A DNA stretch of 64,000 nucleotides from Sphingobacterium rhinopitheci (GTDB lineage Bacteria > Bacteroidota > Bacteroidia > Sphingobacteriales > Sphingobacteriaceae), in contig NZ_JADEYQ010000002.1 of assembly GCF_022627575.1 (NCBI RefSeq), forward strand, positions 248,001-312,000, read 5' to 3'. Every line of letters begins with the position of its first letter. Positions within the stretch are counted from its first letter, which is position 1. The position numbers and the translations under genes were made by a program. Below the pieces are notes generated by a model that saw only the letters and a program-made list of their open reading frames with translations, was not told the DNA's origin and made no database searches. This document shows, one piece after another, positions 1-64,000 of this stretch.

Positions 1-614
1 TAGCTACTATGTTTTATAACAAGTACCCACAAAAAGTAGATGCTCTAATCCTTGAGGATGGTGGAGTAAGTCCATTTTTAGAACATTTCACCACATTATC
101 ATCTGAACAGTTAAAAACAAAAGTTGATGAAGAAATCCAAAATCGTCCAGCAGAACTTTTTGAGGAATATGACCACGAGGAAGAGGCTTATTGTGCATTA
201 GAGCCTTACGGCGAAACAAATAAAAATCAACGCTATAAGAATTTTTCTTTTATAAGGTTTAACAAGGGCAAATATGTTATCTATAAAGACATCGATAAGC
301 TATATGGACTAGATAGTTATGAAAATATATCACTTTTAACAAAAGGCAAATTATTCTCAAATCCCTTTGCCAACGAATTGATGTTATTTCCATATTATGA
401 TATTATTGCTACGACTACAGTCCCTACTTTACTATTAGAAGCATCTTCAAAAAATGATCCTTTCCCAAATACATCCTATTACCTAAATTTGAAACGCACA
501 AATAACAATATTACATACAACACGTTTGCTAAATCAGACCATACTATTCATCACGAAGAGCCTAGAAAGTTTATAAAAGCATTAACAAAATTTCTCAAAT
601 ACAATGACAATTAA
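1..614 (+). CDS. Alpha/beta hydrolase, C-terminal part (5' end outside window)
   Basis: The reading frame is open to the left edge of the window (codon phase starts at base 3), so the gene begins upstream. The visible ~200 residues resemble the region after the nucleophile elbow of alpha/beta hydrolases: an ATMFYNKYPQKVDALILEDG segment like the helix and strand that follow GxSxGG, then a cap-like stretch, then VPTLLLEASSKNDPFPN, the usual site of the catalytic acid, and a late SDHTIHHEEP carrying the candidate catalytic His. The nucleophile itself is not visible and the substrate cannot be told. The stop overlaps the start of the next gene by 11 bp, suggesting translational coupling. Confidence 0.7.
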   Translation, partial: ATMFYNKYPQKVDALILEDGGVSPFLEHFTTLSSEQLKTKVDEEIQNRPAELFEEYDHEEEAYCALEPYGETNKNQRYKNFSFIRFNKGKYVIYKDIDKLYGLDSYENISLLTKGKLFSNPFANELMLFPYYDIIATTTVPTLLLEASSKNDPFPNTSYYLNLKRTNNNITYNTFAKSDHTIHHEEPRKFIKALTKFLKYNDN

Positions 615-930
615 AGAAGCACAAGAGATCGTTGATAAATGGATCACCACGACAGGAGTTCGTTACTTCAATGAGTTGACCAATACCGCTATGCTCATGG
701 AAGAAGTTGGAGAGGTAGCACGTATAATGGCTAGACAATATGGAGAGCAATCTTTTAAGAAATCAGATACCGAAGTAAACCTAGCCGACGAGATGGCAGA
801 TGTACTATTTGTGCTGATATGCTTAGCCAACCAAACAGGTATTGACCTTACTGAAGCTTTAGCGAAAAACCTAGAGAAAAAAAATATTAGAGACGCCGAA
901 CGACACAAAAATAACGACAAGTTGAAATAG
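604..930 (+). CDS. MazG-like nucleotide pyrophosphohydrolase
   Basis: A 108-residue all-alpha NTP pyrophosphohydrolase of the MazG/dCTPase superfamily, expected to hydrolyse (d)NTPs to NMP and pyrophosphate as a house-cleaning enzyme in the cytoplasm. The two metal-binding motifs are visible: EEVGE (about residues 33-37) and DEMAD (about 62-66), that is ExxE and ExxD. Its length matches the single-domain form rather than the duplicated E. coli MazG. The ATG lies inside the 3' end of the upstream hydrolase gene. The last codons (KLK-stop) form one arm of an inverted repeat shared with the convergent gene. Exact nucleotide preference is unknown. Confidence 0.85.
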   Translation: MTIKEAQEIVDKWITTTGVRYFNELTNTAMLMEEVGEVARIMARQYGEQSFKKSDTEVNLADEMADVLFVLICLANQTGIDLTEALAKNLEKKNIRDAERHKNNDKLK

Positions 931-949
931 ATTATTCTATTTCAACTTG
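918..949. terminator. Inverted repeat shared by two convergent stop regions
   Basis: A perfect 13-bp inverted repeat (arms 918-930 and 937-949, 6-nt loop) spans the stop codons of both convergent genes. Both genes end in the same 13 bases, so both proteins end in KLK. It may act as a bidirectional terminator, although no long T-run follows on either side. Confidence 0.5.
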
Positions 950-1698
950 ATTTCAGCATACAGCGGCAAGTGATCGGATTCTGTATTTGCTTTCGGTAAC
1001 ACATGATACTTCAGCCAAGTAAACTTAGTATTTTTAGTTACCATAATATAATCGATCTCCTCAGTTGGTTTTGTATTAGGAAATGTAGGGCTATTATTTT
1101 TAGTATTACGGTCAAAAACATTTTCTAAAATTTTAATCGCTTCAGCATCCGGCTTAGCATTTAGATCACCTACTAAAATCAAAGGCCTGCTATACAAATC
1201 GCCCAGCTCATTGATAAATTCTGCCTGCGCTATTCTATTCGTAGGCTTTAGATCTAGGTGTGTATTAGCTACCGAAAAAGACTTACCGTCGGGCAATTCA
1301 ATATCAACGATTGCTAAAGATCGTACTTCACTAGGATCTGGATTGGGCAGATCATACCTACGCTTTCCTATTATCTTATGCTTGGTAAGGATAACAGTAC
1401 CATAATACCCCTTTTCCAAATTTATACCTTTAGAGAAAAAGAAATCCATATTTGTCAATTCTGCCAATCGCTTAGCTTGATTAATATTTCCCGAACGCGA
1501 GACATTGATATCCACTTCTTGAATACCAACAACATCCGCATCCGCCTCTATAATAACTTTGGCAATAGCCTCCAAGTCAATAACCCCTTTTTGAGCAGGA
1601 GGATTACCATGATGAATATTGTACGTTAATACTTTTAGCGTCTGTGCTTGGGCTAAATAAGTATTAAAAAAAATGATAAGTAAGATGAAAAAACGCAT
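937..1698 (-). CDS. Secreted endonuclease/exonuclease/phosphatase family protein
   Basis: A 253-residue protein with an N-terminal signal peptide (about residues 1-19, ending AQA) followed by one EEP (DNase I-like) domain. Visible active-site blocks are LTYNIHHG (Asn), GIQEVD (metal-binding Glu), VGDLNAKPDAEA (Asp/Asn) and a C-terminal SDHLPL (Asp-His). This family hydrolyses phosphodiesters or phosphomonoesters in nucleic acids, inositol phosphates or sphingomyelin; the substrate cannot be told here, but export makes a periplasmic or extracellular substrate likely. It is convergent with the MazG-like gene and divergent from ggt. Confidence 0.85.
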   Translation of the reverse strand: MRFFILLIIFFNTYLAQAQTLKVLTYNIHHGNPPAQKGVIDLEAIAKVIIEADADVVGIQEVDINVSRSGNINQAKRLAELTNMDFFFSKGINLEKGYYGTVILTKHKIIGKRRYDLPNPDPSEVRSLAIVDIELPDGKSFSVANTHLDLKPTNRIAQAEFINELGDLYSRPLILVGDLNAKPDAEAIKILENVFDRNTKNNSPTFPNTKPTEEIDYIMVTKNTKFTWLKYHVLPKANTESDHLPLYAEIKLK

Positions 1699-1762
1699 AT
1701 AGAATTATTTATTGTCTGAATATAACTATATTTAGTGTCAAAAAAACAATCTTTCCCTTAAT

Positions 1763-3454
1763 ATGAAAAAAAACTGGTTTATACTGATCATTGCTTTTAT
1801 CAGTTTCAGCTGTGCAACACACAAAAACAACCAAACTAACCAACAACAAGAATATAAAAATGGTGCTGTCGTAACAGCTCACCCTTTAGCTTCTGACGTA
1901 GGCGTTACTATTCTAAAAAAAGGCGGCAACGCCGTTGATGCTGCTATAGCCGTAAAATTTGCTTTAGCGGTAGTATATCCCAATGCAGGAAATCTTGGCG
2001 GTGGAGGTTTCCTAGTATATAGAGGGAAATCTGGAGAAATTGCTTCCTTAGATTTTCGTGAAAAAGCTCCAAAAGCAGCCTTTAAAGATATGTATCTTGA
2101 TAAAGAGGGCAACCCTATTACCGACTTAAGTCTTTATGGTCAATTGGCAGCAGGAGTTCCCGGAACTGTAGCGGGGATGGAAGAAGCATATAAAAAATAT
2201 GCTACTTTACCATGGGATGTTTTAGTGCAGCCGGCTATCGAATTAGCTTCCAAAGGATTTGCTATAACCGCAAAACAAGCAGGTGAATTCAACGAATATC
2301 AAGCAGATTTCAAAAAATTCAATCCCAATGGCGCAGCTATTATTCGTAATGAAAAATGGAATGAAGGAGATATTTTTAAACAAGAAGAACTAGCAAATAC
2401 CCTACGTCGTATTGCTGCAAAAGGAAGAGATGGCTTCTATAAAGGAGCGACAGCAGACCTTATCGTGGCAGAGATGAAAAAAGGCAACGGTATTATCACA
2501 CACAAAGATTTGGAAGACTATAAAGCAATTTGGAGAAATCCTATTGTCGGTTACTATAAAGGCTACAAAGTGATCTCTATGCCTCCTCCATCTAGTGGTG
2601 GTATTGCTTTAATGGCATTATTACAATCTGTAGAAAATTATCCTTTAAAAAAATGGGGATTTCAATCTGACAGCACTATTAGAGCAATGGTAGAAGCCGA
2701 AAGACGTATTTATGCAGATCGCGCTACGCATATGGGCGATCCTGACTTCTATCGTGTCCCTGTAGACCAGCTGATAGATGCTAAATTCAACCAAGATAGA
2801 ATGTCTAAAGTATCACTTGCCAAAGCTACAAATAGTGACGACGTGAAAGCGACTAAATTTCCGGGCTACGAATCCGAAGAAACAACACATTTTAGTATCG
2901 TTGACAAAGATGGCAATGCGGTTTCATTAACGACAACCATCAATGGATCATATGGTTCATATGTATGGGTTGATGGTGCAGGATTCTTATTAAACAATGA
3001 GATGGATGATTTTTCGGTTAAACCAGGATCTCCAAATATGTACGGGCTATTAGGCGGTAAAGCAAATGCTATTGAGCCAAACAAGCGCATGCTTTCTGCC
3101 ATGACACCTACCATCATTGAAAAAGATGGCAACTTAAAAATGGTAGTAGGTACCCCTGGAGGATCTACTATTATTACTTCTGTATTTCAAACGATACTAA
3201 ACGTATTAGAATTTGATATGACAGCCCAAGAATCTGTCAGTGCATCCCGTTTTCACCATCAATGGAAACCTGACCGCATCGACGTAGAAGCCAAAGCTAT
3301 AGACGAAAACACACGCAAAAGTTTAGAAAAAGACGGCTATACAATCCGTAAAAGAGGAAATATAGGTCGTGTAGAAAATATTGTGGTTCTCCCAAATGGA
3401 AAACTACAAGCAGGTGCTGACCACCGTGGTGACGACACCGCCAAAGGTTATTAG
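1763..3454 (+). CDS. ggt: Gamma-glutamyltransferase (glutathione hydrolase), lipoprotein
   Basis: The 563-residue precursor is an Ntn-hydrolase that cleaves gamma-glutamyl bonds, for example in glutathione. The N-terminus is a lipoprotein signal with Cys at about residue 17 (ISFSC), so it is probably anchored in the periplasm. The autoprocessing site is clear: ETTHFSIVDKDGNAV, with the first Thr (about 374) predicted to be the catalytic nucleophile and new N-terminus of the small subunit. Further family blocks are NLGGGGF, LLNNEMDDFS, GTPGGS and the C-terminal DDTAKGY. Length and motifs are those of the full-length enzyme. It lies between a divergent nuclease-like gene and a strong hairpin terminator. 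Confidence 0.95.
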   Translation: MKKNWFILIIAFISFSCATHKNNQTNQQQEYKNGAVVTAHPLASDVGVTILKKGGNAVDAAIAVKFALAVVYPNAGNLGGGGFLVYRGKSGEIASLDFREKAPKAAFKDMYLDKEGNPITDLSLYGQLAAGVPGTVAGMEEAYKKYATLPWDVLVQPAIELASKGFAITAKQAGEFNEYQADFKKFNPNGAAIIRNEKWNEGDIFKQEELANTLRRIAAKGRDGFYKGATADLIVAEMKKGNGIITHKDLEDYKAIWRNPIVGYYKGYKVISMPPPSSGGIALMALLQSVENYPLKKWGFQSDSTIRAMVEAERRIYADRATHMGDPDFYRVPVDQLIDAKFNQDRMSKVSLAKATNSDDVKATKFPGYESEETTHFSIVDKDGNAVSLTTTINGSYGSYVWVDGAGFLLNNEMDDFSVKPGSPNMYGLLGGKANAIEPNKRMLSAMTPTIIEKDGNLKMVVGTPGGSTIITSVFQTILNVLEFDMTAQESVSASRFHHQWKPDRIDVEAKAIDENTRKSLEKDGYTIRKRGNIGRVENIVVLPNGKLQAGADHRGDDTAKGY

Positions 3455-3477
3455 GTAACAGTATAACCACCGATCAT

Positions 3478-3510
3478 AAAGCCAGATTTATAAATTATAA
3501 ATCTGGCTTT
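3478..3510 (+). terminator. Hairpin terminator after ggt
   Basis: A near-perfect palindrome: AAAGCCAGATTT pairs with AAATCTGGCTTT, and the pairing continues inward through ATAA/TTAT. It begins 24 bp after the ggt stop. Confidence 0.8.
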
Positions 3511-3788
3511 ATCTTTAGCAGTAAACTGAATAATAAAGCTTATTAATACCTTATCAATCAATTATCAATACCATTTAGTAAAATACAGCCTTATTTTCAT
3601 GGATACATATATGCAGCCATTCTATATTTTGCAATACCCACAGCTATAGCAGCAACTACAAAATAAAACAAAAGAGATAAAAAATATCCTAAAAAGATAC
3701 AAAATTAACTAACTTAGCTATTATTAGAAACATATCGTCGATTTGGAGTCGATGAAAATTATTATAATTCTATTATAATACTAAAGAA
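3511..3788. other. AT-rich intergenic region without a supported gene
   Basis: About 280 bp between the ggt terminator and the M16 peptidase start. It presumably holds the peptidase promoter, but no clear TAnnTTTG/TTTG pair was found. A short hydrophobic frame on the minus strand (ending at 3597) has no convincing start and was not called. Confidence 0.5.
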
Positions 3789-6731
3789 ATGATAAAAACT
3801 ATTCAAAGAATTTCATTAATTGCGCTACTACTATTACCTATATCACAGGTCTGCGCACAACAAAAAGCATATAAATGGGAAAAAGCCACAGAATCTGGAT
3901 ATAGCTATCAATATGTGAGCAACGACCCTACTCACTCCCGCTTTTATATCCTTAAGAACGGCTTAACCGTGATTCTGAGTCCGAATAAAAAAGAACCACG
4001 TATACAAACTTACATCGCAACTAAAGCAGGTAGTAAAACTGACCCTAAAGATCACACAGGCTTAGCCCACTATCTAGAGCATATGCTATTTAAAGGTACA
4101 GATAAGTTAGGCACTTTAGACTGGGCGAAAGAAAAACCATTATTGGATCAAATAGATAATTTGTATGACAAGTATAATTCCAGCAATGATGAAAAAGAGC
4201 GTAAATCTATATACAAAGAAATAGATAAAGTATCTGGAGAGGCTGCAAAATATGCGATAGCAAACGAATACGACAAAGTAATGGGGAATATGGGTAGCGA
4301 AGGTAGCAATGCCTTTACATCCTTCGAACAAACCGTTTATATTGAAGATATTCCTAATAATGTACTGGACAAATTTTTAACCGTACAAGCGGAAAGATTT
4401 AGAAATCCTATTTTACGTTTGTTCCATACCGAGCTAGAATCTGTATATGAAGAGAAAAACATCGGCTTGGATAATGATAATAGAAAAGCTATTGAAGCCA
4501 TGTTTGAGGCCATGTTTCCAAACAATAATTATGGAAAGCAAACCGTGATCGGCACTATAGAGCATTTAAAAAATCCATCATTAAAAGCTATTCGCGAATA
4601 TTACAACACCTATTATGTCCCCAATAACATGGGTATCATCATGTCAGGAGACTTTGATCCAAATGTAGTGATCAAAAAAATTGATGCTGCATTTTCATAC
4701 ATGCAATCAAAACCAATTCCTGCATATACATTTGATTTAGAAAAGCCTATTACTACACATATTAATAGGGAAGTCAAAGGTCAAGACTCAGAGTATTTAT
4801 TCCTAGGATTTAGATTTCCTGGCGCAATAAATAAAGACGCTAAAATGCTCAGTCTCTTAGGTAATATGTTAACCAATGGCTCCGCAGGTTTAATAGACTT
4901 AAATTTGGTAAAATCACAAAAGTTACTTGGTGCAGGTGCTTTCCCTTATGTATTAAAGGATTATTCGATACTTATCTTACAAGGAAGGCCTTCCCAAGGA
5001 CAGACATTGACAGATGTAAAGAATCTATTATTAGGGGAATTAGAAAAATTGCGTAAGGGTGATTTTTCGGAAGATTTAATCACCTCAATTGTAAATAATG
5101 AACGCAAGGGGCAAATAATACGTAATGACAATTACAAATATCGTGCGGATGAATTGATGAGTGCATTTACTTCAGAGCTAGATTGGGCAAATGAATTAAG
5201 TAATACGGAATGGTTAGCAACAATTACGAAAAAAGACATCGTTGAATTTGCCAACAAATACCTTAATAATCAAAACTATGTCGCTGTTTACAAACGTCAA
5301 GGGCAGGATGAAAATGTCGTAAAAGTTGAAAAACCTGAAATAACGCCAATTTCGGTAAATTTTGATGCTGAGTCGGATTTTCTTACTCAGGTCAATGAAA
5401 TGCCTGAAGCCTCTATTGAACCGATGTGGGTAAACTATACAGAGGATATTCAAAAAGCAAAACTTAAAGGACTGAATATCTTAGCTGTAGAAAATAAAGA
5501 AAACGAATTATTTAGCCTAATATATCGCTTTAATACGGGCAAATGGAATGATAAAAAATTAGGCTTGGCCGCGAGTTATCTGCAATACCTGGGCACTAAG
5601 AACAAAAGTAGCGAAGACTTTAGCAAGGATTTTTATAAGCTCGCTACTGATTTTAATATTTCCTCAGGAAATGAAGAAACAAATATTAATATCTCTGGCT
5701 TAAGCTCTAATTTTAAGCCATCTGTCAAATTATTACATGATTTAGTAAACAATTGCATTGTAGATGAAGAAGCATTTGAAGCCTATATCGACCGTTTAAA
5801 AAAATCGCGTAAGAATGCGAAGGAAAATAAGGATAGAATAATGGAAGGCTTACGTTCATATGCACGATATGGTGCTAATAATCCTTTTAATTATACCTTT
5901 ACAGATGCTGAATTAGACAACCTTAAGGCACAAGATTTGGTGCAAGTATTGCACAATTTGGCAAATATGGAATATACTATTTTATACTTCGGACCTGAAA
6001 AAGTAGAAAAAATTGCCAAGACATTACCAACATTAAAAGTAAAAAATACGCCATACCTGAAAACATCATCAATCGTTGAATTTAAAGAGATTGAAACCCA
6101 CAAGAATAAAGTACTTTTTGCGCCCTATAAAATGCAACAAGTTGAGATTTTCTGGTTAAAAAATTCAGGTTCATATGATGTCTCCATCACGCCAACGGTA
6201 GCGCTATTTAACAATTATTTTGGTGGAGGAATGGGGTCTATAGTTTTCCAAACAATACGTGAATCTAAAGCATTAGCGTATTCTACTTATGCCTATTTTA
6301 GTCAACCCACAAAAAAGGAAAATAAATATTTTATTGGTGCATATATAGGTACCCAGACAGATAAATTTAATGAAGCTACACAAGCTATGAATGAGCTTTT
6401 GAATACTTTACCTGAATCTGCGAATTCCTTTGAAACGTCAAAACAAAGCTTGTTAAAATCAATTGCTAGTGAACGTGTTATTAACACAGGAATTCTAAAC
6501 AATTATATCGTAGCACAACGTTTAGGGAATACAACAGATATTCGTAAAAATACATTTGAACAAATACCGAATCTTACATTTAATGATTTGAAGAACTTTC
6601 ATAAAAAAGAATTTAGTCAAAAGCCTTATGTTTACTGTATTGTCGGAGATGAGGAAAATCTGCGTAAAGAAAGTATGGAAAAACTTGGCGAATTTCAAAA
6701 ATTAACCCTTGACCAAATATTTGGTTATTAA
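3789..6731 (+). CDS. M16 family zinc metallopeptidase (pitrilysin-like), exported
   Basis: A 980-residue protein with a signal peptide (about residues 1-24, ending VCAQ) and the full double-module layout of large M16 peptidases. The inverted zinc motif HYLEH is at about residues 94-98, and the third ligand is expected in ELESVYEE about 80 residues later. The second half carries the inactive-lobe features (YFGGGMGSIVFQTIRES), which help form the closed chamber. Expected role: degradation of peptides in the periplasm or at the envelope. It is a single-gene unit ending at a bidirectional terminator. Confidence 0.92.
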   Translation: MIKTIQRISLIALLLLPISQVCAQQKAYKWEKATESGYSYQYVSNDPTHSRFYILKNGLTVILSPNKKEPRIQTYIATKAGSKTDPKDHTGLAHYLEHMLFKGTDKLGTLDWAKEKPLLDQIDNLYDKYNSSNDEKERKSIYKEIDKVSGEAAKYAIANEYDKVMGNMGSEGSNAFTSFEQTVYIEDIPNNVLDKFLTVQAERFRNPILRLFHTELESVYEEKNIGLDNDNRKAIEAMFEAMFPNNNYGKQTVIGTIEHLKNPSLKAIREYYNTYYVPNNMGIIMSGDFDPNVVIKKIDAAFSYMQSKPIPAYTFDLEKPITTHINREVKGQDSEYLFLGFRFPGAINKDAKMLSLLGNMLTNGSAGLIDLNLVKSQKLLGAGAFPYVLKDYSILILQGRPSQGQTLTDVKNLLLGELEKLRKGDFSEDLITSIVNNERKGQIIRNDNYKYRADELMSAFTSELDWANELSNTEWLATITKKDIVEFANKYLNNQNYVAVYKRQGQDENVVKVEKPEITPISVNFDAESDFLTQVNEMPEASIEPMWVNYTEDIQKAKLKGLNILAVENKENELFSLIYRFNTGKWNDKKLGLAASYLQYLGTKNKSSEDFSKDFYKLATDFNISSGNEETNINISGLSSNFKPSVKLLHDLVNNCIVDEEAFEAYIDRLKKSRKNAKENKDRIMEGLRSYARYGANNPFNYTFTDAELDNLKAQDLVQVLHNLANMEYTILYFGPEKVEKIAKTLPTLKVKNTPYLKTSSIVEFKEIETHKNKVLFAPYKMQQVEIFWLKNSGSYDVSITPTVALFNNYFGGGMGSIVFQTIRESKALAYSTYAYFSQPTKKENKYFIGAYIGTQTDKFNEATQAMNELLNTLPESANSFETSKQSLLKSIASERVINTGILNNYIVAQRLGNTTDIRKNTFEQIPNLTFNDLKNFHKKEFSQKPYVYCIVGDEENLRKESMEKLGEFQKLTLDQIFGY

Positions 6732-6760
6732 AAGTGGATGTATAATATACTGTTAACTAA

Positions 6761-6794
6761 AAAAGAGGCTGTCTTAAAAAGGGCAGCCTCTTTT
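6761..6794. terminator. Bidirectional terminator between the M16 gene and rmuC
   Basis: AAAAGAGGCTG and CAGCCTCTTTT form an 11-bp stem with a 12-nt loop, with A and T runs on both sides. It serves two convergent genes. Confidence 0.85.
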
Positions 6795-6810
6795 TTAATT
6801 AGGGTATACC

Positions 6811-8130
6811 CTATTCTAAATACTTATCATCTATTTGCTTATTTGCTTTAGCTCCTAATGATTTTAGTACTTCAATCTTTCGAACGACATTACCTGGACC
6901 AGTAGACAACTTACGCATCGCATCTTCATGCTTCTCTGAAGCTTTGTCTAGATGGGTTTGAATATGTTGCATATCTTGCAAAAAGCCAACAAATTTATCA
7001 TATAGTGCTCCTGCTTCACGAGCGATTTCCAATACATTACGGTTTTGTCTTTCTTGTTTCCATATCGCCGCTATTGTACGCAAAGTAGCCAATAATGTCG
7101 ATGGACTGACGATAACTACGCGTCTGTCCCAAGCATCAGAGAAAATATCAGGTTTCTGCATTACAGCCAGACTTAATGCCGATTCAATAGGCATAAATAG
7201 CAACACAAAATCTGGTGAATGTATACCATAGAGATTTTGATAATTTTTAGCAGACAATTCCTTCACGTGATTTTCGACAGATAGGATATGCTGTTTCAAA
7301 TATAAAGCACGCTCCTCTTCATTGTCAGAATTAACGACTTTCTCATAAGCGACTAAAGACACTTTGGAATCAACAATCAATTGCTTATCATCAGGCAGAT
7401 CGATGATCGCATCAGGCTGCAAACGACGACCTTGATCATCCAACATAGAAACCTGCAAGCGGTATTCTTGGTCTTTGGTCAATCCCGAGCGCTCGAGTAC
7501 ACGTTCCAATATCACCTCACCCCAATTGCCTTGTTTCTTAGAATCCCCTTTCAACGCCTTTGAGAGATTATTAGCTTCATTTTTTATCTCTACGCTCTGC
7601 GCCATTAGTTGTTCGACCACTCCTTTTAACACATTACGCTCCGCGGCTTCTTGAGAATAAGTCTTTTCCACTTTATCCTCAAAGCTTTTAATCCTATCTT
7701 TCAAAGGGTCCAATATTAGCCCCATATTCTGCTGATTAAGCGCTGTAAATTTTTGTGCTTTCTCGTCTAATATTTTGTTAGCGAGCACTTGAAATTCAGT
7801 GTTAAATTGAGATTTAATAGCTACAATTTCTTGCTTTTGATCTTGAAATTTCTCCTGTTGTGCTTGCAAATAAGCATTCGTTCCTTCTAGTGTTCTCTCC
7901 AGTGCAGAGCGTTCATTACGCTCCTTCTCCAAAAGTACTTTCAGTGTTGCATTTTCATTAGATACAATTTGAACTTGTTGCTCCAACTTGGCAACAGACA
8001 ATTCTTGTTGCTGTTTTTCATTTTGCAATAGATTAAATCTATCCATAGGGATAGCCTGTCCATTCTTCCAAAACAAAAAGATACAAACAACGAATAGAAT
8101 GATGATGATTCCTATTAATAAATATTCCAT
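6811..8130 (-). CDS. rmuC: DNA recombination protein RmuC
   Basis: A 439-residue protein with an N-terminal membrane anchor (about residues 3-23), a long coiled coil (about 35-190) and the RmuC domain, a PD-(D/E)xK nuclease-like fold. Recognisable blocks are KGDSKKQGNWGEVILERVLE, PDAIIDLPDDKQLIVDSKVS and DFVLLFMPIESAL. RmuC limits DNA rearrangements such as inversions at short inverted repeats in E. coli. Length and organisation are normal for the family. It is transcribed after the arginase-like gene, separated from it by a terminator hairpin. Confidence 0.93.
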   Translation of the reverse strand: MEYLLIGIIIILFVVCIFLFWKNGQAIPMDRFNLLQNEKQQQELSVAKLEQQVQIVSNENATLKVLLEKERNERSALERTLEGTNAYLQAQQEKFQDQKQEIVAIKSQFNTEFQVLANKILDEKAQKFTALNQQNMGLILDPLKDRIKSFEDKVEKTYSQEAAERNVLKGVVEQLMAQSVEIKNEANNLSKALKGDSKKQGNWGEVILERVLERSGLTKDQEYRLQVSMLDDQGRRLQPDAIIDLPDDKQLIVDSKVSLVAYEKVVNSDNEEERALYLKQHILSVENHVKELSAKNYQNLYGIHSPDFVLLFMPIESALSLAVMQKPDIFSDAWDRRVVIVSPSTLLATLRTIAAIWKQERQNRNVLEIAREAGALYDKFVGFLQDMQHIQTHLDKASEKHEDAMRKLSTGPGNVVRKIEVLKSLGAKANKQIDDKYLE

Positions 8131-8145
8131 ATTTTTTTTAACAAA

Positions 8146-8167
8146 AAATGGTCTTTTAAGACCATTT
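8146..8167 (-). terminator. Terminator of the arginase-like gene
   Basis: A 10-bp stem (AAATGGTCTT / AAGACCATTT) with a 2-nt loop, followed on the minus strand by a T-rich run. It lies 2 bp past the stop of the gene at 8170-9342. Confidence 0.8.
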
Positions 8168-8169
8168 GA

Positions 8170-9342
8170 TTATTGTAATTTCTGATGTGTTCTCCACCAC
8201 AAATCAGGCATTTCACCATTTACAGCCATCTGATAATCTTCATAACGGCAAGGCACTAAATAGTATCTTTCGTTGACCGATCTTGTCCCAAAATAAGGGA
8301 CCTGCATCCACCAACGATCAGACTTTTTGCTCTTCACAAACACCACCTCATGCTCTTCGTTTTCCAAAGGCGTACGATAGATGATATAAGAAGATTTTGG
8401 ATACAGTGGCGTATCTTGCTTTCGGTTATAATAACCATCTACAAAACACCATATCATCTGCGAAACTAACATCGCAGTATGTCCTAGTGGATCAAAGGTA
8501 GGGTTGAATTCATAAAAACCTACAGAAGAGCACTTGTCGGACATCCCAGCATATCGCGCCAGTTGACAAGCCTCGTTGCCATAAAGACCATTAGGCACAG
8601 CGTTAGCATTACCTATCGCTTCGGACGCTCGGATTGCAGTTACATCAAAACTAACCATATCAGCAGCACGTAGTACCGGTTCAGCATGGTCCAATTTACC
8701 AGAAATAGATCCCAAACGCTGCATTGTAAAAAACAATTTATCGTACATATTGATAGATTCCTTACTTACTAAATACGTTTGAAAAGCTACATTACTTAGA
8801 TTAAACAAATAATCAGGCTGATGCAGAATAATTTTATTTAAATAGGTTTGTGAATTTAATGGGCTATCTTCAGCATTTGCTTGATCTAAATCAAACTTAG
8901 CATCAATCACTGCCACCTCTACTTTTTGATCTAAATGTTCATAAGCTAAATATTGTGCATACGTCAGATCATGTCCCCCACCGATTATTATAGGCAATAT
9001 ATCATGCTTGAGCAAATCTTCAATTATTAATCGTATAGCAGCATAGGTATCATTGATTGTATCACCAGGTTTAACATTTCCTAAATCCGTGATTTTGATA
9101 TCATAATCCCCTTGATACAATTCATAGAAATGTTTACGGATTTCATTAGGGCCTTTAGCACAGCCGTTATTTCCTACTGATGCACGATCCTCCTCGACTC
9201 CTATTATTACGAGGTCTGGTTTTTTTGTATCCAAATATAAATCAGGAAATTCATCAACATACGACACAATTACTTTTCCTAACTGCGAATTAAGGTATTC
9301 TTCTCTATTAGGGATAGGTGAAAAAAAATCTGCTAAAGACAT
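8170..9342 (-). CDS. Arginase/formimidoylglutamase-fold protein with an incomplete metal site
   Basis: A 390-residue protein of the ureohydrolase superfamily, of the type annotated as formimidoylglutamase in Bacteroidota. Motif 1 is GGGHD (His 124). Motif 2 reads DAKFD (147-151), with Lys where the canonical DAHxD has His. Motif 3 reads SFDVTAIRASE, with Thr where SxDxDxxDP has the second Asp. By comparison with rat arginase, the Mn(A) ligands (H101, D124, D128, D232 equivalents) are kept, while the two Mn(B)-specific ligands (H126, D234) are lost. It could be a mononuclear enzyme or a non-catalytic homologue. No other histidine-degradation gene lies nearby. Confidence 0.8.
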   Translation of the reverse strand: MSLADFFSPIPNREEYLNSQLGKVIVSYVDEFPDLYLDTKKPDLVIIGVEEDRASVGNNGCAKGPNEIRKHFYELYQGDYDIKITDLGNVKPGDTINDTYAAIRLIIEDLLKHDILPIIIGGGHDLTYAQYLAYEHLDQKVEVAVIDAKFDLDQANAEDSPLNSQTYLNKIILHQPDYLFNLSNVAFQTYLVSKESINMYDKLFFTMQRLGSISGKLDHAEPVLRAADMVSFDVTAIRASEAIGNANAVPNGLYGNEACQLARYAGMSDKCSSVGFYEFNPTFDPLGHTAMLVSQMIWCFVDGYYNRKQDTPLYPKSSYIIYRTPLENEEHEVVFVKSKKSDRWWMQVPYFGTRSVNERYYLVPCRYEDYQMAVNGEMPDLWWRTHQKLQ

Positions 9343-9637
9343 ATTTTAATGGATATTTTTGTATGCATTGAACCTTATCTACTAAGGTAAAAAAGTATAA
9401 TACAAATATGCATTATTTTGGCTAGTATTTAAATTTATAAGATGAATTGGCTCTCTAACAAAATAGCTATTTACTGCAGACCTCTATATTTCATATTAAG
9501 AAATTAAATTTTAAAAAATTGGCTAAATAATAATTTATTAACAACAAGTTACTTTACCTCATATCTATTATCCTATATTTTTTGTAGATTAATAAAAACA
9601 ATCTATCTCATTTCAGCGTATTAATTATAAATCTACT

Positions 9638-10774
9638 ATGAATACGAAAAACAAACTGTTTCTAATTATAGAATCAATGAGGTTTCCTCTAGCTTTTCTT
9701 GTCGTTATAGCACATATGTTACCGTTTACAAATGTCCAAATAGAACCAAACTTATCCATAGAAAACATATATATATTTATATCAGAAATGATCTCACATA
9801 ATTTTGCTAAGATACCAGTAAGATTATTCTTCATTATTTCTGGCTTTTTTTTCTTCCTTAATTTAGACAAGCTCAGTCCAAGTAGTTACAAGGAAAAATT
9901 ATCTAAAAAATTACGCTATTTAGTCGTTCCTTATATCTCATGGAATGCTATTATGATTGCAGCAATATGTATTGTAAACTATATAGGAGCATTATTATTT
10001 GCGAGACCACAAAATGAACTTCCTACTTTGTATGATTCTTTTTGGGGAGGTCCAATAAATTTTCCTTTATGGTATATAAGAAATTTAATCGTCATTATTA
10101 TTTTATCACCTGTAATATATTATTTCATCAAATACACCAAAATATATGGCTTAATAGCATTGTATATATTCTATGTATTATTTCACAACAATTACTCTAA
10201 TGTTATTGAGATTACTACTGTATTATTTTTTTCTATCGGCGCTTATATTGGGCTGAATAATATTGACATTATAGCTATTGCCGATAAGCACAAAAAAGTG
10301 ATGGCGATTGTTAGTGTTATTTTATTACTAACAGCAACCCTAAATAGTGGAAAACCTACACATGAATACATATTCCGCTTATTTATTATTCCTGGTATTA
10401 TAACACTATTCAATCTTTTCAACTACCTATTTAAGAATCAAAAAATTAGAGGTTTCCTATTTAAATTTGCACCTACGTCGTTTTTTATTTATGTGGCACA
10501 TGAGATATTTATTATAAATTGGATTAAAGGAGCAATACATCGGTATTCCATACTTTCTACAGGCATAGGTAAAATAATTAGTTATTTTGTCGGCCCTATT
10601 ATATGTGTGATAATATGTGTTATATTATTCAATATTCTAAATCGAATAATGCCTAAAACGTTGGATTTTATTACCGGAAAAAGAGCACGATCACCTAAAC
10701 AAACAGCGAGTATATCTGCTATAATTAGCGAAAATGACGAAGGCATAACGATCTCAAAGAATACAAACGTTTAG
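9638..10774 (+). CDS. Membrane acyltransferase, acyltransferase-3 family
   Basis: A 378-residue polytopic membrane protein with about ten hydrophobic segments. The N-terminal IESMRFPLAFLVVIAHMLPF carries the conserved Arg and His of acyltransferase-3 (OafA/WecH-type) proteins, and GGPINFPLWYIRNLIV is the second conserved block. Members transfer acetyl or other acyl groups to sugars or lipids of the cell surface; the acceptor is unknown. The soluble C-terminal ~40 residues are polar. It is followed by a weak hairpin at 10776-10797 and stands alone. Confidence 0.85.
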   Translation: MNTKNKLFLIIESMRFPLAFLVVIAHMLPFTNVQIEPNLSIENIYIFISEMISHNFAKIPVRLFFIISGFFFFLNLDKLSPSSYKEKLSKKLRYLVVPYISWNAIMIAAICIVNYIGALLFARPQNELPTLYDSFWGGPINFPLWYIRNLIVIIILSPVIYYFIKYTKIYGLIALYIFYVLFHNNYSNVIEITTVLFFSIGAYIGLNNIDIIAIADKHKKVMAIVSVILLLTATLNSGKPTHEYIFRLFIIPGIITLFNLFNYLFKNQKIRGFLFKFAPTSFFIYVAHEIFIINWIKGAIHRYSILSTGIGKIISYFVGPIICVIICVILFNILNRIMPKTLDFITGKRARSPKQTASISAIISENDEGITISKNTNV

Positions 10775-10775
10775 C

Positions 10776-10797
10776 TATCTCCCAGTTTCAGGAGATA
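10776..10797 (+). terminator. Weak hairpin after the acyltransferase gene
   Basis: TATCTCC and GGAGATA form a 7-bp stem with an 8-nt loop directly after the stop, with only a short T-rich tail. Confidence 0.4.
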
Positions 10798-10978
10798 ATT
10801 TGATTAAAATCGTATACATATATTAATTTTTATTACCATATATCCATATACTTAAGAAGGACCAATAGGTCTTTCAAATAATACTAAATCAGCTCATTTT
10901 AGCCATATAAATGATTTGCATACCACACCTCAATACTCTATCTTTGAAAGTATATATTATCAACAATAAAATAAACAA

Positions 10979-11953
10979 GTGATATTAGTTACTGGAGGTA
11001 CAGGTTTTTTAGGCTCAACTTTAATTAAGAAATTAATCAACAGTGGTGTAGTGGTTACTGCTACTAAAAGAGAATCCTCTGTCATTCCAGAAGAATTAAC
11101 AAATTCAGCTCTTATAAAATGGGTAAATGCTGATGTGACAGACTACTTTACTTTATCGGATTTATTTGATAATATCACCGAAGTATATCATTGTGCAGCA
11201 CAGATATCTTACCAAAAAGGTAATGCTACACAAATGAACAATATCAATATTGAGGGTACAAAAAATATAGTAAATCTTTGTATAGAGCATCATGCTCGTT
11301 TGTTATATGTAAGTTCTATTGCAGCATTAGGCACCAATAAACTAAACAAACCTGTCAGTGAAACGGATAAGTGGGAATATAATAAAAAAATATCCAACTA
11401 TTCTACTTCCAAATATAAAGGAGAGCTCGAGGTATGGCGCGGTATAATAGAAGGATTAGACGCTGTCATCGTTAATCCATCCTTGATAATGGGTGCTAGC
11501 GCTGGCAAGAATGGATCTGGTGTAGTCTTTGATTTAGTAAATAAAGGCCTCCCGATTTATACGCCGGGATCAATCGGTATTGTCGATGTAGAAGATGTGG
11601 CAGATGCAATGATCATCCTTATGAATCGCAAAGATATTCGCAGTGAGCGTTTTATCCTGAATAGTGAAAATATAAGTAATAAAGCCTTACTAGAAAAAAT
11701 AGCTGGTCTTTTAAATAAAAAAGCGCCAAAGATTGAGGCTACTCCATTTATATTAAGCATAGCGTGGAGATTAGCAAAAGTTGCTTCCTTATTTACAGGA
11801 AAACAACCTACACTGACAAAAGAATCATCTAGAGCAGCTGCAAGCAAATTAAAATTTACGAACGTAAAACTTTTAAATACAATTGACTTTCGCTTCAAGC
11901 CACTAGATCAGACCTTAAAAGAAATAGCACTTACTTACACAAAAAACATATAA
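10979..11953 (+). CDS. NAD(P)-dependent epimerase/dehydratase (extended SDR)
   Basis: A 324-residue extended short-chain dehydrogenase/reductase. The nucleotide-binding VTGGTGFLG lies at the very N-terminus, and the catalytic set is visible as YVSSIAALG (Ser) and YSTSK (Tyr, Lys). The start is a GTG at 10979; an in-frame stop lies 12 bp upstream, so no ATG start is possible without losing the Rossmann motif. Substrate is unknown: the family acts on nucleotide sugars, flavonol-like compounds and others. The next gene starts 18 bp downstream, so the two are probably co-transcribed. Confidence 0.85.
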   Translation: MILVTGGTGFLGSTLIKKLINSGVVVTATKRESSVIPEELTNSALIKWVNADVTDYFTLSDLFDNITEVYHCAAQISYQKGNATQMNNINIEGTKNIVNLCIEHHARLLYVSSIAALGTNKLNKPVSETDKWEYNKKISNYSTSKYKGELEVWRGIIEGLDAVIVNPSLIMGASAGKNGSGVVFDLVNKGLPIYTPGSIGIVDVEDVADAMIILMNRKDIRSERFILNSENISNKALLEKIAGLLNKKAPKIEATPFILSIAWRLAKVASLFTGKQPTLTKESSRAAASKLKFTNVKLLNTIDFRFKPLDQTLKEIALTYTKNI

Positions 11954-11971
11954 ATCAACAAACTAAACACC

Positions 11972-13267
11972 GTGAAAAACTATTATATCATTGATTTCGA
12001 TAGTACTTTTACACAAGTAGAAGCTTTAGATGAATTGGCACGTATTTCTTTGGAAGGACATCCTGATCAAGAAAAAGTATACAAAGAGATTGAGAACTAC
12101 ACCAACCTAGCGATGGAAGGAAAGATTTCTTTCCGAGAAAGTCTAGCTGGACGTATTTCATTATTGAAGGCAAATAAAGAACACCTATCCAAACTAGTAA
12201 AACACCTAAAAAAGAAAGTTTCCAAATCTTTTGAGCGTAACAGAGAGTTCTTCAAACAAAATGAAGATACAGCATGGATTGTATCTGGAGGGTTTAAAGA
12301 GTTTATTACACCTGTAGTATCTCTTTATGGCATCAAAGAGGAGAATATATATGCCAATACGTTTACATTTGACGAAAATGGTTATATCAATGGTTATGAC
12401 CAAGAAAACCCACTTTCTGATGAAGGAGGAAAGGTAAAACTATTGAAAGCATTAAATATACAAGGTAATATATACGGCATAGGTGATGGTTATTCTGATT
12501 TCCAATTAAAAGAATCTGGATTAATAGCAAAATTTTTCGCTTTCACAGAGAATATCTCTAGAAAAAGTGTTACCGAAAAAGCAGATCACGTAACGCCAAG
12601 CTTTGATGAGTTTTTGTATGTAAATAATTTACCTAGCGCTATCTCTTACCCTAAGAATAGAATATTGTGTTTGATTATTGGTGATGTCCCACAAATGTCA
12701 GCTCATATTTTGAAAAGAGATGGTTTCTCTATTCGTGTAAAGGAATCCTTTGAGGAGAAATATACCGAAGATGTAGGTATGTTATTATTAGGTGCTGATA
12801 TCGAGATTTCTGATGAACAGTTAAGTAGAGCAGATAAATTAAAAACTATCGGATACTTGGGTGATATCAAAGGAAAAATAAGTAAGACAATTTGTAATGA
12901 AAAAGGAATTGTCGTATTTGATGATAAGAAAAATAAAGTCCACAATGTAGAGTTTATCCCACGTCGTATGGCAGATTTTATCAACAATGGCGATACCGAT
13001 CAAAGTAGAAATTTTCCGAATTTGATGTTACCAAAAAAGATGAAAGGCCATCGTCTACTTCACATCCACAAGAATGTACCTGGTATATTAGCACGTATCA
13101 ATAATGTATATGCCGAAAATAACATCAATATCCTATCACAATTTTTGATGACACGAGGCGACATAGGATACGCTGTAACCGACATTGACAGCAATTACGA
13201 CAAAAAATTAATTAAGCAGCTAAAAGAGATTGATAATACCATCAAATTTAGAATCTTATACAAATAA
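11972..13267 (+). CDS. serB: Phosphoserine phosphatase (SerB-like HAD) fused to a SerA remnant with ACT domain
   Basis: Residues 1 to about 210 form a HAD-IB phosphatase: IDFDSTF (nucleophile Asp 8, acid Asp 10), WIVSGGF, and GIGDGYSDFQL. This matches phosphoserine phosphatase, the last step of serine synthesis. Residues from about 225 to 318 align by eye with the N-terminal substrate-binding segment of 3-phosphoglycerate dehydrogenase (ISDEQLSRADKLKTIGYLGD; NEKGIVVFD). The sequence then jumps to the SerA C-terminal tail (NFPNLMLP, RLLHIHKNVPGILARINNVY, FRILY), which in E. coli is the serine-binding ACT domain. The NAD-binding domain of SerA is absent, so dehydrogenase activity is not expected. 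The ACT domain may provide feedback control. Confidence 0.85.
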   Translation: MKNYYIIDFDSTFTQVEALDELARISLEGHPDQEKVYKEIENYTNLAMEGKISFRESLAGRISLLKANKEHLSKLVKHLKKKVSKSFERNREFFKQNEDTAWIVSGGFKEFITPVVSLYGIKEENIYANTFTFDENGYINGYDQENPLSDEGGKVKLLKALNIQGNIYGIGDGYSDFQLKESGLIAKFFAFTENISRKSVTEKADHVTPSFDEFLYVNNLPSAISYPKNRILCLIIGDVPQMSAHILKRDGFSIRVKESFEEKYTEDVGMLLLGADIEISDEQLSRADKLKTIGYLGDIKGKISKTICNEKGIVVFDDKKNKVHNVEFIPRRMADFINNGDTDQSRNFPNLMLPKKMKGHRLLHIHKNVPGILARINNVYAENNINILSQFLMTRGDIGYAVTDIDSNYDKKLIKQLKEIDNTIKFRILYK

Positions 13268-13270
13268 CTA

Positions 13271-13295
13271 AAGGGGCTGTAGTAACAGCCCTTTT
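13271..13295 (+). terminator. Terminator after the serB-like gene
   Basis: Stem AAGGGGCTGT / ACAGCCCTTTT with an AGTA loop and a T-run, starting 4 bp after the stop. Confidence 0.8.
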
Positions 13296-13352
13296 ACTTT
13301 GTTAGCCTGTTTGTTTTTTGTATTTTCAGCTTTCAAATTATTTGTATAATCA

Positions 13353-15095
13353 ATGAAACCATATCTTCTAAGCCTATTATTTTATCTGTTTATCGTACCA
13401 TCATCTGCTTCGATAAAAGAACCTGTTGATCCGAAAAAACCGAAAGACAATACCCATTGGGATCAGATTAAGAAATCGTTATATTTTTCTTTTGTAGATG
13501 CAGATTACAGCCTTTCCAAACACCATTATCCCGCTGCAAACCAAACCGCCGATACTTGGCAAGGTGAAGCATGGAAAAATGAAACTATTCATACACAACT
13601 AGCTTTCTGGAGTAACCTACCTGCATATAATGGTCAAGATATACAGCTCAAAGTATCCGATTTGAAATCTGGAAAATCAATCCTTCATAAAGAGAATATC
13701 ACATTTACACCTATATCATATGTGTTGTCTGATGATCCTTCCAATTTAAAATCAGGTTGTGGCATCAGTATTATTTTAGATTCAACTTTGGTAGCAGATC
13801 GCATACAAAACACCAATAACTTCACTTATACCGCTTATGAAACGCGACCATTGTGGCTAAGTATTAAAATCCCTAGCGCAATTAAGGCAGGAATATATAA
13901 GGGCACGGTAGAACTTATAATCGGTAAAGGGAAGGGTAAAAAAGAACTATCATTACCTTATTCGGTTACTATTTCCAATAGAACACTTCCATTAGCTATG
14001 GATTGGGACTTCCACTTAGATCTTTGGCAAAACCCTTACTCTTCGGCACGATATTATGACGTAACTCCTTTTACAGCGGAGCATTTCAAACTTATTGAAC
14101 CTCATATGCTACGTCTTGCTCATGCAGGGCAAAAAAACATTACAGCTTCGATCATCCATGACCCATGGAATAGCCAGACTTTTGATAAATACGGCAGTAT
14201 GATTCAATGGACAAAAAAGAAAAACGGCACTTGGGAATATGATTACACGAATTTTGACAAATGGGTAGAATTCATGCATCATATCGGTATAGATAAATAT
14301 ATCAATTGTTACAGTATGATCCCATGGAACCTTTCCTTCTATTATTTTGACGAAGAGACGAATAAAACAGAGATATTAAAGGCAAGTCCAAATGAAGATA
14401 TTTATAAAAACCATTGGCATCCATTCTTAAAGGATTTTGCACAACATCTAAAAGAGAAAGGCTGGTTTAATAAAACAACCATCGCGATGGACGAACGTCC
14501 AATGAAAGATATGCAAGCAGCCACTTCCATTATTAAAGCGGCTGACAAGGATTATAACATATCATTAGCTGGATATTATCATCCCGAACTTTCTGATGAT
14601 ATTATAGATTATTCTATACCCTTCCATGCAGATATGTCGTCGGATATTCTAGCATCGAGAAAAGCAAAAGGCTACAAAACTACAATGTACACCTGCTGTA
14701 CAGAGATATTTCCCAATACCCTCACTAGTAGTGGCTATTACGAACCAATTTGGCTGATGTTAAATACCGTAGAAAGAGGATTTGATGGTTATTTGCGATG
14801 GTCATTTGATAACTGGAACAAATCACCATTTACAGATACGCGATTTGGTCCATTCTCCGCTGGAGATACGTATTTAGTATATCCTGACAACGAAACTAGT
14901 ATTCGCTTTGAGAATATGATTGATGGAATCCAACAGATAGAAAAAATAAAAATATTACGTAAAGCATATGAAAACAACACAGATTCACTAAATACCCTGG
15001 AAAGTCATATCAAAAAATTTAGCAACAAGGAAGTTAAACGAGATTTAATACCAATTCAGGTAAAAAGTCTTAAAAAATCATTAAATTCACTTTAA
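13353..15095 (+). CDS. Secreted GH123-like (DUF4091) glycoside hydrolase
   Basis: A 580-residue exported protein (signal peptide about 1-20). An N-terminal beta-sandwich (to about 210) is followed by a TIM-barrel-like region and a DUF4091 module containing LRWSFDNWNKSPFTDTRFG. TTIAMDERP (Asp 380-Glu 381) matches the adjacent Asp-Glu pair that GH123 N-acetyl-beta-galactosaminidases use for substrate-assisted catalysis. A hexosaminidase acting in the periplasm or outside the cell is therefore likely, but the sugar is not proven. The next gene begins 11 bp downstream, suggesting one transcript. Confidence 0.8.
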   Translation: MKPYLLSLLFYLFIVPSSASIKEPVDPKKPKDNTHWDQIKKSLYFSFVDADYSLSKHHYPAANQTADTWQGEAWKNETIHTQLAFWSNLPAYNGQDIQLKVSDLKSGKSILHKENITFTPISYVLSDDPSNLKSGCGISIILDSTLVADRIQNTNNFTYTAYETRPLWLSIKIPSAIKAGIYKGTVELIIGKGKGKKELSLPYSVTISNRTLPLAMDWDFHLDLWQNPYSSARYYDVTPFTAEHFKLIEPHMLRLAHAGQKNITASIIHDPWNSQTFDKYGSMIQWTKKKNGTWEYDYTNFDKWVEFMHHIGIDKYINCYSMIPWNLSFYYFDEETNKTEILKASPNEDIYKNHWHPFLKDFAQHLKEKGWFNKTTIAMDERPMKDMQAATSIIKAADKDYNISLAGYYHPELSDDIIDYSIPFHADMSSDILASRKAKGYKTTMYTCCTEIFPNTLTSSGYYEPIWLMLNTVERGFDGYLRWSFDNWNKSPFTDTRFGPFSAGDTYLVYPDNETSIRFENMIDGIQQIEKIKILRKAYENNTDSLNTLESHIKKFSNKEVKRDLIPIQVKSLKKSLNSL

Positions 15096-15106
15096 AATAC
15101 AACAAA

Positions 15107-15949
15107 ATGAAAAAAATTATTTTATCAATAGCTACTGCTGGACTTCTTTTCTTAGGGACAGAAACAACCTCGGCACAGGTGAAACTACCTCAAGCTAGTA
15201 GTACACAATCGGTAACACAGGGTTTGGGTATTAAGACTATATCTTTGATTTACCAAAGACCTAATGTAAATGGACGTACAATTTTTGGCGGCTTAATTCC
15301 TTATAATGAAGTTTGGCGAACTGGAGCGAATAATATTCCGAGCATTACTTTTCAAGAAGAGGTAACCATCGAAGGAAATAAAGTTCCCGCGGGGACTTAT
15401 GGTATATTCACAATACCCACAGCTACAAATTGGACGATTATTTTGAGTAAAAATGTTAACCAATGGGGAGCTTACCAATACAAGCAAGAAGAAGATTTCT
15501 TGAGATTTACCGTTCCTTCTCACAAGCTAAATGATAAAGTAGAGACATTTACTATGCAATTTGAAGATGTGACGACGAAATCTACAAAACTTACTCTAGC
15601 ATGGGATAAGACAAAAGTAGGATTTACAATAGTTGCAGATCAATCTAAAGAGATATCGGCTAGCATCGAGCAAGCGATGACGACAGATAAAAAACCCTAT
15701 TTCCAAGCAGCACAATATTACTACAACAATAATCTGGATAGTAAAAAAGCCGCAGAATGGATCAAAGCTGCTGATGAAGGAAATACCAAAGCAGCACATA
15801 TAAAATACTGGAAGGCAAGAATTCTGACTAAAGCAGGCGATAAAGCAGGAGCTCAAAAGGCTGCTCAAGAAGGTATTGCAATGGCAAAAGAAGCTAACAA
15901 TGCTGAATACGTAAAGTTGAATACTGAAGCACTTAATGCGGCTAAATAA
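15107..15949 (+). CDS. Exported DUF2911 protein
   Basis: A 280-residue exported protein (signal peptide about 1-23, ending TSAQ) with a DUF2911 domain, common in Bacteroidota and without a known function. Typical blocks are YQRPNVNGRTIFGGLIPYNE, WRTGANN, VPAGTYGIFTIP and LSKNVNQWGAY. The C-terminal ~90 residues are Ala/Lys-rich and helical, resembling TPR-like repeats. It follows the GH123-like gene by 11 bp and precedes a strong bidirectional terminator, so it probably shares that gene's promoter. Confidence 0.88.
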   Translation: MKKIILSIATAGLLFLGTETTSAQVKLPQASSTQSVTQGLGIKTISLIYQRPNVNGRTIFGGLIPYNEVWRTGANNIPSITFQEEVTIEGNKVPAGTYGIFTIPTATNWTIILSKNVNQWGAYQYKQEEDFLRFTVPSHKLNDKVETFTMQFEDVTTKSTKLTLAWDKTKVGFTIVADQSKEISASIEQAMTTDKKPYFQAAQYYYNNNLDSKKAAEWIKAADEGNTKAAHIKYWKARILTKAGDKAGAQKAAQEGIAMAKEANNAEYVKLNTEALNAAK

Positions 15950-15968
15950 ACTATACTATCTATAGCCG

Positions 15969-16004
15969 AAAAGAGCTGATTCAAAATTGAATCAGCTCTT
16001 TTTT
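15969..16004. terminator. Bidirectional terminator between convergent genes
   Basis: A 16-bp perfect stem (AAAAGAGCTGATTCAA and its complement) with an AA loop and a long T-run on the plus strand. Confidence 0.9.
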
Positions 16005-16014
16005 TTTAGCTCAA

Positions 16015-18933
16015 CTATTGCAAGGCCTCAAACAATATCTCTATAGGATGCATGGCATTTTCTGCTGTCCCATCTTTTATCTGGTGTCTACAACTAGATC
16101 CTGGAGCCACTATTACCGTTTCTTTCCTTTTCGCTCGCACAGCAGGTAACAATACTAACTCCCCGATTTTCATTGACAAATCATAATGTTCTTTTTCATA
16201 ACCAAATGAACCTGCCATACCGCAGCAACCTGAGGCTATTGTCGTTACTTTATTGCCCCGAGGAATAGTTAACACCTTTTCAGAAAAATGATGTAAGTTC
16301 CATGCCTTTTGTTGACAATGTGCATGTAAGAGAAGATCTAGATTAGTATTTCGAAACTTCGAAGACGATATATTACCACGTTCAAACTCTTTCCAGATAA
16401 ACTCTTCTAATACCATAGCCTGCTTGGCGATACGCTTGGCATCATTTATCAATGGTTCGTCTACCAAATCTATGTATTCATCTCTAAAAGATAAAATAGT
16501 AGATGGTTCTACAGCTACCAATGCTATATTATCGTGGATAAGTGCGGAAAAAATCTGTACATTTTTATTAGCTAATTTCTTAGCTTCACGAAGCAAACCT
16601 TTAGATATCAATGCTCGTCCACTAGCAGGATGATTGACCATCAAAACGGTATATCCTAAAGCTTCTAATAAGAGAATGGCCTTTTTACCAATTTCGACAT
16701 CGTTATAATTGGTAAATTCATCACAAAAAAAGTATACATATTGCTGATCCCTCGCATCGGCAACACTTATCTCCCTATTGTTAAACCATTGGCGTAAAGA
16801 TTTATCCGCAATACTAGGCAGCGTACGATTAACAGAGAACCCTATCATTTGCTTAAGCCATTTGCTCGTTGTCGCATTAGAAATTGTCCAATTGTATAGT
16901 TTAGGAAAATGAGCCGCCAACGCTGTTATTTTATCTATGTGCCCTAGCATACGCGCACGCAATGGAATACCATTTGTGTCATAATAAGATTGGAGAAAAT
17001 CAGCTTTCAATTTAGCCATATCTACACTAGAGGGGCACTCGGATTTACAGCCTTTACAACTAAGGCACAAATCCATCACTTCTTTTATCTCCTGATGGTT
17101 AAAGGGATTATCTTTGGTAGAATTAGTAAGAAATTCACGCAATATATTTGCTCGAGCACGGGTGGTATCTTTTTCATTACGTGTTGCCATATAAGAAGGG
17201 CACATCGTACCTCCTGCTAGTTCCGTTTTACGGCAATCTCCCGAACCATTACATTGCTCTGCATGCTGCAATATATTTTGTCCATTGTAGCGGAATACAG
17301 TATTAAACACTTTTTGTGGCGCGTCAGGTTCATAGCGGAGAAATGAATTCATAGCGGGTGTATCCACTATTTTTCCGGGATTGAACAATCCTTTAGGATC
17401 CCATTTATATTTAATATCCTTTAATAGTTGATAGTTTCTTTCCCCTATCATAAAAGGGATAAATTCACCACGCAAGCGACCATCACCATGCTCCCCACTT
17501 AATGATCCTCTATATTTTTTGACCAGCTTAGCTATTTCAAAAGCAATCTCACGAAACAATTTATTGCCATTACTGGTTTTTAAGTTAAGAATAGGCCTTA
17601 GATGCAATTCACCGGTTGCGGCATGTGCATAGTGAACAGAATAAAGTTGATATCGTGCTAATATAGTATTGAATTCGGAAATAAATGCAGGCAAATCATT
17701 GACATCAACTGCTGTATCTTCAATCACAGCAACGGGTTTATCATCTCCCGGCGTATTACTTAATAGCCCTAAACCTGCTTTTCGGAGATTCCATACTTTT
17801 CTTTTGTCAGCACCAAATATAACAGGAAAATAATATCCCAAATTATCCTTCAACAGATCAGTTTTGACAGCTTCGATTTTAGTTAATATCTCTTTCTCAT
17901 CATCCCCATCATATTCGACTATAAGAATAGCAGCAGGATCCCCTTCAACAAAGAATCGATTTTCATTTTGCGCTATATTGTTTTTAGTACAATCTAAAAT
18001 ATAACTATCCATCAGTTCAGAAACTAATGGTTGGTGATTCAAAACGATCAAATTTGCCTTTAAGGCATCTTCTATACTATTAAAGTGCGCACATAGTAAG
18101 CCCGATGATTTATTGGGCAAAGAATCAACATGAAGCTTTATCTCCGTAATAAATACCAAGGTACCTTCAGATCCACATATAAGCTTACAAAAATTGAAGG
18201 GAACATCTGTAGCTGTAAAAGGATTTGAATGCAAAAGCATATCTATTGCATACCCTGTATTACGACGCTTTACTGTTGATTTAGGAAATTTATTGCGGAT
18301 TTCTTCTTGAATATTATAATCACTAAGTGTCGTTTTTATATGCTTATATATAGCACCTTCCAAACTTTCAAGCTGACATTTGGCTATAAATTCATCAAAA
18401 GAAAGATCCTTAAAATGCACAAAAGAGCCATCAGACAAAAAACCCTTTACCTCAAGCGTATGTTCACGGGCACTACCATAAATCAAAGAATTGGAACCAC
18501 ATGAATTATTGCCAACCATACCGCCGAGCATAGCTCTATTGGCAGTAGATGTTTCGGGACCAAAATACAAACCATAATCTTTTAAATATAGATTGAGCTC
18601 GTCACGAATAACACCAGGTTGTACACGTACCCAATTTTCATCTTTATTAACTTCTATTATATTGGTAAAATACTTAGATACATCGACAATTATTCCTGCA
18701 CCCACGACCTGTCCCGCCAATGATGTTCCTGCCGCACGAGGTATCAAAGAAGTATTATTGCGTATCGCAAATTTAATCAGCAGCGCAATATCATCTTCAT
18801 CTTTAGGTATAGCCACAGCCAAAGGCATCTCACGATATGCCGATGCATCGGTAGCATACACGGTACGCATGAGGTTATCGAAATATAGCTCACCTTTTAA
18901 TTGTCCTTTTAATATACGTAATTTACCTTCCAC
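16015..18933 (-). CDS. FAD/Fe-S dehydrogenase, probable D-2-hydroxyglutarate dehydrogenase (YdiJ-like)
   Basis: A 972-residue fusion of a VAO-type FAD-binding oxidase (about 1-530; RAAGTSLAGQVVG, MVGNNSCGSNSL, SGEHGDGRLRGEFI) and a GlpC-like iron-sulfur part. Cysteines appear as CNGSGDCRK...MCPS and CLSCKGCKSECPSS, the latter a 4Fe-4S pattern, with a late SGCCGMAGSFG block. This layout matches E. coli YdiJ and related D-2-hydroxyacid dehydrogenases that pass electrons to the respiratory chain. The start is GTG at 18933. It begins 16 bp after an HglS-like gene whose product would be D-2-hydroxyglutarate, which supports that substrate; D-lactate is the main alternative. Confidence 0.8.
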   Translation of the reverse strand: MEGKLRILKGQLKGELYFDNLMRTVYATDASAYREMPLAVAIPKDEDDIALLIKFAIRNNTSLIPRAAGTSLAGQVVGAGIIVDVSKYFTNIIEVNKDENWVRVQPGVIRDELNLYLKDYGLYFGPETSTANRAMLGGMVGNNSCGSNSLIYGSAREHTLEVKGFLSDGSFVHFKDLSFDEFIAKCQLESLEGAIYKHIKTTLSDYNIQEEIRNKFPKSTVKRRNTGYAIDMLLHSNPFTATDVPFNFCKLICGSEGTLVFITEIKLHVDSLPNKSSGLLCAHFNSIEDALKANLIVLNHQPLVSELMDSYILDCTKNNIAQNENRFFVEGDPAAILIVEYDGDDEKEILTKIEAVKTDLLKDNLGYYFPVIFGADKRKVWNLRKAGLGLLSNTPGDDKPVAVIEDTAVDVNDLPAFISEFNTILARYQLYSVHYAHAATGELHLRPILNLKTSNGNKLFREIAFEIAKLVKKYRGSLSGEHGDGRLRGEFIPFMIGERNYQLLKDIKYKWDPKGLFNPGKIVDTPAMNSFLRYEPDAPQKVFNTVFRYNGQNILQHAEQCNGSGDCRKTELAGGTMCPSYMATRNEKDTTRARANILREFLTNSTKDNPFNHQEIKEVMDLCLSCKGCKSECPSSVDMAKLKADFLQSYYDTNGIPLRARMLGHIDKITALAAHFPKLYNWTISNATTSKWLKQMIGFSVNRTLPSIADKSLRQWFNNREISVADARDQQYVYFFCDEFTNYNDVEIGKKAILLLEALGYTVLMVNHPASGRALISKGLLREAKKLANKNVQIFSALIHDNIALVAVEPSTILSFRDEYIDLVDEPLINDAKRIAKQAMVLEEFIWKEFERGNISSSKFRNTNLDLLLHAHCQQKAWNLHHFSEKVLTIPRGNKVTTIASGCCGMAGSFGYEKEHYDLSMKIGELVLLPAVRAKRKETVIVAPGSSCRHQIKDGTAENAMHPIEILFEALQ

Positions 18934-18949
18934 GATGGATATGTTACTC

Positions 18950-19858
18950 TTAAGATCCTTTTATTTGTGTTGTATAAGTACTTTCGAAGATTTTGTCCGC
19001 ATTATTGGTTTCAAAACCATCCCTACGATGTACGGACGTAATCTCTTCTTTGGAGAGATGCGAAAATTGCGGTAGCACAGCACGCTCCGCAAATTCAACG
19101 TAACTACCTGCTATCTGCACTATTTTATCATCGGCAAAAGTAGCGTTATACAAGGCCGATACGGTACTACTCTGGCGCAACAGTCCATCCGCACTAGTTT
19201 TGATAACCCCACCAGCATTATTCAGCTTAACACCAATACTTAATAGAAAATCATTAAATTGTTCTAGCGTATTATAACCATCCTTCAATTCATGAATACT
19301 AATCGTATAATGATTGAGGTAATAACGGTTGTAAATAACCCACCCAGCATACTCACTTTCTTCCAATAAAGCTTTATATTCTTCAGATGTAGGAATATCC
19401 CATAATGGTTTTTGCAAAAATTCAGCTATTTGCCTTCCATTATTAAGGTCGATAGCCTCTACCGGGTCTACAACGATTGCAGCGGTATATTTGGCGATGA
19501 TATCTTGTGTCTTTTGGCTTAAATCTCCTACACGCAGCTCAGACACGAAAATCCGTGGATAATGTGGCTCTGGAGGCGCAAACCAATAGGCATCTAATTT
19601 TTTACCTTCAAAATTAAAATAATCCTTTTTTGTATAGCCAAGGGCTAGAAATATTTTCTCAAAGGATTTTATTCCCAAATTAGGGACCCCTAAAGTACGA
19701 AATGCAATATGATCATTTACGATATCTTCTTGCTTCTGAACAACCCCATTTTGTAGCAAAGCATTTGTTATCTTATCAACGTCGACAACATTCTTTCTAT
19801 AATGCTCAAAAAGGTCATTCAACACGATGTTCAATGGTTTATTTTCTTCGAAATACAT
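18950..19858 (-). CDS. DUF1338 / HglS-like 2-oxoadipate dioxygenase (decarboxylase)
   Basis: A 302-residue member of the DUF1338 family, whose Pseudomonas putida member HglS converts 2-oxoadipate to D-2-hydroxyglutarate with a mononuclear Fe(II) in a VOC-like fold. The expected residues are present: DHIAFRT gives His 50 and Arg 54 (the H-x3-R of HglS His70/Arg74), NHYTISIHE gives His 183, and GSYVEFAER gives Glu 255. It is shorter than HglS (about 460 residues). It forms a two-gene unit with the FAD/Fe-S dehydrogenase 16 bp downstream. Role by inference: end of a lysine catabolic route via 2-oxoadipate. Confidence 0.82.
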   Translation of the reverse strand: MYFEENKPLNIVLNDLFEHYRKNVVDVDKITNALLQNGVVQKQEDIVNDHIAFRTLGVPNLGIKSFEKIFLALGYTKKDYFNFEGKKLDAYWFAPPEPHYPRIFVSELRVGDLSQKTQDIIAKYTAAIVVDPVEAIDLNNGRQIAEFLQKPLWDIPTSEEYKALLEESEYAGWVIYNRYYLNHYTISIHELKDGYNTLEQFNDFLLSIGVKLNNAGGVIKTSADGLLRQSSTVSALYNATFADDKIVQIAGSYVEFAERAVLPQFSHLSKEEITSVHRRDGFETNNADKIFESTYTTQIKGS

Positions 19859-20001
19859 AATAGGTTTATAGTGTTTATAACAAAGTAAATGTAATAACTA
19901 AATAATAATTACACTACAATATACATAAATAATCGAACAAAATACACTTAGAAGAGTGATGGTCGAAATATAATTCGATATCAATTACAGAATCAAGAAT
20001 C

Positions 20002-20826
20002 TTACAATTCCTCTTTCAACAATTCTTCTAGCTCTTCGGGGCTTAAATTCATATTTACATTACCATCTTTAGCAAAAGAAATCTCCCCAGTCTCTTCAGA
20101 GACAATAACAGCAACAGCTTCAGACACCTCCGTTACACCAATTGCAGCACGATGGCGAAGGCCAAATTGAGGAGGTAAATCTTCAGAGTCTGAAAGCGGC
20201 AAAACAGAGCTTGCCGTCATCACCCTAAAATCAACAATAACGACAGCACCATCATGCAAGGGGCTATTTTTAAAAAATATACTCTCGAGCAATCTTTTGG
20301 ACACCGGTGCATCAATATATTCGCCACTAGACTGATAATATTCTTCATCAAAATACCTAGAAAAAACCAGTAAAGCACCTGTTCGGGATCTAGACATGCT
20401 TTTACAAGCATCTATTATAGGTTTTATCTGCTCGGTATGATCTTTTTGCGCCGTTTTCTTAGCACCTATAAAATTTAAGAAGAATTTTTTACGACGCATC
20501 GAGATATTTTTTCCTATATGCAATAGGAAACGACGTATCTCCTGTTGAAAAACGACAATCAATGCGATAGAACCTACAGATATAAAACCGCCAAATATCT
20601 CCGTCAAGAGGCGCATTTCCAGCTGTTTCACGGCAAGATAAATACCATAAAACAGGGCTACTCCCATCAATATATTAACGGCAATAGTCCCCTTTATCAA
20701 ACTGTATACATAGTATATAATTACAGCAACCAAAAGGATATCTAAGATATCTAATAATCTAAACCCTTCTAAGAGATTAAAGCTAAATCCATCCATTGAA
20801 TGCAATTTAAAAAAATTATCTTTCAT
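20002..20826 (-). CDS. cdaA: Diadenylate cyclase CdaA
   Basis: A 274-residue membrane protein that makes c-di-AMP from two ATP. Three hydrophobic segments (about 25-95) precede the DAC domain. The two signature motifs are present: DGAVVIVD (DGA, substrate binding) and GLRHRAAIG (RHR). Length and order match CdaA/DacA (TIGR00159). c-di-AMP usually controls potassium and osmolyte transport and cell-wall stress. It stands alone here, with no CdaR-like or glmM neighbour. A second possible start is Met 11. Confidence 0.93.
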   Translation of the reverse strand: MKDNFFKLHSMDGFSFNLLEGFRLLDILDILLVAVIIYYVYSLIKGTIAVNILMGVALFYGIYLAVKQLEMRLLTEIFGGFISVGSIALIVVFQQEIRRFLLHIGKNISMRRKKFFLNFIGAKKTAQKDHTEQIKPIIDACKSMSRSRTGALLVFSRYFDEEYYQSSGEYIDAPVSKRLLESIFFKNSPLHDGAVVIVDFRVMTASSVLPLSDSEDLPPQFGLRHRAAIGVTEVSEAVAVIVSEETGEISFAKDGNVNMNLSPEELEELLKEEL

Positions 20827-20910
20827 TTTCTTTGTAAATACATACTAAATCACCCATTTACATAATATAACACATATGACGATATACAATAGGGAATCAA
20901 TTTTATTAGT

Positions 20911-20918
20911 TACATTTG
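20911..20918 (+). promoter_or_regulatory. Candidate -7 element (TACATTTG) of pdxJ
   Basis: TACATTTG matches the Bacteroidota TAnnTTTG -7 consensus and lies 24 bp before the pdxJ ATG. No TTTG was found at the usual upstream spacing. Confidence 0.45.
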
Positions 20919-20942
20919 TAACTTAGCTAAACACTAAGGATT

Positions 20943-21662
20943 ATGACAAAATTATCTGTAAATATTAATAAAATAGCTACTCTACGTAATTCTAGAGGAG
21001 GTAATGTTCCGAATGTCTTATCTACAGCATTATCATGTGAACGTTTTGGAGCAGAAGGAATTACTGTGCACCCACGACCTGATGAACGACATATACGTTA
21101 TCAAGATGTATACGATTTAAAAGCTGAAATCACTACTGAATTCAATATCGAAGGAAATTGCCAAGAGCAAAAGTTTATTGATTTAGTACTAGCTAACAAA
21201 CCAACACAAGTAACCTTAGTTCCTGATATATTAGGACAAATAACATCCAACCATGGATGGGATACCATCAAGCATCAAGCATACCTTAAAGAAATGGTTT
21301 CTTTATTTCAAAATGAAGGAATCAGAGTATCCATTTTTGTGGACCCTATTGAAGAAATGGTAGAAGCTGCCGCTACGACAGGTACAGATCGTATAGAATT
21401 GTATACTGAAGCATACGCTGCAGAATATGGCTTCAATAAAGAGAAAGCTATTAAACCATACTTCAAAGCAGCACAGAAAGCTAGAGAAGTTGGTTTAGGA
21501 TTGAATGCTGGTCATGATTTAGACTTAAACAACTTAGCCTATTTCAATCAACATATACCAGGTCTATTAGAAGTAAGTATTGGACATGCCCTGATAGCTG
21601 ACGCATTATATCTAGGATTAGAAGAAACTATAAAACGCTATTTAGCAGCGTTAAAAGCATAA
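20943..21662 (+). CDS. pdxJ: Pyridoxine 5'-phosphate synthase
   Basis: A 239-residue TIM-barrel enzyme that condenses 1-deoxy-D-xylulose 5-phosphate with 3-amino-1-hydroxyacetone 1-phosphate to pyridoxine 5'-phosphate (DXP-dependent vitamin B6 pathway). Signature blocks are [51 protein letters not shown] and EVSIGHALI. The catalytic Glu and His residues lie within these. Length is normal. It is a monocistronic plus-strand gene between minus-strand genes, ending at a strong bidirectional terminator. Confidence 0.97.
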
Positions 21663-21668
21663 AACGAT

Positions 21669-21700
21669 AAAAGCCATTTTTGAAATCAAAAATGGCTTTT
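21669..21700. terminator. Bidirectional terminator between pdxJ and lepB
   Basis: A 15-bp perfect stem (AAAAGCCATTTTTGA and its complement) with an AA loop between two convergent genes. Confidence 0.88.
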
Positions 21701-21724
21701 ATTATAAGTTATTAAATAATACTA

Positions 21725-23143
21725 TTAATGAATACCTCTAAAAAATCTATTCCAACGTATTTTTGATAAGAAACTACCATCCGCATCCCAACTTAACCAA
21801 GTAAATAAAGCTTTACCTACAATATGATCTTCCGGAACGAACCCAAAATCTCTAGAGTCTAAGGAATTATCTCTATTATCACCCATCATCCAGTAATAAT
21901 CCATTTTGATGGTATAATTATCCGATTTTACCCCATTTACATAAATACCATCATCACGCTTCTCTAAGGTATTTCCTTCGTATACCGTAATCAAGCGCTC
22001 ATATATAGGAAGAGAAAGATCTGTTAACTCAACGACATCACCTTTAGCAGGTACTTTTAAAGGGCCAAAATTATGGAAATTCCAGTTATATAGGTCTGAT
22101 TTAGGGAAAGCAGGATTAGGGTTGTCCGACATTATTACTTTCTGTACATTAGACCATTTTTCTACTTCTTTAATTTCTTCTTCTGTTACATATAGTATGT
22201 AAACGACATTGCCATTTTCATCGTATTGCTGATTATATTCGAAGCGTTTATCTTTCAATATTTGGGGACTCAAACCATTCTGGTCCGTAAATACGATATA
22301 AGCCTTCTGTACATCATTGGAATCATATCCTGGCTGTCCATTGACGATTAAATTACCATTTTGCATTTCTACAACATCACCAGGTGCACCCACTGCACGT
22401 TTGATATAATTTTCTCTTTTATCTACGGGTCTATTGTAAGGAGCATCTGCTTCCATCGGAAAATTAAAAACAACAACATCATTGCGTTCTATCTTTTCAA
22501 ATCCTGGCAAACGTTTGTAAGGGATTTCTATTAATTCGGAATATGCTTTGCCACCAGTGATTGGCATGGTATGATGAGCGAACGGAAAAGCTATTGGCGT
22601 ATTAGGAATACGAGGGCCGTAATTTAATTTACTCACGAACAAGAAATCTCCTACGAGCAATGATCTTTCCATAGATCCCGTGGGAATCATATATGCTTCA
22701 ATCAAGAAGCCGCGAATCAACGAAGCTGCTACTGTCGCAAATATGATAGCATCTGCCCATTCTCTTCCTACAGATTTTTTGTACGGATACTTCTTCTTAA
22801 ACTCTTCCGTATTTGGTTGACCAAGATATTTTACCGTTGAATCCAACGCCCACATTGGTAAAACTATAAATGGAACAAGCACAGCTGCTGCATTTTCCCA
22901 AAATCTACGTTTACCAAAAGCTTTTATAAAATCAAGATAAAAACCGTAGAATACAAAAATGTTAACAATAGGAACTATTAACAAAATAACCCACCATGTA
23001 GGACGTCCTACTAATTGAGCCATTACGTACTCTCTATAAAAAGGAACGATTGCTTCCCAACCTTGTTTGCCAGCCTTTTTGAAAAGTAAAAAAAGACCAT
23101 ATAACGATACAATTGTCAGTACTGCAAAAATAATATACCACAT
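21725..23143 (-). CDS. lepB: Signal peptidase I with N-terminal DUF5684-like membrane domain
   Basis: A 472-residue signal peptidase I. The catalytic dyad is visible: Ser 157 in MIPTGSMERSL and Lys 248 in ENYIKRAVGAPGD; the box near the C-terminus is YWMMGDNRDNSLDSRDFG. The first ~105 residues form an extra hydrophobic domain (QGWEAIVPFYREYVMAQLVG) of the DUF5684 type, not found in the short Gram-positive enzymes. A large insert (about 265-375) separates the catalytic Lys from the SGDN-type box, as is usual in Bacteroidota. It cleaves signal peptides at the periplasmic face of the inner membrane. It follows dapB by 49 bp. Confidence 0.95.
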   Translation of the reverse strand: MWYIIFAVLTIVSLYGLFLLFKKAGKQGWEAIVPFYREYVMAQLVGRPTWWVILLIVPIVNIFVFYGFYLDFIKAFGKRRFWENAAAVLVPFIVLPMWALDSTVKYLGQPNTEEFKKKYPYKKSVGREWADAIIFATVAASLIRGFLIEAYMIPTGSMERSLLVGDFLFVSKLNYGPRIPNTPIAFPFAHHTMPITGGKAYSELIEIPYKRLPGFEKIERNDVVVFNFPMEADAPYNRPVDKRENYIKRAVGAPGDVVEMQNGNLIVNGQPGYDSNDVQKAYIVFTDQNGLSPQILKDKRFEYNQQYDENGNVVYILYVTEEEIKEVEKWSNVQKVIMSDNPNPAFPKSDLYNWNFHNFGPLKVPAKGDVVELTDLSLPIYERLITVYEGNTLEKRDDGIYVNGVKSDNYTIKMDYYWMMGDNRDNSLDSRDFGFVPEDHIVGKALFTWLSWDADGSFLSKIRWNRFFRGIH

Positions 23144-23192
23144 ATTAAAGATTTTTAAATATTAGTAGTTTAAAATACAAAATAGTTACAGC

Positions 23193-23945
23193 TTAAATCA
23201 AAGTATTGAAATCAAATATTTCCGTTACTTGATAGAAACCTTTCTTTTTGTTCAACCATTCTGCTGCTACTACTGCACCAAGCGCAAAACCATCTCTATT
23301 ATGTGCAGTATGTTTAAACTCAATTTGATCTACTTCGGAACTATACAACACGGTGTGCGTACCTGGCACTTCTTCGATACGAAGACTTTCAATGAGCAAC
23401 TCATCAGGTTTATTAATTAGGCCTGACTCTGTTGTACCTACCACCTCGTTTACCCAAGTTTGCTTGGTGGTTGAATTATTCAATATACCTTCAGCAATTG
23501 TTATCGCTGTACCGCTAGGCGCATCAAGCTTATGAATATGGTGAATTTCTTCTACTTGGACATCATACTGTTTGTATGGATCCATTGCTTTAGCCAGCAT
23601 ACGATTGATATGAAAAAACACATTCACACCTATACTGAAATTAGAGCCATATAATAAAGATTGATTAGCTTCTAAACAGATATCCTTTACTTCATTGAGA
23701 TGCTCATACCACCCTGTAGTTCCCACTACAATTGGTAAATCAGCTTCAAAACATAAAGATATATTTTCTAAGGCAGCATCTGGCGTACTAAAATCAATAG
23801 CTATATCAGCACCTTGAAGGTCTTCAACCTTAATATTGTCCCGATTACTGGCATCTACAACGAGCACTACTTCATGCCCTCTTTTTAGCGCAAACTTTTC
23901 AATTAGTTGCCCCATTTTGCCATAGCCTAATAAAACGATTTTCAT
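23193..23945 (-). CDS. dapB: 4-hydroxy-tetrahydrodipicolinate reductase
   Basis: A 250-residue NAD(P)H-dependent reductase of the diaminopimelate/lysine pathway. The N-terminal Rossmann motif is LLGYGKMGQLIE, VVGTTGWYE is the nicotinamide-side loop, and the signature EEIHHIHKLDAPSGTA holds the catalytic His-His and Lys. The C-terminal FKHTAHNRDGFALGAVVAAE is also diagnostic. It supplies meso-DAP for peptidoglycan. It lies in the block parA-parB-DUF5683-dapB-lepB, 18 bp after the DUF5683 gene. Confidence 0.96.
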   Translation of the reverse strand: MKIVLLGYGKMGQLIEKFALKRGHEVVLVVDASNRDNIKVEDLQGADIAIDFSTPDAALENISLCFEADLPIVVGTTGWYEHLNEVKDICLEANQSLLYGSNFSIGVNVFFHINRMLAKAMDPYKQYDVQVEEIHHIHKLDAPSGTAITIAEGILNNSTTKQTWVNEVVGTTESGLINKPDELLIESLRIEEVPGTHTVLYSSEVDQIEFKHTAHNRDGFALGAVVAAEWLNKKKGFYQVTEIFDFNTLI

Positions 23946-23963
23946 AATTGAGGTTATATTTCT

Positions 23964-24704
23964 TTAAAAATTAAATGTTAATTTAACACCTGGGGTCAGC
24001 AGGCTTGCAAAATTTGATTGAAAGGCTAATCCATTTGTATTCGTAGGAAGCAAGGTAGGATTTATTTTAAAGCCCAAGTCATCGCCAATATTATAACGAT
24101 TACGCAACATAGAATCGGTATATGCTTCAATGATATTACCTGCCCACCACACTGCAGTAACCAATATGGTCATATCACGATAGCGCCTAAAATTATCTTT
24201 CTGTCGAATCAAACCATCCAAAGTAGTATAGCCATTCGCTAAATCAGGATCAGAAGTATCGCCATTATTATCAATACGATAGACTGCTTCCTTCGTGAAT
24301 TTCTGATAATAAAAATTCCAATAATCGAATACAAAATAAGCTGTTATAAAACCACCATAAATAATAGGTAATTTTATCCACAGGTATTTACCACCATTGG
24401 TAATCTGTCCCCAACCGGGCAACATAGCAGATCTTTTCCAAGCGATATCGGACACATGCTCTATATGAAGACGAGCAGAATCCTTTAAGATATCTTTGTA
24501 ATAAAATTTTGCACGTTCTTTCTCCGCCTTTTGCCGAGCCTTGCGCTCTGCTTTTGTTTCTTTCTTTACGGTATCCTGCACTGCAGTAGTATCTAGTGCT
24601 ACATTATCAAGTTCTACATTTTTTGTGGTAGAATCAACTTGCGCTCTGGATACAAATACAAAAAAAACTAATAATATAAGTGTTATTAATTTGGGCATTA
24701 CCAA
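23964..24704 (-). CDS. DUF5683 envelope protein
   Basis: A 246-residue protein of the DUF5683 family, almost always next to parB in Bacteroidota; function unknown. It has a signal peptide, a charged low-complexity segment (ETKAERKARQKAEKERAKF), the conserved block WKRSAMLPGWGQITNGGKYL, and hydrophobic segments after it. The C-terminus ends in alternating hydrophobics with a final Phe (TPGVKLTFNF), like an outer-membrane-associated protein. The frame starts at 24704, overlapping parB by 7 bp; the second Met (24698) gives a better signal peptide. Confidence 0.85.
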   Translation of the reverse strand: MVMPKLITLILLVFFVFVSRAQVDSTTKNVELDNVALDTTAVQDTVKKETKAERKARQKAEKERAKFYYKDILKDSARLHIEHVSDIAWKRSAMLPGWGQITNGGKYLWIKLPIIYGGFITAYFVFDYWNFYYQKFTKEAVYRIDNNGDTSDPDLANGYTTLDGLIRQKDNFRRYRDMTILVTAVWWAGNIIEAYTDSMLRNRYNIGDDLGFKINPTLLPTNTNGLAFQSNFASLLTPGVKLTFNF

Positions 24705-25612
24705 TCTAATAGTTCTAAAATACGGCTCAAATCATCTTCCGACTCAAAAGGAATCTCAATAGCCCCTTTCCCTCTAGCATTTTTCAAATTCAATTTGACA
24801 CGCGTAGAGAATCGAGATGCTAAATCATCCTCAATCTTTTGGTACTGAAAATCTAATTGTTGACCAACACCTTTACCTTTTTTAGGCTTTATTTGCTCCT
24901 GAATATTACGGACCAATATCTCTGCCATACGAACAGAAAGACCCTTGTCTATAATCTCCTGAAAGACATATAACTGTTTATCGACCTCACCTACATTGAT
25001 CAAAGCACGTGCATGTCCCATTGAAATCTGTCCATCACGAATACCTGCCTGAATCACTGGTGGCAACTTCAATAAGCGCAAATAGTTAGTAACCGTAGAT
25101 CTATTTTTAGAGACACGATCACCCAATTCTTCTTGTTTCAAGTTACATTCTTCAATCATTCGTTGAAAACTCAATGCTACCTCGATGGCATTTAAATTTT
25201 CACGCTGTATGTTCTCAATAAGGGCCATTTCCAGCATCTGCTGGTCATTGGCCGTACGCACATAAGCGGGGATATCATTAATACCGGCCAATTTGGAAGC
25301 ACGTAGACGACGCTCACCACTAATTAATTGGTATTGATCTTTTCCTATCTGACGAACAGTGATTGGCTGTATTAATCCTTGTATCTTGATGGATTCCGAT
25401 AATTCAAGTAAAGCATTTTGATCAAAATCAGTACGTGGCTGAAATGGATTTACCGCAATATCTTCAATTTTGATAAAATTAATACTCCCTGCAGAAGAAA
25501 CGTTAACTTCAGCAGTTTCTCTTGGCGTATTATTCGTTGTCACTTTTAAATCATCTTGCAAAAGTGCGCCAAGCCCTTTCCCTAATCCTGTTTTACGTTG
25601 TAATGCTGCCAT
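24698..25612 (-). CDS. parB: Chromosome partitioning protein ParB
   Basis: A 304-residue CTPase/DNA-binding protein that loads at parS sites and segregates the origin region with ParA. The N-terminal domain shows NPFQPRTDFD, LIQPITVRQ and the GERRLRASKLAG motif (CTP binding); the central helix-turn-helix region includes LKQEELGDRVSKNRSTVTNY. The C-terminal dimerisation domain is present. The start codon overlaps the parA stop by 1 bp (TAATG), so the two are translationally coupled. No convincing parS site was seen in the window. Confidence 0.95.
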   Translation of the reverse strand: MAALQRKTGLGKGLGALLQDDLKVTTNNTPRETAEVNVSSAGSINFIKIEDIAVNPFQPRTDFDQNALLELSESIKIQGLIQPITVRQIGKDQYQLISGERRLRASKLAGINDIPAYVRTANDQQMLEMALIENIQRENLNAIEVALSFQRMIEECNLKQEELGDRVSKNRSTVTNYLRLLKLPPVIQAGIRDGQISMGHARALINVGEVDKQLYVFQEIIDKGLSVRMAEILVRNIQEQIKPKKGKGVGQQLDFQYQKIEDDLASRFSTRVKLNLKNARGKGAIEIPFESEDDLSRILELLDW

Positions 25613-26412
25613 TATTCTGCAATCGCTTGTTCTTTATTTTGTTCTACTAAATTATTTTTTTGTAAGATCTCACGTGCTAAATTCAAATAATTAATAGCCC
25701 CTTTGCATGATGCATCATGCATGATTACAGAAATACCAAAACTTGGCGCTTCGCTCAAGCGCGTATTTCGTTGTATAATCGTGTCAAATACTAAATCATG
25801 GAAATGTGTTCTCACCTCTTCTACTACTTGATTAGAAAGACGTAAACGCACGTCATACATCGTCAACAATATACCTTCAATTTCCAAATCCGTATTTAAT
25901 CTATTTTGGACTATTTTAATAGTATTCAATAGCTTGCCTAATCCTTCTAAGGCAAAGTATTCACACTGAACGGGGATAATCACAGAGTCAGACGCTGTTA
26001 AAGCATTGATCGTTATCAAACCTAATGAAGGCGAACAGTCAATAATGATAAAGTCATATTTATCTTTTATGGCTGTCAACATTTTTTTCATCTTATACTC
26101 ACGCTCATTGAGATTTATCATCTCAATTTCTGCTCCTACTAAATCAATATGTGCAGGCAACAAATCTAAGAATGGTGTCTCAGTAGCTTGTATAGCTTCC
26201 AAAGGATCCATATCATTTACTAAGCATTCATATACACTAGCTTTAATATTTCGTGGATCAAAACCTATTCCAGATGTAGAATTTGCCTGAGGGTCAGCGT
26301 CCACCAACAGTGTTTTATATTCCAATACAGCTAAACTCGCTGCAAGGTTAATTGAAGTTGTTGTTTTCCCTACGCCGCCTTTTTGATTTGCTATAGCAAT
26401 TATTTTTCCCAT
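25612..26412 (-). CDS. parA: Chromosome partitioning ATPase ParA/Soj
   Basis: A 266-residue deviant-Walker ATPase: KGGVGKTTTSINLAA (Walker A'), LLVDADPQANST (A'' region) and FIIIDCSPSLGLIT (Walker B). It binds DNA non-specifically in its ATP form and moves ParB-origin complexes. It is the first gene of parA-parB-DUF5683-dapB-lepB. A TATTTTTG element (26467-26474 on the minus strand) lies 55 bp upstream of the ATG and may be the -7 box. Confidence 0.95.
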   Translation of the reverse strand: MGKIIAIANQKGGVGKTTTSINLAASLAVLEYKTLLVDADPQANSTSGIGFDPRNIKASVYECLVNDMDPLEAIQATETPFLDLLPAHIDLVGAEIEMINLNEREYKMKKMLTAIKDKYDFIIIDCSPSLGLITINALTASDSVIIPVQCEYFALEGLGKLLNTIKIVQNRLNTDLEIEGILLTMYDVRLRLSNQVVEEVRTHFHDLVFDTIIQRNTRLSEAPSFGISVIMHDASCKGAINYLNLAREILQKNNLVEQNKEQAIAE

Positions 26413-26615
26413 GAGATACCGAACCGTTACAATTTATTTTTTCTAATGGATGCCTAATAAGTTTATCAAAAATACATTTACATTACTTATAAAATGCTTA
26501 AATGTTGTTAAATTTGAGAACTATTAGACACTATTATTCAGAAAGCTAAGATACAAAAAATAGACTTAGGTTTTCACAAAGTCGTATTTACTTTACTATA
26601 AGTTTCAAAATCACA

Positions 26616-27137
26616 ATGAATTTAATTATATCAGGCACCAATAGACTGGGTAGCAACTCCTTGAAAGTGGCTAAATATTATCAACAGGAATTGGTTAAAC
26701 AAGGTGAAAATTGGGATTTACTTTCTTTAACAGAATTGCCACCTGATATTTTATGCACAGATCTATATGGCAAAAGATCAGCCAATTTCGCCCCTATTCA
26801 GGCAAAGATTTCAGCTAGTAAAAAGATTATTTTTATAATCCCTGAGTATAATGGCAGTTATCCGGGCGTTTTAAAAACTTTCGTTGATGCCTGTACTTTT
26901 CCTTCATCATTTCACCACAAAAAAGCTATTCTTGTAGGTATTTCGAGTGGAAAATATGGCAATATCCGTGGCATAGATCATTTCACAGGCGTATGTAACT
27001 ATATGCGCATGCACGTCTTGCCGTTAAAACTTCACATCCCAATTATCCAAGACGAATTAGATGAAAACAATGATTTTTATAACCCCAATACATTAAAATT
27101 TATTCACGAACAGATCGCAGAGATTATCGCATTCTAA
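26616..27137 (+). CDS. NAD(P)H-dependent FMN reductase family protein
   Basis: A 173-residue flavodoxin-like protein. SGTNRLGSNSLKVAKYY is the FMN phosphate-binding loop and IFIIPEYNGSYPGVLKTFVD is the isoalloxazine-side block of the NADPH-dependent FMN reductase / chromate-quinone reductase family. It probably reduces quinones, azo compounds or free flavin in the cytoplasm. It is divergent from parA across about 200 bp and ends at a convergent terminator. Confidence 0.9.
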   Translation: MNLIISGTNRLGSNSLKVAKYYQQELVKQGENWDLLSLTELPPDILCTDLYGKRSANFAPIQAKISASKKIIFIIPEYNGSYPGVLKTFVDACTFPSSFHHKKAILVGISSGKYGNIRGIDHFTGVCNYMRMHVLPLKLHIPIIQDELDENNDFYNPNTLKFIHEQIAEIIAF

Positions 27138-27185
27138 GGATATATTTTTCTTATTTAGCCGTATTCAAAATATTAAATTATATGC

Positions 27186-27213
27186 AAAGAGCTGTCATTT
27201 TAGACAGCTCTTT
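27186..27213. terminator. Bidirectional terminator
   Basis: AAAGAGCTGTC / GACAGCTCTTT, an 11-bp stem with a 6-nt loop between convergent genes. Confidence 0.85.
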
Positions 27214-27227
27214 ATATTTAAAAATTA

Positions 27228-28997
27228 CTATTGTATTGTAGGATCAAAAGTACCACCCCAATCTTTATTTTGTTGAAGTTTTGTATTCTTATCCAACACA
27301 GACTGTGCTATTGGGAAGAAATAATAGGTATCAGGAACTAAATTTACTTGCGCACCAGATCTTGGCACTTGTAACAAAGTATACTTAAAATGATCTTCTT
27401 TGAGTTGATAAGCTCTTGCTAAAGAAGCTGCTTCATCCAGATCCATTTCAGTCCCGTTAGTGTTGATTGCTATTGCTTCTACCCCAAACTTAGTTTTATT
27501 GTGTAGTACAGCAAGTTTACGCAAACGTCTTAAATCCCAAAAACGATGTCCCTCAAAACAAAACTCAATACTACGTTCTAGCAATATCGCTTCACGTATA
27601 TCCTCACGACTAGCTGCTGTAATACCATATTTACCATCTAAACCAGCTTCAATTCCCGCACGCTTACGAATTTGTGTTAAGATATCTATCGCTGTATTTA
27701 TATCCCCTGTTTCATTTGCCGTCTCAGCATAATTAAGCATTACTTCAGCCAAACGCATTACTACGTAGTCTACGTCGTACTGTGTTTCCACCTCTGTTTG
27801 CTTTAAAGAAAGCTTAGAATTTTTAAGAATAAAAAAGCCGCTGTATCTATTCAAATTTTCTGAAGGAGTTCTAGCATTAGGATTGATCCCAAAATCATCT
27901 AAAGCTGTAGCGATACCAACAGAAGTATATTGCCTTTTGCCGGCCTTTCCAGAAACTTCATAAATCTTACCATTCCAAACTATAGATTTTTCAAACCTAG
28001 GATCCCTATTTTCCCAATAAGATTGTAAAAATTGATCTTCAGTTTTATAATATGGGCTAGATACATCAGAGTACAATTTACCATCTTTCATGGGAAAAGA
28101 CTTCACAAATTCCCAAGCAGGAACGGCACCTGCTGTACCTCTACTTTCAGAACCTGGTCGTACACCATTATCATAATTGGCAACCTTATTCGGGTAAGTA
28201 TTTATAACCGAGAATATCGATTCGGGACCTTTTTCTTGGAGTGCAATATTAGCATAATCAGGAGTTAGGCTATAACCATTAGCTAACAACCTATCATACG
28301 CTGCCTTATTCGCAGCATGAGCTTCATTCCAAAAAGTATTGCCATAAGGATTAGTAGGATTAAACTGAGGTGAGGCTTTATATAATAATACCTTTCCTTT
28401 GAATGCTACTGCAAAATTACCATCGATCTTTCCATAATCGGAAGAGCTCTTAGCTATTGTTTGTGGCAACAAAGAGATCGCTTGATCTAAGTCTTTAACC
28501 ATTAATTCAAAACACTCTTTGGTACTATTACGAGGCACTTCCAAATCATCACTTTCCAAATCTTGTGGCGTCGTAATATAAGGAACACCACCGTGGTATT
28601 TCACCATATTGAAATACACATATGCACGCATAAACAAAGCCTGTCCTAGCACACTATTTTTGAGTTCTGTGGTCAATCCAGTACTTTCAGATACTTTTTG
28701 AATAGCGGTATTTATTTTTCGGATAGTCGTATAATCCCAAGCTTTATAAGCTGTATTATTAACCGTTACAGCATCTAGGGCGAAGTTAATACCGATTAAT
28801 TGGTCCGAATTATTATCTGCGCCGGAGGACCAGTTACCAAATAAAGGATATAAATTAGCTAAATAAGCGTTTACTAAATTTGGATCATTCCAAACTTTTG
28901 ACTCATCTAGCGAATTAAGATCTTCAATATTTAAGACATCTTTACAAGAAGTCACTGTTAACATTAAAGCTATAATGGGATAGAATATTTTTTTCAT
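27228..28997 (-). CDS. RagB/SusD family outer-membrane lipoprotein (pair A)
   Basis: A 589-residue SusD-like surface lipoprotein. The lipobox is LTVTSCKD (Cys at about 18). Typical SusD features are the early NAYLANLY segment, the TPR-like helices (LGQALFMRAYVYFNMVKYHG), YAETANETGDINTAIDILTQ and the conserved C-terminal ERSIEFCFEGHRFWDLRR. It caps the SusC channel encoded just upstream (12 bp gap) and binds the ligand. No glycosidase or regulator lies next to this pair, so its substrate cannot be guessed. Confidence 0.93.
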   Translation of the reverse strand: MKKIFYPIIALMLTVTSCKDVLNIEDLNSLDESKVWNDPNLVNAYLANLYPLFGNWSSGADNNSDQLIGINFALDAVTVNNTAYKAWDYTTIRKINTAIQKVSESTGLTTELKNSVLGQALFMRAYVYFNMVKYHGGVPYITTPQDLESDDLEVPRNSTKECFELMVKDLDQAISLLPQTIAKSSSDYGKIDGNFAVAFKGKVLLYKASPQFNPTNPYGNTFWNEAHAANKAAYDRLLANGYSLTPDYANIALQEKGPESIFSVINTYPNKVANYDNGVRPGSESRGTAGAVPAWEFVKSFPMKDGKLYSDVSSPYYKTEDQFLQSYWENRDPRFEKSIVWNGKIYEVSGKAGKRQYTSVGIATALDDFGINPNARTPSENLNRYSGFFILKNSKLSLKQTEVETQYDVDYVVMRLAEVMLNYAETANETGDINTAIDILTQIRKRAGIEAGLDGKYGITAASREDIREAILLERSIEFCFEGHRFWDLRRLRKLAVLHNKTKFGVEAIAINTNGTEMDLDEAASLARAYQLKEDHFKYTLLQVPRSGAQVNLVPDTYYFFPIAQSVLDKNTKLQQNKDWGGTFDPTIQ

Positions 28998-29009
28998 GAT
29001 TACGTTTGA

Positions 29010-32000
29010 TTAAAATTTAATGTCTAAGCCTAAAGTAAATGTTTTCATCACAGGATATGAGTCATACATTTTTTGTTCTGGGTCATGAAATTCTGTCATA
29101 GGAGAGAGTACAAATAAGTTTGTTCCATTAAAAAACACATTTATACCCTTCAACTTAATAGAATTAACAAGAGATTGCGGCAAACTATAAGAAACATTTA
29201 AATCACGCAAACGCATATAAGCACCATTTCTAATCCAAAAAGTAGATGAAGCAGTACCTGCTTCTTGCCAGTTAGAACCTACGACTCTCGGATAAGCAGC
29301 TTGAGGATTCTCAGCTGTCCACACATCACCTGCCCATATAGGGTAGTAAGGTCGGAATGACCCCCCATGTTGACGCATCCCTGCCCCCTCTTGATTACTA
29401 ATAATACGGTCATATGCTAATACACCTTGTAATAAAGCGGAAACTGAAAACCCTTTCCAACTTGCATTCAATCCCAATCCATAGTTGATACGAGGTGTAT
29501 TATTTTTAGACAATAACATCATATCATTATCATCTATCTTTCCATCAGCGCCGTCAGAAAAATTAGCACCTTTGACATCTTTATAGAGAATCATGCCTAA
29601 ATAAGGATCTCTACCATAAGTTTTGAAACCACTATTTAATAAATCATTCAGCTGCTCTTGTGTTCTTACGAGATCAATAGCCTCTAAACCTACTATGCGA
29701 TTTTCTGGCCTTCCAATTCTAGATTTAAAATTCTGCTCTCTTCCCGTAGCATAAGATGGCTCCTCATCATATATATCCCAACGATCTATAGCGTATCCCA
29801 TATTTGCACTAATACCATATCCAACCTCACCTACTCTATCATTCCATCCTAACAAAAATTCACCTCCTTTATAACTACGAGCGGCATAATTTTCGGGGGC
29901 TAGTGTACGTCCATAATTATCTGGCACAATTAGATTACGACCGCCCAAAATATCCGTTTCTTTCCTTGTAAACACATCAATATTACCTGTAAATCTATTA
30001 GAAAACATGGCAAAATCTAACCCCAAGTTATAACTCTTAGATGTGGTCCAAGTAAGATTTTGTGTTGGGGTAGCACCATAAGTAACCCCATTATAATAAC
30101 GGTCACCAAACATGTAACCACCTGAAGGAGCATACTTCTCTTGGTATAAAAACTGTCCAATTTTAGCTGCATTTACATTAAGATCATTTCCTGTAGTACC
30201 GTATGATGCTCTTAGTTTTAAATCATTAATAGTATTTTTTATATTCTCAAAAAAACCTTCCTCCGAGACACGCCATCCTGCAGACATTGATGGAAAAAAG
30301 CCCCATCGCTTATCACCAGGAAATAAAGGAGATCCATCATATCTAAAAGAAAATTCAGCTAGATACTTATCTGCATAATTATAATTAGCCCGCCCAATAA
30401 TGCCTCTACGAGCATCTACAGCTTCACTTGCAGAAGTAGATCTAAAATTACGATCCGTTGGATACACAAACATCTGATCTAGATTAACGATAGGATTTTC
30501 GGCACGTGAGTTTACGTAAGTAGCTCCAAACTTATATTGTTCATATACCAATAAGGCATCAATAGAATGTTTGTTGAATGTTCGATTATAATTTAAAAAC
30601 CAGTTCAATTGGTATTGCCATTCTCGCTGAGGAGAATAATCTAAAAATGGCTGAGATTGACTGAACGTAAAGATATTGATTTTATCTTCTGTCGGTGCTG
30701 CAGGAATAAATCTATTACCACTCGGATCTAAAGAAGTAAATGTATAGTTTTTTTGAAATGTCATGAAGCGCTTCCTCATATAATCATTAGCGACATAACT
30801 ACCAACAAGTTTAGTAGATAAACCCTTCACGAACTTATCCAATTTGTAATTCAATGTCATAATAGGGTTCACTTGTCTGACCTTTCTATCGATATAGCGG
30901 TCACCTATCACTTGATCGATTACATTCCATGCTTGCCAACTCCCCATTGGCGTCTGCACCGGATACTCTGTTGGCGTATTACTAGGAGATCCATCTTCAT
31001 TTAGATAAAAAGGATACATCTTAGGCCAATTGAAGGTAACGCGATAAAAATCTGACACATCAAAATCATCATCTTCAGCAGACGTACTAAATGGCCAATA
31101 GAAACGTTTTGAATTTGTTTGATTAGCTGCGATATTAACATCTATGCTAAAATCATCTGTTACTTTAGCGCTAACATTACTTCGCAAATTAAACTTCTCA
31201 TGATCCAATGATTTATAGGATCCATTCTCTTTACGATAGCTCAACAGGGTATAATATGTAATGCGATCCCCACCACCAGTCAACGATATTGATTGCCTAT
31301 GGCTAGATGGATTTTGCCATATCATATCATTTACACTATATACTTTATCTTTAAAATAATCATATTCCTCCTGACCATTAGGAGCGACCCATGGTGATGA
31401 TTGATTCCCTCTTTCCCACAAAAATTGAGATACGCGATTTTGATATGTTAACTCATCGGCTGCAGTCGTAATATCAGCTAATAATGTTTGCGTAGGCTGT
31501 GCAAAAGTATAGTTACTTTGCACATTAAAAACAGGCTCTTGGTTACTTCCTTTTCTTGTAGTAACAACCACGACCCCATTACCTGCGCGGGTACCATAAA
31601 CAGCAGCCGAAGCCGCATCTTTCAAGAAGCTCATTTGATCCACCTCATTTGCTTCTAACGCATCAAAGGCAGCCTTATCTCTAACAATACCATCAATTAC
31701 ATAAAGAGGCTCTGCAAAACTACCTCTAATCCGCAATGCAGAAGAAGCCCCCGCCATACCTGAAGTATTGGTTACATTAACACCTGGAGCACGTCCTGCC
31801 AATGTATTGGACAGATTTGATGGTGCTATATTCTTAAGTTGATCTGCATTGACAGAAGAAATTGCACCTGTTAAATTCCCTTTACGCTGGCGCCCATATC
31901 CAACCACCACCACCTCATCCAAGGTATCCATATCTTCGGTCAAAACAATCTGGATATTCGAAAGATTATCAACAGTTATTTCTTGAGATTGATAACCTAC

Positions 32001-32279
32001 AATACTAACTGAAAGAACATCACCAACCTTACCCGACAAACTAAATCTCCCGTTATCGTCCGTAGCAACAGATAGTCCGTTCTTAATGGATATAGTCGCT
32101 CCAACAATAGCTTTTCCACTAGCATCAACCACTTTACCTGTTATTTTTTCTTGTTTATAAAGATACGATGAGTGAGCAGCCTGAACTGGGAGTGAAACTG
32201 TTAAGAAACAGCTAGTAACAGAAAATACGGTTACACCTATGGGTATACGCATTTTTGATAAATAGTAATTTTTAAGCAT
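29010..32279 (-). CDS. SusC/RagA TonB-dependent outer-membrane transporter (pair A)
   Basis: A 1089-residue SusC-like transporter. After a signal peptide (to about residue 35, from Met 1 or Met 10) comes a carboxypeptidase-regulatory-like beta-sandwich (about 45-115), then DEVVVVGYG, the plug (VNADQLKNIAPSNLSNTLAG; VDQMSFLKDAASAAVYGTR; NGVVVVTTRKG) and the barrel, ending in an outer-membrane C-terminal Phe (LGLDIKF). It imports the ligand bound by the SusD partner using TonB energy. It is the first gene of a two-gene unit. Confidence 0.95.
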   Translation of the reverse strand: MLKNYYLSKMRIPIGVTVFSVTSCFLTVSLPVQAAHSSYLYKQEKITGKVVDASGKAIVGATISIKNGLSVATDDNGRFSLSGKVGDVLSVSIVGYQSQEITVDNLSNIQIVLTEDMDTLDEVVVVGYGRQRKGNLTGAISSVNADQLKNIAPSNLSNTLAGRAPGVNVTNTSGMAGASSALRIRGSFAEPLYVIDGIVRDKAAFDALEANEVDQMSFLKDAASAAVYGTRAGNGVVVVTTRKGSNQEPVFNVQSNYTFAQPTQTLLADITTAADELTYQNRVSQFLWERGNQSSPWVAPNGQEEYDYFKDKVYSVNDMIWQNPSSHRQSISLTGGGDRITYYTLLSYRKENGSYKSLDHEKFNLRSNVSAKVTDDFSIDVNIAANQTNSKRFYWPFSTSAEDDDFDVSDFYRVTFNWPKMYPFYLNEDGSPSNTPTEYPVQTPMGSWQAWNVIDQVIGDRYIDRKVRQVNPIMTLNYKLDKFVKGLSTKLVGSYVANDYMRKRFMTFQKNYTFTSLDPSGNRFIPAAPTEDKINIFTFSQSQPFLDYSPQREWQYQLNWFLNYNRTFNKHSIDALLVYEQYKFGATYVNSRAENPIVNLDQMFVYPTDRNFRSTSASEAVDARRGIIGRANYNYADKYLAEFSFRYDGSPLFPGDKRWGFFPSMSAGWRVSEEGFFENIKNTINDLKLRASYGTTGNDLNVNAAKIGQFLYQEKYAPSGGYMFGDRYYNGVTYGATPTQNLTWTTSKSYNLGLDFAMFSNRFTGNIDVFTRKETDILGGRNLIVPDNYGRTLAPENYAARSYKGGEFLLGWNDRVGEVGYGISANMGYAIDRWDIYDEEPSYATGREQNFKSRIGRPENRIVGLEAIDLVRTQEQLNDLLNSGFKTYGRDPYLGMILYKDVKGANFSDGADGKIDDNDMMLLSKNNTPRINYGLGLNASWKGFSVSALLQGVLAYDRIISNQEGAGMRQHGGSFRPYYPIWAGDVWTAENPQAAYPRVVGSNWQEAGTASSTFWIRNGAYMRLRDLNVSYSLPQSLVNSIKLKGINVFFNGTNLFVLSPMTEFHDPEQKMYDSYPVMKTFTLGLDIKF

Positions 32280-32484
32280 ATGATTGGTTTATATTAATAT
32301 TATTAATTAATAATACCGCCAATTGACTATATAGGCTAATTAATCAGGGTATTTAGGTTGATTTACAGCGCCTAATATATAAATAAAAAAAATATTATAA
32401 AACAAAACAACCAATTTGTTGAACAAACAACAAAAAAAGAGAGAAAAACCGAAGGAAATATAATAAAAAAGGGAATAAACAAAA

Positions 32485-32508
32485 AAAGCACCAATTTCTT
32501 GATGCTTT
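32485..32508 (-). terminator. Terminator of the tRNA-Val operon
   Basis: On the minus strand, AAAGCATCAA and TTGGTGCTTT form a 10-bp stem (one G-T pair) with a GAAA tetraloop and a following run of T (32478-32484 on the plus strand as A). Confidence 0.85.
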
Positions 32509-32511
32509 ATG

Positions 32512-32586
32512 TGGAGGCTACTGGATTCGAACCAGTGACCCTCTGCTTGTAAGGCAGATGCTCTGAACCAGCTGAGCTAAGCCTCC
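32512..32586 (-). tRNA. tRNA-Val (UAC), third copy in transcription order
   Basis: A 75-nt cloverleaf read on the minus strand: acceptor GGAGGCT/AGCCTCC with discriminator A, D-arm TAGCTCAGCTGGTT, anticodon loop CTTACAA (anticodon TAC, Val), T-arm GGTTCGAATCC. The 3' CCA is not encoded. Confidence 0.95.
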
Positions 32587-32596
32587 GTAAGGATAG

Positions 32597-32671
32597 TGGA
32601 GAATACTGGATTCGAACCAGTGACCCTCTGCTTGTAAGGCAGATGCTCTGAACCAGCTGAGCTAATTCTCC
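32597..32671 (-). tRNA. tRNA-Val (UAC), second copy in transcription order
   Basis: A 75-nt tRNA identical in D-arm, anticodon arm and T-arm to the neighbouring copy at 32512-32586, but with acceptor GGAGAAT/ATTCTCC. Anticodon TAC. CCA is not encoded. A 10-bp spacer separates it from that copy. Confidence 0.95.
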
Positions 32672-32680
32672 TTTAGAATA

Positions 32681-32758
32681 TGGTGGAGAATACTGGGTTC
32701 GAACCAGTGACCCCCTGCTTGTAAGGCAGGTGCTCTGAACCAGCTGAGCTAATTCTCC
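32681..32758 (-). tRNA. tRNA-Val (UAC), first copy in transcription order, with encoded CCA
   Basis: Same fold and anticodon TAC as the other two. The anticodon stem is CCTGC/GCAGG instead of TCTGC/GCAGA, a compensated change, and the T-arm reads GGTTCGAACCC. Unlike the other copies, the 3' CCA is encoded (32681-32683; mature body 32684-32758). Confidence 0.95.
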
Positions 32759-32813
32759 ATTTTGTTATTCATTTATCTTTAAGAACACACAATCGTTATC
32801 CTGATTGCGTGTG

Positions 32814-32843
32814 CAAATATAGGTCTAAATTTCTATTTTCAAA
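32814..32843 (-). promoter_or_regulatory. Bacteroidota-type promoter of the tRNA-Val operon
   Basis: On the minus strand TTTG (32840-32843) and TATATTTG (32814-32821) are separated by 18 nt, close to the TTTG-N19-TAnnTTTG consensus of the Bacteroidota primary sigma factor. The first tRNA starts 55 bp downstream. Confidence 0.7.
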
Positions 32844-32904
32844 ATATTTCTAAGAGTTTTTTTTCGTAAAAACACTCAAAACACTCTAAAACAAGGGAAT
32901 AATT

Positions 32905-34890
32905 TTAATCGTAAAATTTCCAAGAAACACCAAAGCGGAAATTCGCAGGATTCATTGGGTATCTACGCACCGAATAATAGCCTTTAGGATACAAGTATTG
33001 ATTGGTAAAATTATTACTTAAAAATAGATTTACGCGTTTTATATTGGCCGTAATCCAAAAATCAACAATAGGATAAGTAGAAAATTCGATTCCTACATTA
33101 TCATTATAAAATTGGCCTACATTGATGGCATACGATGGCGTTTTGAAGGGTGTATTAAAACGTACATCAACACCAATACTAAAATCTAGCACATTATACC
33201 ACTTATCACTAAAAAACAAGCTGTGCCAAGTATAAAGCTCCGGCGTAGCTAATATTTCCATTTGATCGGATTTTTGATATACTACAGTATTATTAAAGTT
33301 GAATTTCCCAAACTTAATATTTTCATTAATTGATATTTTCAAGAGATTCAACTTATCAAATTGTGCTGGTTCTATTACTTTATCCAATCGTTCGTCATTA
33401 TTAGGATTAGGTACTTCTTTAAAATAGAGATAATCATTCATCAAAAAATATTCTACTTTACCTTTAAATCCTATTTTTGGATTTGCATATTGGAAGCTCA
33501 GGTTCTGGGTTTTACTTTTATTAAAGGTTCTATCCCATTGCTGATAGGTATAATTCATGCGCTCAAAGGTCATCTCGGGGGATTTATTTTGGGAATAAGC
33601 GCCTAAGGTAATTATTCCGGCATTCTGTCCTATCAAAATATCTGCATTTGCCTCATACAAAAAGTCGCCAAAGTTACGACCTACAACAATCTGATTGGCT
33701 GCGACAGATAGATCAACACGATCACTAAATTTATAGCCTATATCACCTTTAATCATACTATTTTGATAGAATTCACTGGACAAGCTATCACCGTACCATA
33801 TCAAATCATTTTGGAAGCCTAAATTTAATTTAGCTTCATTCTTCAGTACTGATTTATTACGTAAATAGAATGAATAAGTAACCTCATTGGTCAGCGTAGT
33901 AACACGGGTAGTATCATCTACCAAAATAGCACTTCCGAAAGGGAATGCACCAAATTCATCTGACTCATTCTTGAAGAATATATATTTACGCGTGCGTAAT
34001 GAAGTATTATGTGCTATAGAGTTGGTCGGGTGAATCTCCATATCAGGTAGCCCCGCATTTACGGTATCCAACCTTCCCATATAATAAGACTGCCTAAGGA
34101 ATACACCTTGGTCCTTCCATTTGGAGAATGGGCGATTCGCTTGCTTGCCACTCAGTCGTACCTGTTGTCCATATAAAGACCCCTGCAACGGTTCTGTAAA
34201 AATATTATTATTCGTAATAGAACCATTTTCGGTGGCATCCAAGGTATTAAAAGTAACATTAGCCAATAAATTATAGCGTCTACTTTTGGACTCATACCAC
34301 GTAAATACAGCTCCCTTTCTATCAGAATAATCTTGGTTATTATAATAACCATCGGTATTGGTCGCATAATAATTTGCCCCAATATTCCATTGTGGATTTA
34401 TATTTTGTGCTATTGTAGCTCTAAATACTTGATCATTAAAAAAGAATCCAACAGCATACAATTCCGAATAACGGGCTCGCGCACGATAATAATTTACGGA
34501 ATCTGCTGTAACAAGATAGCGCTCTAAGGCATGGAAGCCCGGTTGGAAACCAATTTTCTTATCCGGTGTAAACAATAAATCTCGAGTTGCTAAACCATAG
34601 GAGCCTAAATTTATACTTGGATTCCAAGGGAGGTTTTGCTTGTTAAAATATTGAAAATTACGATGTGAAGTATCTATTTGCTTGGTATAGATTGCTTTTT
34701 TCAACATGGCCAAAGTCGCATAGCGCACATATTTAGCCGAAAATATAACTGAATCTTGTTTATTATCTTCCAAAGCACGTGCTGAATCTAAAGCACTACT
34801 AAATTCATCTTCCTCAACTTGTGAAAACCCTTTCAAACAAGCTGACAAAAACAAGAAAATTACCAAGAAAATACGTAACACACTATACAT
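32905..34890 (-). CDS. Putative outer-membrane porin (Porin_10 family)
   Basis: A beta-barrel protein of about 661 residues of the Porin_10 type, common in Bacteroidota and without a well-defined substrate. The frame can be extended to a TTG at 34914, but that TTG is part of a TATTTTTG promoter-like element. The ATG at 34890 gives MYSVLRIFLVIFLFLSACLK, a good signal peptide. A linker with DSARALEDNKQDS follows, and most of the rest is amphipathic strands rich in Tyr and Asn. The last residues, FGVSWKFYD, fit a barrel C-terminus. It follows the purine nucleoside phosphorylase gene by about 45 bp. Confidence 0.82.
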   Translation of the reverse strand: MYSVLRIFLVIFLFLSACLKGFSQVEEDEFSSALDSARALEDNKQDSVIFSAKYVRYATLAMLKKAIYTKQIDTSHRNFQYFNKQNLPWNPSINLGSYGLATRDLLFTPDKKIGFQPGFHALERYLVTADSVNYYRARARYSELYAVGFFFNDQVFRATIAQNINPQWNIGANYYATNTDGYYNNQDYSDRKGAVFTWYESKSRRYNLLANVTFNTLDATENGSITNNNIFTEPLQGSLYGQQVRLSGKQANRPFSKWKDQGVFLRQSYYMGRLDTVNAGLPDMEIHPTNSIAHNTSLRTRKYIFFKNESDEFGAFPFGSAILVDDTTRVTTLTNEVTYSFYLRNKSVLKNEAKLNLGFQNDLIWYGDSLSSEFYQNSMIKGDIGYKFSDRVDLSVAANQIVVGRNFGDFLYEANADILIGQNAGIITLGAYSQNKSPEMTFERMNYTYQQWDRTFNKSKTQNLSFQYANPKIGFKGKVEYFLMNDYLYFKEVPNPNNDERLDKVIEPAQFDKLNLLKISINENIKFGKFNFNNTVVYQKSDQMEILATPELYTWHSLFFSDKWYNVLDFSIGVDVRFNTPFKTPSYAINVGQFYNDNVGIEFSTYPIVDFWITANIKRVNLFLSNNFTNQYLYPKGYYSVRRYPMNPANFRFGVSWKFYD

Positions 34891-34911
34891 GAATCTATTT
34901 TTAATACTTTG

Positions 34912-34919
34912 CAAAAATA
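34912..34919 (-). promoter_or_regulatory. Candidate -7 element (TATTTTTG) of the porin gene
   Basis: TATTTTTG on the minus strand lies 21 bp before the preferred ATG at 34890 and matches TAnnTTTG. No -33 TTTG was seen at standard spacing. Confidence 0.4.
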
Positions 34920-34935
34920 ATGTATAAAAAGCACT

Positions 34936-35751
34936 TTATTGCATCGCAATTAACTCTTTTAAAATAGACGTCAATTTTGGTTCTGCTTCTGTTGCTACTT
35001 TCATAATTTCAGGTAAAGAAACAGGTTTTAAATCTTCCTGAAAACCTTCGTCTGTAATAATAGAAATGGCAAAAACGGGCAACAACATATGACGTGCTAC
35101 GATCACTTCAGGTACAGTACTCATCCCTACGATATCGCCTCCTATGATCCGCATATATTTGTACTCTGCACGCGTTTCTAGATTAGGTCCTACTGTGGCA
35201 ACATACACGACGCTATGCGTAGTATACCCAAGCCTATCTGCGATATTTAGCGCCTGCTGTTGCATTATCTTATCATAAACCTGACTCATATCTGGAAAAC
35301 GATGCCCATATTTGGCATCATTAGGCCCACGAAGAGGGTTGTCTGGCAGCAAATTGATATGATCATCAAGAATACCGATATCACCTTTTCTAATTGCGGG
35401 ATTTAAAGAACCTGCGGCATTGGATACAAAAAGCTTTTGAATACCTAGCGCTTTCATAATACGAACAGGAAAAGTAATTTCTTGCATACTATATCCTTCA
35501 TAGTAATGCAATCTTCCTTGCATAGCCACTATTTTTCGACCTTTTAAAGTTCCAAAAATAAGTTTGCCCGTATGAAATTCAACTGTTGAAATAGGGAAAT
35601 TAGGAATATTGGAATACATCAAATGATGCTCTACTTCTATGTCATCTACAAGTTTCCCTAAACCTGTACCTAATATAATACCAAATTCTGGCACAAAATC
35701 GCCTATTTTACGGCGAATAGAAGTGATGGTGTCGTCTATTAAATGATACAT
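34936..35751 (-). CDS. Purine nucleoside phosphorylase (trimeric, PNP-I type)
   Basis: A 271-residue enzyme that splits purine nucleosides with phosphate to base and ribose 1-phosphate. Diagnostic blocks are FGIILGTGLGKLVDD (phosphate loop; the usual form is GSGLG), RLHYYEGYSMQEITFPVR, FVSNAAGSLNP (Asn/Ala-Gly of the purine site), PNLETRAEYKYMRIIGGD and MSTVPEVIVARH. Length is that of trimeric PNP specific for inosine and guanosine. An inverted repeat covers its start codon. It ends the minus-strand run after the SSS transporter and may be unrelated to the amino-sugar genes. Confidence 0.93.
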   Translation of the reverse strand: MYHLIDDTITSIRRKIGDFVPEFGIILGTGLGKLVDDIEVEHHLMYSNIPNFPISTVEFHTGKLIFGTLKGRKIVAMQGRLHYYEGYSMQEITFPVRIMKALGIQKLFVSNAAGSLNPAIRKGDIGILDDHINLLPDNPLRGPNDAKYGHRFPDMSQVYDKIMQQQALNIADRLGYTTHSVVYVATVGPNLETRAEYKYMRIIGGDIVGMSTVPEVIVARHMLLPVFAISIITDEGFQEDLKPVSLPEIMKVATEAEPKLTSILKELIAMQ

Positions 35752-35798
35752 GTGTGCAAAAGTATTTACCCAAACTTAGTGTAATTATTTTGCACACA
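35751..35798. repeat. Inverted repeat TGTGTGCAAAA over the PNP start
   Basis: Arms TGTGTGCAAAA (35751-35761) and TTTTGCACACA (35788-35798) are 26 nt apart. The left arm includes part of the PNP start codon and most of a TACTTTTG box (35757-35764, minus strand). It could be an operator or a leader hairpin. Confidence 0.5.
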
Positions 35799-35814
35799 CA
35801 AATCATCAAAGTAT

Positions 35815-37305
35815 CTATTTATTAGACAATTGCTTTTCTGAAGCTGTACCTGGAGAAGTCGCTAGCAACAACAAAAACATGATAAAACCGTTGATAATAA
35901 TTAAATCTAATCCGATTACATAGCTTGTGTACACAGATACTACATACGTATTTAATAAGAATAATACCACAGGAGCTATAACTGCCAAATAAGGAACCAA
36001 CTTATCATTTACAGCCTTCTTTGTAAATAAACCAAAGACGAACAAACCTAATAAAGGACCATAAGTATAACTAGCTGCTGTAAAAATAGCATTAACTACA
36101 GAGTCGTTATTAATCAATTTGAAAATCATAATAACAATTAACATCAACACTGAAAACCCAACATGCACATAATTTCTTTGTCTTACTAAAGCAGGATCAT
36201 TAGGATTCGTCTTCTTGTTGAAGTTTAAGAAATCCACACAATAAGAAGTGGTCAATGCCGTCAATGCAGAGTCAGTCGTTGCAAATGTCGCAGCTGTCAA
36301 TCCCATCATAAATATGATCGCAGGTACAATTGCCAGATGGTTCAATGCAATCTCTGGGTATAAATAATCACGTGTAGCGAGAGCTGCTACATCGATACCA
36401 TTTTTGGTAGCATAGATGTAAAGTAAAGCACCTACCGCTAAGAAGAAAATATTAATTACCACAAATACCGAAGTAAAGGTTATCATATTTTTTTGTGCTT
36501 CTTTAATGGTTCCCATTGAAAGGTTTTTCTGCATCAAATCTTGATCCAGTCCCGTCATGGCGATAGTAATAAATATACCACCCAAGAATTGTTTCCAGAA
36601 ATTAGATTTACTACCTATAAAGTCTTCAAAATAGAAAATCTTCGAGTAAGAGCTATTTTTAACTGCTTCAAAAGTATCTACCACACCATAATCTAATCCC
36701 TTAGCCATGAAGTAAATAGATAAAACAACTGCCGTGATTAAGAATGTCGTTTGCAATGTATCGGTAACAATAATAGTCTTCAAACCGCCTTTATTGGTAT
36801 ATAACCAGATCAACACCAAACATATCGTTACGGTAATTGCAAAGGGCACATTCCAGGCATCAAAGATAAAATGTTGCAATACAATAGCGACCAAGTAAAG
36901 ACGAAATGCCGAGCCAATAGTCCTAGAAACTAAGAAAATAGCTGCACCAGTCTTATACGAAAGGAAACCAAAGCGTTCTTCTAAATAGGTGTAAATAGAA
37001 GTAAGGTTCATCCTATAGTATAAAGGCAGTAATACGTAAGCGATGATAATAAAACCTACAGCATTACCCAATACGAATTGGAAATAACTGAAGTTGGACG
37101 CTCCTACAGCTCCGGGTACAGAAATAAAAGTAACACCAGAGAGTGCTGTTCCAATCATACCAAAGGCAACCATGTACCATTTGGAATTGCGGTTAGCAAC
37201 AAAAAATGTGGAGTTGTCAGATGATCCTTTAGACGTAAAGTGAGCAACAGCTAACAGTACGGCGAAATAAATCACTAAAAATGACAATAAAATAATTGGT
37301 GACAT
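35815..37305 (-). CDS. Sodium:solute symporter (SSS family)
   Basis: A 496-residue inner-membrane protein with about 13 transmembrane helices of the SSS family. Typical blocks are NSTFFVANRNSKWYMVAFGM, GTALSGVTFISVPG, and MTGLDQDLMQKNLS in the sodium/substrate core. It starts 14 bp after murQ and is therefore probably co-transcribed. By location, a MurNAc or related amino-sugar importer is the best guess; the family also moves sugars, sialic acid, nucleosides and amino acids. A nucleoside role cannot be excluded because PNP follows. Confidence 0.85.
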   Translation of the reverse strand: MSPIILLSFLVIYFAVLLAVAHFTSKGSSDNSTFFVANRNSKWYMVAFGMIGTALSGVTFISVPGAVGASNFSYFQFVLGNAVGFIIIAYVLLPLYYRMNLTSIYTYLEERFGFLSYKTGAAIFLVSRTIGSAFRLYLVAIVLQHFIFDAWNVPFAITVTICLVLIWLYTNKGGLKTIIVTDTLQTTFLITAVVLSIYFMAKGLDYGVVDTFEAVKNSSYSKIFYFEDFIGSKSNFWKQFLGGIFITIAMTGLDQDLMQKNLSMGTIKEAQKNMITFTSVFVVINIFFLAVGALLYIYATKNGIDVAALATRDYLYPEIALNHLAIVPAIIFMMGLTAATFATTDSALTALTTSYCVDFLNFNKKTNPNDPALVRQRNYVHVGFSVLMLIVIMIFKLINNDSVVNAIFTAASYTYGPLLGLFVFGLFTKKAVNDKLVPYLAVIAPVVLFLLNTYVVSVYTSYVIGLDLIIINGFIMFLLLLATSPGTASEKQLSNK

Positions 37306-37319
37306 TTTGTTTAGTTAGT

Positions 37320-38135
37320 TTAGATTTGTTTTGCTTTATATGATTCGATAGCTTGACGAACATTTCCAAACTCTTCCAAAAGTTGTGAAGCTGTCTCCTC
37401 ATCTGCTCCTGTCTCCGCCATCACCATACGAACCCCTCTATCTACCAATTTATGATTTGACAGTTGCATATCTACCATTTTATTACCTTTGACACGTCCC
37501 AAGCGTATCATTACTGATGTACTAAGCATATTCAAGGCCAACTTTTGCGCTGTACCTGATTTCATTCGTGTGGAACCCGTCACAAATTCTGGCCCAACGA
37601 TCAACTCAACAGGATATTTAGCAATAGCCGCAATAGGAGAACCACCATTACAAACTATACAACCTGTAGCAATACCTTTTTCATTTGCTGTATTAAGCCC
37701 CCCAATTACGTAAGGCGTAGTTCCTGAGGCAGCAATACCTACAACAACATCATTTTCATTAATATCATATTCTTCAAGGTCTTTCCACGCTTGTTCGATA
37801 TCATCTTCGGCAAATTCTACTGCTTTACGAATTGCAGTATCACCACCCGCGATTAATCCAATAACCCAATCAAAAGGAACACCATAGGTAGGCGGACATT
37901 CAGAAGCATCCAATATCCCTAAACGGCCACTAGTCCCGGCTCCAATATAAAATAGGCGGCCACCTTTTTTCATACGTTCCACCGTCACATTTACTAAAGC
38001 TTCTATATTGGGTATAGCTTTCTCTACAGCCAAAGGTACTGATCTATCTTCCTTATTTATGTTCGTTAATAACTCCAGCACAGACATCTTGTCTAGATCT
38101 TGGTAATTAGAGTCCTTCTCTGTTGTATTTATCAT
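37320..38135 (-). CDS. murQ: N-acetylmuramic acid 6-phosphate etherase
   Basis: A 271-residue SIS-domain enzyme that removes the lactyl ether from MurNAc-6-P to give GlcNAc-6-P and D-lactate in the cytoplasm. The N-terminus has the family pattern TEKDSNYQDLDKMSVLELL with INKEDRSVPLAVEKAIP. FYIGAGTSGRLGILDASECP and VVGIAASGTTPYVIGGL are the SIS phosphate loops, and the C-terminal QLSNHKLVDRG is also typical. It is the most specific marker for peptidoglycan-sugar salvage in this locus. NagA, encoded at 56938-58050, uses its product. Confidence 0.96.
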   Translation of the reverse strand: MINTTEKDSNYQDLDKMSVLELLTNINKEDRSVPLAVEKAIPNIEALVNVTVERMKKGGRLFYIGAGTSGRLGILDASECPPTYGVPFDWVIGLIAGGDTAIRKAVEFAEDDIEQAWKDLEEYDINENDVVVGIAASGTTPYVIGGLNTANEKGIATGCIVCNGGSPIAAIAKYPVELIVGPEFVTGSTRMKSGTAQKLALNMLSTSVMIRLGRVKGNKMVDMQLSNHKLVDRGVRMVMAETGADEETASQLLEEFGNVRQAIESYKAKQI

Positions 38136-38210
38136 TCTTCCGAAAATCTACTTAATTTTTTTATACCTCGTAAATATGCAAATTTTATCTAAAACATGCA
38201 AAAAAACGCA

Positions 38211-40670
38211 CTACATTTTATTTAGTGAAACTAATTTATATTTTTTACTTCGTAAGTCCTTAATAATATATGCTAACTTATTATACAATTTATCTTCTCT
38301 TCGGGGATCCGTACCGATATGAATAAGAACAATACCTCCATTTAAAGAATTTTCACTTTCAAAGTGCTGCAGCTGCGCTATAATCTTGTCCGAAGACATA
38401 TATCTACTATCCATCTGTGGGTAGGTATAATCTGCTGGCGTGCGAATTCCCGGCGTATAATTATAGACATCAAGCCCCATTTCAGCAGACCAATCGACAA
38501 TTTGTTTATTATACCATTCATAGGGCGGGATAAACATGTTAATATCCTTCATCCCTAATTGCTGTAATTTCAGAACATTTGCCTTCAAATCAGCCACGAA
38601 CTCCTCTTTACTTATTAGCAAGCTATCTCTTTTATCCCAAGGAGCATATAGCAGATGTTGGTCAGAATGAGGCCCTACATAATGTCCTTCTTTGATCAGT
38701 TGACGAATTATCTTGGCCGATTTAGTATCTTCTAAAAATCTTCCAGTAACGAAAAAAGCACCTTTGACATCATTTTTCTTCAGTATTTTTGCTATATGTG
38801 GCAAACCATCACTAAACTCATCTCCCGTAAATACCAACGCTATTTCTGGTAAAGTAGTATCACCTTTAACGATTGCACCATACTTATCCGTTGTTCGGTA
38901 TTTACCTTTAGCTTCATTTGCAGCTAGCAGATAGATCAAAGAAGCTGTTCCATCCATTGTCGGCTCATTGGTACTGTAATCACCATAATCATCATGATAG
39001 ACGACCAAATCAGACTGAAAATCAGCATACTCATCCGGATTATTTAATTTAATACCGATTAGATTATTAAAAGTATTAGCATATACAGGTCCATCGACTA
39101 AGCCACCGTCAATAGGAAACTGATGTAAATACGTAAAAGCAGAATGAGGGTCTTCAGGGGTATCACCATTGGCAGGTAAGCCATATACCATACTTGTCCC
39201 CCAAGGATTGACACCAAAAAGCCAATCGATATTTGCTTGAGCCAATTCGTCATATTGATCATCCTCGGTAAGCTCTTTGTACCATTGGCACTGAATTGCA
39301 AAAGAAGTCGTTAGATTGTTGCTACACCAAATAAAAGGTACACCACGATAAAACACATTATCCTTAGCTCTATTCCATACCTGATCGATTCCTTCTTTAT
39401 AATAAGCAACCGCCGCCTCTTTGGTATCGACATTTTTGCCTAGCTCGTAATGTCCTAGATTAATAAAGGGATAATACTGATAATGGTTAGCTGTATCACG
39501 TATCATCCAAGGAGTTACTTTCTCTTGCTGCGCATAATCTAACGCTTTAGTCAGATATTGCTTATCTTTAAATAACGAATACATGGTCATCTCTGCCAGC
39601 TCCATATCGTCTACCCAATTATCTTCAGCATATATATACGGAGATTTTACGGAGACAGTCTGCGTCACGCCAGGTTTTATATAGGCATATTCATAGGCCG
39701 TTTTTACCTTATCTTTAAGTAGCCTAGCATAATCGGGCTTGCTATCATTGAACAAAGTATGCCCCAAACCAAAGGCTGCTACAAACTTAGCAGCAGTAGA
39801 ACTAGTACCTGTAGTATTATTCATAAACTTACCCCTTTGCTGCGGCTTGCCATCAATAAAATAAACAGGACGTTCATGCCCTCTCCCATATAATGAATCC
39901 TGACCTGGTAAGCGCAAATTAACGTGATCACGATCATCTGCAATCTGGTTAAACATCATATTGGGTTGTGGATGCATTTTCAATAACCAATCTAATCCCC
40001 ACTTAGCTTCGTCCATTATATCAGGTATACCATTCTTACCATCCAAGCCATTGGCTATCTTCACGTCTGTAAATACCTGCGGAAAATCACGATAAGCAGC
40101 CAGCAAATGATAAGTAGCATTGGCAGAAGTCGTAGAATATTGGAGGTAATCGGAAGCGTCATGCCAGCCACCACCTGCATCGATATGTGTACTATCTGGC
40201 AACCCCACTGATTGAGCATACATCGTAAAACCATCATGCGTATGACAGCTATCTTGTAAAAAAGGATTGAATAGTGTACGTTGCTGTCTCATATAACGCA
40301 ATACAAAATCTGCTGTCCCTTTGTAGACATCATCATTTATTCTAAAATTTGGCGAACGTACACCATCGTCCGTTAATATATAATAGGTTCCATTAGTATT
40401 CAGTGCCGAAAAATCTAATCTATATCCTTGAGCAAATGGTCCATAAGCACCAAATTTTTTGCCTACTTTAGCTTTTAACACCTGTTGATTAGAAACACTA
40501 TTTATAACCTTAAAATTGTTTAACGTACGGCTTTCTTTAGTTACCCATACTGCCACTTTTTTACTTTGAGGCAAATACCCCAATTGATTGATTCTAATCC
40601 AAGATTGCTCTTGCCCCAAGGCAACAACGATACTTAGGCAATAAACGAATAGTAAAAATACTCTAATCAT
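38211..40670 (-). CDS. GH9 glycoside hydrolase fused to a CE4-like polysaccharide deacetylase
   Basis: An 819-residue exported protein with two enzyme modules. After the signal peptide (about 1-19) comes an Ig-like CelD_N domain (about 22-112), then a GH9 barrel: HIDAGGGWHDASDY supplies the base pair Asp 171/Asp 174, FGVNPWGTSMVYG is conserved, and STNEPTMDGTA gives the acid Glu 569. From about 609 a NodB/CE4 domain follows: metal His 668 and His 672 in HSDQH and a late VLIHIG. Its first motif is FTGDE instead of TFDDG, and the Arg of the RxPP motif is Ile (MFIPPYEW). GH9 includes cellulases and exo-glucosaminidases; with a deacetylase, a GlcNAc/GlcN-containing glycan is plausible. It starts 6 bp after the preceding gene. 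Confidence 0.85.
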   Translation of the reverse strand: MIRVFLLFVYCLSIVVALGQEQSWIRINQLGYLPQSKKVAVWVTKESRTLNNFKVINSVSNQQVLKAKVGKKFGAYGPFAQGYRLDFSALNTNGTYYILTDDGVRSPNFRINDDVYKGTADFVLRYMRQQRTLFNPFLQDSCHTHDGFTMYAQSVGLPDSTHIDAGGGWHDASDYLQYSTTSANATYHLLAAYRDFPQVFTDVKIANGLDGKNGIPDIMDEAKWGLDWLLKMHPQPNMMFNQIADDRDHVNLRLPGQDSLYGRGHERPVYFIDGKPQQRGKFMNNTTGTSSTAAKFVAAFGLGHTLFNDSKPDYARLLKDKVKTAYEYAYIKPGVTQTVSVKSPYIYAEDNWVDDMELAEMTMYSLFKDKQYLTKALDYAQQEKVTPWMIRDTANHYQYYPFINLGHYELGKNVDTKEAAVAYYKEGIDQVWNRAKDNVFYRGVPFIWCSNNLTTSFAIQCQWYKELTEDDQYDELAQANIDWLFGVNPWGTSMVYGLPANGDTPEDPHSAFTYLHQFPIDGGLVDGPVYANTFNNLIGIKLNNPDEYADFQSDLVVYHDDYGDYSTNEPTMDGTASLIYLLAANEAKGKYRTTDKYGAIVKGDTTLPEIALVFTGDEFSDGLPHIAKILKKNDVKGAFFVTGRFLEDTKSAKIIRQLIKEGHYVGPHSDQHLLYAPWDKRDSLLISKEEFVADLKANVLKLQQLGMKDINMFIPPYEWYNKQIVDWSAEMGLDVYNYTPGIRTPADYTYPQMDSRYMSSDKIIAQLQHFESENSLNGGIVLIHIGTDPRREDKLYNKLAYIIKDLRSKKYKLVSLNKM

Positions 40671-40676
40671 AATAAA

Positions 40677-42509
40677 TTAATACGTTAAAGAAACAATTTT
40701 GCCATCCATGGCACTCACGATCACCTTATTATTCAATACTAAAGGAGGGTTTACCATTGCATTGCTAATTTTATATTGCCAAAGTACAGCACCATTTGTA
40801 GCATCTACGGCTGACAATAAGCCAGAATTATTAGGTACAAACACCACATTCTTATCGCTATAAATAGCTGAAGGGGTCAATTCGTAACCTAGATTCAATT
40901 GTGATTGCCAGTCGACACTCATATTGTCTTTAGCAGTAGAAACACCTATCAACTCTCCATCCATTGTTTTTGCATAAGCCAATTTCTTATCTTTCGATAA
41001 TCCCATAGATTCACGTACACGAATATCATCTTTCTTCTCTCGCCATATCACAGCACCTGTTTTCAAGTCCAAAGCAGTCATAAAACGATCTGGCGCTACG
41101 ATAAAGACACGATTATTGGCAACTACGGGATAGCATGCTGCTGCAGAAAACATTCTATTAGCATGACCATTGTTCCATTCCCATACCAACTTCCCTGTAT
41201 CCATTGATAGCGCATAAAAACCATTGCCCCAGCTACCAAAAATTACTTTTCCATCAGCCAAAGTAGGTAGCGTAGACACAAAATTTTTCACTTGATCAAA
41301 TGTCCATAGCACCGTTCCGTCAGACACACGGATACACCTAAATATACCATCAGAGCCTCCTACGTAAGCATTCCCTTTGCTTATAGCTGCAGATCCTAAG
41401 ACCGCTTTATTGGTTTTTAACGTCCATTTCAACTTCCCGGTCTTAGCGTCAAGACCATAGATATTATGATCCGAAGAACCTACTACTACCGTACCTTTGT
41501 AATATGCAGGTGTAGCATATACCTTACCACCTGTACGATAAGACCATTTTTTCATACCCGTATTGCTATCTAAAGCATATATATCACCTACTGTATTTGC
41601 CGCAAATATTAGTTTACCATCTGTGGACATCCCAGAACCTATATCACCATGGTCTTCATATACCCACTGCACCTTTGCTGTAGTGGTCGTATTGACTGTA
41701 TAATCTGGTCGTTGAAAACCATCTCTATTTTGCAATCTTTGCAGCGGTAGCTTAAGCCAATAATCTTCTGTTTTAACCAAAGGCCTACGTACCTGAAAAA
41801 ACGCCGAATCCCCTGTCAAGGTTATAATATTATACCCACCTACTTCATCCTTAGCACGTAGATTAGATCTACTCATCACACCGGGGATACCATCCCAGTC
41901 GTATAACTTGTTACTATGGCCATGACCACATAATGCCAATTGTATATTACGCTGATATAACCTATCTACCAAAGAATACCAATTGTTTAAGGAAGGATCT
42001 AAGGGATAGTGGTTAATAGATATCAAAGGAGCGTCAGCATCTGGATTAGCATTGAAAACAGAATCTAACCATACTAAATTTTCACGTGGTATCTGCCCTG
42101 GGCTCATCCGCATATTAGGGCCTGAAGTAGTCCCTACAAACTGGTATCCTTTATGCTTAAAAAAGAACGCTTCGGAACCAAATACTTTACGAAAGGAATT
42201 GGCACCACTCTCAGACCAGTTGCTATCGTGATTACCGGGAATGATATACATCGGCAATTGCAAGGAATCTAAAATCTGTTTCGCTAATGCTAATTCAGCA
42301 TCAGAACCAAATTCGGTAACGTCTCCTGAGATGATTACAAAATCTATATCGCGCGAATTGTTCAAATCAGCAACGGTACGTCTCAAGTCATCGGCACCAG
42401 TAGCACCTCCAAGATGAGTGTCTGTTACCTGTGCAAATTTAAAAGGAGTTTGTGCTGCGGCTACCGTAGCGCCACATAATAAGGCTAGGGCTAATAATTT
42501 TCTTTTCAT
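40677..42509 (-). CDS. Metallophosphoesterase fused to a PQQ-type beta-propeller, exported
   Basis: About 610 residues. The frame can be extended to a TTG at 42533, but that codon lies inside a TATCTTTG promoter element; the ATG at 42509 gives MKRKLLALALLCGATVAAAQ, a clear signal peptide. A calcineurin-like phosphoesterase follows: QVTDTHLGG, IISGDVTEFG, IIPGNHDSNW, SINHYPLD, LCGHGHSNKLYDW, which together supply the two-metal site. From about residue 290 there are WD-like repeats of the PQQ/BamB type (DIYALDSNTGMKKWSY; NIYGLDAKTGKLKWTL). Expected location is periplasm or surface. The substrate is unknown. It is followed after 6 bp by the GH9-CE4 gene. Confidence 0.85.
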   Translation of the reverse strand: MKRKLLALALLCGATVAAAQTPFKFAQVTDTHLGGATGADDLRRTVADLNNSRDIDFVIISGDVTEFGSDAELALAKQILDSLQLPMYIIPGNHDSNWSESGANSFRKVFGSEAFFFKHKGYQFVGTTSGPNMRMSPGQIPRENLVWLDSVFNANPDADAPLISINHYPLDPSLNNWYSLVDRLYQRNIQLALCGHGHSNKLYDWDGIPGVMSRSNLRAKDEVGGYNIITLTGDSAFFQVRRPLVKTEDYWLKLPLQRLQNRDGFQRPDYTVNTTTTAKVQWVYEDHGDIGSGMSTDGKLIFAANTVGDIYALDSNTGMKKWSYRTGGKVYATPAYYKGTVVVGSSDHNIYGLDAKTGKLKWTLKTNKAVLGSAAISKGNAYVGGSDGIFRCIRVSDGTVLWTFDQVKNFVSTLPTLADGKVIFGSWGNGFYALSMDTGKLVWEWNNGHANRMFSAAACYPVVANNRVFIVAPDRFMTALDLKTGAVIWREKKDDIRVRESMGLSKDKKLAYAKTMDGELIGVSTAKDNMSVDWQSQLNLGYELTPSAIYSDKNVVFVPNNSGLLSAVDATNGAVLWQYKISNAMVNPPLVLNNKVIVSAMDGKIVSLTY

Positions 42510-42530
42510 ATGATATATTAAAAGGGCATC

Positions 42531-42538
42531 CAAAGATA
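42531..42538 (-). promoter_or_regulatory. Candidate -7 element (TATCTTTG)
   Basis: TATCTTTG on the minus strand, 21 bp before the ATG at 42509, matches TAnnTTTG. It argues that the upstream TTG is not the translation start. Confidence 0.5.
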
Positions 42539-42898
42539 CAGGATATAAATAGGTTTAAACGGGATTTATTAATTACAATTAGCAACACTATTCAGTTAGT
42601 ACATCCCCCCAAATCGTGGTACAAAAATGCTTATTTATAAAATGGAATATAACATGTTCTTTTATGAATCAAGATTTAGCGCCTTTCATTACATTTCACA
42701 ACAAACGTGCGTAAAAACGAATCCAATATATTATTTATTTTAATAAAATAGTAATTTAAAATGTTTTATTTAAACCTAATAAGAAATAATTTGAAATAAG
42801 TCTACCATAGGAATAAAACGCACAAAAACGAACTACCTTTTTTAGTCTAATAAAACCAAAAAAAATTCCACTTATGAAAAAACAAATTATAGTATAAA
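42539..42898. other. Intergenic region with candidate operator motifs
   Basis: About 360 bp upstream of the phosphoesterase gene with no supported gene. It holds two similar motifs, AACGTGCGTAAAAACGAAT (42704-42722) and AACGCACAAAAACGAAC (42817-42833). The second matches a site upstream of namZ. Confidence 0.5.
42817..42833. promoter_or_regulatory. Candidate operator, copy 1 (AACGCACAAAAACGAAC)
   Basis: It matches the site at 49692-49708 in 15 of 17 positions. A weaker relative lies at 42704-42722. The regulator is unknown. Confidence 0.4.
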
Positions 42899-42927
42899 AA
42901 AAGGCTTCAACATTGTTGAAGCCTTTT
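42899..42927 (-). terminator. Terminator after susD (pair B)
   Basis: AAAAGGCTTCAAC and GTTGAAGCCTTTT form a 13-bp perfect stem with an ATT loop, 22 bp past the stop. Confidence 0.85.
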
Positions 42928-42948
42928 GATTTTAGGTAGGATATTTTT

Positions 42949-44799
42949 CTACCAACCTTTAGTCTGCGTCAACTTATAACCACGCGATGCGTAGTCAGCA
43001 ATTTGCGCTGTACCAACAGGTGCTAAATAATTTTTGTCTTCTACTTTATTTCTGTTTCTAGCTTTTGGAATAATATAATAACCAATCATATCGTCAGCGT
43101 TATTACCATTATAAGCAACAATTGTCCCATTAGCTTTACGTACAGAAGGAATATTAGAAGGCGAATAAGCCTCTAAAATTGAAGGCGCTTCAGTTTTTAA
43201 ATTCACCCATGGCCCTAAGAAATAATCTGAGTTGTCTGCAAAATCCATATAATGCAATTTTTTCCAGCGTCTTAAGTCATTTAAACGAGCGAATTCAAAA
43301 ACAAATTCCATACGACGTTCGCGACGGATTTCCCACATCAATGGAGACACATCGGCGTCACGCTCTGGATCATTGGCAATGTTCCCAATTAATAACGGAG
43401 CTGTTTGCGTAACACCTTTAGCGATAGCTACCGCATCCAAAGGTCTTTTTCGAATAGCATTAATAGATTTGTCAATATCAGACTGCGTAACAGGAGCACC
43501 ACCGAAATTTTCAGCCAAAATTTGTTTTGCTTCTACCCAATTTAATACCACCTCAGCATAACGGATAACTGGTGCATCGGTAATATTCGTATTACTAGAC
43601 CACGATGCATAGCTCGCGTCAGATACGGGCATTTTATAAGCTGCTCTTGATACAAATTTATTACCATAGATCAAAGAAGATGCAATAGGATTCGCTTCTG
43701 AATCAAAAGAAGCTTCAAATCGTGGATCACGTGTCTTCGCTAAATTTGCTAAAGAATAATCAGTAGCACCCGCGACAGTTGAACTCGTTGCAGGTTTACC
43801 ATCTACAAGTACAAATTCCTTAACTAGATTTAAGTTAGGCGCTGATTGTTGGTCTAGATTACCATTTTGATAGGAAGCAATAGCATGCGTAATACTTAAG
43901 GTATTGTCATAAGCACGGTACATGATTACTTCTTTATTATTTGCTAAGCTAAGCGAAGAAAATAAAGATTTATAATCCGACGTAAATTCATATTTACCAG
44001 AATTGATTACCACCTCAGCAGCCTTTTGAGCTAGCTCCAAATATTTTTTAGCACGGTCTTGATCCAAACCATGATATTTCTGCCAAGAACCTTCAAATAA
44101 CATTAGCTTAGATATATATGATGCTGCTACATTTTTATCTAATACATTCGTACCGTCAGTTGTTCTGATATTGTCTAATACAAACAAAAAGTCATCATAC
44201 ACCTTGTCCATCACAACGCCACGATCGTCACGATCCTTGTATTGTGTAGCAAAATCAGTATCCGAAACTTCTGTTTCAAAATATGGCACATCACCAAATG
44301 TAGATACCAAACGTGAATATTCATACCCTTTAAAGAAACGTGCTACAGCCAACCAATGATTATACTGCTCAGTCGTCAAATTTGGTTTAGCAAGGCTCTC
44401 TAATCTATTCAAAAAGATATTAGATTTTCTAACCCATGAGAAGTTCCATGATGGTCCGGCATATTCCGACAACCATGCTGCAAGTTCTGAAGTACTCGCA
44501 CGATCTGGTGGAGCAGTATTTTCAAAACTATTTTGTGGACCTTCCATCGTTGTAATATCATCAGTCATAGTATATCCACGTACAGGTGTATAATCTGTAG
44601 ACCAAGAGCTATTATAACCATTGAAATATTGTGTATAGAATCCAGATGCAAACAAGCGTACATCCGTTTCATTACGCCAATACGAACCATCCTTATCTAC
44701 AACCTCATCCAAAGGAGGTCTATCCAAAAGTTTCTCACAGCTCGTCAAAGCGATAGAGGAGCCTAATAATATATATAAAAGATTATTTTTTAATTTCAT
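42949..44799 (-). CDS. SusD/RagB family lipoprotein (pair B)
   Basis: A SusD-like lipoprotein of about 616 residues. The frame opens at 44811, but the ATG at 44799 (MKLKNNLLYILLGSSIALTS) gives a clean lipoprotein signal ending in TSCEKLLDRPP. Typical SusD blocks are FFKGYEYSRLVSTFGDVPYF, RYAEVVLNWVEAKQILAENF and MWEIRRERRMEFVFEFARLN. It binds the ligand at the surface and caps the SusC of pair B, whose stop codon is 12 bp upstream. Clustering with namZ suggests a muropeptide or glycan-strand fragment as ligand. Confidence 0.93.
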   Translation of the reverse strand: MKLKNNLLYILLGSSIALTSCEKLLDRPPLDEVVDKDGSYWRNETDVRLFASGFYTQYFNGYNSSWSTDYTPVRGYTMTDDITTMEGPQNSFENTAPPDRASTSELAAWLSEYAGPSWNFSWVRKSNIFLNRLESLAKPNLTTEQYNHWLAVARFFKGYEYSRLVSTFGDVPYFETEVSDTDFATQYKDRDDRGVVMDKVYDDFLFVLDNIRTTDGTNVLDKNVAASYISKLMLFEGSWQKYHGLDQDRAKKYLELAQKAAEVVINSGKYEFTSDYKSLFSSLSLANNKEVIMYRAYDNTLSITHAIASYQNGNLDQQSAPNLNLVKEFVLVDGKPATSSTVAGATDYSLANLAKTRDPRFEASFDSEANPIASSLIYGNKFVSRAAYKMPVSDASYASWSSNTNITDAPVIRYAEVVLNWVEAKQILAENFGGAPVTQSDIDKSINAIRKRPLDAVAIAKGVTQTAPLLIGNIANDPERDADVSPLMWEIRRERRMEFVFEFARLNDLRRWKKLHYMDFADNSDYFLGPWVNLKTEAPSILEAYSPSNIPSVRKANGTIVAYNGNNADDMIGYYIIPKARNRNKVEDKNYLAPVGTAQIADYASRGYKLTQTKGW

Positions 44800-44810
44800 A
44801 ATATGAATCA

Positions 44811-47800
44811 TTAAAATGATAATTGAACACCAAAAGAAGCCGATTTAAATGTAGGTGTACCTACCCCTGTACGGCCAGAATTATAATTAGCTGTTGAATT
44901 AAACATCGTTGAACCAGGTACATTTTCAGGATCAACTGGTAATCCATTCAATTTATCCCAAGTAAAGAAATTCTCTAAAGCCGTATATACTCTCAAATTA
45001 CTAATACCTACCTTACTTAAGACCTCCTTAGGAATAGTGTATCCTAGTGTGATATTCTTGATACGCAAATACGACATATCTAATAAGTAACGTGATTGAA
45101 CATGCATATTATTAAGTTGTGAATTACCACCGGCAACAACAGACATATTATAAGCAGCAGGATAAAATGCGTTCGTATTATTAGGTGTCCAATAATTTGA
45201 AGAAATAGCTGCAGCCATAGCACCGTCAGCCGCATTGTAACCTGGTATAACCAAAGCTCCATCACCCCATACCTGACGAGAACCTACACCTTGGAAGAAA
45301 GCAGAGAAATCAAAACCTTTGTAATCTGCGCCCAAACGGAATCCATATTCGTAACGAGGTGTACTGTTACCTATTACCTTTAAGTCACCATGATCCGTTA
45401 TAGTTTGTTTACCATTATTAACTTCACCATCACCATTAAGATCTTTATATTTCACGTCACCCGCACCAAAAATAAAGGTATCAGAATTTTGAAGAAATGA
45501 CTGATAAGCAGCATTAGGATCGGCCAACTGATTCATTACTTTACCATTTACGGTAGTAGTTATATAGTTACCAGCAGCGTCATAATTAAAATCAGAAGTT
45601 TGGTAGAGACGATCTGTTTCATAACCCCAGATCTCACCAAATACTTTGCCCGAATAATAACCATTTACTAACTGTGTAGATCCATACTCTGTGATTACAG
45701 ACTTAGCATCAGAGATATTAGCTCTCAAGTTGATACCTAAACCATTTTCAAATCTATGATTAAAATCAGCCGCAAACTCCCAGCCACGAGTTCTTAGTGC
45801 GCCATAATTACCTCTTGGCGCAGCCGTACCATACGTAGCTGCTACCCCTTCCGCAGGCACAATCATATTACGTGTATCACGTTGATACCAATCAAATACA
45901 AAACCTAAGCGATTATTTAAGAATCTAGCATCTGCACCTAAGTTTAACGTCGTAATATCTTGCCAAGTAATATTTGCAGATACTGCCGTTGGAGTAGACA
46001 TATACCAGTCACGAGCACCAGATGAATTAATCCAAGTAGACTGTGTATTTTTCATTGTCGAGATATACAAGTTATTTGACACAGACTGATCACCAATAGT
46101 ACCCCAAGAACCACGTACTTTCAATTGATTCATAAATGATTTAGACCAATCCATAAATTGCTCTTGAGAAACTACCCAACCTGCAGAGAAAGATGGGAAC
46201 CATCTCCATTGTAGATCTGTAGGAAACTTTGAAGAACCATCACGACGTAAATTTGCTTCAAATAAATATTTATCTTGGTATGCATAATTCACACGACCAA
46301 AGAATCCCATTTGTGATTGCCATGATTTAGCTCCTGTACCTGTAATAGTACCATTACCAAAGGCCAACTGTGGATTATAAATATCTAATAATTCCGTGAT
46401 TTGTAACCAACTCGATTCCGTTTGCTCAGCCACCTTATTTAAACCCGCCATAAACTTAAAGTCATGACCACCATCTAAACTCATGTTATAAGTTGTGAAT
46501 GCATTGATCGTATGACGCATAAAGTTTTCATTATCTTTACGGTAATGATCTGGATTTGCTCCTTTAGCCGTATTAAATGGAGCAAATGTATAAGCAGGAA
46601 TTGCACCTTGTGCAGAAGCGTCAACATAATTACCTTCAGCATCAACATATAGACGATTTCCAGCAGCATCCATATCAGCAACGGCATTACTCCATGTATC
46701 CGCAAAATTAGAGAAACGAGTACCTGGTTTATTCCAGATCTGCTCTTGATTAGATAAGTTATAATCGAAATCTACCTTCCAATTTGATTTGATGTTTACG
46801 GTAGCACCTACGTTAAAATTCATGTAATTTTTAGCTAAGCTTGCTACATTAGCATTAGCAGTCTCGGCTTGAGGACCTCTCATATCTCTACCATAGCCAT
46901 CCTGACCAAATGGCAATGCAGAAGACCAACGATATAAGTACAACCATGGATCTGCTGTTAATGAGTTGGTAGCATAAGGATATTGTTTGTTGGTACGCGA
47001 ATAAATAGCACCCGCACGTGCCGTTAAGTATTTATTGATATCCGAAGAAACACGTACAGAAGCATTGTATCTTGCGAATTTATCTGTATTCGTTTTAAGC
47101 ATACCGGCTTGATCCAATAAACCTAATCCAATGTTGTAAGACGTCTTCCCTGTTCTACCTGACAAAGAAGCATTGTGTTGTTGTGTAGGCGCCCACTCAC
47201 GAATCATATATTCATAACCATCGTAAGTACGTACACCAAACTTCTGTCCTAGAGCATTAGCATACCAATCTCGACCGAATAATGTAGGGTCATTTACACC
47301 AATTGTATTACCATATTTCTCTTGCCATTCTACGGCCTTCTTATAGCTTTCCTCATCCACTTTAATCATTGTACCAATATTTGATTGGCCTATACGTTGA
47401 GCTGCATCTAAAGAATAGCGCAAAGCGTCAACAGTACCCATTTCATATTTTTTGAATGGATTTTGAAAAGAGAAATTATTAGAATAACTAACTGTATTAG
47501 ACTCTATTTTAGAACCTTGTTTGGAGGTAATCAATATCACCCCAAAAGCTGCTTTTGAACCATAAATTGAAGAAGCTGCGGCATCTTTTAACACCGTAAT
47601 CGACTCTATATCATCTGGATTAACAATATTGATACTCGGGATCTCTACGTTATCCAATAAGATTAGTGGATTGCTATTTCCGGATATAGAACCTATCTGC
47701 CCACGAATTTTAATTGTTGGATCAGAACCAACCTCACCACTAGGGATTGTAATACTCAAACCAGGCGTTGTACCCTGCATAGCACGTCCAGCATCAGCAA

Positions 47801-48257
47801 TAGGACGACCTTCCATTGTCTCTTTCACATTTATTGAAGAAACAGCACCCGTTAAATTACCTTTCTTTTGTGTACCATATCCTACAACAACTACCTCGTC
47901 CAAGGTATTCTCTTCTGAAGCTAATGTTACATTGATCGTTCCTGAAGATACTTTGATATCTTGAGCGACATAACCAATACTAGAAAATCTTAATGTCGAC
48001 CCTAATGCTGCTGTAATTTTAAAATTACCGTTAGCATCAGTACGTACTGACCCCGGAACACCTACTATTGACACCGTTACATCTGCGACAGGACCGTCTT
48101 TATCAGACACTGTACCTTGAACAGTATTTTGTATTAGCCTCCCCGAAGAATAAGCCGTTGCAGCAGAAAGATTAGCAAATGTAGCAACTTTACCTGCCGT
48201 AGCTTCGGTTGTTACAGCTAATCCTAAAGCTAAAGAGAATAATAAAGTATTTCTCAT
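44811..48257 (-). CDS. SusC/RagA TonB-dependent transporter (pair B)
   Basis: About 1148 residues. A TTG at 48266 extends the frame, but the ATG at 48257 (MRNTLLFSLALGLAVTTEAT) is preferred. After the signal peptide come a carboxypeptidase-regulatory-like domain (TVQGTVSDKDGPVADVTVSI), DEVVVVGYGTQKKGNLTGAV, the plug (DDIESITVLKDAAASSIYG) and a large barrel ending in SASFGVQLSF. It is the outer-membrane channel partner of the SusD gene downstream. It begins 84 bp after the namZ stop, so the three may share a transcript. Confidence 0.95.
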   Translation of the reverse strand: MRNTLLFSLALGLAVTTEATAGKVATFANLSAATAYSSGRLIQNTVQGTVSDKDGPVADVTVSIVGVPGSVRTDANGNFKITAALGSTLRFSSIGYVAQDIKVSSGTINVTLASEENTLDEVVVVGYGTQKKGNLTGAVSSINVKETMEGRPIADAGRAMQGTTPGLSITIPSGEVGSDPTIKIRGQIGSISGNSNPLILLDNVEIPSINIVNPDDIESITVLKDAAASSIYGSKAAFGVILITSKQGSKIESNTVSYSNNFSFQNPFKKYEMGTVDALRYSLDAAQRIGQSNIGTMIKVDEESYKKAVEWQEKYGNTIGVNDPTLFGRDWYANALGQKFGVRTYDGYEYMIREWAPTQQHNASLSGRTGKTSYNIGLGLLDQAGMLKTNTDKFARYNASVRVSSDINKYLTARAGAIYSRTNKQYPYATNSLTADPWLYLYRWSSALPFGQDGYGRDMRGPQAETANANVASLAKNYMNFNVGATVNIKSNWKVDFDYNLSNQEQIWNKPGTRFSNFADTWSNAVADMDAAGNRLYVDAEGNYVDASAQGAIPAYTFAPFNTAKGANPDHYRKDNENFMRHTINAFTTYNMSLDGGHDFKFMAGLNKVAEQTESSWLQITELLDIYNPQLAFGNGTITGTGAKSWQSQMGFFGRVNYAYQDKYLFEANLRRDGSSKFPTDLQWRWFPSFSAGWVVSQEQFMDWSKSFMNQLKVRGSWGTIGDQSVSNNLYISTMKNTQSTWINSSGARDWYMSTPTAVSANITWQDITTLNLGADARFLNNRLGFVFDWYQRDTRNMIVPAEGVAATYGTAAPRGNYGALRTRGWEFAADFNHRFENGLGINLRANISDAKSVITEYGSTQLVNGYYSGKVFGEIWGYETDRLYQTSDFNYDAAGNYITTTVNGKVMNQLADPNAAYQSFLQNSDTFIFGAGDVKYKDLNGDGEVNNGKQTITDHGDLKVIGNSTPRYEYGFRLGADYKGFDFSAFFQGVGSRQVWGDGALVIPGYNAADGAMAAAISSNYWTPNNTNAFYPAAYNMSVVAGGNSQLNNMHVQSRYLLDMSYLRIKNITLGYTIPKEVLSKVGISNLRVYTALENFFTWDKLNGLPVDPENVPGSTMFNSTANYNSGRTGVGTPTFKSASFGVQLSF

Positions 48258-48341
48258 GTGTAGCAATTAATTAAATAAACGTTTTTTATGTTATCATTAC
48301 TCAGACTAATCCAATAATTAGCCTGCTTAGGTTTGTAATCT

Positions 48342-49595
48342 CTATTTAAAATCAGGATACAATAGATATTTCTCACGCATCTGTTTGTATTCTTCTAATT
48401 CAGGTTTCCATGAATTTTTGATCTCTTCCTCTGTTTTACCTGCTAAGATTTGCTTTCTTAGCTCATCTGTTCCTGCTAACTTGTCAAAAAAGTCTGCTCT
48501 AGTGAAGAATTTAGACTTATCAGGCATATTATTATAAAACTCTAAAACGTATTTTAAGGTAAATTTTTGATCATCTGGATTTAACTGGCGTAAATCTATA
48601 CCGTACATCGTCTGTCCTTTGCCTTCAACATGCTTCACCATCCCGGACTTCTCACCAGGCTGATACGTAAATGAACCATAAACAGGATTATCATATCCTA
48701 CCACTTGAAAAGGCCAATCTGTACCTCTTCCTACAGAAATTTCTGTTCCTTCAAAAAGACATAAAGAAGAATATAAACGTACAGAAAGATGATTGGGCAG
48801 ACTAGGTGATGGTACAACAGGTAAATCATACATCATACCATGATCCCAATTCAAAACAGGTATAACCGTCACTTTACATTGGCGTCCATCTTCTAACCAT
48901 TTTTCTCCATTGATCATATGTGCTAACTCACCTATTGTCAAGCCATGTACCATTGCTATCTTGTGGTAGGACACATTAGATTTGAATTTATCGTCTTTGC
49001 GAACAGGACCATCTACTTGATCACCGCAAGGATTGGGACGATCTAATAGGATAAGCTCTTTATTATGCTTAGCACACAATTCCATTACACGGTGCAAAGA
49101 AGTGATATAAGTATAAAAACGAGCTCCAACATCTTGCAAATCGAACACCATGATATCAATCGATTGCACAATAGAATCTTGTTTTTCATTTCCTCCATAT
49201 AAGGTATACAAAGGTAGGCCTGTCTTACTATCTTTATCATTCGACACTTTCTCTCCGCGCTCTATATCGCCACGAAAACCGTGCTCTGGTGCAAATCCAA
49301 ACTTTAGGTCTACTCCCTCACGCAATAATACATCAACAAGGTGTTCCTTCTCTGTTCCAACAATTGAAGTCTGATTACCCATCAATCCTACTTTTTTACC
49401 TTTTAATAAAGGCAAGTAAGCATTCAACTGATCTGCAGCAGGAATAATTAAAGCCGGTGAAGAACTCGGCTGCTCGCTAGCCAGTCTAATACTTTTAGAG
49501 GAGCTACATGATGAAAAAAGAATAATGGCTAATAATGTCAAACAATTTGACATAGCCATTTTAAAATTAGTTGCATTAATCATAAATATGTCCAT
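48342..49595 (-). CDS. namZ: Exo-beta-N-acetylmuramidase NamZ (GH171, DUF1343), lipoprotein
   Basis: A 417-residue DUF1343 protein, the family of Bacillus subtilis NamZ (YbbC), which releases MurNAc from the non-reducing end of peptidoglycan glycan strands. Diagnostic blocks are GNQTSIVG, FAPEHGFRG, MVFDLQDVGARFYTYITSL, LDRPNPC and EISVGRGTDWPFQVVGYDNP. A lipobox (IILFSSCSS) shows export and lipidation. Starts at 49595 or 49583 are both possible; either leaves the lipobox intact. It lies between two SusCD pairs. Its product MurNAc, after import and phosphorylation, would be the MurQ substrate. Confidence 0.9.
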   Translation of the reverse strand: MDIFMINATNFKMAMSNCLTLLAIILFSSCSSSKSIRLASEQPSSSPALIIPAADQLNAYLPLLKGKKVGLMGNQTSIVGTEKEHLVDVLLREGVDLKFGFAPEHGFRGDIERGEKVSNDKDSKTGLPLYTLYGGNEKQDSIVQSIDIMVFDLQDVGARFYTYITSLHRVMELCAKHNKELILLDRPNPCGDQVDGPVRKDDKFKSNVSYHKIAMVHGLTIGELAHMINGEKWLEDGRQCKVTVIPVLNWDHGMMYDLPVVPSPSLPNHLSVRLYSSLCLFEGTEISVGRGTDWPFQVVGYDNPVYGSFTYQPGEKSGMVKHVEGKGQTMYGIDLRQLNPDDQKFTLKYVLEFYNNMPDKSKFFTRADFFDKLAGTDELRKQILAGKTEEEIKNSWKPELEEYKQMREKYLLYPDFK

Positions 49596-49860
49596 AATTT
49601 TAGAACTCTGGCTAAAAATAGAACAAATAACGCATAAATAAGCTATAAAAAATCAATAACGTGCGACATTCAACTAAAATAATATCTAAATAACGCACAA
49701 ACACGAATGTTAACCATGCAACTAGATGAAATTCATAAAACACTGATTATCAGTTATTAGGGTGATTTTAACGCCAATAAATGGCAGTAAATAATAAACA
49801 GTTAGTGTAAAAGCTACACATTTATGTAACATTTGCATTACATAACGCTTAGATAAAAAA
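49596..49860. other. Intergenic region upstream of namZ
   Basis: About 265 bp between the terminator of SusD pair C and namZ. It contains the operator-like motif at 49692-49708 and an AACGCATAAAT sequence at 49628. No gene was seen. Confidence 0.5.
49692..49708. promoter_or_regulatory. Candidate operator, copy 2 (AACGCACAAACACGAAT)
   Basis: Nearly the same 17-bp sequence as 42817-42833, about 100 bp upstream of namZ. Confidence 0.4.
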
Positions 49861-49889
49861 AATCCGCTATGTAAATTACATAGCGGATT
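49861..49889 (-). terminator. Terminator after susD (pair C)
   Basis: A perfect 14-bp stem (AATCCGCTATGTAA and its complement) around one central base, with an A/T run on the exit side, 19 bp past the stop. Confidence 0.85.
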
Positions 49890-49908
49890 AACTTACTATT
49901 TTAATAGT

Positions 49909-51534
49909 CTATTTATCCCAAAAAATAGGTTTAGCTAAATACCCAATACTTCCGGCCTCAGGATCTTGTTTTAACACCTGTTCCAGATTAAAATTGATAG
50001 AATAGGATGCAACAGCAAATCGACGTGGCCACATATTCGTTTGTGGATATTCTTGCGTGTATACATTACCAGGTCGATTGTACCCTTTGTATATACCCGT
50101 AGTTTCATTATATTGATTTGAAGCATCAGCACAGAAATTCATTCTTCTCATATCAGAAAACAATTCTGGTGAATAAGATAGTGCGATATACTTCTGAATC
50201 ATAATATGACTCAATGTTAATACTCCAGCACTCTGAACTACAGAAGTACTATTCAGGTAAGCATCAGCATGAAGCCCCATAGTTTCAATATGCGACTTTA
50301 TACCCGCTTTATAAGCCGCTAAAGCCTCTTGACGATTTCCTTTTTTGAATTGTACCTCTGCCTCAATAAATTTCATTTCTGCATAAGTCAATAACAAGCC
50401 TTTAGACCCTTTTAGTGTATACCAAGTACCTAAGAACTTCTTAGTACCTAGGGTATCTTTAGCTATATCCATAGGAACAGTACTTCGTAACAACTGTATA
50501 TATTGCGTTTCAGTAGTTGCAATACCAGCGCCCGTAATCGTTGCCATATTTACTCCTTCTGTCCATACAGTATCTATATATCGTGTATTACCATTCGGAT
50601 TCAACTTCAATATACCATAGCTCGCGGCTAATAATTTATAGCGTGGATCCTGAACATTATTATTACCCGAGGGTGCCCCAGTATAGTTATTATTAATATA
50701 ATCAAGATACAACTTCGTCAAACGTGTTGCACTATTGTTTTGATATTGTAAGGAGTTTGTAGCCGAATTACCAGAGATAGCTTCGTCTTGATACGCATAT
50801 ATCGCACTCTCCTCATTGGATGCAGGGCCTAGTTTTAATGCCGCCAAGATAGCATCAGGGTTATACTCAGTAGTCTTAGACAAATGGTTCAAATGTCTAG
50901 CCTTGATACCATAAGCAAATTTAATCCACTTCGAAACATCACCAGCAAATAAATAATCACCTTTAGCAAGTGAAATAGCAGCAGGCCCTTGTGCTTTTTG
51001 AAGCTCCAAAATTCCTTCATCCAATAGTGCTAAAGCTTTTTCATAAATCAATGAACCATCATCATATTTGGGATTCATAATAGAAGCATCAAAAGCCTCC
51101 TCATAAGGTAGCATTCCATACAAATCAGCAAGGGTCAAATAACCTAAAGCATACATTATCTTTCCTACACCTATATAGTGGTAAGACTCTGTCTCTTCAG
51201 CCTTTTGTATCATTGGCGCAATATTGGAGGCACAATTTACAAACCATGCTTGATAAGGCCATGCTACACTCGCTGCAGTAGAATACCATCTACTCAGATT
51301 ATAATTATTACTACTAGAACCCGTTGCTGCCAATTGGCCTATGATTAAAGAAGTACGTGTTCCAGCACTTTCATAGCCATCCATAAATTGTGCTAAAACA
51401 GGAGGCAGACGTAAATCTGGAGTAGGTACAGATTCATCTGCGGAATTAGGATTATCGTTGACATCTAACCACTTCTCACAAGATGACATTACTAAAGATG
51501 TAGCTATCGCTAATATTGAGAATATTTTTTTCAT
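49909..51534 (-). CDS. SusD-like lipoprotein, SusD-like_2 type (pair C)
   Basis: A 541-residue SusD homologue of the second subfamily. The lipobox is LVMSSCEKWLDVND, followed by NPNSADESVPTPDLRLPPVL, typical of this group. A middle TPR-like region includes GKIMYALGYLTLADLYGMLP; later come LLTYAEMKFIEAEVQFKKG and a C-terminal MWPRRFAVASYSINFNLEQV. It should work with the SusC of pair C, whose stop is 3 bp upstream. The subfamily differs from pair B, so the two pairs may take up different fragments. Confidence 0.92.
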   Translation of the reverse strand: MKKIFSILAIATSLVMSSCEKWLDVNDNPNSADESVPTPDLRLPPVLAQFMDGYESAGTRTSLIIGQLAATGSSSNNYNLSRWYSTAASVAWPYQAWFVNCASNIAPMIQKAEETESYHYIGVGKIMYALGYLTLADLYGMLPYEEAFDASIMNPKYDDGSLIYEKALALLDEGILELQKAQGPAAISLAKGDYLFAGDVSKWIKFAYGIKARHLNHLSKTTEYNPDAILAALKLGPASNEESAIYAYQDEAISGNSATNSLQYQNNSATRLTKLYLDYINNNYTGAPSGNNNVQDPRYKLLAASYGILKLNPNGNTRYIDTVWTEGVNMATITGAGIATTETQYIQLLRSTVPMDIAKDTLGTKKFLGTWYTLKGSKGLLLTYAEMKFIEAEVQFKKGNRQEALAAYKAGIKSHIETMGLHADAYLNSTSVVQSAGVLTLSHIMIQKYIALSYSPELFSDMRRMNFCADASNQYNETTGIYKGYNRPGNVYTQEYPQTNMWPRRFAVASYSINFNLEQVLKQDPEAGSIGYLAKPIFWDK

Positions 51535-51537
51535 TTT

Positions 51538-54500
51538 CTAAAATTTTAAGTTGACACCAAATGTTACCCCTCTTGTACTTGGAACACCAGCATAGTCAAT
51601 ACCAACAGAACCAGATCCTACCACACCAGCACCTGCAGCACTAGATTCAGGATCCATCCCTGTATAATTTGTAAACAACAATAAGTTAGTCCCCGTTAAA
51701 TTAAAAGAAACACCTTTAAATACTTTCGATTTTGCTAAGACTTCCTTCGGCAAATCATACCCTAAAACTATAGAACGCAACCTCACCCAATTGACGTCTT
51801 CGATGAAATTAGCCGTCTCCTTAACAAAATAATCTTGATAAAATTTTTGATCTGCTACTACCTCTTTAGACACCGCTTCATAAGCATCGGTAGATGGATT
51901 TTTGGCAACACCTGTCAAAGTAATCTTGTCTCCACGACTTGCTGTTTGTTCACTCAAGCCATATTGTGTCAATAAATACTCTGTACCATTCAAGACAGCA
52001 CCACCTTTACGGAAATCTATCAAGAAAGACAAATTCCAGTTTTTATAGGTAAAGTTATTATTCAAACCACCGATAAATCGAGGTTCTCTATTGGCTAAAT
52101 AATTAGTCTCTAAAGCCGATACCGTTGGTAATCCTGTATTCCAATCCAAAATAACATTACCGTCCGTATCTCTATTCCATTTAGCACCAGAAATACCCAT
52201 AAAAGCACCATTTTCAAAAGAAGCTGCTTTACCACCTGCTACTTGTACATCTGTAACATACAATATCGAAATATCACCCGGCAGATCCTTTACAGTACCT
52301 CTATTACCTGACATATTTAAGGCTACATCCCATACAAAATCTTGTCTTTTGATAGGTGAATAATTCAATGTCAATTCTAAACCTCTATTTTGTAATGTAC
52401 CAGCATTCACATACTTCAATATATATCCCGTAGCATTATCTACACGAGGCTGTAATATCTGATCCACAGATTTATTATCATAATAGGTGAATTCTACGCC
52501 CAATTTGTTATTGAAGAATTTCAAATCAGTACCAATTTCAAATGACTGTGTTTTTTCAGGCTTTAGGTTAGGATTACCAATTGTCCATTCATTTCTAAAA
52601 CCGCCACCTACAGTCATTTGTACATCTTTCAGGTAAGTCGCTGTCTGATATGCTGGAGCATCTTTACCTACCTCAGCCCATGATGCCCTCAACTTACCAT
52701 AGCTCAGGATACTATTTTTCTCAAACAACTCCGTAAAGATTAAACTTCCGCTGTAGGAAGGATACATAAAAGAGCGATTTTGAATAGGTAGCGTCGAAGA
52801 CCAGTCATTTCTTAAGGTTACCCCTAAAAAGGCATAGTTTTTATACCCAACTTTGGCATCACCAAATACACCTACACGGCGTACACGGTTCAAATTTGAA
52901 TAAGAGAATTTATCTTGCGCTTTCGCATTATTTAAAGATAGAAAATTAGGTAATATAAAATTCTGTGCTCTATTCGATGTTGTATTAAGGTTAATATTTT
53001 CGGTAGACAAACCGGCCAATACATTCAAATTCCAATCTGGATTGATGTCAACATTATAATTTAACAATAAGTTGTTATTTATAAAATTATATTGTCTAAT
53101 AGTTTCTGAAAGCATACCATTCTGCCAATCTAATTTTACAGCAGAGCCTTTAGCAATTACAGACTTATAGTTGGATGTATATTGGTCAATACCTAAACGA
53201 TACGTAAAATCAAGTCCTTTAGCTAATTTTGCTGTAGCATAAAATGTACCTAAGAAACGATCTGTCTTATCTGTCTGTGGATTCTTATTCACTATCCAAT
53301 ACGGATTATCAATATTGTTTTCTAAAAGAATAGATGGAAACATCAAGTTCTGATCCCCATTAGGCAATTGCCAATCTTTCATGTTTCTATTTCTTGGCCA
53401 AGCAATAATAGATTCCATATATCCGGAGCCACTTCCACCCCAGAGACCTGAGCCTGTTAATGTTTTTTGTGTATTTGACACAGAATAAGATGCATTGGCA
53501 CCAAAAGTCAAAATACCATAACGTTGCTCCCCATTCAAACGAAATGTAGTACGATCATAATCTGTGGTAGGGACGATACCCGTCTGTTTGAAGTTAGATC
53601 CTGAAAGGTAAAAATTCCCTGTAGCACTACCACCAGTCACATTAAAGCTATTATCAAATGAATAACCAGTATCAAAGAAATCTTTTAAGTTATTATAGAT
53701 AGGCTCCCCAGGCGTAAACTCATTACCCCAAGACCAATAGGTTTCTTCTGTGTATTTGTTATTATAATTGGATCCCTGTTTGTATTTTGCTTGCTGCTCT
53801 GGCAATTTGTTTACCCAATTGGCACCCGTTCTAGAATTTACACCAATCGAGACAACACCTTCTTTACCTTTTTTGGTTGTTATCACAATTGCGCCAGCAG
53901 CAGCACGAATACCATATAGTGCCGCAGCCGTAGGTCCCTTCAGTACAGAGATAGACTCAATATCCTCTGGGTTGATATCCATTGCTCTGTTGCCATTTGT
54001 CGTTGAAATATTGGTACTCCCATTCACTGCTGACATATCGCCTACACCAGTAGAGTTATCCATGGGCATACCATCGATAACAAACAAGGGTTGATTGTCA
54101 CGCTCCAATGAAGTACCTCCTCTAATAATGATGGAAGATGATGCTCCCGGTGCTCCTCCAGAATTAGTAATATTCAAACCCGCAATTTTACCATTCAATG
54201 AATTGATAATATTAGGATTTTTATTCTTCATTAATTCGTCTGCTTTAATATCCTGAACTGCATATCCTAATCCTCTTTTTTCTTTTTTGATACCCAATGC
54301 GGTAACAACCACTTCATCAATAGCTTCATCAGCATTGGCAAGTGTTACATTATACACATTAGATGAACCTACTGTTTCGGCCAGTTGATTTGCTCCAATA
54401 GATCTAAAAAGTAAAACTTCACCTGGTGCTGCTTGAATAGAAAAAGTACCATCTGAATTGGTTTGCACTGACCGATTAGTCCCTTTGACAACGACGGTTA

Positions 54501-54621
54501 CATTACTCAAAGCTTCTCCAGAGGAGGATACCACTTTGCCGGTAATAGATTTTTGCTGAGCCATCAAGCAAGATGCAAATAATGCCACCCCGCAAAATGT
54601 GAGAAGAAATCTTCTTTTCAT
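51538..54621 (-). CDS. SusC/RagA TonB-dependent transporter (pair C)
   Basis: A 1027-residue SusC-like protein. Signal peptide about 1-21 (SCLMAQQ), a carboxypeptidase-regulatory-like domain (SITGKVVSSSGEALSNVTVV), then DEVVVTALGIKKEKRGLGYA, the plug (NPEDIESISVLKGPTAAALY) and a barrel ending in GVTFGVNLKF. The TALGIKKEKR variant is usual in SusC proteins paired with SusD-like_2 lipoproteins, which fits its partner. It is the first gene of the pair C unit; a 594-bp gap precedes it. Confidence 0.95.
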   Translation of the reverse strand: MKRRFLLTFCGVALFASCLMAQQKSITGKVVSSSGEALSNVTVVVKGTNRSVQTNSDGTFSIQAAPGEVLLFRSIGANQLAETVGSSNVYNVTLANADEAIDEVVVTALGIKKEKRGLGYAVQDIKADELMKNKNPNIINSLNGKIAGLNITNSGGAPGASSSIIIRGGTSLERDNQPLFVIDGMPMDNSTGVGDMSAVNGSTNISTTNGNRAMDINPEDIESISVLKGPTAAALYGIRAAAGAIVITTKKGKEGVVSIGVNSRTGANWVNKLPEQQAKYKQGSNYNNKYTEETYWSWGNEFTPGEPIYNNLKDFFDTGYSFDNSFNVTGGSATGNFYLSGSNFKQTGIVPTTDYDRTTFRLNGEQRYGILTFGANASYSVSNTQKTLTGSGLWGGSGSGYMESIIAWPRNRNMKDWQLPNGDQNLMFPSILLENNIDNPYWIVNKNPQTDKTDRFLGTFYATAKLAKGLDFTYRLGIDQYTSNYKSVIAKGSAVKLDWQNGMLSETIRQYNFINNNLLLNYNVDINPDWNLNVLAGLSTENINLNTTSNRAQNFILPNFLSLNNAKAQDKFSYSNLNRVRRVGVFGDAKVGYKNYAFLGVTLRNDWSSTLPIQNRSFMYPSYSGSLIFTELFEKNSILSYGKLRASWAEVGKDAPAYQTATYLKDVQMTVGGGFRNEWTIGNPNLKPEKTQSFEIGTDLKFFNNKLGVEFTYYDNKSVDQILQPRVDNATGYILKYVNAGTLQNRGLELTLNYSPIKRQDFVWDVALNMSGNRGTVKDLPGDISILYVTDVQVAGGKAASFENGAFMGISGAKWNRDTDGNVILDWNTGLPTVSALETNYLANREPRFIGGLNNNFTYKNWNLSFLIDFRKGGAVLNGTEYLLTQYGLSEQTASRGDKITLTGVAKNPSTDAYEAVSKEVVADQKFYQDYFVKETANFIEDVNWVRLRSIVLGYDLPKEVLAKSKVFKGVSFNLTGTNLLLFTNYTGMDPESSAAGAGVVGSGSVGIDYAGVPSTRGVTFGVNLKF

Positions 54622-54878
54622 GAATAATCAATAATTAGGTTATAAAACATAATCTCCAAATTATATTCAGAGACATCATATTTAGATTATACAAGTCTAA
54701 TAAAAAAATGTTTCCTTCAATAGGTTTTTTATAAAAAAAAGCAAAAAAATGCAATCTAAACCCTAAAAATAAAGACAGAAAGTCTCAAATATTGCAATAT
54801 AACGCAATAAACCCATCTGTTAAAGAGGAAACTTACCTAAAAATAGTAAGAAAGCATTTGCAAAAAGGCAAAAAATAA

Positions 54879-54912
54879 AAAAAGGACTGACACATACGCA
54901 TCAGACCTTTTT
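54879..54912. terminator. Imperfect terminator-like hairpin upstream of susC pair C
   Basis: AAAAAGGACTGA and TCAGACCTTTTT pair with one mismatch around a 10-nt loop and have A/T runs on both sides. On the minus strand it lies between the DigH-like gene and susC. It could end read-through, end a short RNA, or act as an attenuator. Confidence 0.5.
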
Positions 54913-54935
54913 ATAACTAAAAACACAATATTTAC

Positions 54936-55022
54936 TTACAACACACCAAAAGAACGTACCGATGCAATAGGGGTTCCCATGCGAAATCCAGCAAGATTGT
55001 GATGATATATACGTCCAATTAA
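54936..55022 (-). pseudogene. Possible remnant of a SusC C-terminus
   Basis: A minus-strand frame without a start reads YHHNLAGFRMGTPIASVRSF, then GVL and a stop, with an in-frame stop just upstream (TGA at 55023-55025). This resembles the last residues of SusC barrels (compare GTPTFKSASFGVQLSF of pair B). It is only about 28 codons, so chance is possible. Confidence 0.3.
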
Positions 55023-55158
55023 TCATCTCAGCTTCAAATAGCAATTACATAGTACCCTTTGTAGTTAAATAAAAAACTAGACGTCAAGAAAGCCTTTGGA
55101 GTTTGGAATTATATGTATCCAATGGTAAGAAAAACTATCATCAGGTATTATCAAGCAA

Positions 55159-55195
55159 AAACGCCTTCAAAGTTTAGTATACTTTGAAGGCGTTT
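55159..55195 (-). terminator. Terminator after the DigH-like gene
   Basis: AAACGCCTTCAAAGT and ACTTTGAAGGCGTTT form a 15-bp perfect stem with a 7-nt loop, about 20 bp past the stop. Confidence 0.88.
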
Positions 55196-55215
55196 GTTAC
55201 CACTATAATATCCTA

Positions 55216-56853
55216 CTACTTTGCCTGTACTGGCTTAGCGATATAAGGGCTTTCATTACCCAAACGATCTACCGCTTTCACAGCGACATCGTATAATGTT
55301 TTACCCTCTTTCTTCTTTGGCAACAATTTACCTGTAAGCCCAGGTTCTAAAATTTCTGTTGTCCATACCTCACCATATCTTGTATACAAAATCCATTGTC
55401 TTATCTCATCAGATTGCTTATGTAACCACTTCGCATAAATACCATCTTTCTCCGTTGTCAACAACAATGTCGGTTGTAACAAAGGATTAGCATTCAACCA
55501 TGGCGTCAATGGAACTAACGCTTGCTCTTGATACATTGAAGATTTAATCTTATTGAGCATTGTTGGATTTTTTGTCAAACCTGCAATACTCCAATGTACA
55601 GCACCAGGGCTATTAGGGACAAGTTCACGTGTTGCTTGTAATTGATTAACAATCTCTGTAGGTTTATCAGCAGCTCTTATTTCTACGGTATTCAATCCTG
55701 GCCACAAGTGTCTATTGTGTTTATTCTCCGACTGCCACCATTTTAATAAAGCCGTAAAGCTTTGTTTTGGAGGATTAATAGGCCAATACAACTGAGGAGT
55801 AAAATAATCTACCCATCCTTGGTTCCACCACAATTTGGCATCGGCATATAACTCATCATATTGTGAAGAACCTGTAATACCAGCAGGATATCCAGGCTTC
55901 CAAATACCAAATGGACTTAAGCCAAATTTGACATGATTTTTTTCTTCTTTAATTTCTTTATATACACGTTCAATAAAACGATTCACATTATCTCTACGCC
56001 AATCTGGTCTTGACAATGTACCACCATTTGTTTTATAAGCTTTCCATGTTTTATCATCCGGAAAATCAGCCCCTCCATTATAAGTCGCATAAGGATAAAA
56101 ATAATCATCAAAATGCACACCATCGATATTATAACGTTTTACAATATCATTAACTACAGCAGCAGCATGATCTTGTGTACGCTGATCCGAAGGATCAAAC
56201 CAATACATACCGTTCTTCAGACGAACGATATAATCTGATGCTTTACGAACCATAGATTCATTTGTCACTTGGCCACCATTTGAATGGTGTGCACGATAAG
56301 GATTCAACCAAACATGCAGCTCTAATCCGCGCTTATGTGCCTCTGCTGTCCAAAACTCTAATGGATCATAATATGGTGTTGGTGCTTTACCAATTTCGCC
56401 ATTTAAAAAGATGGACCAAGGCTCTAGTTTACTATTATATAAAGCATCTGCCGATGGACGAACCTGAAATATTACAGCATTAAAATTATTGTCTTTTAGC
56501 AGATCCAATAATGCAATCGCTTCTTTTTTCTGATCCTCCGTAGAAAGATTACGCTTACTAGGCCAATTAATATTAGCTACTGTCGCTACCCAAGCAGCAC
56601 GAAATTCGCGAGGCACTTTAGGTAATTCAACTTTCAAGTTTTCTTCAGCTACAGGTGTTTTTGCTACAATACCTTCTTTTACAACCTTTTTAGGAATTCT
56701 ATCATTAATAACAATAGACGTATCTACAGTAATCGTTACAGCACTTGCTTGTACGGGGCTTTCTAACACTTTAGTCTTTTTAGACTTACACGCCATAAAA
56801 AGAGTTGACATAATGCCAACAAGCACAAAATATCTTATAAATTTAATTGTCAT
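55216..56853 (-). CDS. GHL10 (DUF187) glycosidase, DigH/YddW-like lipoprotein
   Basis: About 545 residues. A TTG at 56862 would extend the frame but lies in a TAGATTTG element; ATG 56853 is preferred. The N-terminus is a lipoprotein signal (GIMSTLFMACKSK). The GHL10 barrel is clear: EFRAAWVATVANINWPS, FNAVIFQVRPSADALYNS, LHVWLNPYRAHHS, YNIDGVHFDDYFYPY, HVKFGLSPFGIWKPG, and a C-terminal Fn3-like part (about 450-545). E. coli DigH of this family cleaves denuded peptidoglycan glycan strands. Its place beside nagA, namZ and murQ supports the same role. It starts about 85 bp after nagA. Confidence 0.88.
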   Translation of the reverse strand: MTIKFIRYFVLVGIMSTLFMACKSKKTKVLESPVQASAVTITVDTSIVINDRIPKKVVKEGIVAKTPVAEENLKVELPKVPREFRAAWVATVANINWPSKRNLSTEDQKKEAIALLDLLKDNNFNAVIFQVRPSADALYNSKLEPWSIFLNGEIGKAPTPYYDPLEFWTAEAHKRGLELHVWLNPYRAHHSNGGQVTNESMVRKASDYIVRLKNGMYWFDPSDQRTQDHAAAVVNDIVKRYNIDGVHFDDYFYPYATYNGGADFPDDKTWKAYKTNGGTLSRPDWRRDNVNRFIERVYKEIKEEKNHVKFGLSPFGIWKPGYPAGITGSSQYDELYADAKLWWNQGWVDYFTPQLYWPINPPKQSFTALLKWWQSENKHNRHLWPGLNTVEIRAADKPTEIVNQLQATRELVPNSPGAVHWSIAGLTKNPTMLNKIKSSMYQEQALVPLTPWLNANPLLQPTLLLTTEKDGIYAKWLHKQSDEIRQWILYTRYGEVWTTEILEPGLTGKLLPKKKEGKTLYDVAVKAVDRLGNESPYIAKPVQAK

Positions 56854-56859
56854 AGACGA

Positions 56860-56867
56860 CAAATCTA
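56860..56867 (-). promoter_or_regulatory. Candidate -7 element (TAGATTTG) of the DigH-like gene
   Basis: TAGATTTG on the minus strand lies 6 bp before the preferred ATG at 56853 and fits TAnnTTTG. The transcript would have a very short leader, and no -33 TTTG is seen at standard spacing. Confidence 0.35.
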
Positions 56868-56937
56868 CTGTATTTAGCTTGATTAATTACGATTGCAATT
56901 GAAAACGTATTTAATTTTTTACAATTCCGTTAATACC

Positions 56938-58050
56938 TTAAACTACTTTTTCTCCATCTAAAAATACAGCCTTAACATTAAAATCATGATCGAAAGCCGT
57001 AATATTAGCACGGAAACCTTTTTTCAGTTGACCTACATCTTGCAATTTCATCAATCGCGCTGGATACAATGTGGCCATACGAATAGCTTCACCTATATCC
57101 ATATTAACGTTCTTCACACAATTTTCAATAGCCATCAATAAAGACAAAGCAGAACCAGACAACGTGCCGTCAGGTAAAATATAATGATCGCCATTCAATA
57201 TGTGCTGATACACAGAAGTACTACATGAAGCAACAGCATCTGTAATTAAAAACAATCGCTCGCCCATCATTTTTTTACTCAGCTTGACGGCATCATAATC
57301 CACATGAATACCATCTACGATGATAGAAGCACAGACCGTATCGTGGTTGAAAGTGGCACCAGGCACACCCATATCACGGTGATGCAATGGTGACATGGCA
57401 TTCCAAAGGTGTGTAACCGCAGGAATGCCAGCATCAAATGCCGCTGTAGCTTGTTCAAATGTAGCATTACTATGTCCTGCACTTACTAGTATATTCTTTT
57501 CTTTAAGGTAATCCAATGATGCTATATTCGCAAGTTCAGGAGCCACAGTCATAATCTTCACCACATCGTCAGCCTCAGATAATAGATCTACCAAGACAGG
57601 AACAGCGATAGGAATCACTAGATCCGCAGGATGTGCTCCTCTTTTCTTTTCATTAAGAAATGGACCTTCAAGGTGTAAGCCTGCTGCCGATCTCCGCGTA
57701 GAGGATTTAAATATTGATATAGCTTCCTTAAACAATGCTATACTATTAGTGGCCAATGTCAAGTAAAAAGTAGTACAACCTTGTTTCAATAAGTTATTTT
57801 CTATCCTTTGGATGCATTCGCTAGTCAAATCTGCAGAATACAAATCCGATCCTGTACCATAAATCTGTAAATCTATCAATCCTGGACAGATAGTAGCTCC
57901 TTTTAAATCATATTTTTCGTATTGATCAGGTATCGTATTCGCATCAACTATATCCTCGATTAATCCATCTTTAATTAAGATAGATTGACCAAATAAAACA
58001 TCATAATTGGTATAGATGGTTCCATTGTATAAAGCAATAGGTTTATTCAT
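56938..58050 (-). CDS. nagA: N-acetylglucosamine-6-phosphate deacetylase
   Basis: A 370-residue amidohydrolase that converts GlcNAc-6-P to GlcN-6-P and acetate. Metal and substrate blocks are GLHLEGPFLNEKKRGAHP (metal Glu), SAGHSNATFEQA and VTHLWNAMSPLHHRDMG (metal His residues), DGIHVDYDAVK and LITDAVAS (catalytic Asp). It acts directly after MurQ in MurNAc salvage and is probably the first gene of the minus-strand locus. Length is slightly short of the usual ~385 but complete at both ends. Confidence 0.95.
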   Translation of the reverse strand: MNKPIALYNGTIYTNYDVLFGQSILIKDGLIEDIVDANTIPDQYEKYDLKGATICPGLIDLQIYGTGSDLYSADLTSECIQRIENNLLKQGCTTFYLTLATNSIALFKEAISIFKSSTRRSAAGLHLEGPFLNEKKRGAHPADLVIPIAVPVLVDLLSEADDVVKIMTVAPELANIASLDYLKEKNILVSAGHSNATFEQATAAFDAGIPAVTHLWNAMSPLHHRDMGVPGATFNHDTVCASIIVDGIHVDYDAVKLSKKMMGERLFLITDAVASCSTSVYQHILNGDHYILPDGTLSGSALSLLMAIENCVKNVNMDIGEAIRMATLYPARLMKLQDVGQLKKGFRANITAFDHDFNVKAVFLDGEKVV

Positions 58051-58132
58051 AATGCAATTTAATCATTTCAAGATTCATTTTGTTTATTTTAATAGTCCTT
58101 GTACCTTAGTATAAAATTTAAATCTCTAAAAA

Positions 58133-58240
58133 TTGAAAAATCCTAAATCTGAAAGTATACGTGCAATGCATATTATAAACGGTATTGCTATCACTGTCTT
58201 CATATTGGGTATTTTATACAAAATATTTATCGACAAATAA
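58133..58240 (+). CDS. Small membrane protein, 35 codons, TTG start (DUF6728-like, tentative)
   Basis: The frame starts at TTG 58133, with an in-frame stop 6 bp upstream, and ends 2 bp before the RidA start codon. It encodes a short charged N-terminus (KNPKSESIRAMH) and one hydrophobic helix (IINGIAITVFILGILYKIF). The RAMHxIN pattern before a single helix resembles a family of small Bacteroidota membrane proteins, recalled as DUF6728. Position directly ahead of the next gene supports translation. An internal ATG (58166) is an alternative start. Confidence 0.5.
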   Translation: MKNPKSESIRAMHIINGIAITVFILGILYKIFIDK

Positions 58241-58242
58241 AC

Positions 58243-58629
58243 ATGGCACAAAAAGAAATTTTAAACACAAAAAATGCTCCTGCGGCTATTGGACCTTATA
58301 ATCAAGCTGTAAAAGCAGATAAAACATTATATGTATCAGGTCAAATCCCCTTGATTCCGGAAACAATGGAACTGGTAGAAACTGGGGTGATAGATGAGAC
58401 ACATCAAGTTCTAAAAAATGTAAATGCTATCTTAGAAAATGCAGGATATACTTTCAATGACGTCGTAAAAGCTTCAATCTTTTTGAGTGACATGGGCAAT
58501 TTTGCAGCTGTAAATGAAGTGTATGCACAATACTTTACAGAAAACCAACCTGCACGTGAATGCGTGGCCGTAAAGACATTACCAAAAAATGTAAACGTAG
58601 AGATATCCGTTATCGCCTGGAAAGGATAA
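58243..58629 (+). CDS. ridA: RidA family enamine/imine deaminase
   Basis: A 128-residue trimeric Rid protein that hydrolyses reactive 2-aminoacrylate and other enamines formed by PLP enzymes. Conserved blocks are NTKNAPAAIGPYNQAV, LYVSGQIPL, VKASIFLSDMGNFAAVNEVY, FTENQPARECVAVKTLPKNV (with the substrate-binding Arg) and VEISVIAWKG. Length is exact for the family. It is preceded by a 35-codon membrane-protein frame and followed by a hairpin terminator. Confidence 0.95.
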   Translation: MAQKEILNTKNAPAAIGPYNQAVKADKTLYVSGQIPLIPETMELVETGVIDETHQVLKNVNAILENAGYTFNDVVKASIFLSDMGNFAAVNEVYAQYFTENQPARECVAVKTLPKNVNVEISVIAWKG

Positions 58630-58640
58630 CACCAAATTTT

Positions 58641-58666
58641 AAAAGCTACTCTAAAAGGTAGCTTTT
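58641..58666 (+). terminator. Terminator after ridA
   Basis: AAAAGCTAC and GTAGCTTTT pair over an 8-nt loop and are followed by a T-run. Confidence 0.8.
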
Positions 58667-58870
58667 TCTTTTAATTAGCGATTATAACACCGCTATATTA
58701 CCTATGAAAGATGAATAACAAAAGCGTACACAACAGAGAAATTCAAATCTTGCTATTTTAAAAGGTAACATATAGAGCAGCACGACTTGCATCAGCACAT
58801 TGACCATTAGTAATTTACATTTACAAAATCGGGTTTAGTAAAGTTTTTAGTAAATTAGCCCTTATACAAC

Positions 58871-60976
58871 ATGGCTAATTTATCATATATCACTCCCATA
58901 GAATACCTCAAAGGTGTTGGTCCTCAAAAAGCAGATGTGCTCAAAAAGGAGCTACAGCTATTCACTATTGGTGATTTATTACAATATTATCCATTCCGCT
59001 ATGTGGACCGTACCCAATTCCACAAGATAAGACAGCTACATGCTGACTTGATAGGAGCCCAAGTATTAGGAAGATTAATTTCGTTGAAAGAAGTCGGAGA
59101 AAAGAAAGGGAAAAGATTAGTAGGACAATTTAGAGATGAAACCGGAAGTATGGAATTGGTTTGGTTTCAAAGCATCATATCGCTCAAAAAAGGACTTAAA
59201 GTAGGATCGGTATATATTATATACGGCAAGCCTACAGAATTCAATGGTCATATTTCTATCACCCATCCGGAGATGGAGTTATATAATTCTACAGAGAAAA
59301 AAGTAGGTAATATGACAATGCAACCTGTCTATTCATCTACCGAAAAACTAAAAAAATTTAATCTAGATACTAAAGGAATACAAAGGCTTCAGCAAACAGC
59401 TCTTGAAACCGTATACAATTCAATATCAGAAAATTTACCGCAGTATATTCTAGATAAGAATAAACTTATAGATCATAAGAAAGCGATGCTTTCTATTCAT
59501 TTTCCACAAAATGTAAATGATCTAAATGCCGCAATTCAACGTTTAAAATTTGAAGAATTATTCTTTATTCAATTACGTCTATTGCGAAATAAACAACTCA
59601 ATACGCAGAAATACAAAGGACATATTTTCAATCAAGTAGGCGAAAAATTTAATACTTTTTTCAATGATCGTTTACCCTTTCCATTAACAAATGCACAAAA
59701 ACGAGTAGTTAAGGAAATCCGTTTAGACACCAATACTGGCGCACAGATGAACCGTCTTGTACAGGGGGATGTAGGATCAGGTAAAACTGTCGTTGCACTG
59801 ATGAGTATGCTACTAGCTATAGACAATGGCTATCAAGCATGCATGATGGCTCCTACAGAGATCTTAGCAACACAACATTATCACGGCTTAAAGGAATTAT
59901 TGGGCGATGGCATATGTACTGTAAAACTATTAACAGGATCCACAGGGACAAAAGAAAGACGCATTATACATCAAGAATTAGAAGAAGGAACCTTAGATAT
60001 CTTGATTGGAACCCATGCATTAATTGAAGATAAGGTCAAATTCAAAAATATTGGTTTTGTTGTTATTGATGAGCAGCATCGTTTTGGTGTAGAACAGCGC
60101 GCAAAATTATGGCGCAAAAATACAATTCCTCCGCACATGCTTGTAATGACGGCCACACCAATTCCTCGAACATTAGCAATGACAATGTATGGAGATTTGG
60201 ATATTTCTATTATTGATGAACTACCTGCCGGTCGAAAACCTATCAAAACTGTACATTTCTTTGAAAATCAAAGACTGCGCGTATTTGGTTTTATGCGCGA
60301 AGAAATTGCCAAAGGAAGACAAGTTTATATTGTATATCCATTGATCAAAGAATCGGAGAAACTAGATTTATTAAATCTCGAATCTGGCTTAGAAAGTTTA
60401 CAAAAAGAGTTCCCCCTACCTGATTTTAAAATAAGTATTGTACACGGCAAAATGCCTGTGAAAGACAAAGATTTTGAAATGCAGCGATTCGTCAAAGGGG
60501 AAACACAGATAATGGTAGCTACAACGGTAATAGAGGTCGGAGTAAATGTACCCAATGCCTCTGTGATGGTGATAGAGAACGCTGAACGATTTGGCCTTTC
60601 CCAATTACACCAACTAAGAGGTCGTGTAGGACGAGGTGCTGAGCAGTCCTTTTGTATATTAATGTCAGGTAATAAGCTGAGTAAAGAAGGACGTACACGA
60701 ATAGAAACTATGGTTCAAACGAACGATGGTTTTGAAATTGCTGAGGTAGATTTACAATTACGTGGCCCTGGCGACATATCAGGTACCCAACAATCAGGTA
60801 TATTGGACATGAAAATTGCTGACTTAGCTAAAGACCAACAAATATTAGCACGCGCAAGACAAACCGTAATAGATATTTTCAAAGAAGACCCTAATCTTCA
60901 ATTAGAAAAGAACAATACACTGATTTATTACCTCAACCAACGTACTCCAGGCATAATTTGGGATAAGATTTCCTAA
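58871..60976 (+). CDS. recG: ATP-dependent DNA helicase RecG
   Basis: A 701-residue superfamily 2 helicase that regresses stalled forks and processes branched DNA. The N-terminal wedge domain is recognisable (IEYLKGVGPQKADVLKKEL; GDLLQYYPFRYVDRT). Helicase motifs follow in order: Walker A GDVGSGKT, MMAPTEILATQH, GTHALIEDKV, the DEQH box in VIDEQHRFGVEQR, MTATPIPRTLAMT, and motif VI in LHQLRGRVGRG. Length and domain order are normal. It stands between ridA and the histidine kinase. Confidence 0.97.
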   Translation: MANLSYITPIEYLKGVGPQKADVLKKELQLFTIGDLLQYYPFRYVDRTQFHKIRQLHADLIGAQVLGRLISLKEVGEKKGKRLVGQFRDETGSMELVWFQSIISLKKGLKVGSVYIIYGKPTEFNGHISITHPEMELYNSTEKKVGNMTMQPVYSSTEKLKKFNLDTKGIQRLQQTALETVYNSISENLPQYILDKNKLIDHKKAMLSIHFPQNVNDLNAAIQRLKFEELFFIQLRLLRNKQLNTQKYKGHIFNQVGEKFNTFFNDRLPFPLTNAQKRVVKEIRLDTNTGAQMNRLVQGDVGSGKTVVALMSMLLAIDNGYQACMMAPTEILATQHYHGLKELLGDGICTVKLLTGSTGTKERRIIHQELEEGTLDILIGTHALIEDKVKFKNIGFVVIDEQHRFGVEQRAKLWRKNTIPPHMLVMTATPIPRTLAMTMYGDLDISIIDELPAGRKPIKTVHFFENQRLRVFGFMREEIAKGRQVYIVYPLIKESEKLDLLNLESGLESLQKEFPLPDFKISIVHGKMPVKDKDFEMQRFVKGETQIMVATTVIEVGVNVPNASVMVIENAERFGLSQLHQLRGRVGRGAEQSFCILMSGNKLSKEGRTRIETMVQTNDGFEIAEVDLQLRGPGDISGTQQSGILDMKIADLAKDQQILARARQTVIDIFKEDPNLQLEKNNTLIYYLNQRTPGIIWDKIS

Positions 60977-61095
60977 AAACCAACACAGGGGGCAAAATTG
61001 GAATAAGATAGTCTAAATTCCTATTTAATAATATAAAAATACACTTCATTACAAAAACATTTTATTAAAAAACAGCAAAACATTTATTATATTTT

Positions 61096-61103
61096 TATAT
61101 TTG
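61096..61103 (+). promoter_or_regulatory. Candidate -7 element (TATATTTG) of the histidine kinase gene
   Basis: TATATTTG fits TAnnTTTG and lies 67 bp before the ATG. No TTTG is visible at the normal -33 spacing. Confidence 0.35.
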
Positions 61104-61170
61104 GGATGTATATTTAATGTATTAGATATCACAATTTAGCACTAACGAATTATTCTTACACATCTCCTAA

Positions 61171-62934
61171 ATGAGCTTTTCTCATATTATTTTTAAACGT
61201 CTAAATTGGAATAATATATCCATAAAAAATAGACTTCTTGCTGTATTTAGCTTCTCTCTAATTATCTCCTCTTTAATAAGTATTATTGTCAATATATCAA
61301 TCGATTTACCATTTGAAGCCAATATAGTAGTCATAATTATTACGTTAATACATTCCTCCGCCTTTTATTATTCGATAAGGAATTTGATATCCGATAAAGA
61401 AAGATGTTTGTACCTTGGTATCCTAGTTACATTTCTACCAATAGGCTGGATATTCAACGGAGGATTACTAGGCTCCATACCGATGTTTTTCTTTATTTAT
61501 TTCACAGCGAGCATCTTATGCTTAACCCCCAATTATCGTAATTATTTCATTGCATATATACTTTTTTTAACAGCTCTAGTTTTAGTGATACAGAATTACT
61601 ATTACGACATCATTATCCCATATTCATCCGTCAGAACACAGATATTTGATATGAAACTAGCTTTTCTACAAGTCATAGCTATTACACTTATTATCACAAT
61701 TACTTTCACAAGTATCAATGATGACATACAGCTAAAAATTATTAAACAAAAAGAAAAACTACAAGAATCTTATACCCAACTTGTTATCGCTAAAGAATAT
61801 GCAGAAAAAGCAACCCTTGCAAAGACAAATTTTATCATGAATATCAGCCATGAAATACGAACGCCCTTAAATGGGATCGTTGGTATTGCAGATTTATTGA
61901 AAATACAAGTACTTAATGAGGAACAAAAAAAACTCGTTCAATCTTTAGATATTAGTAGTAAAACATTGGTGGATCTCATAAATGACCTGTTAGATCTATC
62001 GAAAATCGAAGCCAATAAATTAACATTAAACAACGAAATATTCGATATTAGACAGACAGCGATAGAAACTAATGATCTAATGATTACGCAAATTAAGGAT
62101 AAAAACATAAATTTGTATACAGCTGTATTAGAGAATACACCTAATTATATACTATTAGATAGAGTTAAATACAAACAAGTTCTTATTAACTTGCTAAGTA
62201 ATGCTATAAAATTCACTAATCAAGGTTATATTAATTGTACTATTAGCTATGATGCTAATAAATCAGTATTAACAACTACTGTTGAAGATACAGGTATTGG
62301 TATTGCTGATGAGCATCATAATAAATTATTCACACCATTCACACAGTTGAATACAACAAATAGCATTGAAAACAATGGTATTGGAATGGGTTTAGCGATT
62401 TCCAAAAAATTGATAGAACTAATGGATGGAGAAATCACAGTTGAAAGTACAATTGAAAAGGGTTCTTGCTTCAAATTTACGATACCTAATATCACTATCA
62501 ATCAAGAAGCAATAGCACGGAATAAAAACACGGAAAAAACAAATAATAAACTAATGCAAGAACAAAAAGTATTACATATACTAATATCAGAAGACCATAA
62601 AATAAATCAAATCGTATTAGCAAAAATGCTTGAAAAGCTTAATCATACTTATGAATTTGCGAATAATGGTCAAGAAGCAGTAGATATTTGTGCACACAAA
62701 ACATTTGATGTCATTTTAATGGATATTCAAATGCCTCTTATTAATGGTATAGAAGCGACGAAAATAATCGTTGACAATTGTAAAAAAGAAGGTAGAGCAG
62801 TACCAAAAATTATAATATGCTCTGCCAATGTAACTCAAATTGACAATAAAGAGCAATTAACTAACTATGTAACTAATTACTTATTAAAACCAATCAGTTT
62901 AGACCAATTGAATACTACAATAAACAATGCATAA
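61171..62934 (+). CDS. Hybrid sensor histidine kinase with C-terminal receiver domain
   Basis: A 587-residue inner-membrane kinase. About six hydrophobic segments occupy residues 20-182, with no large periplasmic loop, so it probably senses within or at the membrane. A short coiled coil (about 185-215) leads to the HisKA domain with His 227 in NISHEIRTPLNG. The HATPase domain has the N box NLLSNAIKFTN, G1 VEDTGIGIAD and G2 NGIGMGLAIS. The receiver (about 467-587) has the acidic pair Glu 474-Asp 475, phospho-acceptor Asp 518 (ILMDIQMP) and Lys in LLKPIS. No DNA-binding output domain is present, so a phosphorelay partner elsewhere is needed. Confidence 0.93.
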   Translation: MSFSHIIFKRLNWNNISIKNRLLAVFSFSLIISSLISIIVNISIDLPFEANIVVIIITLIHSSAFYYSIRNLISDKERCLYLGILVTFLPIGWIFNGGLLGSIPMFFFIYFTASILCLTPNYRNYFIAYILFLTALVLVIQNYYYDIIIPYSSVRTQIFDMKLAFLQVIAITLIITITFTSINDDIQLKIIKQKEKLQESYTQLVIAKEYAEKATLAKTNFIMNISHEIRTPLNGIVGIADLLKIQVLNEEQKKLVQSLDISSKTLVDLINDLLDLSKIEANKLTLNNEIFDIRQTAIETNDLMITQIKDKNINLYTAVLENTPNYILLDRVKYKQVLINLLSNAIKFTNQGYINCTISYDANKSVLTTTVEDTGIGIADEHHNKLFTPFTQLNTTNSIENNGIGMGLAISKKLIELMDGEITVESTIEKGSCFKFTIPNITINQEAIARNKNTEKTNNKLMQEQKVLHILISEDHKINQIVLAKMLEKLNHTYEFANNGQEAVDICAHKTFDVILMDIQMPLINGIEATKIIVDNCKKEGRAVPKIIICSANVTQIDNKEQLTNYVTNYLLKPISLDQLNTTINNA

Positions 62935-62940
62935 ATAATA

Positions 62941-62968
62941 AAGGGGCAAATTAAAAAATTTGCCCCTT
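62941..62968. terminator. Bidirectional terminator between the kinase gene and groEL
   Basis: AAGGGGCAAATT and AATTTGCCCCTT form a 12-bp perfect stem with an AAAA loop between convergent genes. Confidence 0.9.
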
Positions 62969-62992
62969 TATTATTTATGCATTGGAATAATA

Positions 62993-64000
62993 TTACATCA
63001 TTCCACCCATGCCACCACCCATTGGAGGAGCACCAGCACCAGCATTTTCTTCTGGTTCATCAGCCAATACACACTCCGTAGTTAATAACATTGAAGCTAC
63101 AGAAGCAGCATTCTCTAACGCTACACGTGAAACTTTAGTAGGGTCAATAACACCTGCACCAATTAAATTTTCAAATTTATCTGTACGCGCATTGTAACCG
63201 TAATCTGCAGTACCTTCTTTAACTTTTTGTACAATTACAGCACCTTCGATACCCGCATTGAAACAAATTTGACGTAAAGGCTCTTCGATCGCACGCTTGA
63301 TAATATCAATACCGATATTTTCGTCTTCGTTAGCACCTCTTAAATCTTTTAACGCTTCAGAAGCACGGATGAAAGCTACACCACCACCAGCTACGATACC
63401 TTCTTCTACAGCTGCACGAGTTGCATGTAAAGCATCATCAACACGGTCTTTTTTCTCTTTCATCTCTACTTCAGTAGTTGCACCTACATAAAGAACAGCA
63501 ACACCACCAGACAACTTCGCTAAACGCTCTTGTAATTTTTCACGATCGTAATCAGAAGTAGTAGTTTCGATTTGAGAACGAATTTGAGCTACACGCGCTT
63601 TAATATCATCAGCATTACCAGCACCATTGATTACTGTAGTATTATCTTTATCGATCACTACCTTTTCAGCTTGGCCTAAGTAAGACAATTCAGCATTCTC
63701 TAATTTGAAACCTCTTTCTTCAGAGATTACTGTACCACCAGTCAAGATAGCGATATCTTCTAACATAGCTTTACGACGGTCACCAAAACCTGGAGCTTTA
63801 ACAGCAGCCACTTTCAATGAACCACGGATTTTGTTTACTACTAAAGTAGCTAACGCTTCTCCGTCTAAATCTTCAGCAATGATTACTAAAGGCTTACCTG
63901 TTTGTACTTGTTTCTCTAATACAGGTAATAATTCCTTCATGTTACTGATTTTCTTGTCGTAGATCAAGATGTAAGGGTTTTCTAATTCCGCTTCCATTTT
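62993..64000 (-). CDS. groL: Chaperonin GroEL, C-terminal ~335 residues (5' end outside window)
   Basis: The frame is open to the right window edge. The visible part covers the apical domain from [20 protein letters not shown], then [40 protein letters not shown], the intermediate and equatorial return ([39 protein letters not shown]) and the C-terminal Gly/Met tail GGGMGGMM. It folds proteins in the cytosol with GroES. The groES gene, if upstream in the usual order, lies outside the window. Confidence 0.98.

Follow-up and report, generated by a model that had tools for sequence, protein, structure and literature searches.

Sphingobacterium rhinopitheci very probably carries a polysaccharide utilisation locus (PUL) directed at peptidoglycan sugars. 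Within the window, the stretch of 64,000 nucleotides that was analysed, the ORF list and profile searches revealed a single minus-strand run of eleven ORFs from 35815 to 58050 (Table 1). This confirms the preliminary description, which had placed all of the named genes on one strand; curated cut-offs were passed, and the GHL10, NamZ_N, NamZ_C, GH9, CelD_N, and Polysacc_deac_1 domains all scored above their Pfam cut-offs. The peptidoglycan reading draws on which genes are present, the families they belong to, and their conserved linkage, with substrates predicted from sequence. Bacterial cell walls store much carbon and nitrogen, and Bacteroidota take up glycans mainly through SusCD systems.

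Table 1 Features of the predicted peptidoglycan-sugar locus and its downstream neighbours (window positions)
Feature	Position	Strand	Supporting match
nagA, GlcNAc-6-phosphate deacetylase	56938..58050	-	NagA_N + amidohydrolase; TIGR00221 323 bits (cut-off 225.65)
GHL10 glycosidase / lytic-transglycosylase-type	55216..56862	-	PF02638 E 6.9e-59
SusC_b, TonB-dependent outer-membrane importer	51538..54621	-	Plug, TonB barrel, CarbopepD_reg_2
SusD_b, surface glycan-binding lipoprotein type	49909..51534	-	SusD-like_2 E 1.4e-34
Terminator-like hairpin with T-tail, 3' of SusD_b	49861..49889	-	
namZ (GH171 type), exo-N-acetylmuramidase family	48342..49595	-	NamZ_N E 2.8e-69, NamZ_C E 1.3e-29
SusC_a, TonB-dependent outer-membrane importer	44811..48266	-	Domain search
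SusD_a	42949..44811	-	SusD_RagB E 7.6e-24
Terminator-like hairpin with T-tail, 3' of SusD_a	42899..42927	-	
PEprop, calcineurin-like metallophosphoesterase + BamB/PQQ-type propeller	40677..42533	-	Domain search
GH9-CE4 fusion	38211..40670	-	GH9 E 1.2e-66, CelD_N E 1.3e-21, Polysacc_deac_1 E 2.3e-15
murQ, MurNAc-6-phosphate etherase (SIS/MurQ)	37320..38135	-	TIGR00274 336.3 bits (cut-off 302)
SSS, sodium:solute symporter, candidate MurT-type MurNAc importer	35815..37305	-	PF00474 (SSF)
Purine nucleoside phosphorylase, downstream neighbour, functional link doubtful	34936..35751	-	
Porin_10 outer-membrane porin, downstream neighbour, functional link doubtful	32905..34914	-	Domain search

Organisation of the locus

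Intergenic gaps of 594, 313, and 415 bases within the run suggest four transcription units. A scan for hairpins with a T-tail returned 15 sites, compared to 9.4 ± 3.4 in shuffled sequences, and its longest stems were the sites after SusD_b and SusD_a; a promoter scan was uninformative (65 found, 67.9 expected). The susC and susD genes adjoin in both pairs, with gaps of -1 and 3 bases, and murQ is separated from the SSS gene by 14 bases. In common with SusC/SusD PULs, the two pairs share one strand with glycosidases, the run also holding NamZ, GH9, CE4-like, and GHL10 enzymes. In contrast to those PULs, the target here is predicted to be peptidoglycan and no sensor or regulator was found among the eleven ORFs, although not every PUL has one of its own. 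A hybrid histidine kinase is encoded just outside the run (61171-62934), and DeoR-type regulators occur in three loci of relatives (L155, L157, L164).

Related loci were also collected by a scan for GH9, from which the 80 closest to the query were kept (the best 80 of 585 confirmed loci). Among these 80, all 17 loci from Sphingobacterium and Parapedobacter hold PEprop, GH9, CE4, MurQ, and SSS; purine nucleoside phosphorylase follows 3' of SSS in 14 of the 17, and Porin_10 is likewise present in 14.

Conservation in relatives

The preliminary description had counted a lack of clustering in relatives against peptidoglycan salvage through SusCD. Considering that namZ, murQ, and GHL10 are near-universal (at least 148, 148, and 141 of 151 genomes, among the best 150 matches each), only their linkage is informative. 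Among these matches, namZ and murQ lay within 20 kb of each other in 39 of the 126 relatives with both, where random placement expects 1.4 and the relatives are not independent of each other; chance juxtaposition was thus rejected. Such pairs were observed in 8 of 19 genera and in none of the other 11, which include Pedobacter, g15, g18, and g21 (by inferred labels, g1 is Sphingobacterium, g4 Parapedobacter, and g14 Pedobacter).

In 38 of 55 rows, the SusD_a homologue lay no more than 30 kb from murQ or namZ, with at most 8 or 9 candidates scored per genome in the SusD searches and GHL10 positions entered only for genomes with SusD_a away from murQ and namZ. This clustering is conserved as well, and SusC_a copies of 38-66% identity occur in other murQ loci. 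The second pair is less widely conserved: SusD_b (E ≤ 1e-60) was detected in 14 of 151 genomes, its own included, at up to 30 kb from murQ in 11 of the 13 others and more than 100 kb away in G064 and G074.

In other genera, further cell-wall genes join the related loci, namely AnmK, GH3-beta-lactamase, and NlpC/P60 (from a domain scan of some unlabelled ORFs), as well as L-Ala-D/L-Glu-epimerase-like and D-2-hydroxyacid-dehydrogenase-like genes. NagB-family genes stand beside SusCD_a orthologues in all five genomes examined and AnmK in four of them. An FAD/4Fe-4S D-2-hydroxyacid-dehydrogenase-like protein adjoins SSS-murQ in 8 genomes, which fits the D-lactate that MurQ releases. The FAD-oxidase at 16015-18933 of the window was rejected as a candidate for this dehydrogenase (28% identical over 675 residues). 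Together, conserved clustering and the cell-wall genes support the proposal that glycan fragments of peptidoglycan may be salvaged through SusCD.

Predicted strand-cleaving enzymes

Members of the NamZ family trim MurNAc from non-reducing ends. The NamZ of the locus, one of three namZ-family matches listed for the genome, matches structure 4jja (E 8e-101) with both NamZ domains present, and its N-terminus, like that of the GHL10 protein, is lipoprotein-like when read by eye. The latter had been described as DigH/GHL10, and DigH cleaves denuded glycan strands. While the GHL10 assignment stood, DigH-type hydrolase chemistry became doubtful, the sole solved-structure match being Cwp19 (5oq2, E 2.3e-68). 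In the available part of its description, Cwp19 of Clostridioides difficile is a lytic transglycosylase with a role in autolysis (PMC6016235), whereas the similar GHL10 protein sits in a SusCD locus; it may be a lytic transglycosylase instead of a hydrolase.

The GH9-CE4 fusion and its PEprop partner

GH9-CE4 carries a signal peptide (by eye). D171 and D174 (DAxD) and E569 (NEP motif) of its GH9 domain, which we take to be the catalytic Asp pair and catalytic Glu of the family, are invariant in 43 aligned rows and line up with the corresponding motifs of 3x17; the Glu is nearly invariant in a separate 17-row alignment with fused rows cut at 600 codons. The nearest sequences of known structure are endoglucanases (3x17, E 6.3e-41; 6gdt, E 6.8e-12). 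The fold of the predicted model, in which stretches 495-544 and 555-570 fall under pLDDT 50, matches 3x17 with Z 27.1 (rmsd 4.0 over 490); leading endoglucanases score Z 25-27 and others down to 23, compared to 22.9-23.2 for exo-glucosaminidases.

According to the available part of PMC6096475, exo-acting GH9 glucosaminidases close off the -2 side with long loops that follow helices 1 and 9; the helix 1-2 linker spans 51 residues in VC0615, compared to 44 in Tf-Cel9A and 67 in CbhA. This linker comprises 49 residues in our model, in between the published values, and other loops of the model are of low confidence. The Vibrionaceae proteins VC0615 and PBPRA0520 of that account likewise combine an N-terminal Ig/Fn3-like domain with GH9. 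Unlike these, the GH9 domain here is nearer to endoglucanases (Z 27.1 vs 23.2) and has a covalent CE4-like partner and a murQ/namZ context. The same partial source reports that VC0615 cleaves (GlcN)2 without acting on (GlcNAc)2 (PMC6096475), so a pairing of GH9 with a deacetylase would make sense.

In 70 of the 80 retained loci (best 80 of 585), CE4 is fused to GH9 or adjoins it. Motif 1 of the CE4 part is non-canonical, (F/L)(T/S)(G/A)(D/H)(E/D), and the catalytic base Asp of TFDD is missing, HMMER placing Thr opposite. Both His of motif 2 are conserved. Across 71 sequences the candidate third metal ligand is either Asp or His, and HMMER alignments differ on which residue occupies this position. 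Ranked by Foldseek E-value, the CE4 matches are led by a mutant of the BA3943 pseudoenzyme, which counts against an active CE4. Since motif 1 lacks its base Asp, we refer to a CE4-like fold with putative deacetylase activity. PEprop is of a secreted type (by eye), with its start probably a few codons 3' of TTG. Its phosphoesterase part matches the phosphohydrolase 2dxl/2zo9 (E 1.2e-8), and the protein is fused to GH9 in three Parapedobacter-genus loci (L045, L149, L150).

After weak or partial matches (G001, G002, G030, G047, G048, G055, G059) were dropped from 53 matched genomes, murQ lay within 30 kb of GH9-CE4 in 24 of the remaining 46. These include all nine Sphingobacterium-genus carriers and every carrier of g4 (4/4), g16 (5/5), g5 (2/2), and g17 (1/1). 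None were found in Pedobacter (0/13), g21 (0/4), or g13 (0/1), where GH9-CE4 lies elsewhere, and its use as a general marker of peptidoglycan loci was rejected. Its usual neighbours in those three genera include an FAA hydrolase and, by eye, transporter-like and other housekeeping-like proteins. Distances of namZ and GHL10 to GH9-CE4 are lower bounds, with 25 GHL10 rows used.

Predicted uptake and conversion of MurNAc

The transporter next to murQ had been assigned to the SSS family, which held. Its closest solved chain is 5nv9, a putative sodium:solute symporter (E 2.7e-27), and SSS is present in 26 of 29 murQ-bearing stretches of relatives that were picked for nearby namZ or GH9. In the available part of its report, the known MurNAc importer Tf_MurT is described as a sodium symporter whose gene shares an operon with murQ and murK (PMC5790795). 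The SSS gene appears most like a MurNAc importer and fits the MurT type, extending the earlier reading. The murTKQ/ampG cluster of Tannerella forsythia likewise groups the gene of a MurT-kind symporter with murQ in one operon and follows a MurNAc to GlcNAc-6-P route (PMC5790795, PMC7670621, PMC10465942). In contrast, the kinase here is not adjacent to murQ, and SusCD pairs, namZ, GHL10, nagA, and GH9-CE4 are added; the available parts of the literature account place no SusC/SusD in the T. forsythia cluster.

As the preliminary description had it, the window contains neither a MurNAc kinase of the AnmK or MurK type nor NagB, and the route needs genes elsewhere: genome-wide family searches returned a single match for each, all outside the window. 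AnmK is encoded at C59 (E 6.6e-92), alongside a glucosamine-6-phosphate isomerase (NagB) family gene elsewhere in the genome. The MurK-type kinase at C11 matches T. forsythia K1058 and MurK structures (E 6e-58 to 3e-54); its lactyl pocket reads S/S/A, with His at the MurK Thr94 position, a change that the MurK paper ties to poor MurNAc fit. The C11 kinase is of MurK type by family, with putative MurNAc specificity.

Proposed pathway and alternatives

We propose that GHL10 would cleave the glycan strands of the cell wall, acting as a lytic transglycosylase or a hydrolase, and that the SusCD pairs would bind the resulting fragments on the cell surface for TonB-dependent import. In the periplasm, NamZ would remove MurNAc, while GH9-CE4, perhaps helped by PEprop, may handle the GlcNAc side or substituents. 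SSS could then carry MurNAc into the cell, as MurT does in T. forsythia, for phosphorylation to MurNAc-6-P by AnmK and/or the C11 kinase. MurQ would yield GlcNAc-6-P and D-lactate, and NagA and NagB would feed GlcN-6-P into glycolysis. A further reading, tentative as a whole, makes GH9-CE4 a new peptidoglycan-directed enzyme pair. PEprop would act first, removing phosphodiester-linked polymers, for example teichoic acids, and so giving the system access to Gram-positive walls; the CE4-like half, with its changed motif 1, would deacetylate terminal GlcNAc and the GH9 half then free glucosamine, alternating with NamZ to take the strand apart one sugar at a time. Re-acetylation of the glucosamine would fall to a membrane acetyltransferase of the NagX type, encoded elsewhere; the genome encodes a NagX-like protein that scores under the NagX cut-off.

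An amino-sugar locus for chitin or chitooligosaccharides, with SusCD importing GlcNAc oligomers and recruited murQ and namZ in secondary roles, is very improbable. Some related loci do hold chitin-type genes, in a domain scan covering some of the unlabelled ORFs, with GH18 between SusD and PEprop (L135, L145) or next to SusD_a (L161), GH20 (L117, L126), and NagX-like genes near several, and vibrio GH9 exo-glucosaminidases act in chitin use according to the available part of PMC6096475. However, a domain search found no GH18 or GH20 domains in the eleven window proteins, NamZ, MurQ, and AnmK are muramic-acid families, and the NlpC/P60 and epimerase-like genes of relatives fit stem peptides. We also consider it unlikely that the locus serves recycling, recapturing pieces of the cell's own wall that are shed across the outer membrane during turnover, rather than scavenging foreign wall. 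MurQ, NagA, and AnmK are recycling families, and the matches listed for the genome include AnmK, GH3, and MurQ only once each, so that own-wall recycling must share them; yet two SusCD pairs import from outside, and the N-termini of NamZ and GHL10 fit a putative surface or outer-membrane placement.

That GH9-CE4 is a beta-glucanase unrelated to the cell wall, present by happenstance, is possible, though we doubt it. Its endoglucanase-like sequence and fold would agree with this, MurQ is absent from the examined flank in 63 of the 80 retained loci (best 80 of 585), and 10 of 19 same-genus genomes are without GH9-CE4. Against it stand the murQ linkage in every carrier of Sphingobacterium, g4, g16, g5, and g17, the deacetylase-like domain paired with GH9 in most retained loci, and NagA, which adjoins GH9-CE4 in four loci (L054, L055, L082, L084) and lies one gene off in two (L126, L132).

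Implications

Among the titles and abstract openings listed, with few subscription journals covered, no peptidoglycan PUL was found, which is weak evidence of novelty. With a conserved peptidoglycan SusCD locus in genera that have cultured representatives, wall scavenging could be tested in organisms other than T. forsythia, the oral model. The GH9-CE4 pairing suggests a new, testable function in a family known mainly for cellulases.

Gene content and layout of the locus

The window corresponds to C23:248001-312000 of the 3.69-Mb genome of S. rhinopitheci. Searches with Pfam and NCBIfam identified, in order, NagA, a GHL10 protein, SusC_b, SusD_b, NamZ, SusC_a, SusD_a, a calcineurin-like phosphoesterase with a BamB/PQQ-type propeller (PEprop), a GH9-CE4 fusion, MurQ, and a sodium:solute symporter (SSS). 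All 11 open reading frames lie on the minus strand, which bears out the one-strand gene set claimed in the preliminary description. Downstream, the minus strand continues with a purine nucleoside phosphorylase and then a Porin_10 gene. The spacing of the genes, together with two hairpins that resemble terminators, points to four transcription units: nagA-GHL10; susCD_b; namZ-susCD_a; and a last one that comprises PEprop-GH9CE4-murQ-SSS and what follows. None of the eleven open reading frames encodes a regulator. Features flanking the locus are listed in the table.

Coordinates of the locus, of further features in the window, and of gene groups in related loci
Feature	Sequence	Position	Strand	Remark
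Locus, 11 open reading frames	window	35815-58050	-	
Hybrid histidine kinase with receiver domain	window	61171-62934	+	~3 kb past nagA, opposite strand, behind a recG-like gene
tRNA-Val(tac) x3, tandem	window	32511-32758		between locus and third SusC/SusD pair
Third SusC/SusD pair	window	27228-32279	-	downstream, set apart from locus by the tRNA genes
Diadenylate cyclase, CdaA-type	window	20002-20826	-	15 kb off locus
FAD-oxidase/4Fe-4S protein	window	16015-18933	-	972 aa
DUF2911 gene	window	15107-15949	+	adjoins GH123 gene
GH123 gene	window	13353-15095		
DUF4623 protein + second GHL10 protein	L129	5259-8232		repeated module beside SusCD_a
Same module	L146	13722-16720		
Same module	L162	13736-16666		
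Same module	L163	2-2582		
Same module	L164	1212-4210		
Unknown protein (267-277 aa) + PKD-domain protein + GH18	L135	7828-11316		between SusD and PEprop
Same trio	L145	12651-16186		between SusD and PEprop
NAGPA-type phosphodiester glycosidase	L121	4016-4897		adjoins namZ
NAGPA-type phosphodiester glycosidase	L139	15519		adjoins namZ

Conservation of the linkage in relatives

As namZ, murQ (148/151 each) and GHL10 (141/151) occur in nearly every one of the 151 family-level genomes, linkage rather than presence serves as the test. Conserved clustering, on which the preliminary description had hinged, holds for part of the family. Irrespective of GH9, namZ and murQ lie no more than 20 kb apart in 39 of the 126 genomes with both among the matches listed, versus 1.4 genomes expected under random placement in 4.5 Mb, a comparison that is not a probability, the genomes sharing kinship. 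Likewise, of 55 SusD_a homologues (own excluded), 38 have murQ or namZ no farther away than 30 kb, and the figure rises to 47 when GHL10 is counted too. Against this, 11 of the 19 genera in those 126 genomes lack any namZ-murQ pair inside 20 kb. For SusD_b, murQ is within 30 kb in 11 of 13 homologues; SusCD_b is poorly conserved, which counts against the peptidoglycan reading.

GH9-CE4 matches were found in 53 of the 151 genomes; 46 of these, whose GH9 match was strong and full-length, were retained for distances. Within 30 kb of GH9-CE4 were murQ in 24 genomes, namZ in at least 21, and GHL10 in at least 12. At this distance murQ was present in all retained genomes of Sphingobacterium (9/9), Parapedobacter (4/4), g16 (5/5), g5 (2/2), and g17 (1/1), in some of g20 (2/5) and g8 (1/2), and in none of Pedobacter (0/13), g21 (0/4), and g13 (0/1). 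Among the best 80 of 585 loci, 17 Sphingobacterium/Parapedobacter loci hold PEprop, GH9, CE4, MurQ, and SSS; the remaining 63 have GH9 and no MurQ in the fetched flank.

Genes joining related loci

In g20 and g7 genomes, four kinds of gene occur between PEprop and murQ. They encode an NlpC/P60 protein that also carries SH3, a member of the enolase superfamily (closest models DgcA and L-Ala-D/L-Glu epimerase, with scores under their cut-offs), a GH3-beta-lactamase, and a protein resembling class A beta-lactamases. L120, L123, and L136 have the full set, L135 has three of the four, and L137 has GH3 alone. One report ties a protein with GH3 and beta-lactamase domains to peptidoglycan turnover in Rhodothermus (PMC6987092).

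An FAD-oxidase/4Fe-4S protein, with D-2-hydroxyglutarate dehydrogenase and glycolate oxidase as nearest curated models (under cut-off), adjoins SSS in L117, L119, L120, L123, L138, L139, L163, and L164. Since MurQ releases D-lactate, a D-hydroxyacid oxidase beside SSS fits the locus. The FAD-oxidase/4Fe-4S protein of the window is a distant paralogue (28%) of the murQ-adjacent D-2-hydroxyacid-dehydrogenase-like protein of other genera.

Six SusD_a homologues with at least 50% identity lie away from murQ and namZ. Around the five whose surroundings were examined (g21, Pedobacter, and g13; L155-L162), we found NagB-family genes (5/5), AnmK (4/5), NagX-like genes (4/5), GHL10 of the window's kind (4/5), and PEprop (2/5). 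AnmK also occurs within the g16 locus L133 (611 bits vs a cut-off of 616).

Chitin-type genes count against a pure peptidoglycan reading: GH18 is present in L135, L145, and L161, and GH20 in L117 and L126. Together with PEprop, the NAGPA-type protein could act on phosphodiester-linked wall polymers.

Pathway genes outside the window

The preliminary description held that the route needs genes elsewhere, and these were found by family. The genome has one match each for AnmK, GH3, MurQ, and GHL10, three for the namZ family, and one glucosamine-6-phosphate isomerase family gene in a 640-aa open frame. A NagX-like gene is also present and shares 55% identity with the one close to the g16 locus; the NagX matches examined fall under the curated cut-off. 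The single BcrAD/BadF-type kinase, on contig C11, is under the Pfam cut-off; its best structure matches are 1zxo (E 3e-64) and 1zbs (E 1.5e-59), followed by T. forsythia K1058 and MurK structures (E 6e-58 to 3e-54). According to the MurK paper, 1ZXO and 1ZBS are proposed to be able to phosphorylate MurNAc, and Asn or His at the Thr94 position is named for kinases that would not fit it (PMC10465942). The lactyl-pocket positions of MurK (S133-P134-L135) are the small S-S-A in the C11 kinase, and Thr94 is His. Judged by sequence, the C11 kinase could be a GlcNAc kinase; the MurNAc salvage route is complete by family, with a putative kinase step.

The sole solved structure matched by the GHL10 protein is Cwp19, which was shown to be a lytic transglycosylase (PMC6016235). 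If Cwp19-like in action, GHL10 would generate 1,6-anhydroMurNAc ends, the substrate of AnmK. The DigH-type comparison made in the preliminary description is an equal possibility.

The GH9-CE4 protein

In the best 80 of 585 loci, GH9 and CE4 are fused in 54, neighbouring open reading frames in 16, and without a CE4 match in 10; PEprop is fused to GH9 in the Parapedobacter locus L045 and in same-genus L149 and L150. The GH9 motif residues (two Asp, one Glu) are kept in 43/43 aligned sequences. By profile, the CE4 domain is closest to Bacillus polysaccharide deacetylases of the PdaA kind and, by fold, to BA0150, Bc1960, and BA3943, the last labelled a pseudoenzyme in its database entry. Motif 1 across 71 sequences reads (F/L)(T/S)(G/A)(D/H)(E/D), with the usual base Asp replaced. 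This domain may be an altered deacetylase or non-catalytic.

A precedent for pairing GH9 with a deacetylase is the V. cholerae GH9 enzyme VC0615, which cleaves (GlcN)2 and not (GlcNAc)2 (PMC6096475), so that a GH9 of this kind needs a deacetylase upstream; the locus GH9, in contrast, ranks closer to endoglucanases. In the g20 loci L126 and L132, NagA is one gene distant from GH9 and CE4, and L126 additionally carries GH20 and an HGSNAT-type gene nearby. The NagA, GH20, HGSNAT-type, and NagX-like context supports, without proving, amino-sugar substrates for GH9-CE4. Deacetylation followed by cleavage is an unlikely mode of action in our estimate. In 31 of the 63 loci from outside Sphingobacterium (L052-L113; median distance 372 bases), GH9 has a member of a DUF2911-represented family nearby.

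Implications

The unlinked genera, the chitin-type genes, the weak conservation of SusCD_b, the altered CE4 motif, and the lack of a regulator in the locus all count against a polysaccharide utilisation locus for peptidoglycan sugars. We consider this reading highly probable. The analysis establishes the families, their order, a route complete by family, and linkage kept in part of the family, and from these we infer substrate, localisation, and direction of flow. No description of the GH9-CE4-PEprop module was found among the results listed in the literature searches; what is new here is a variant of MurNAc salvage that is embedded in a SusCD locus and accompanied by this module.
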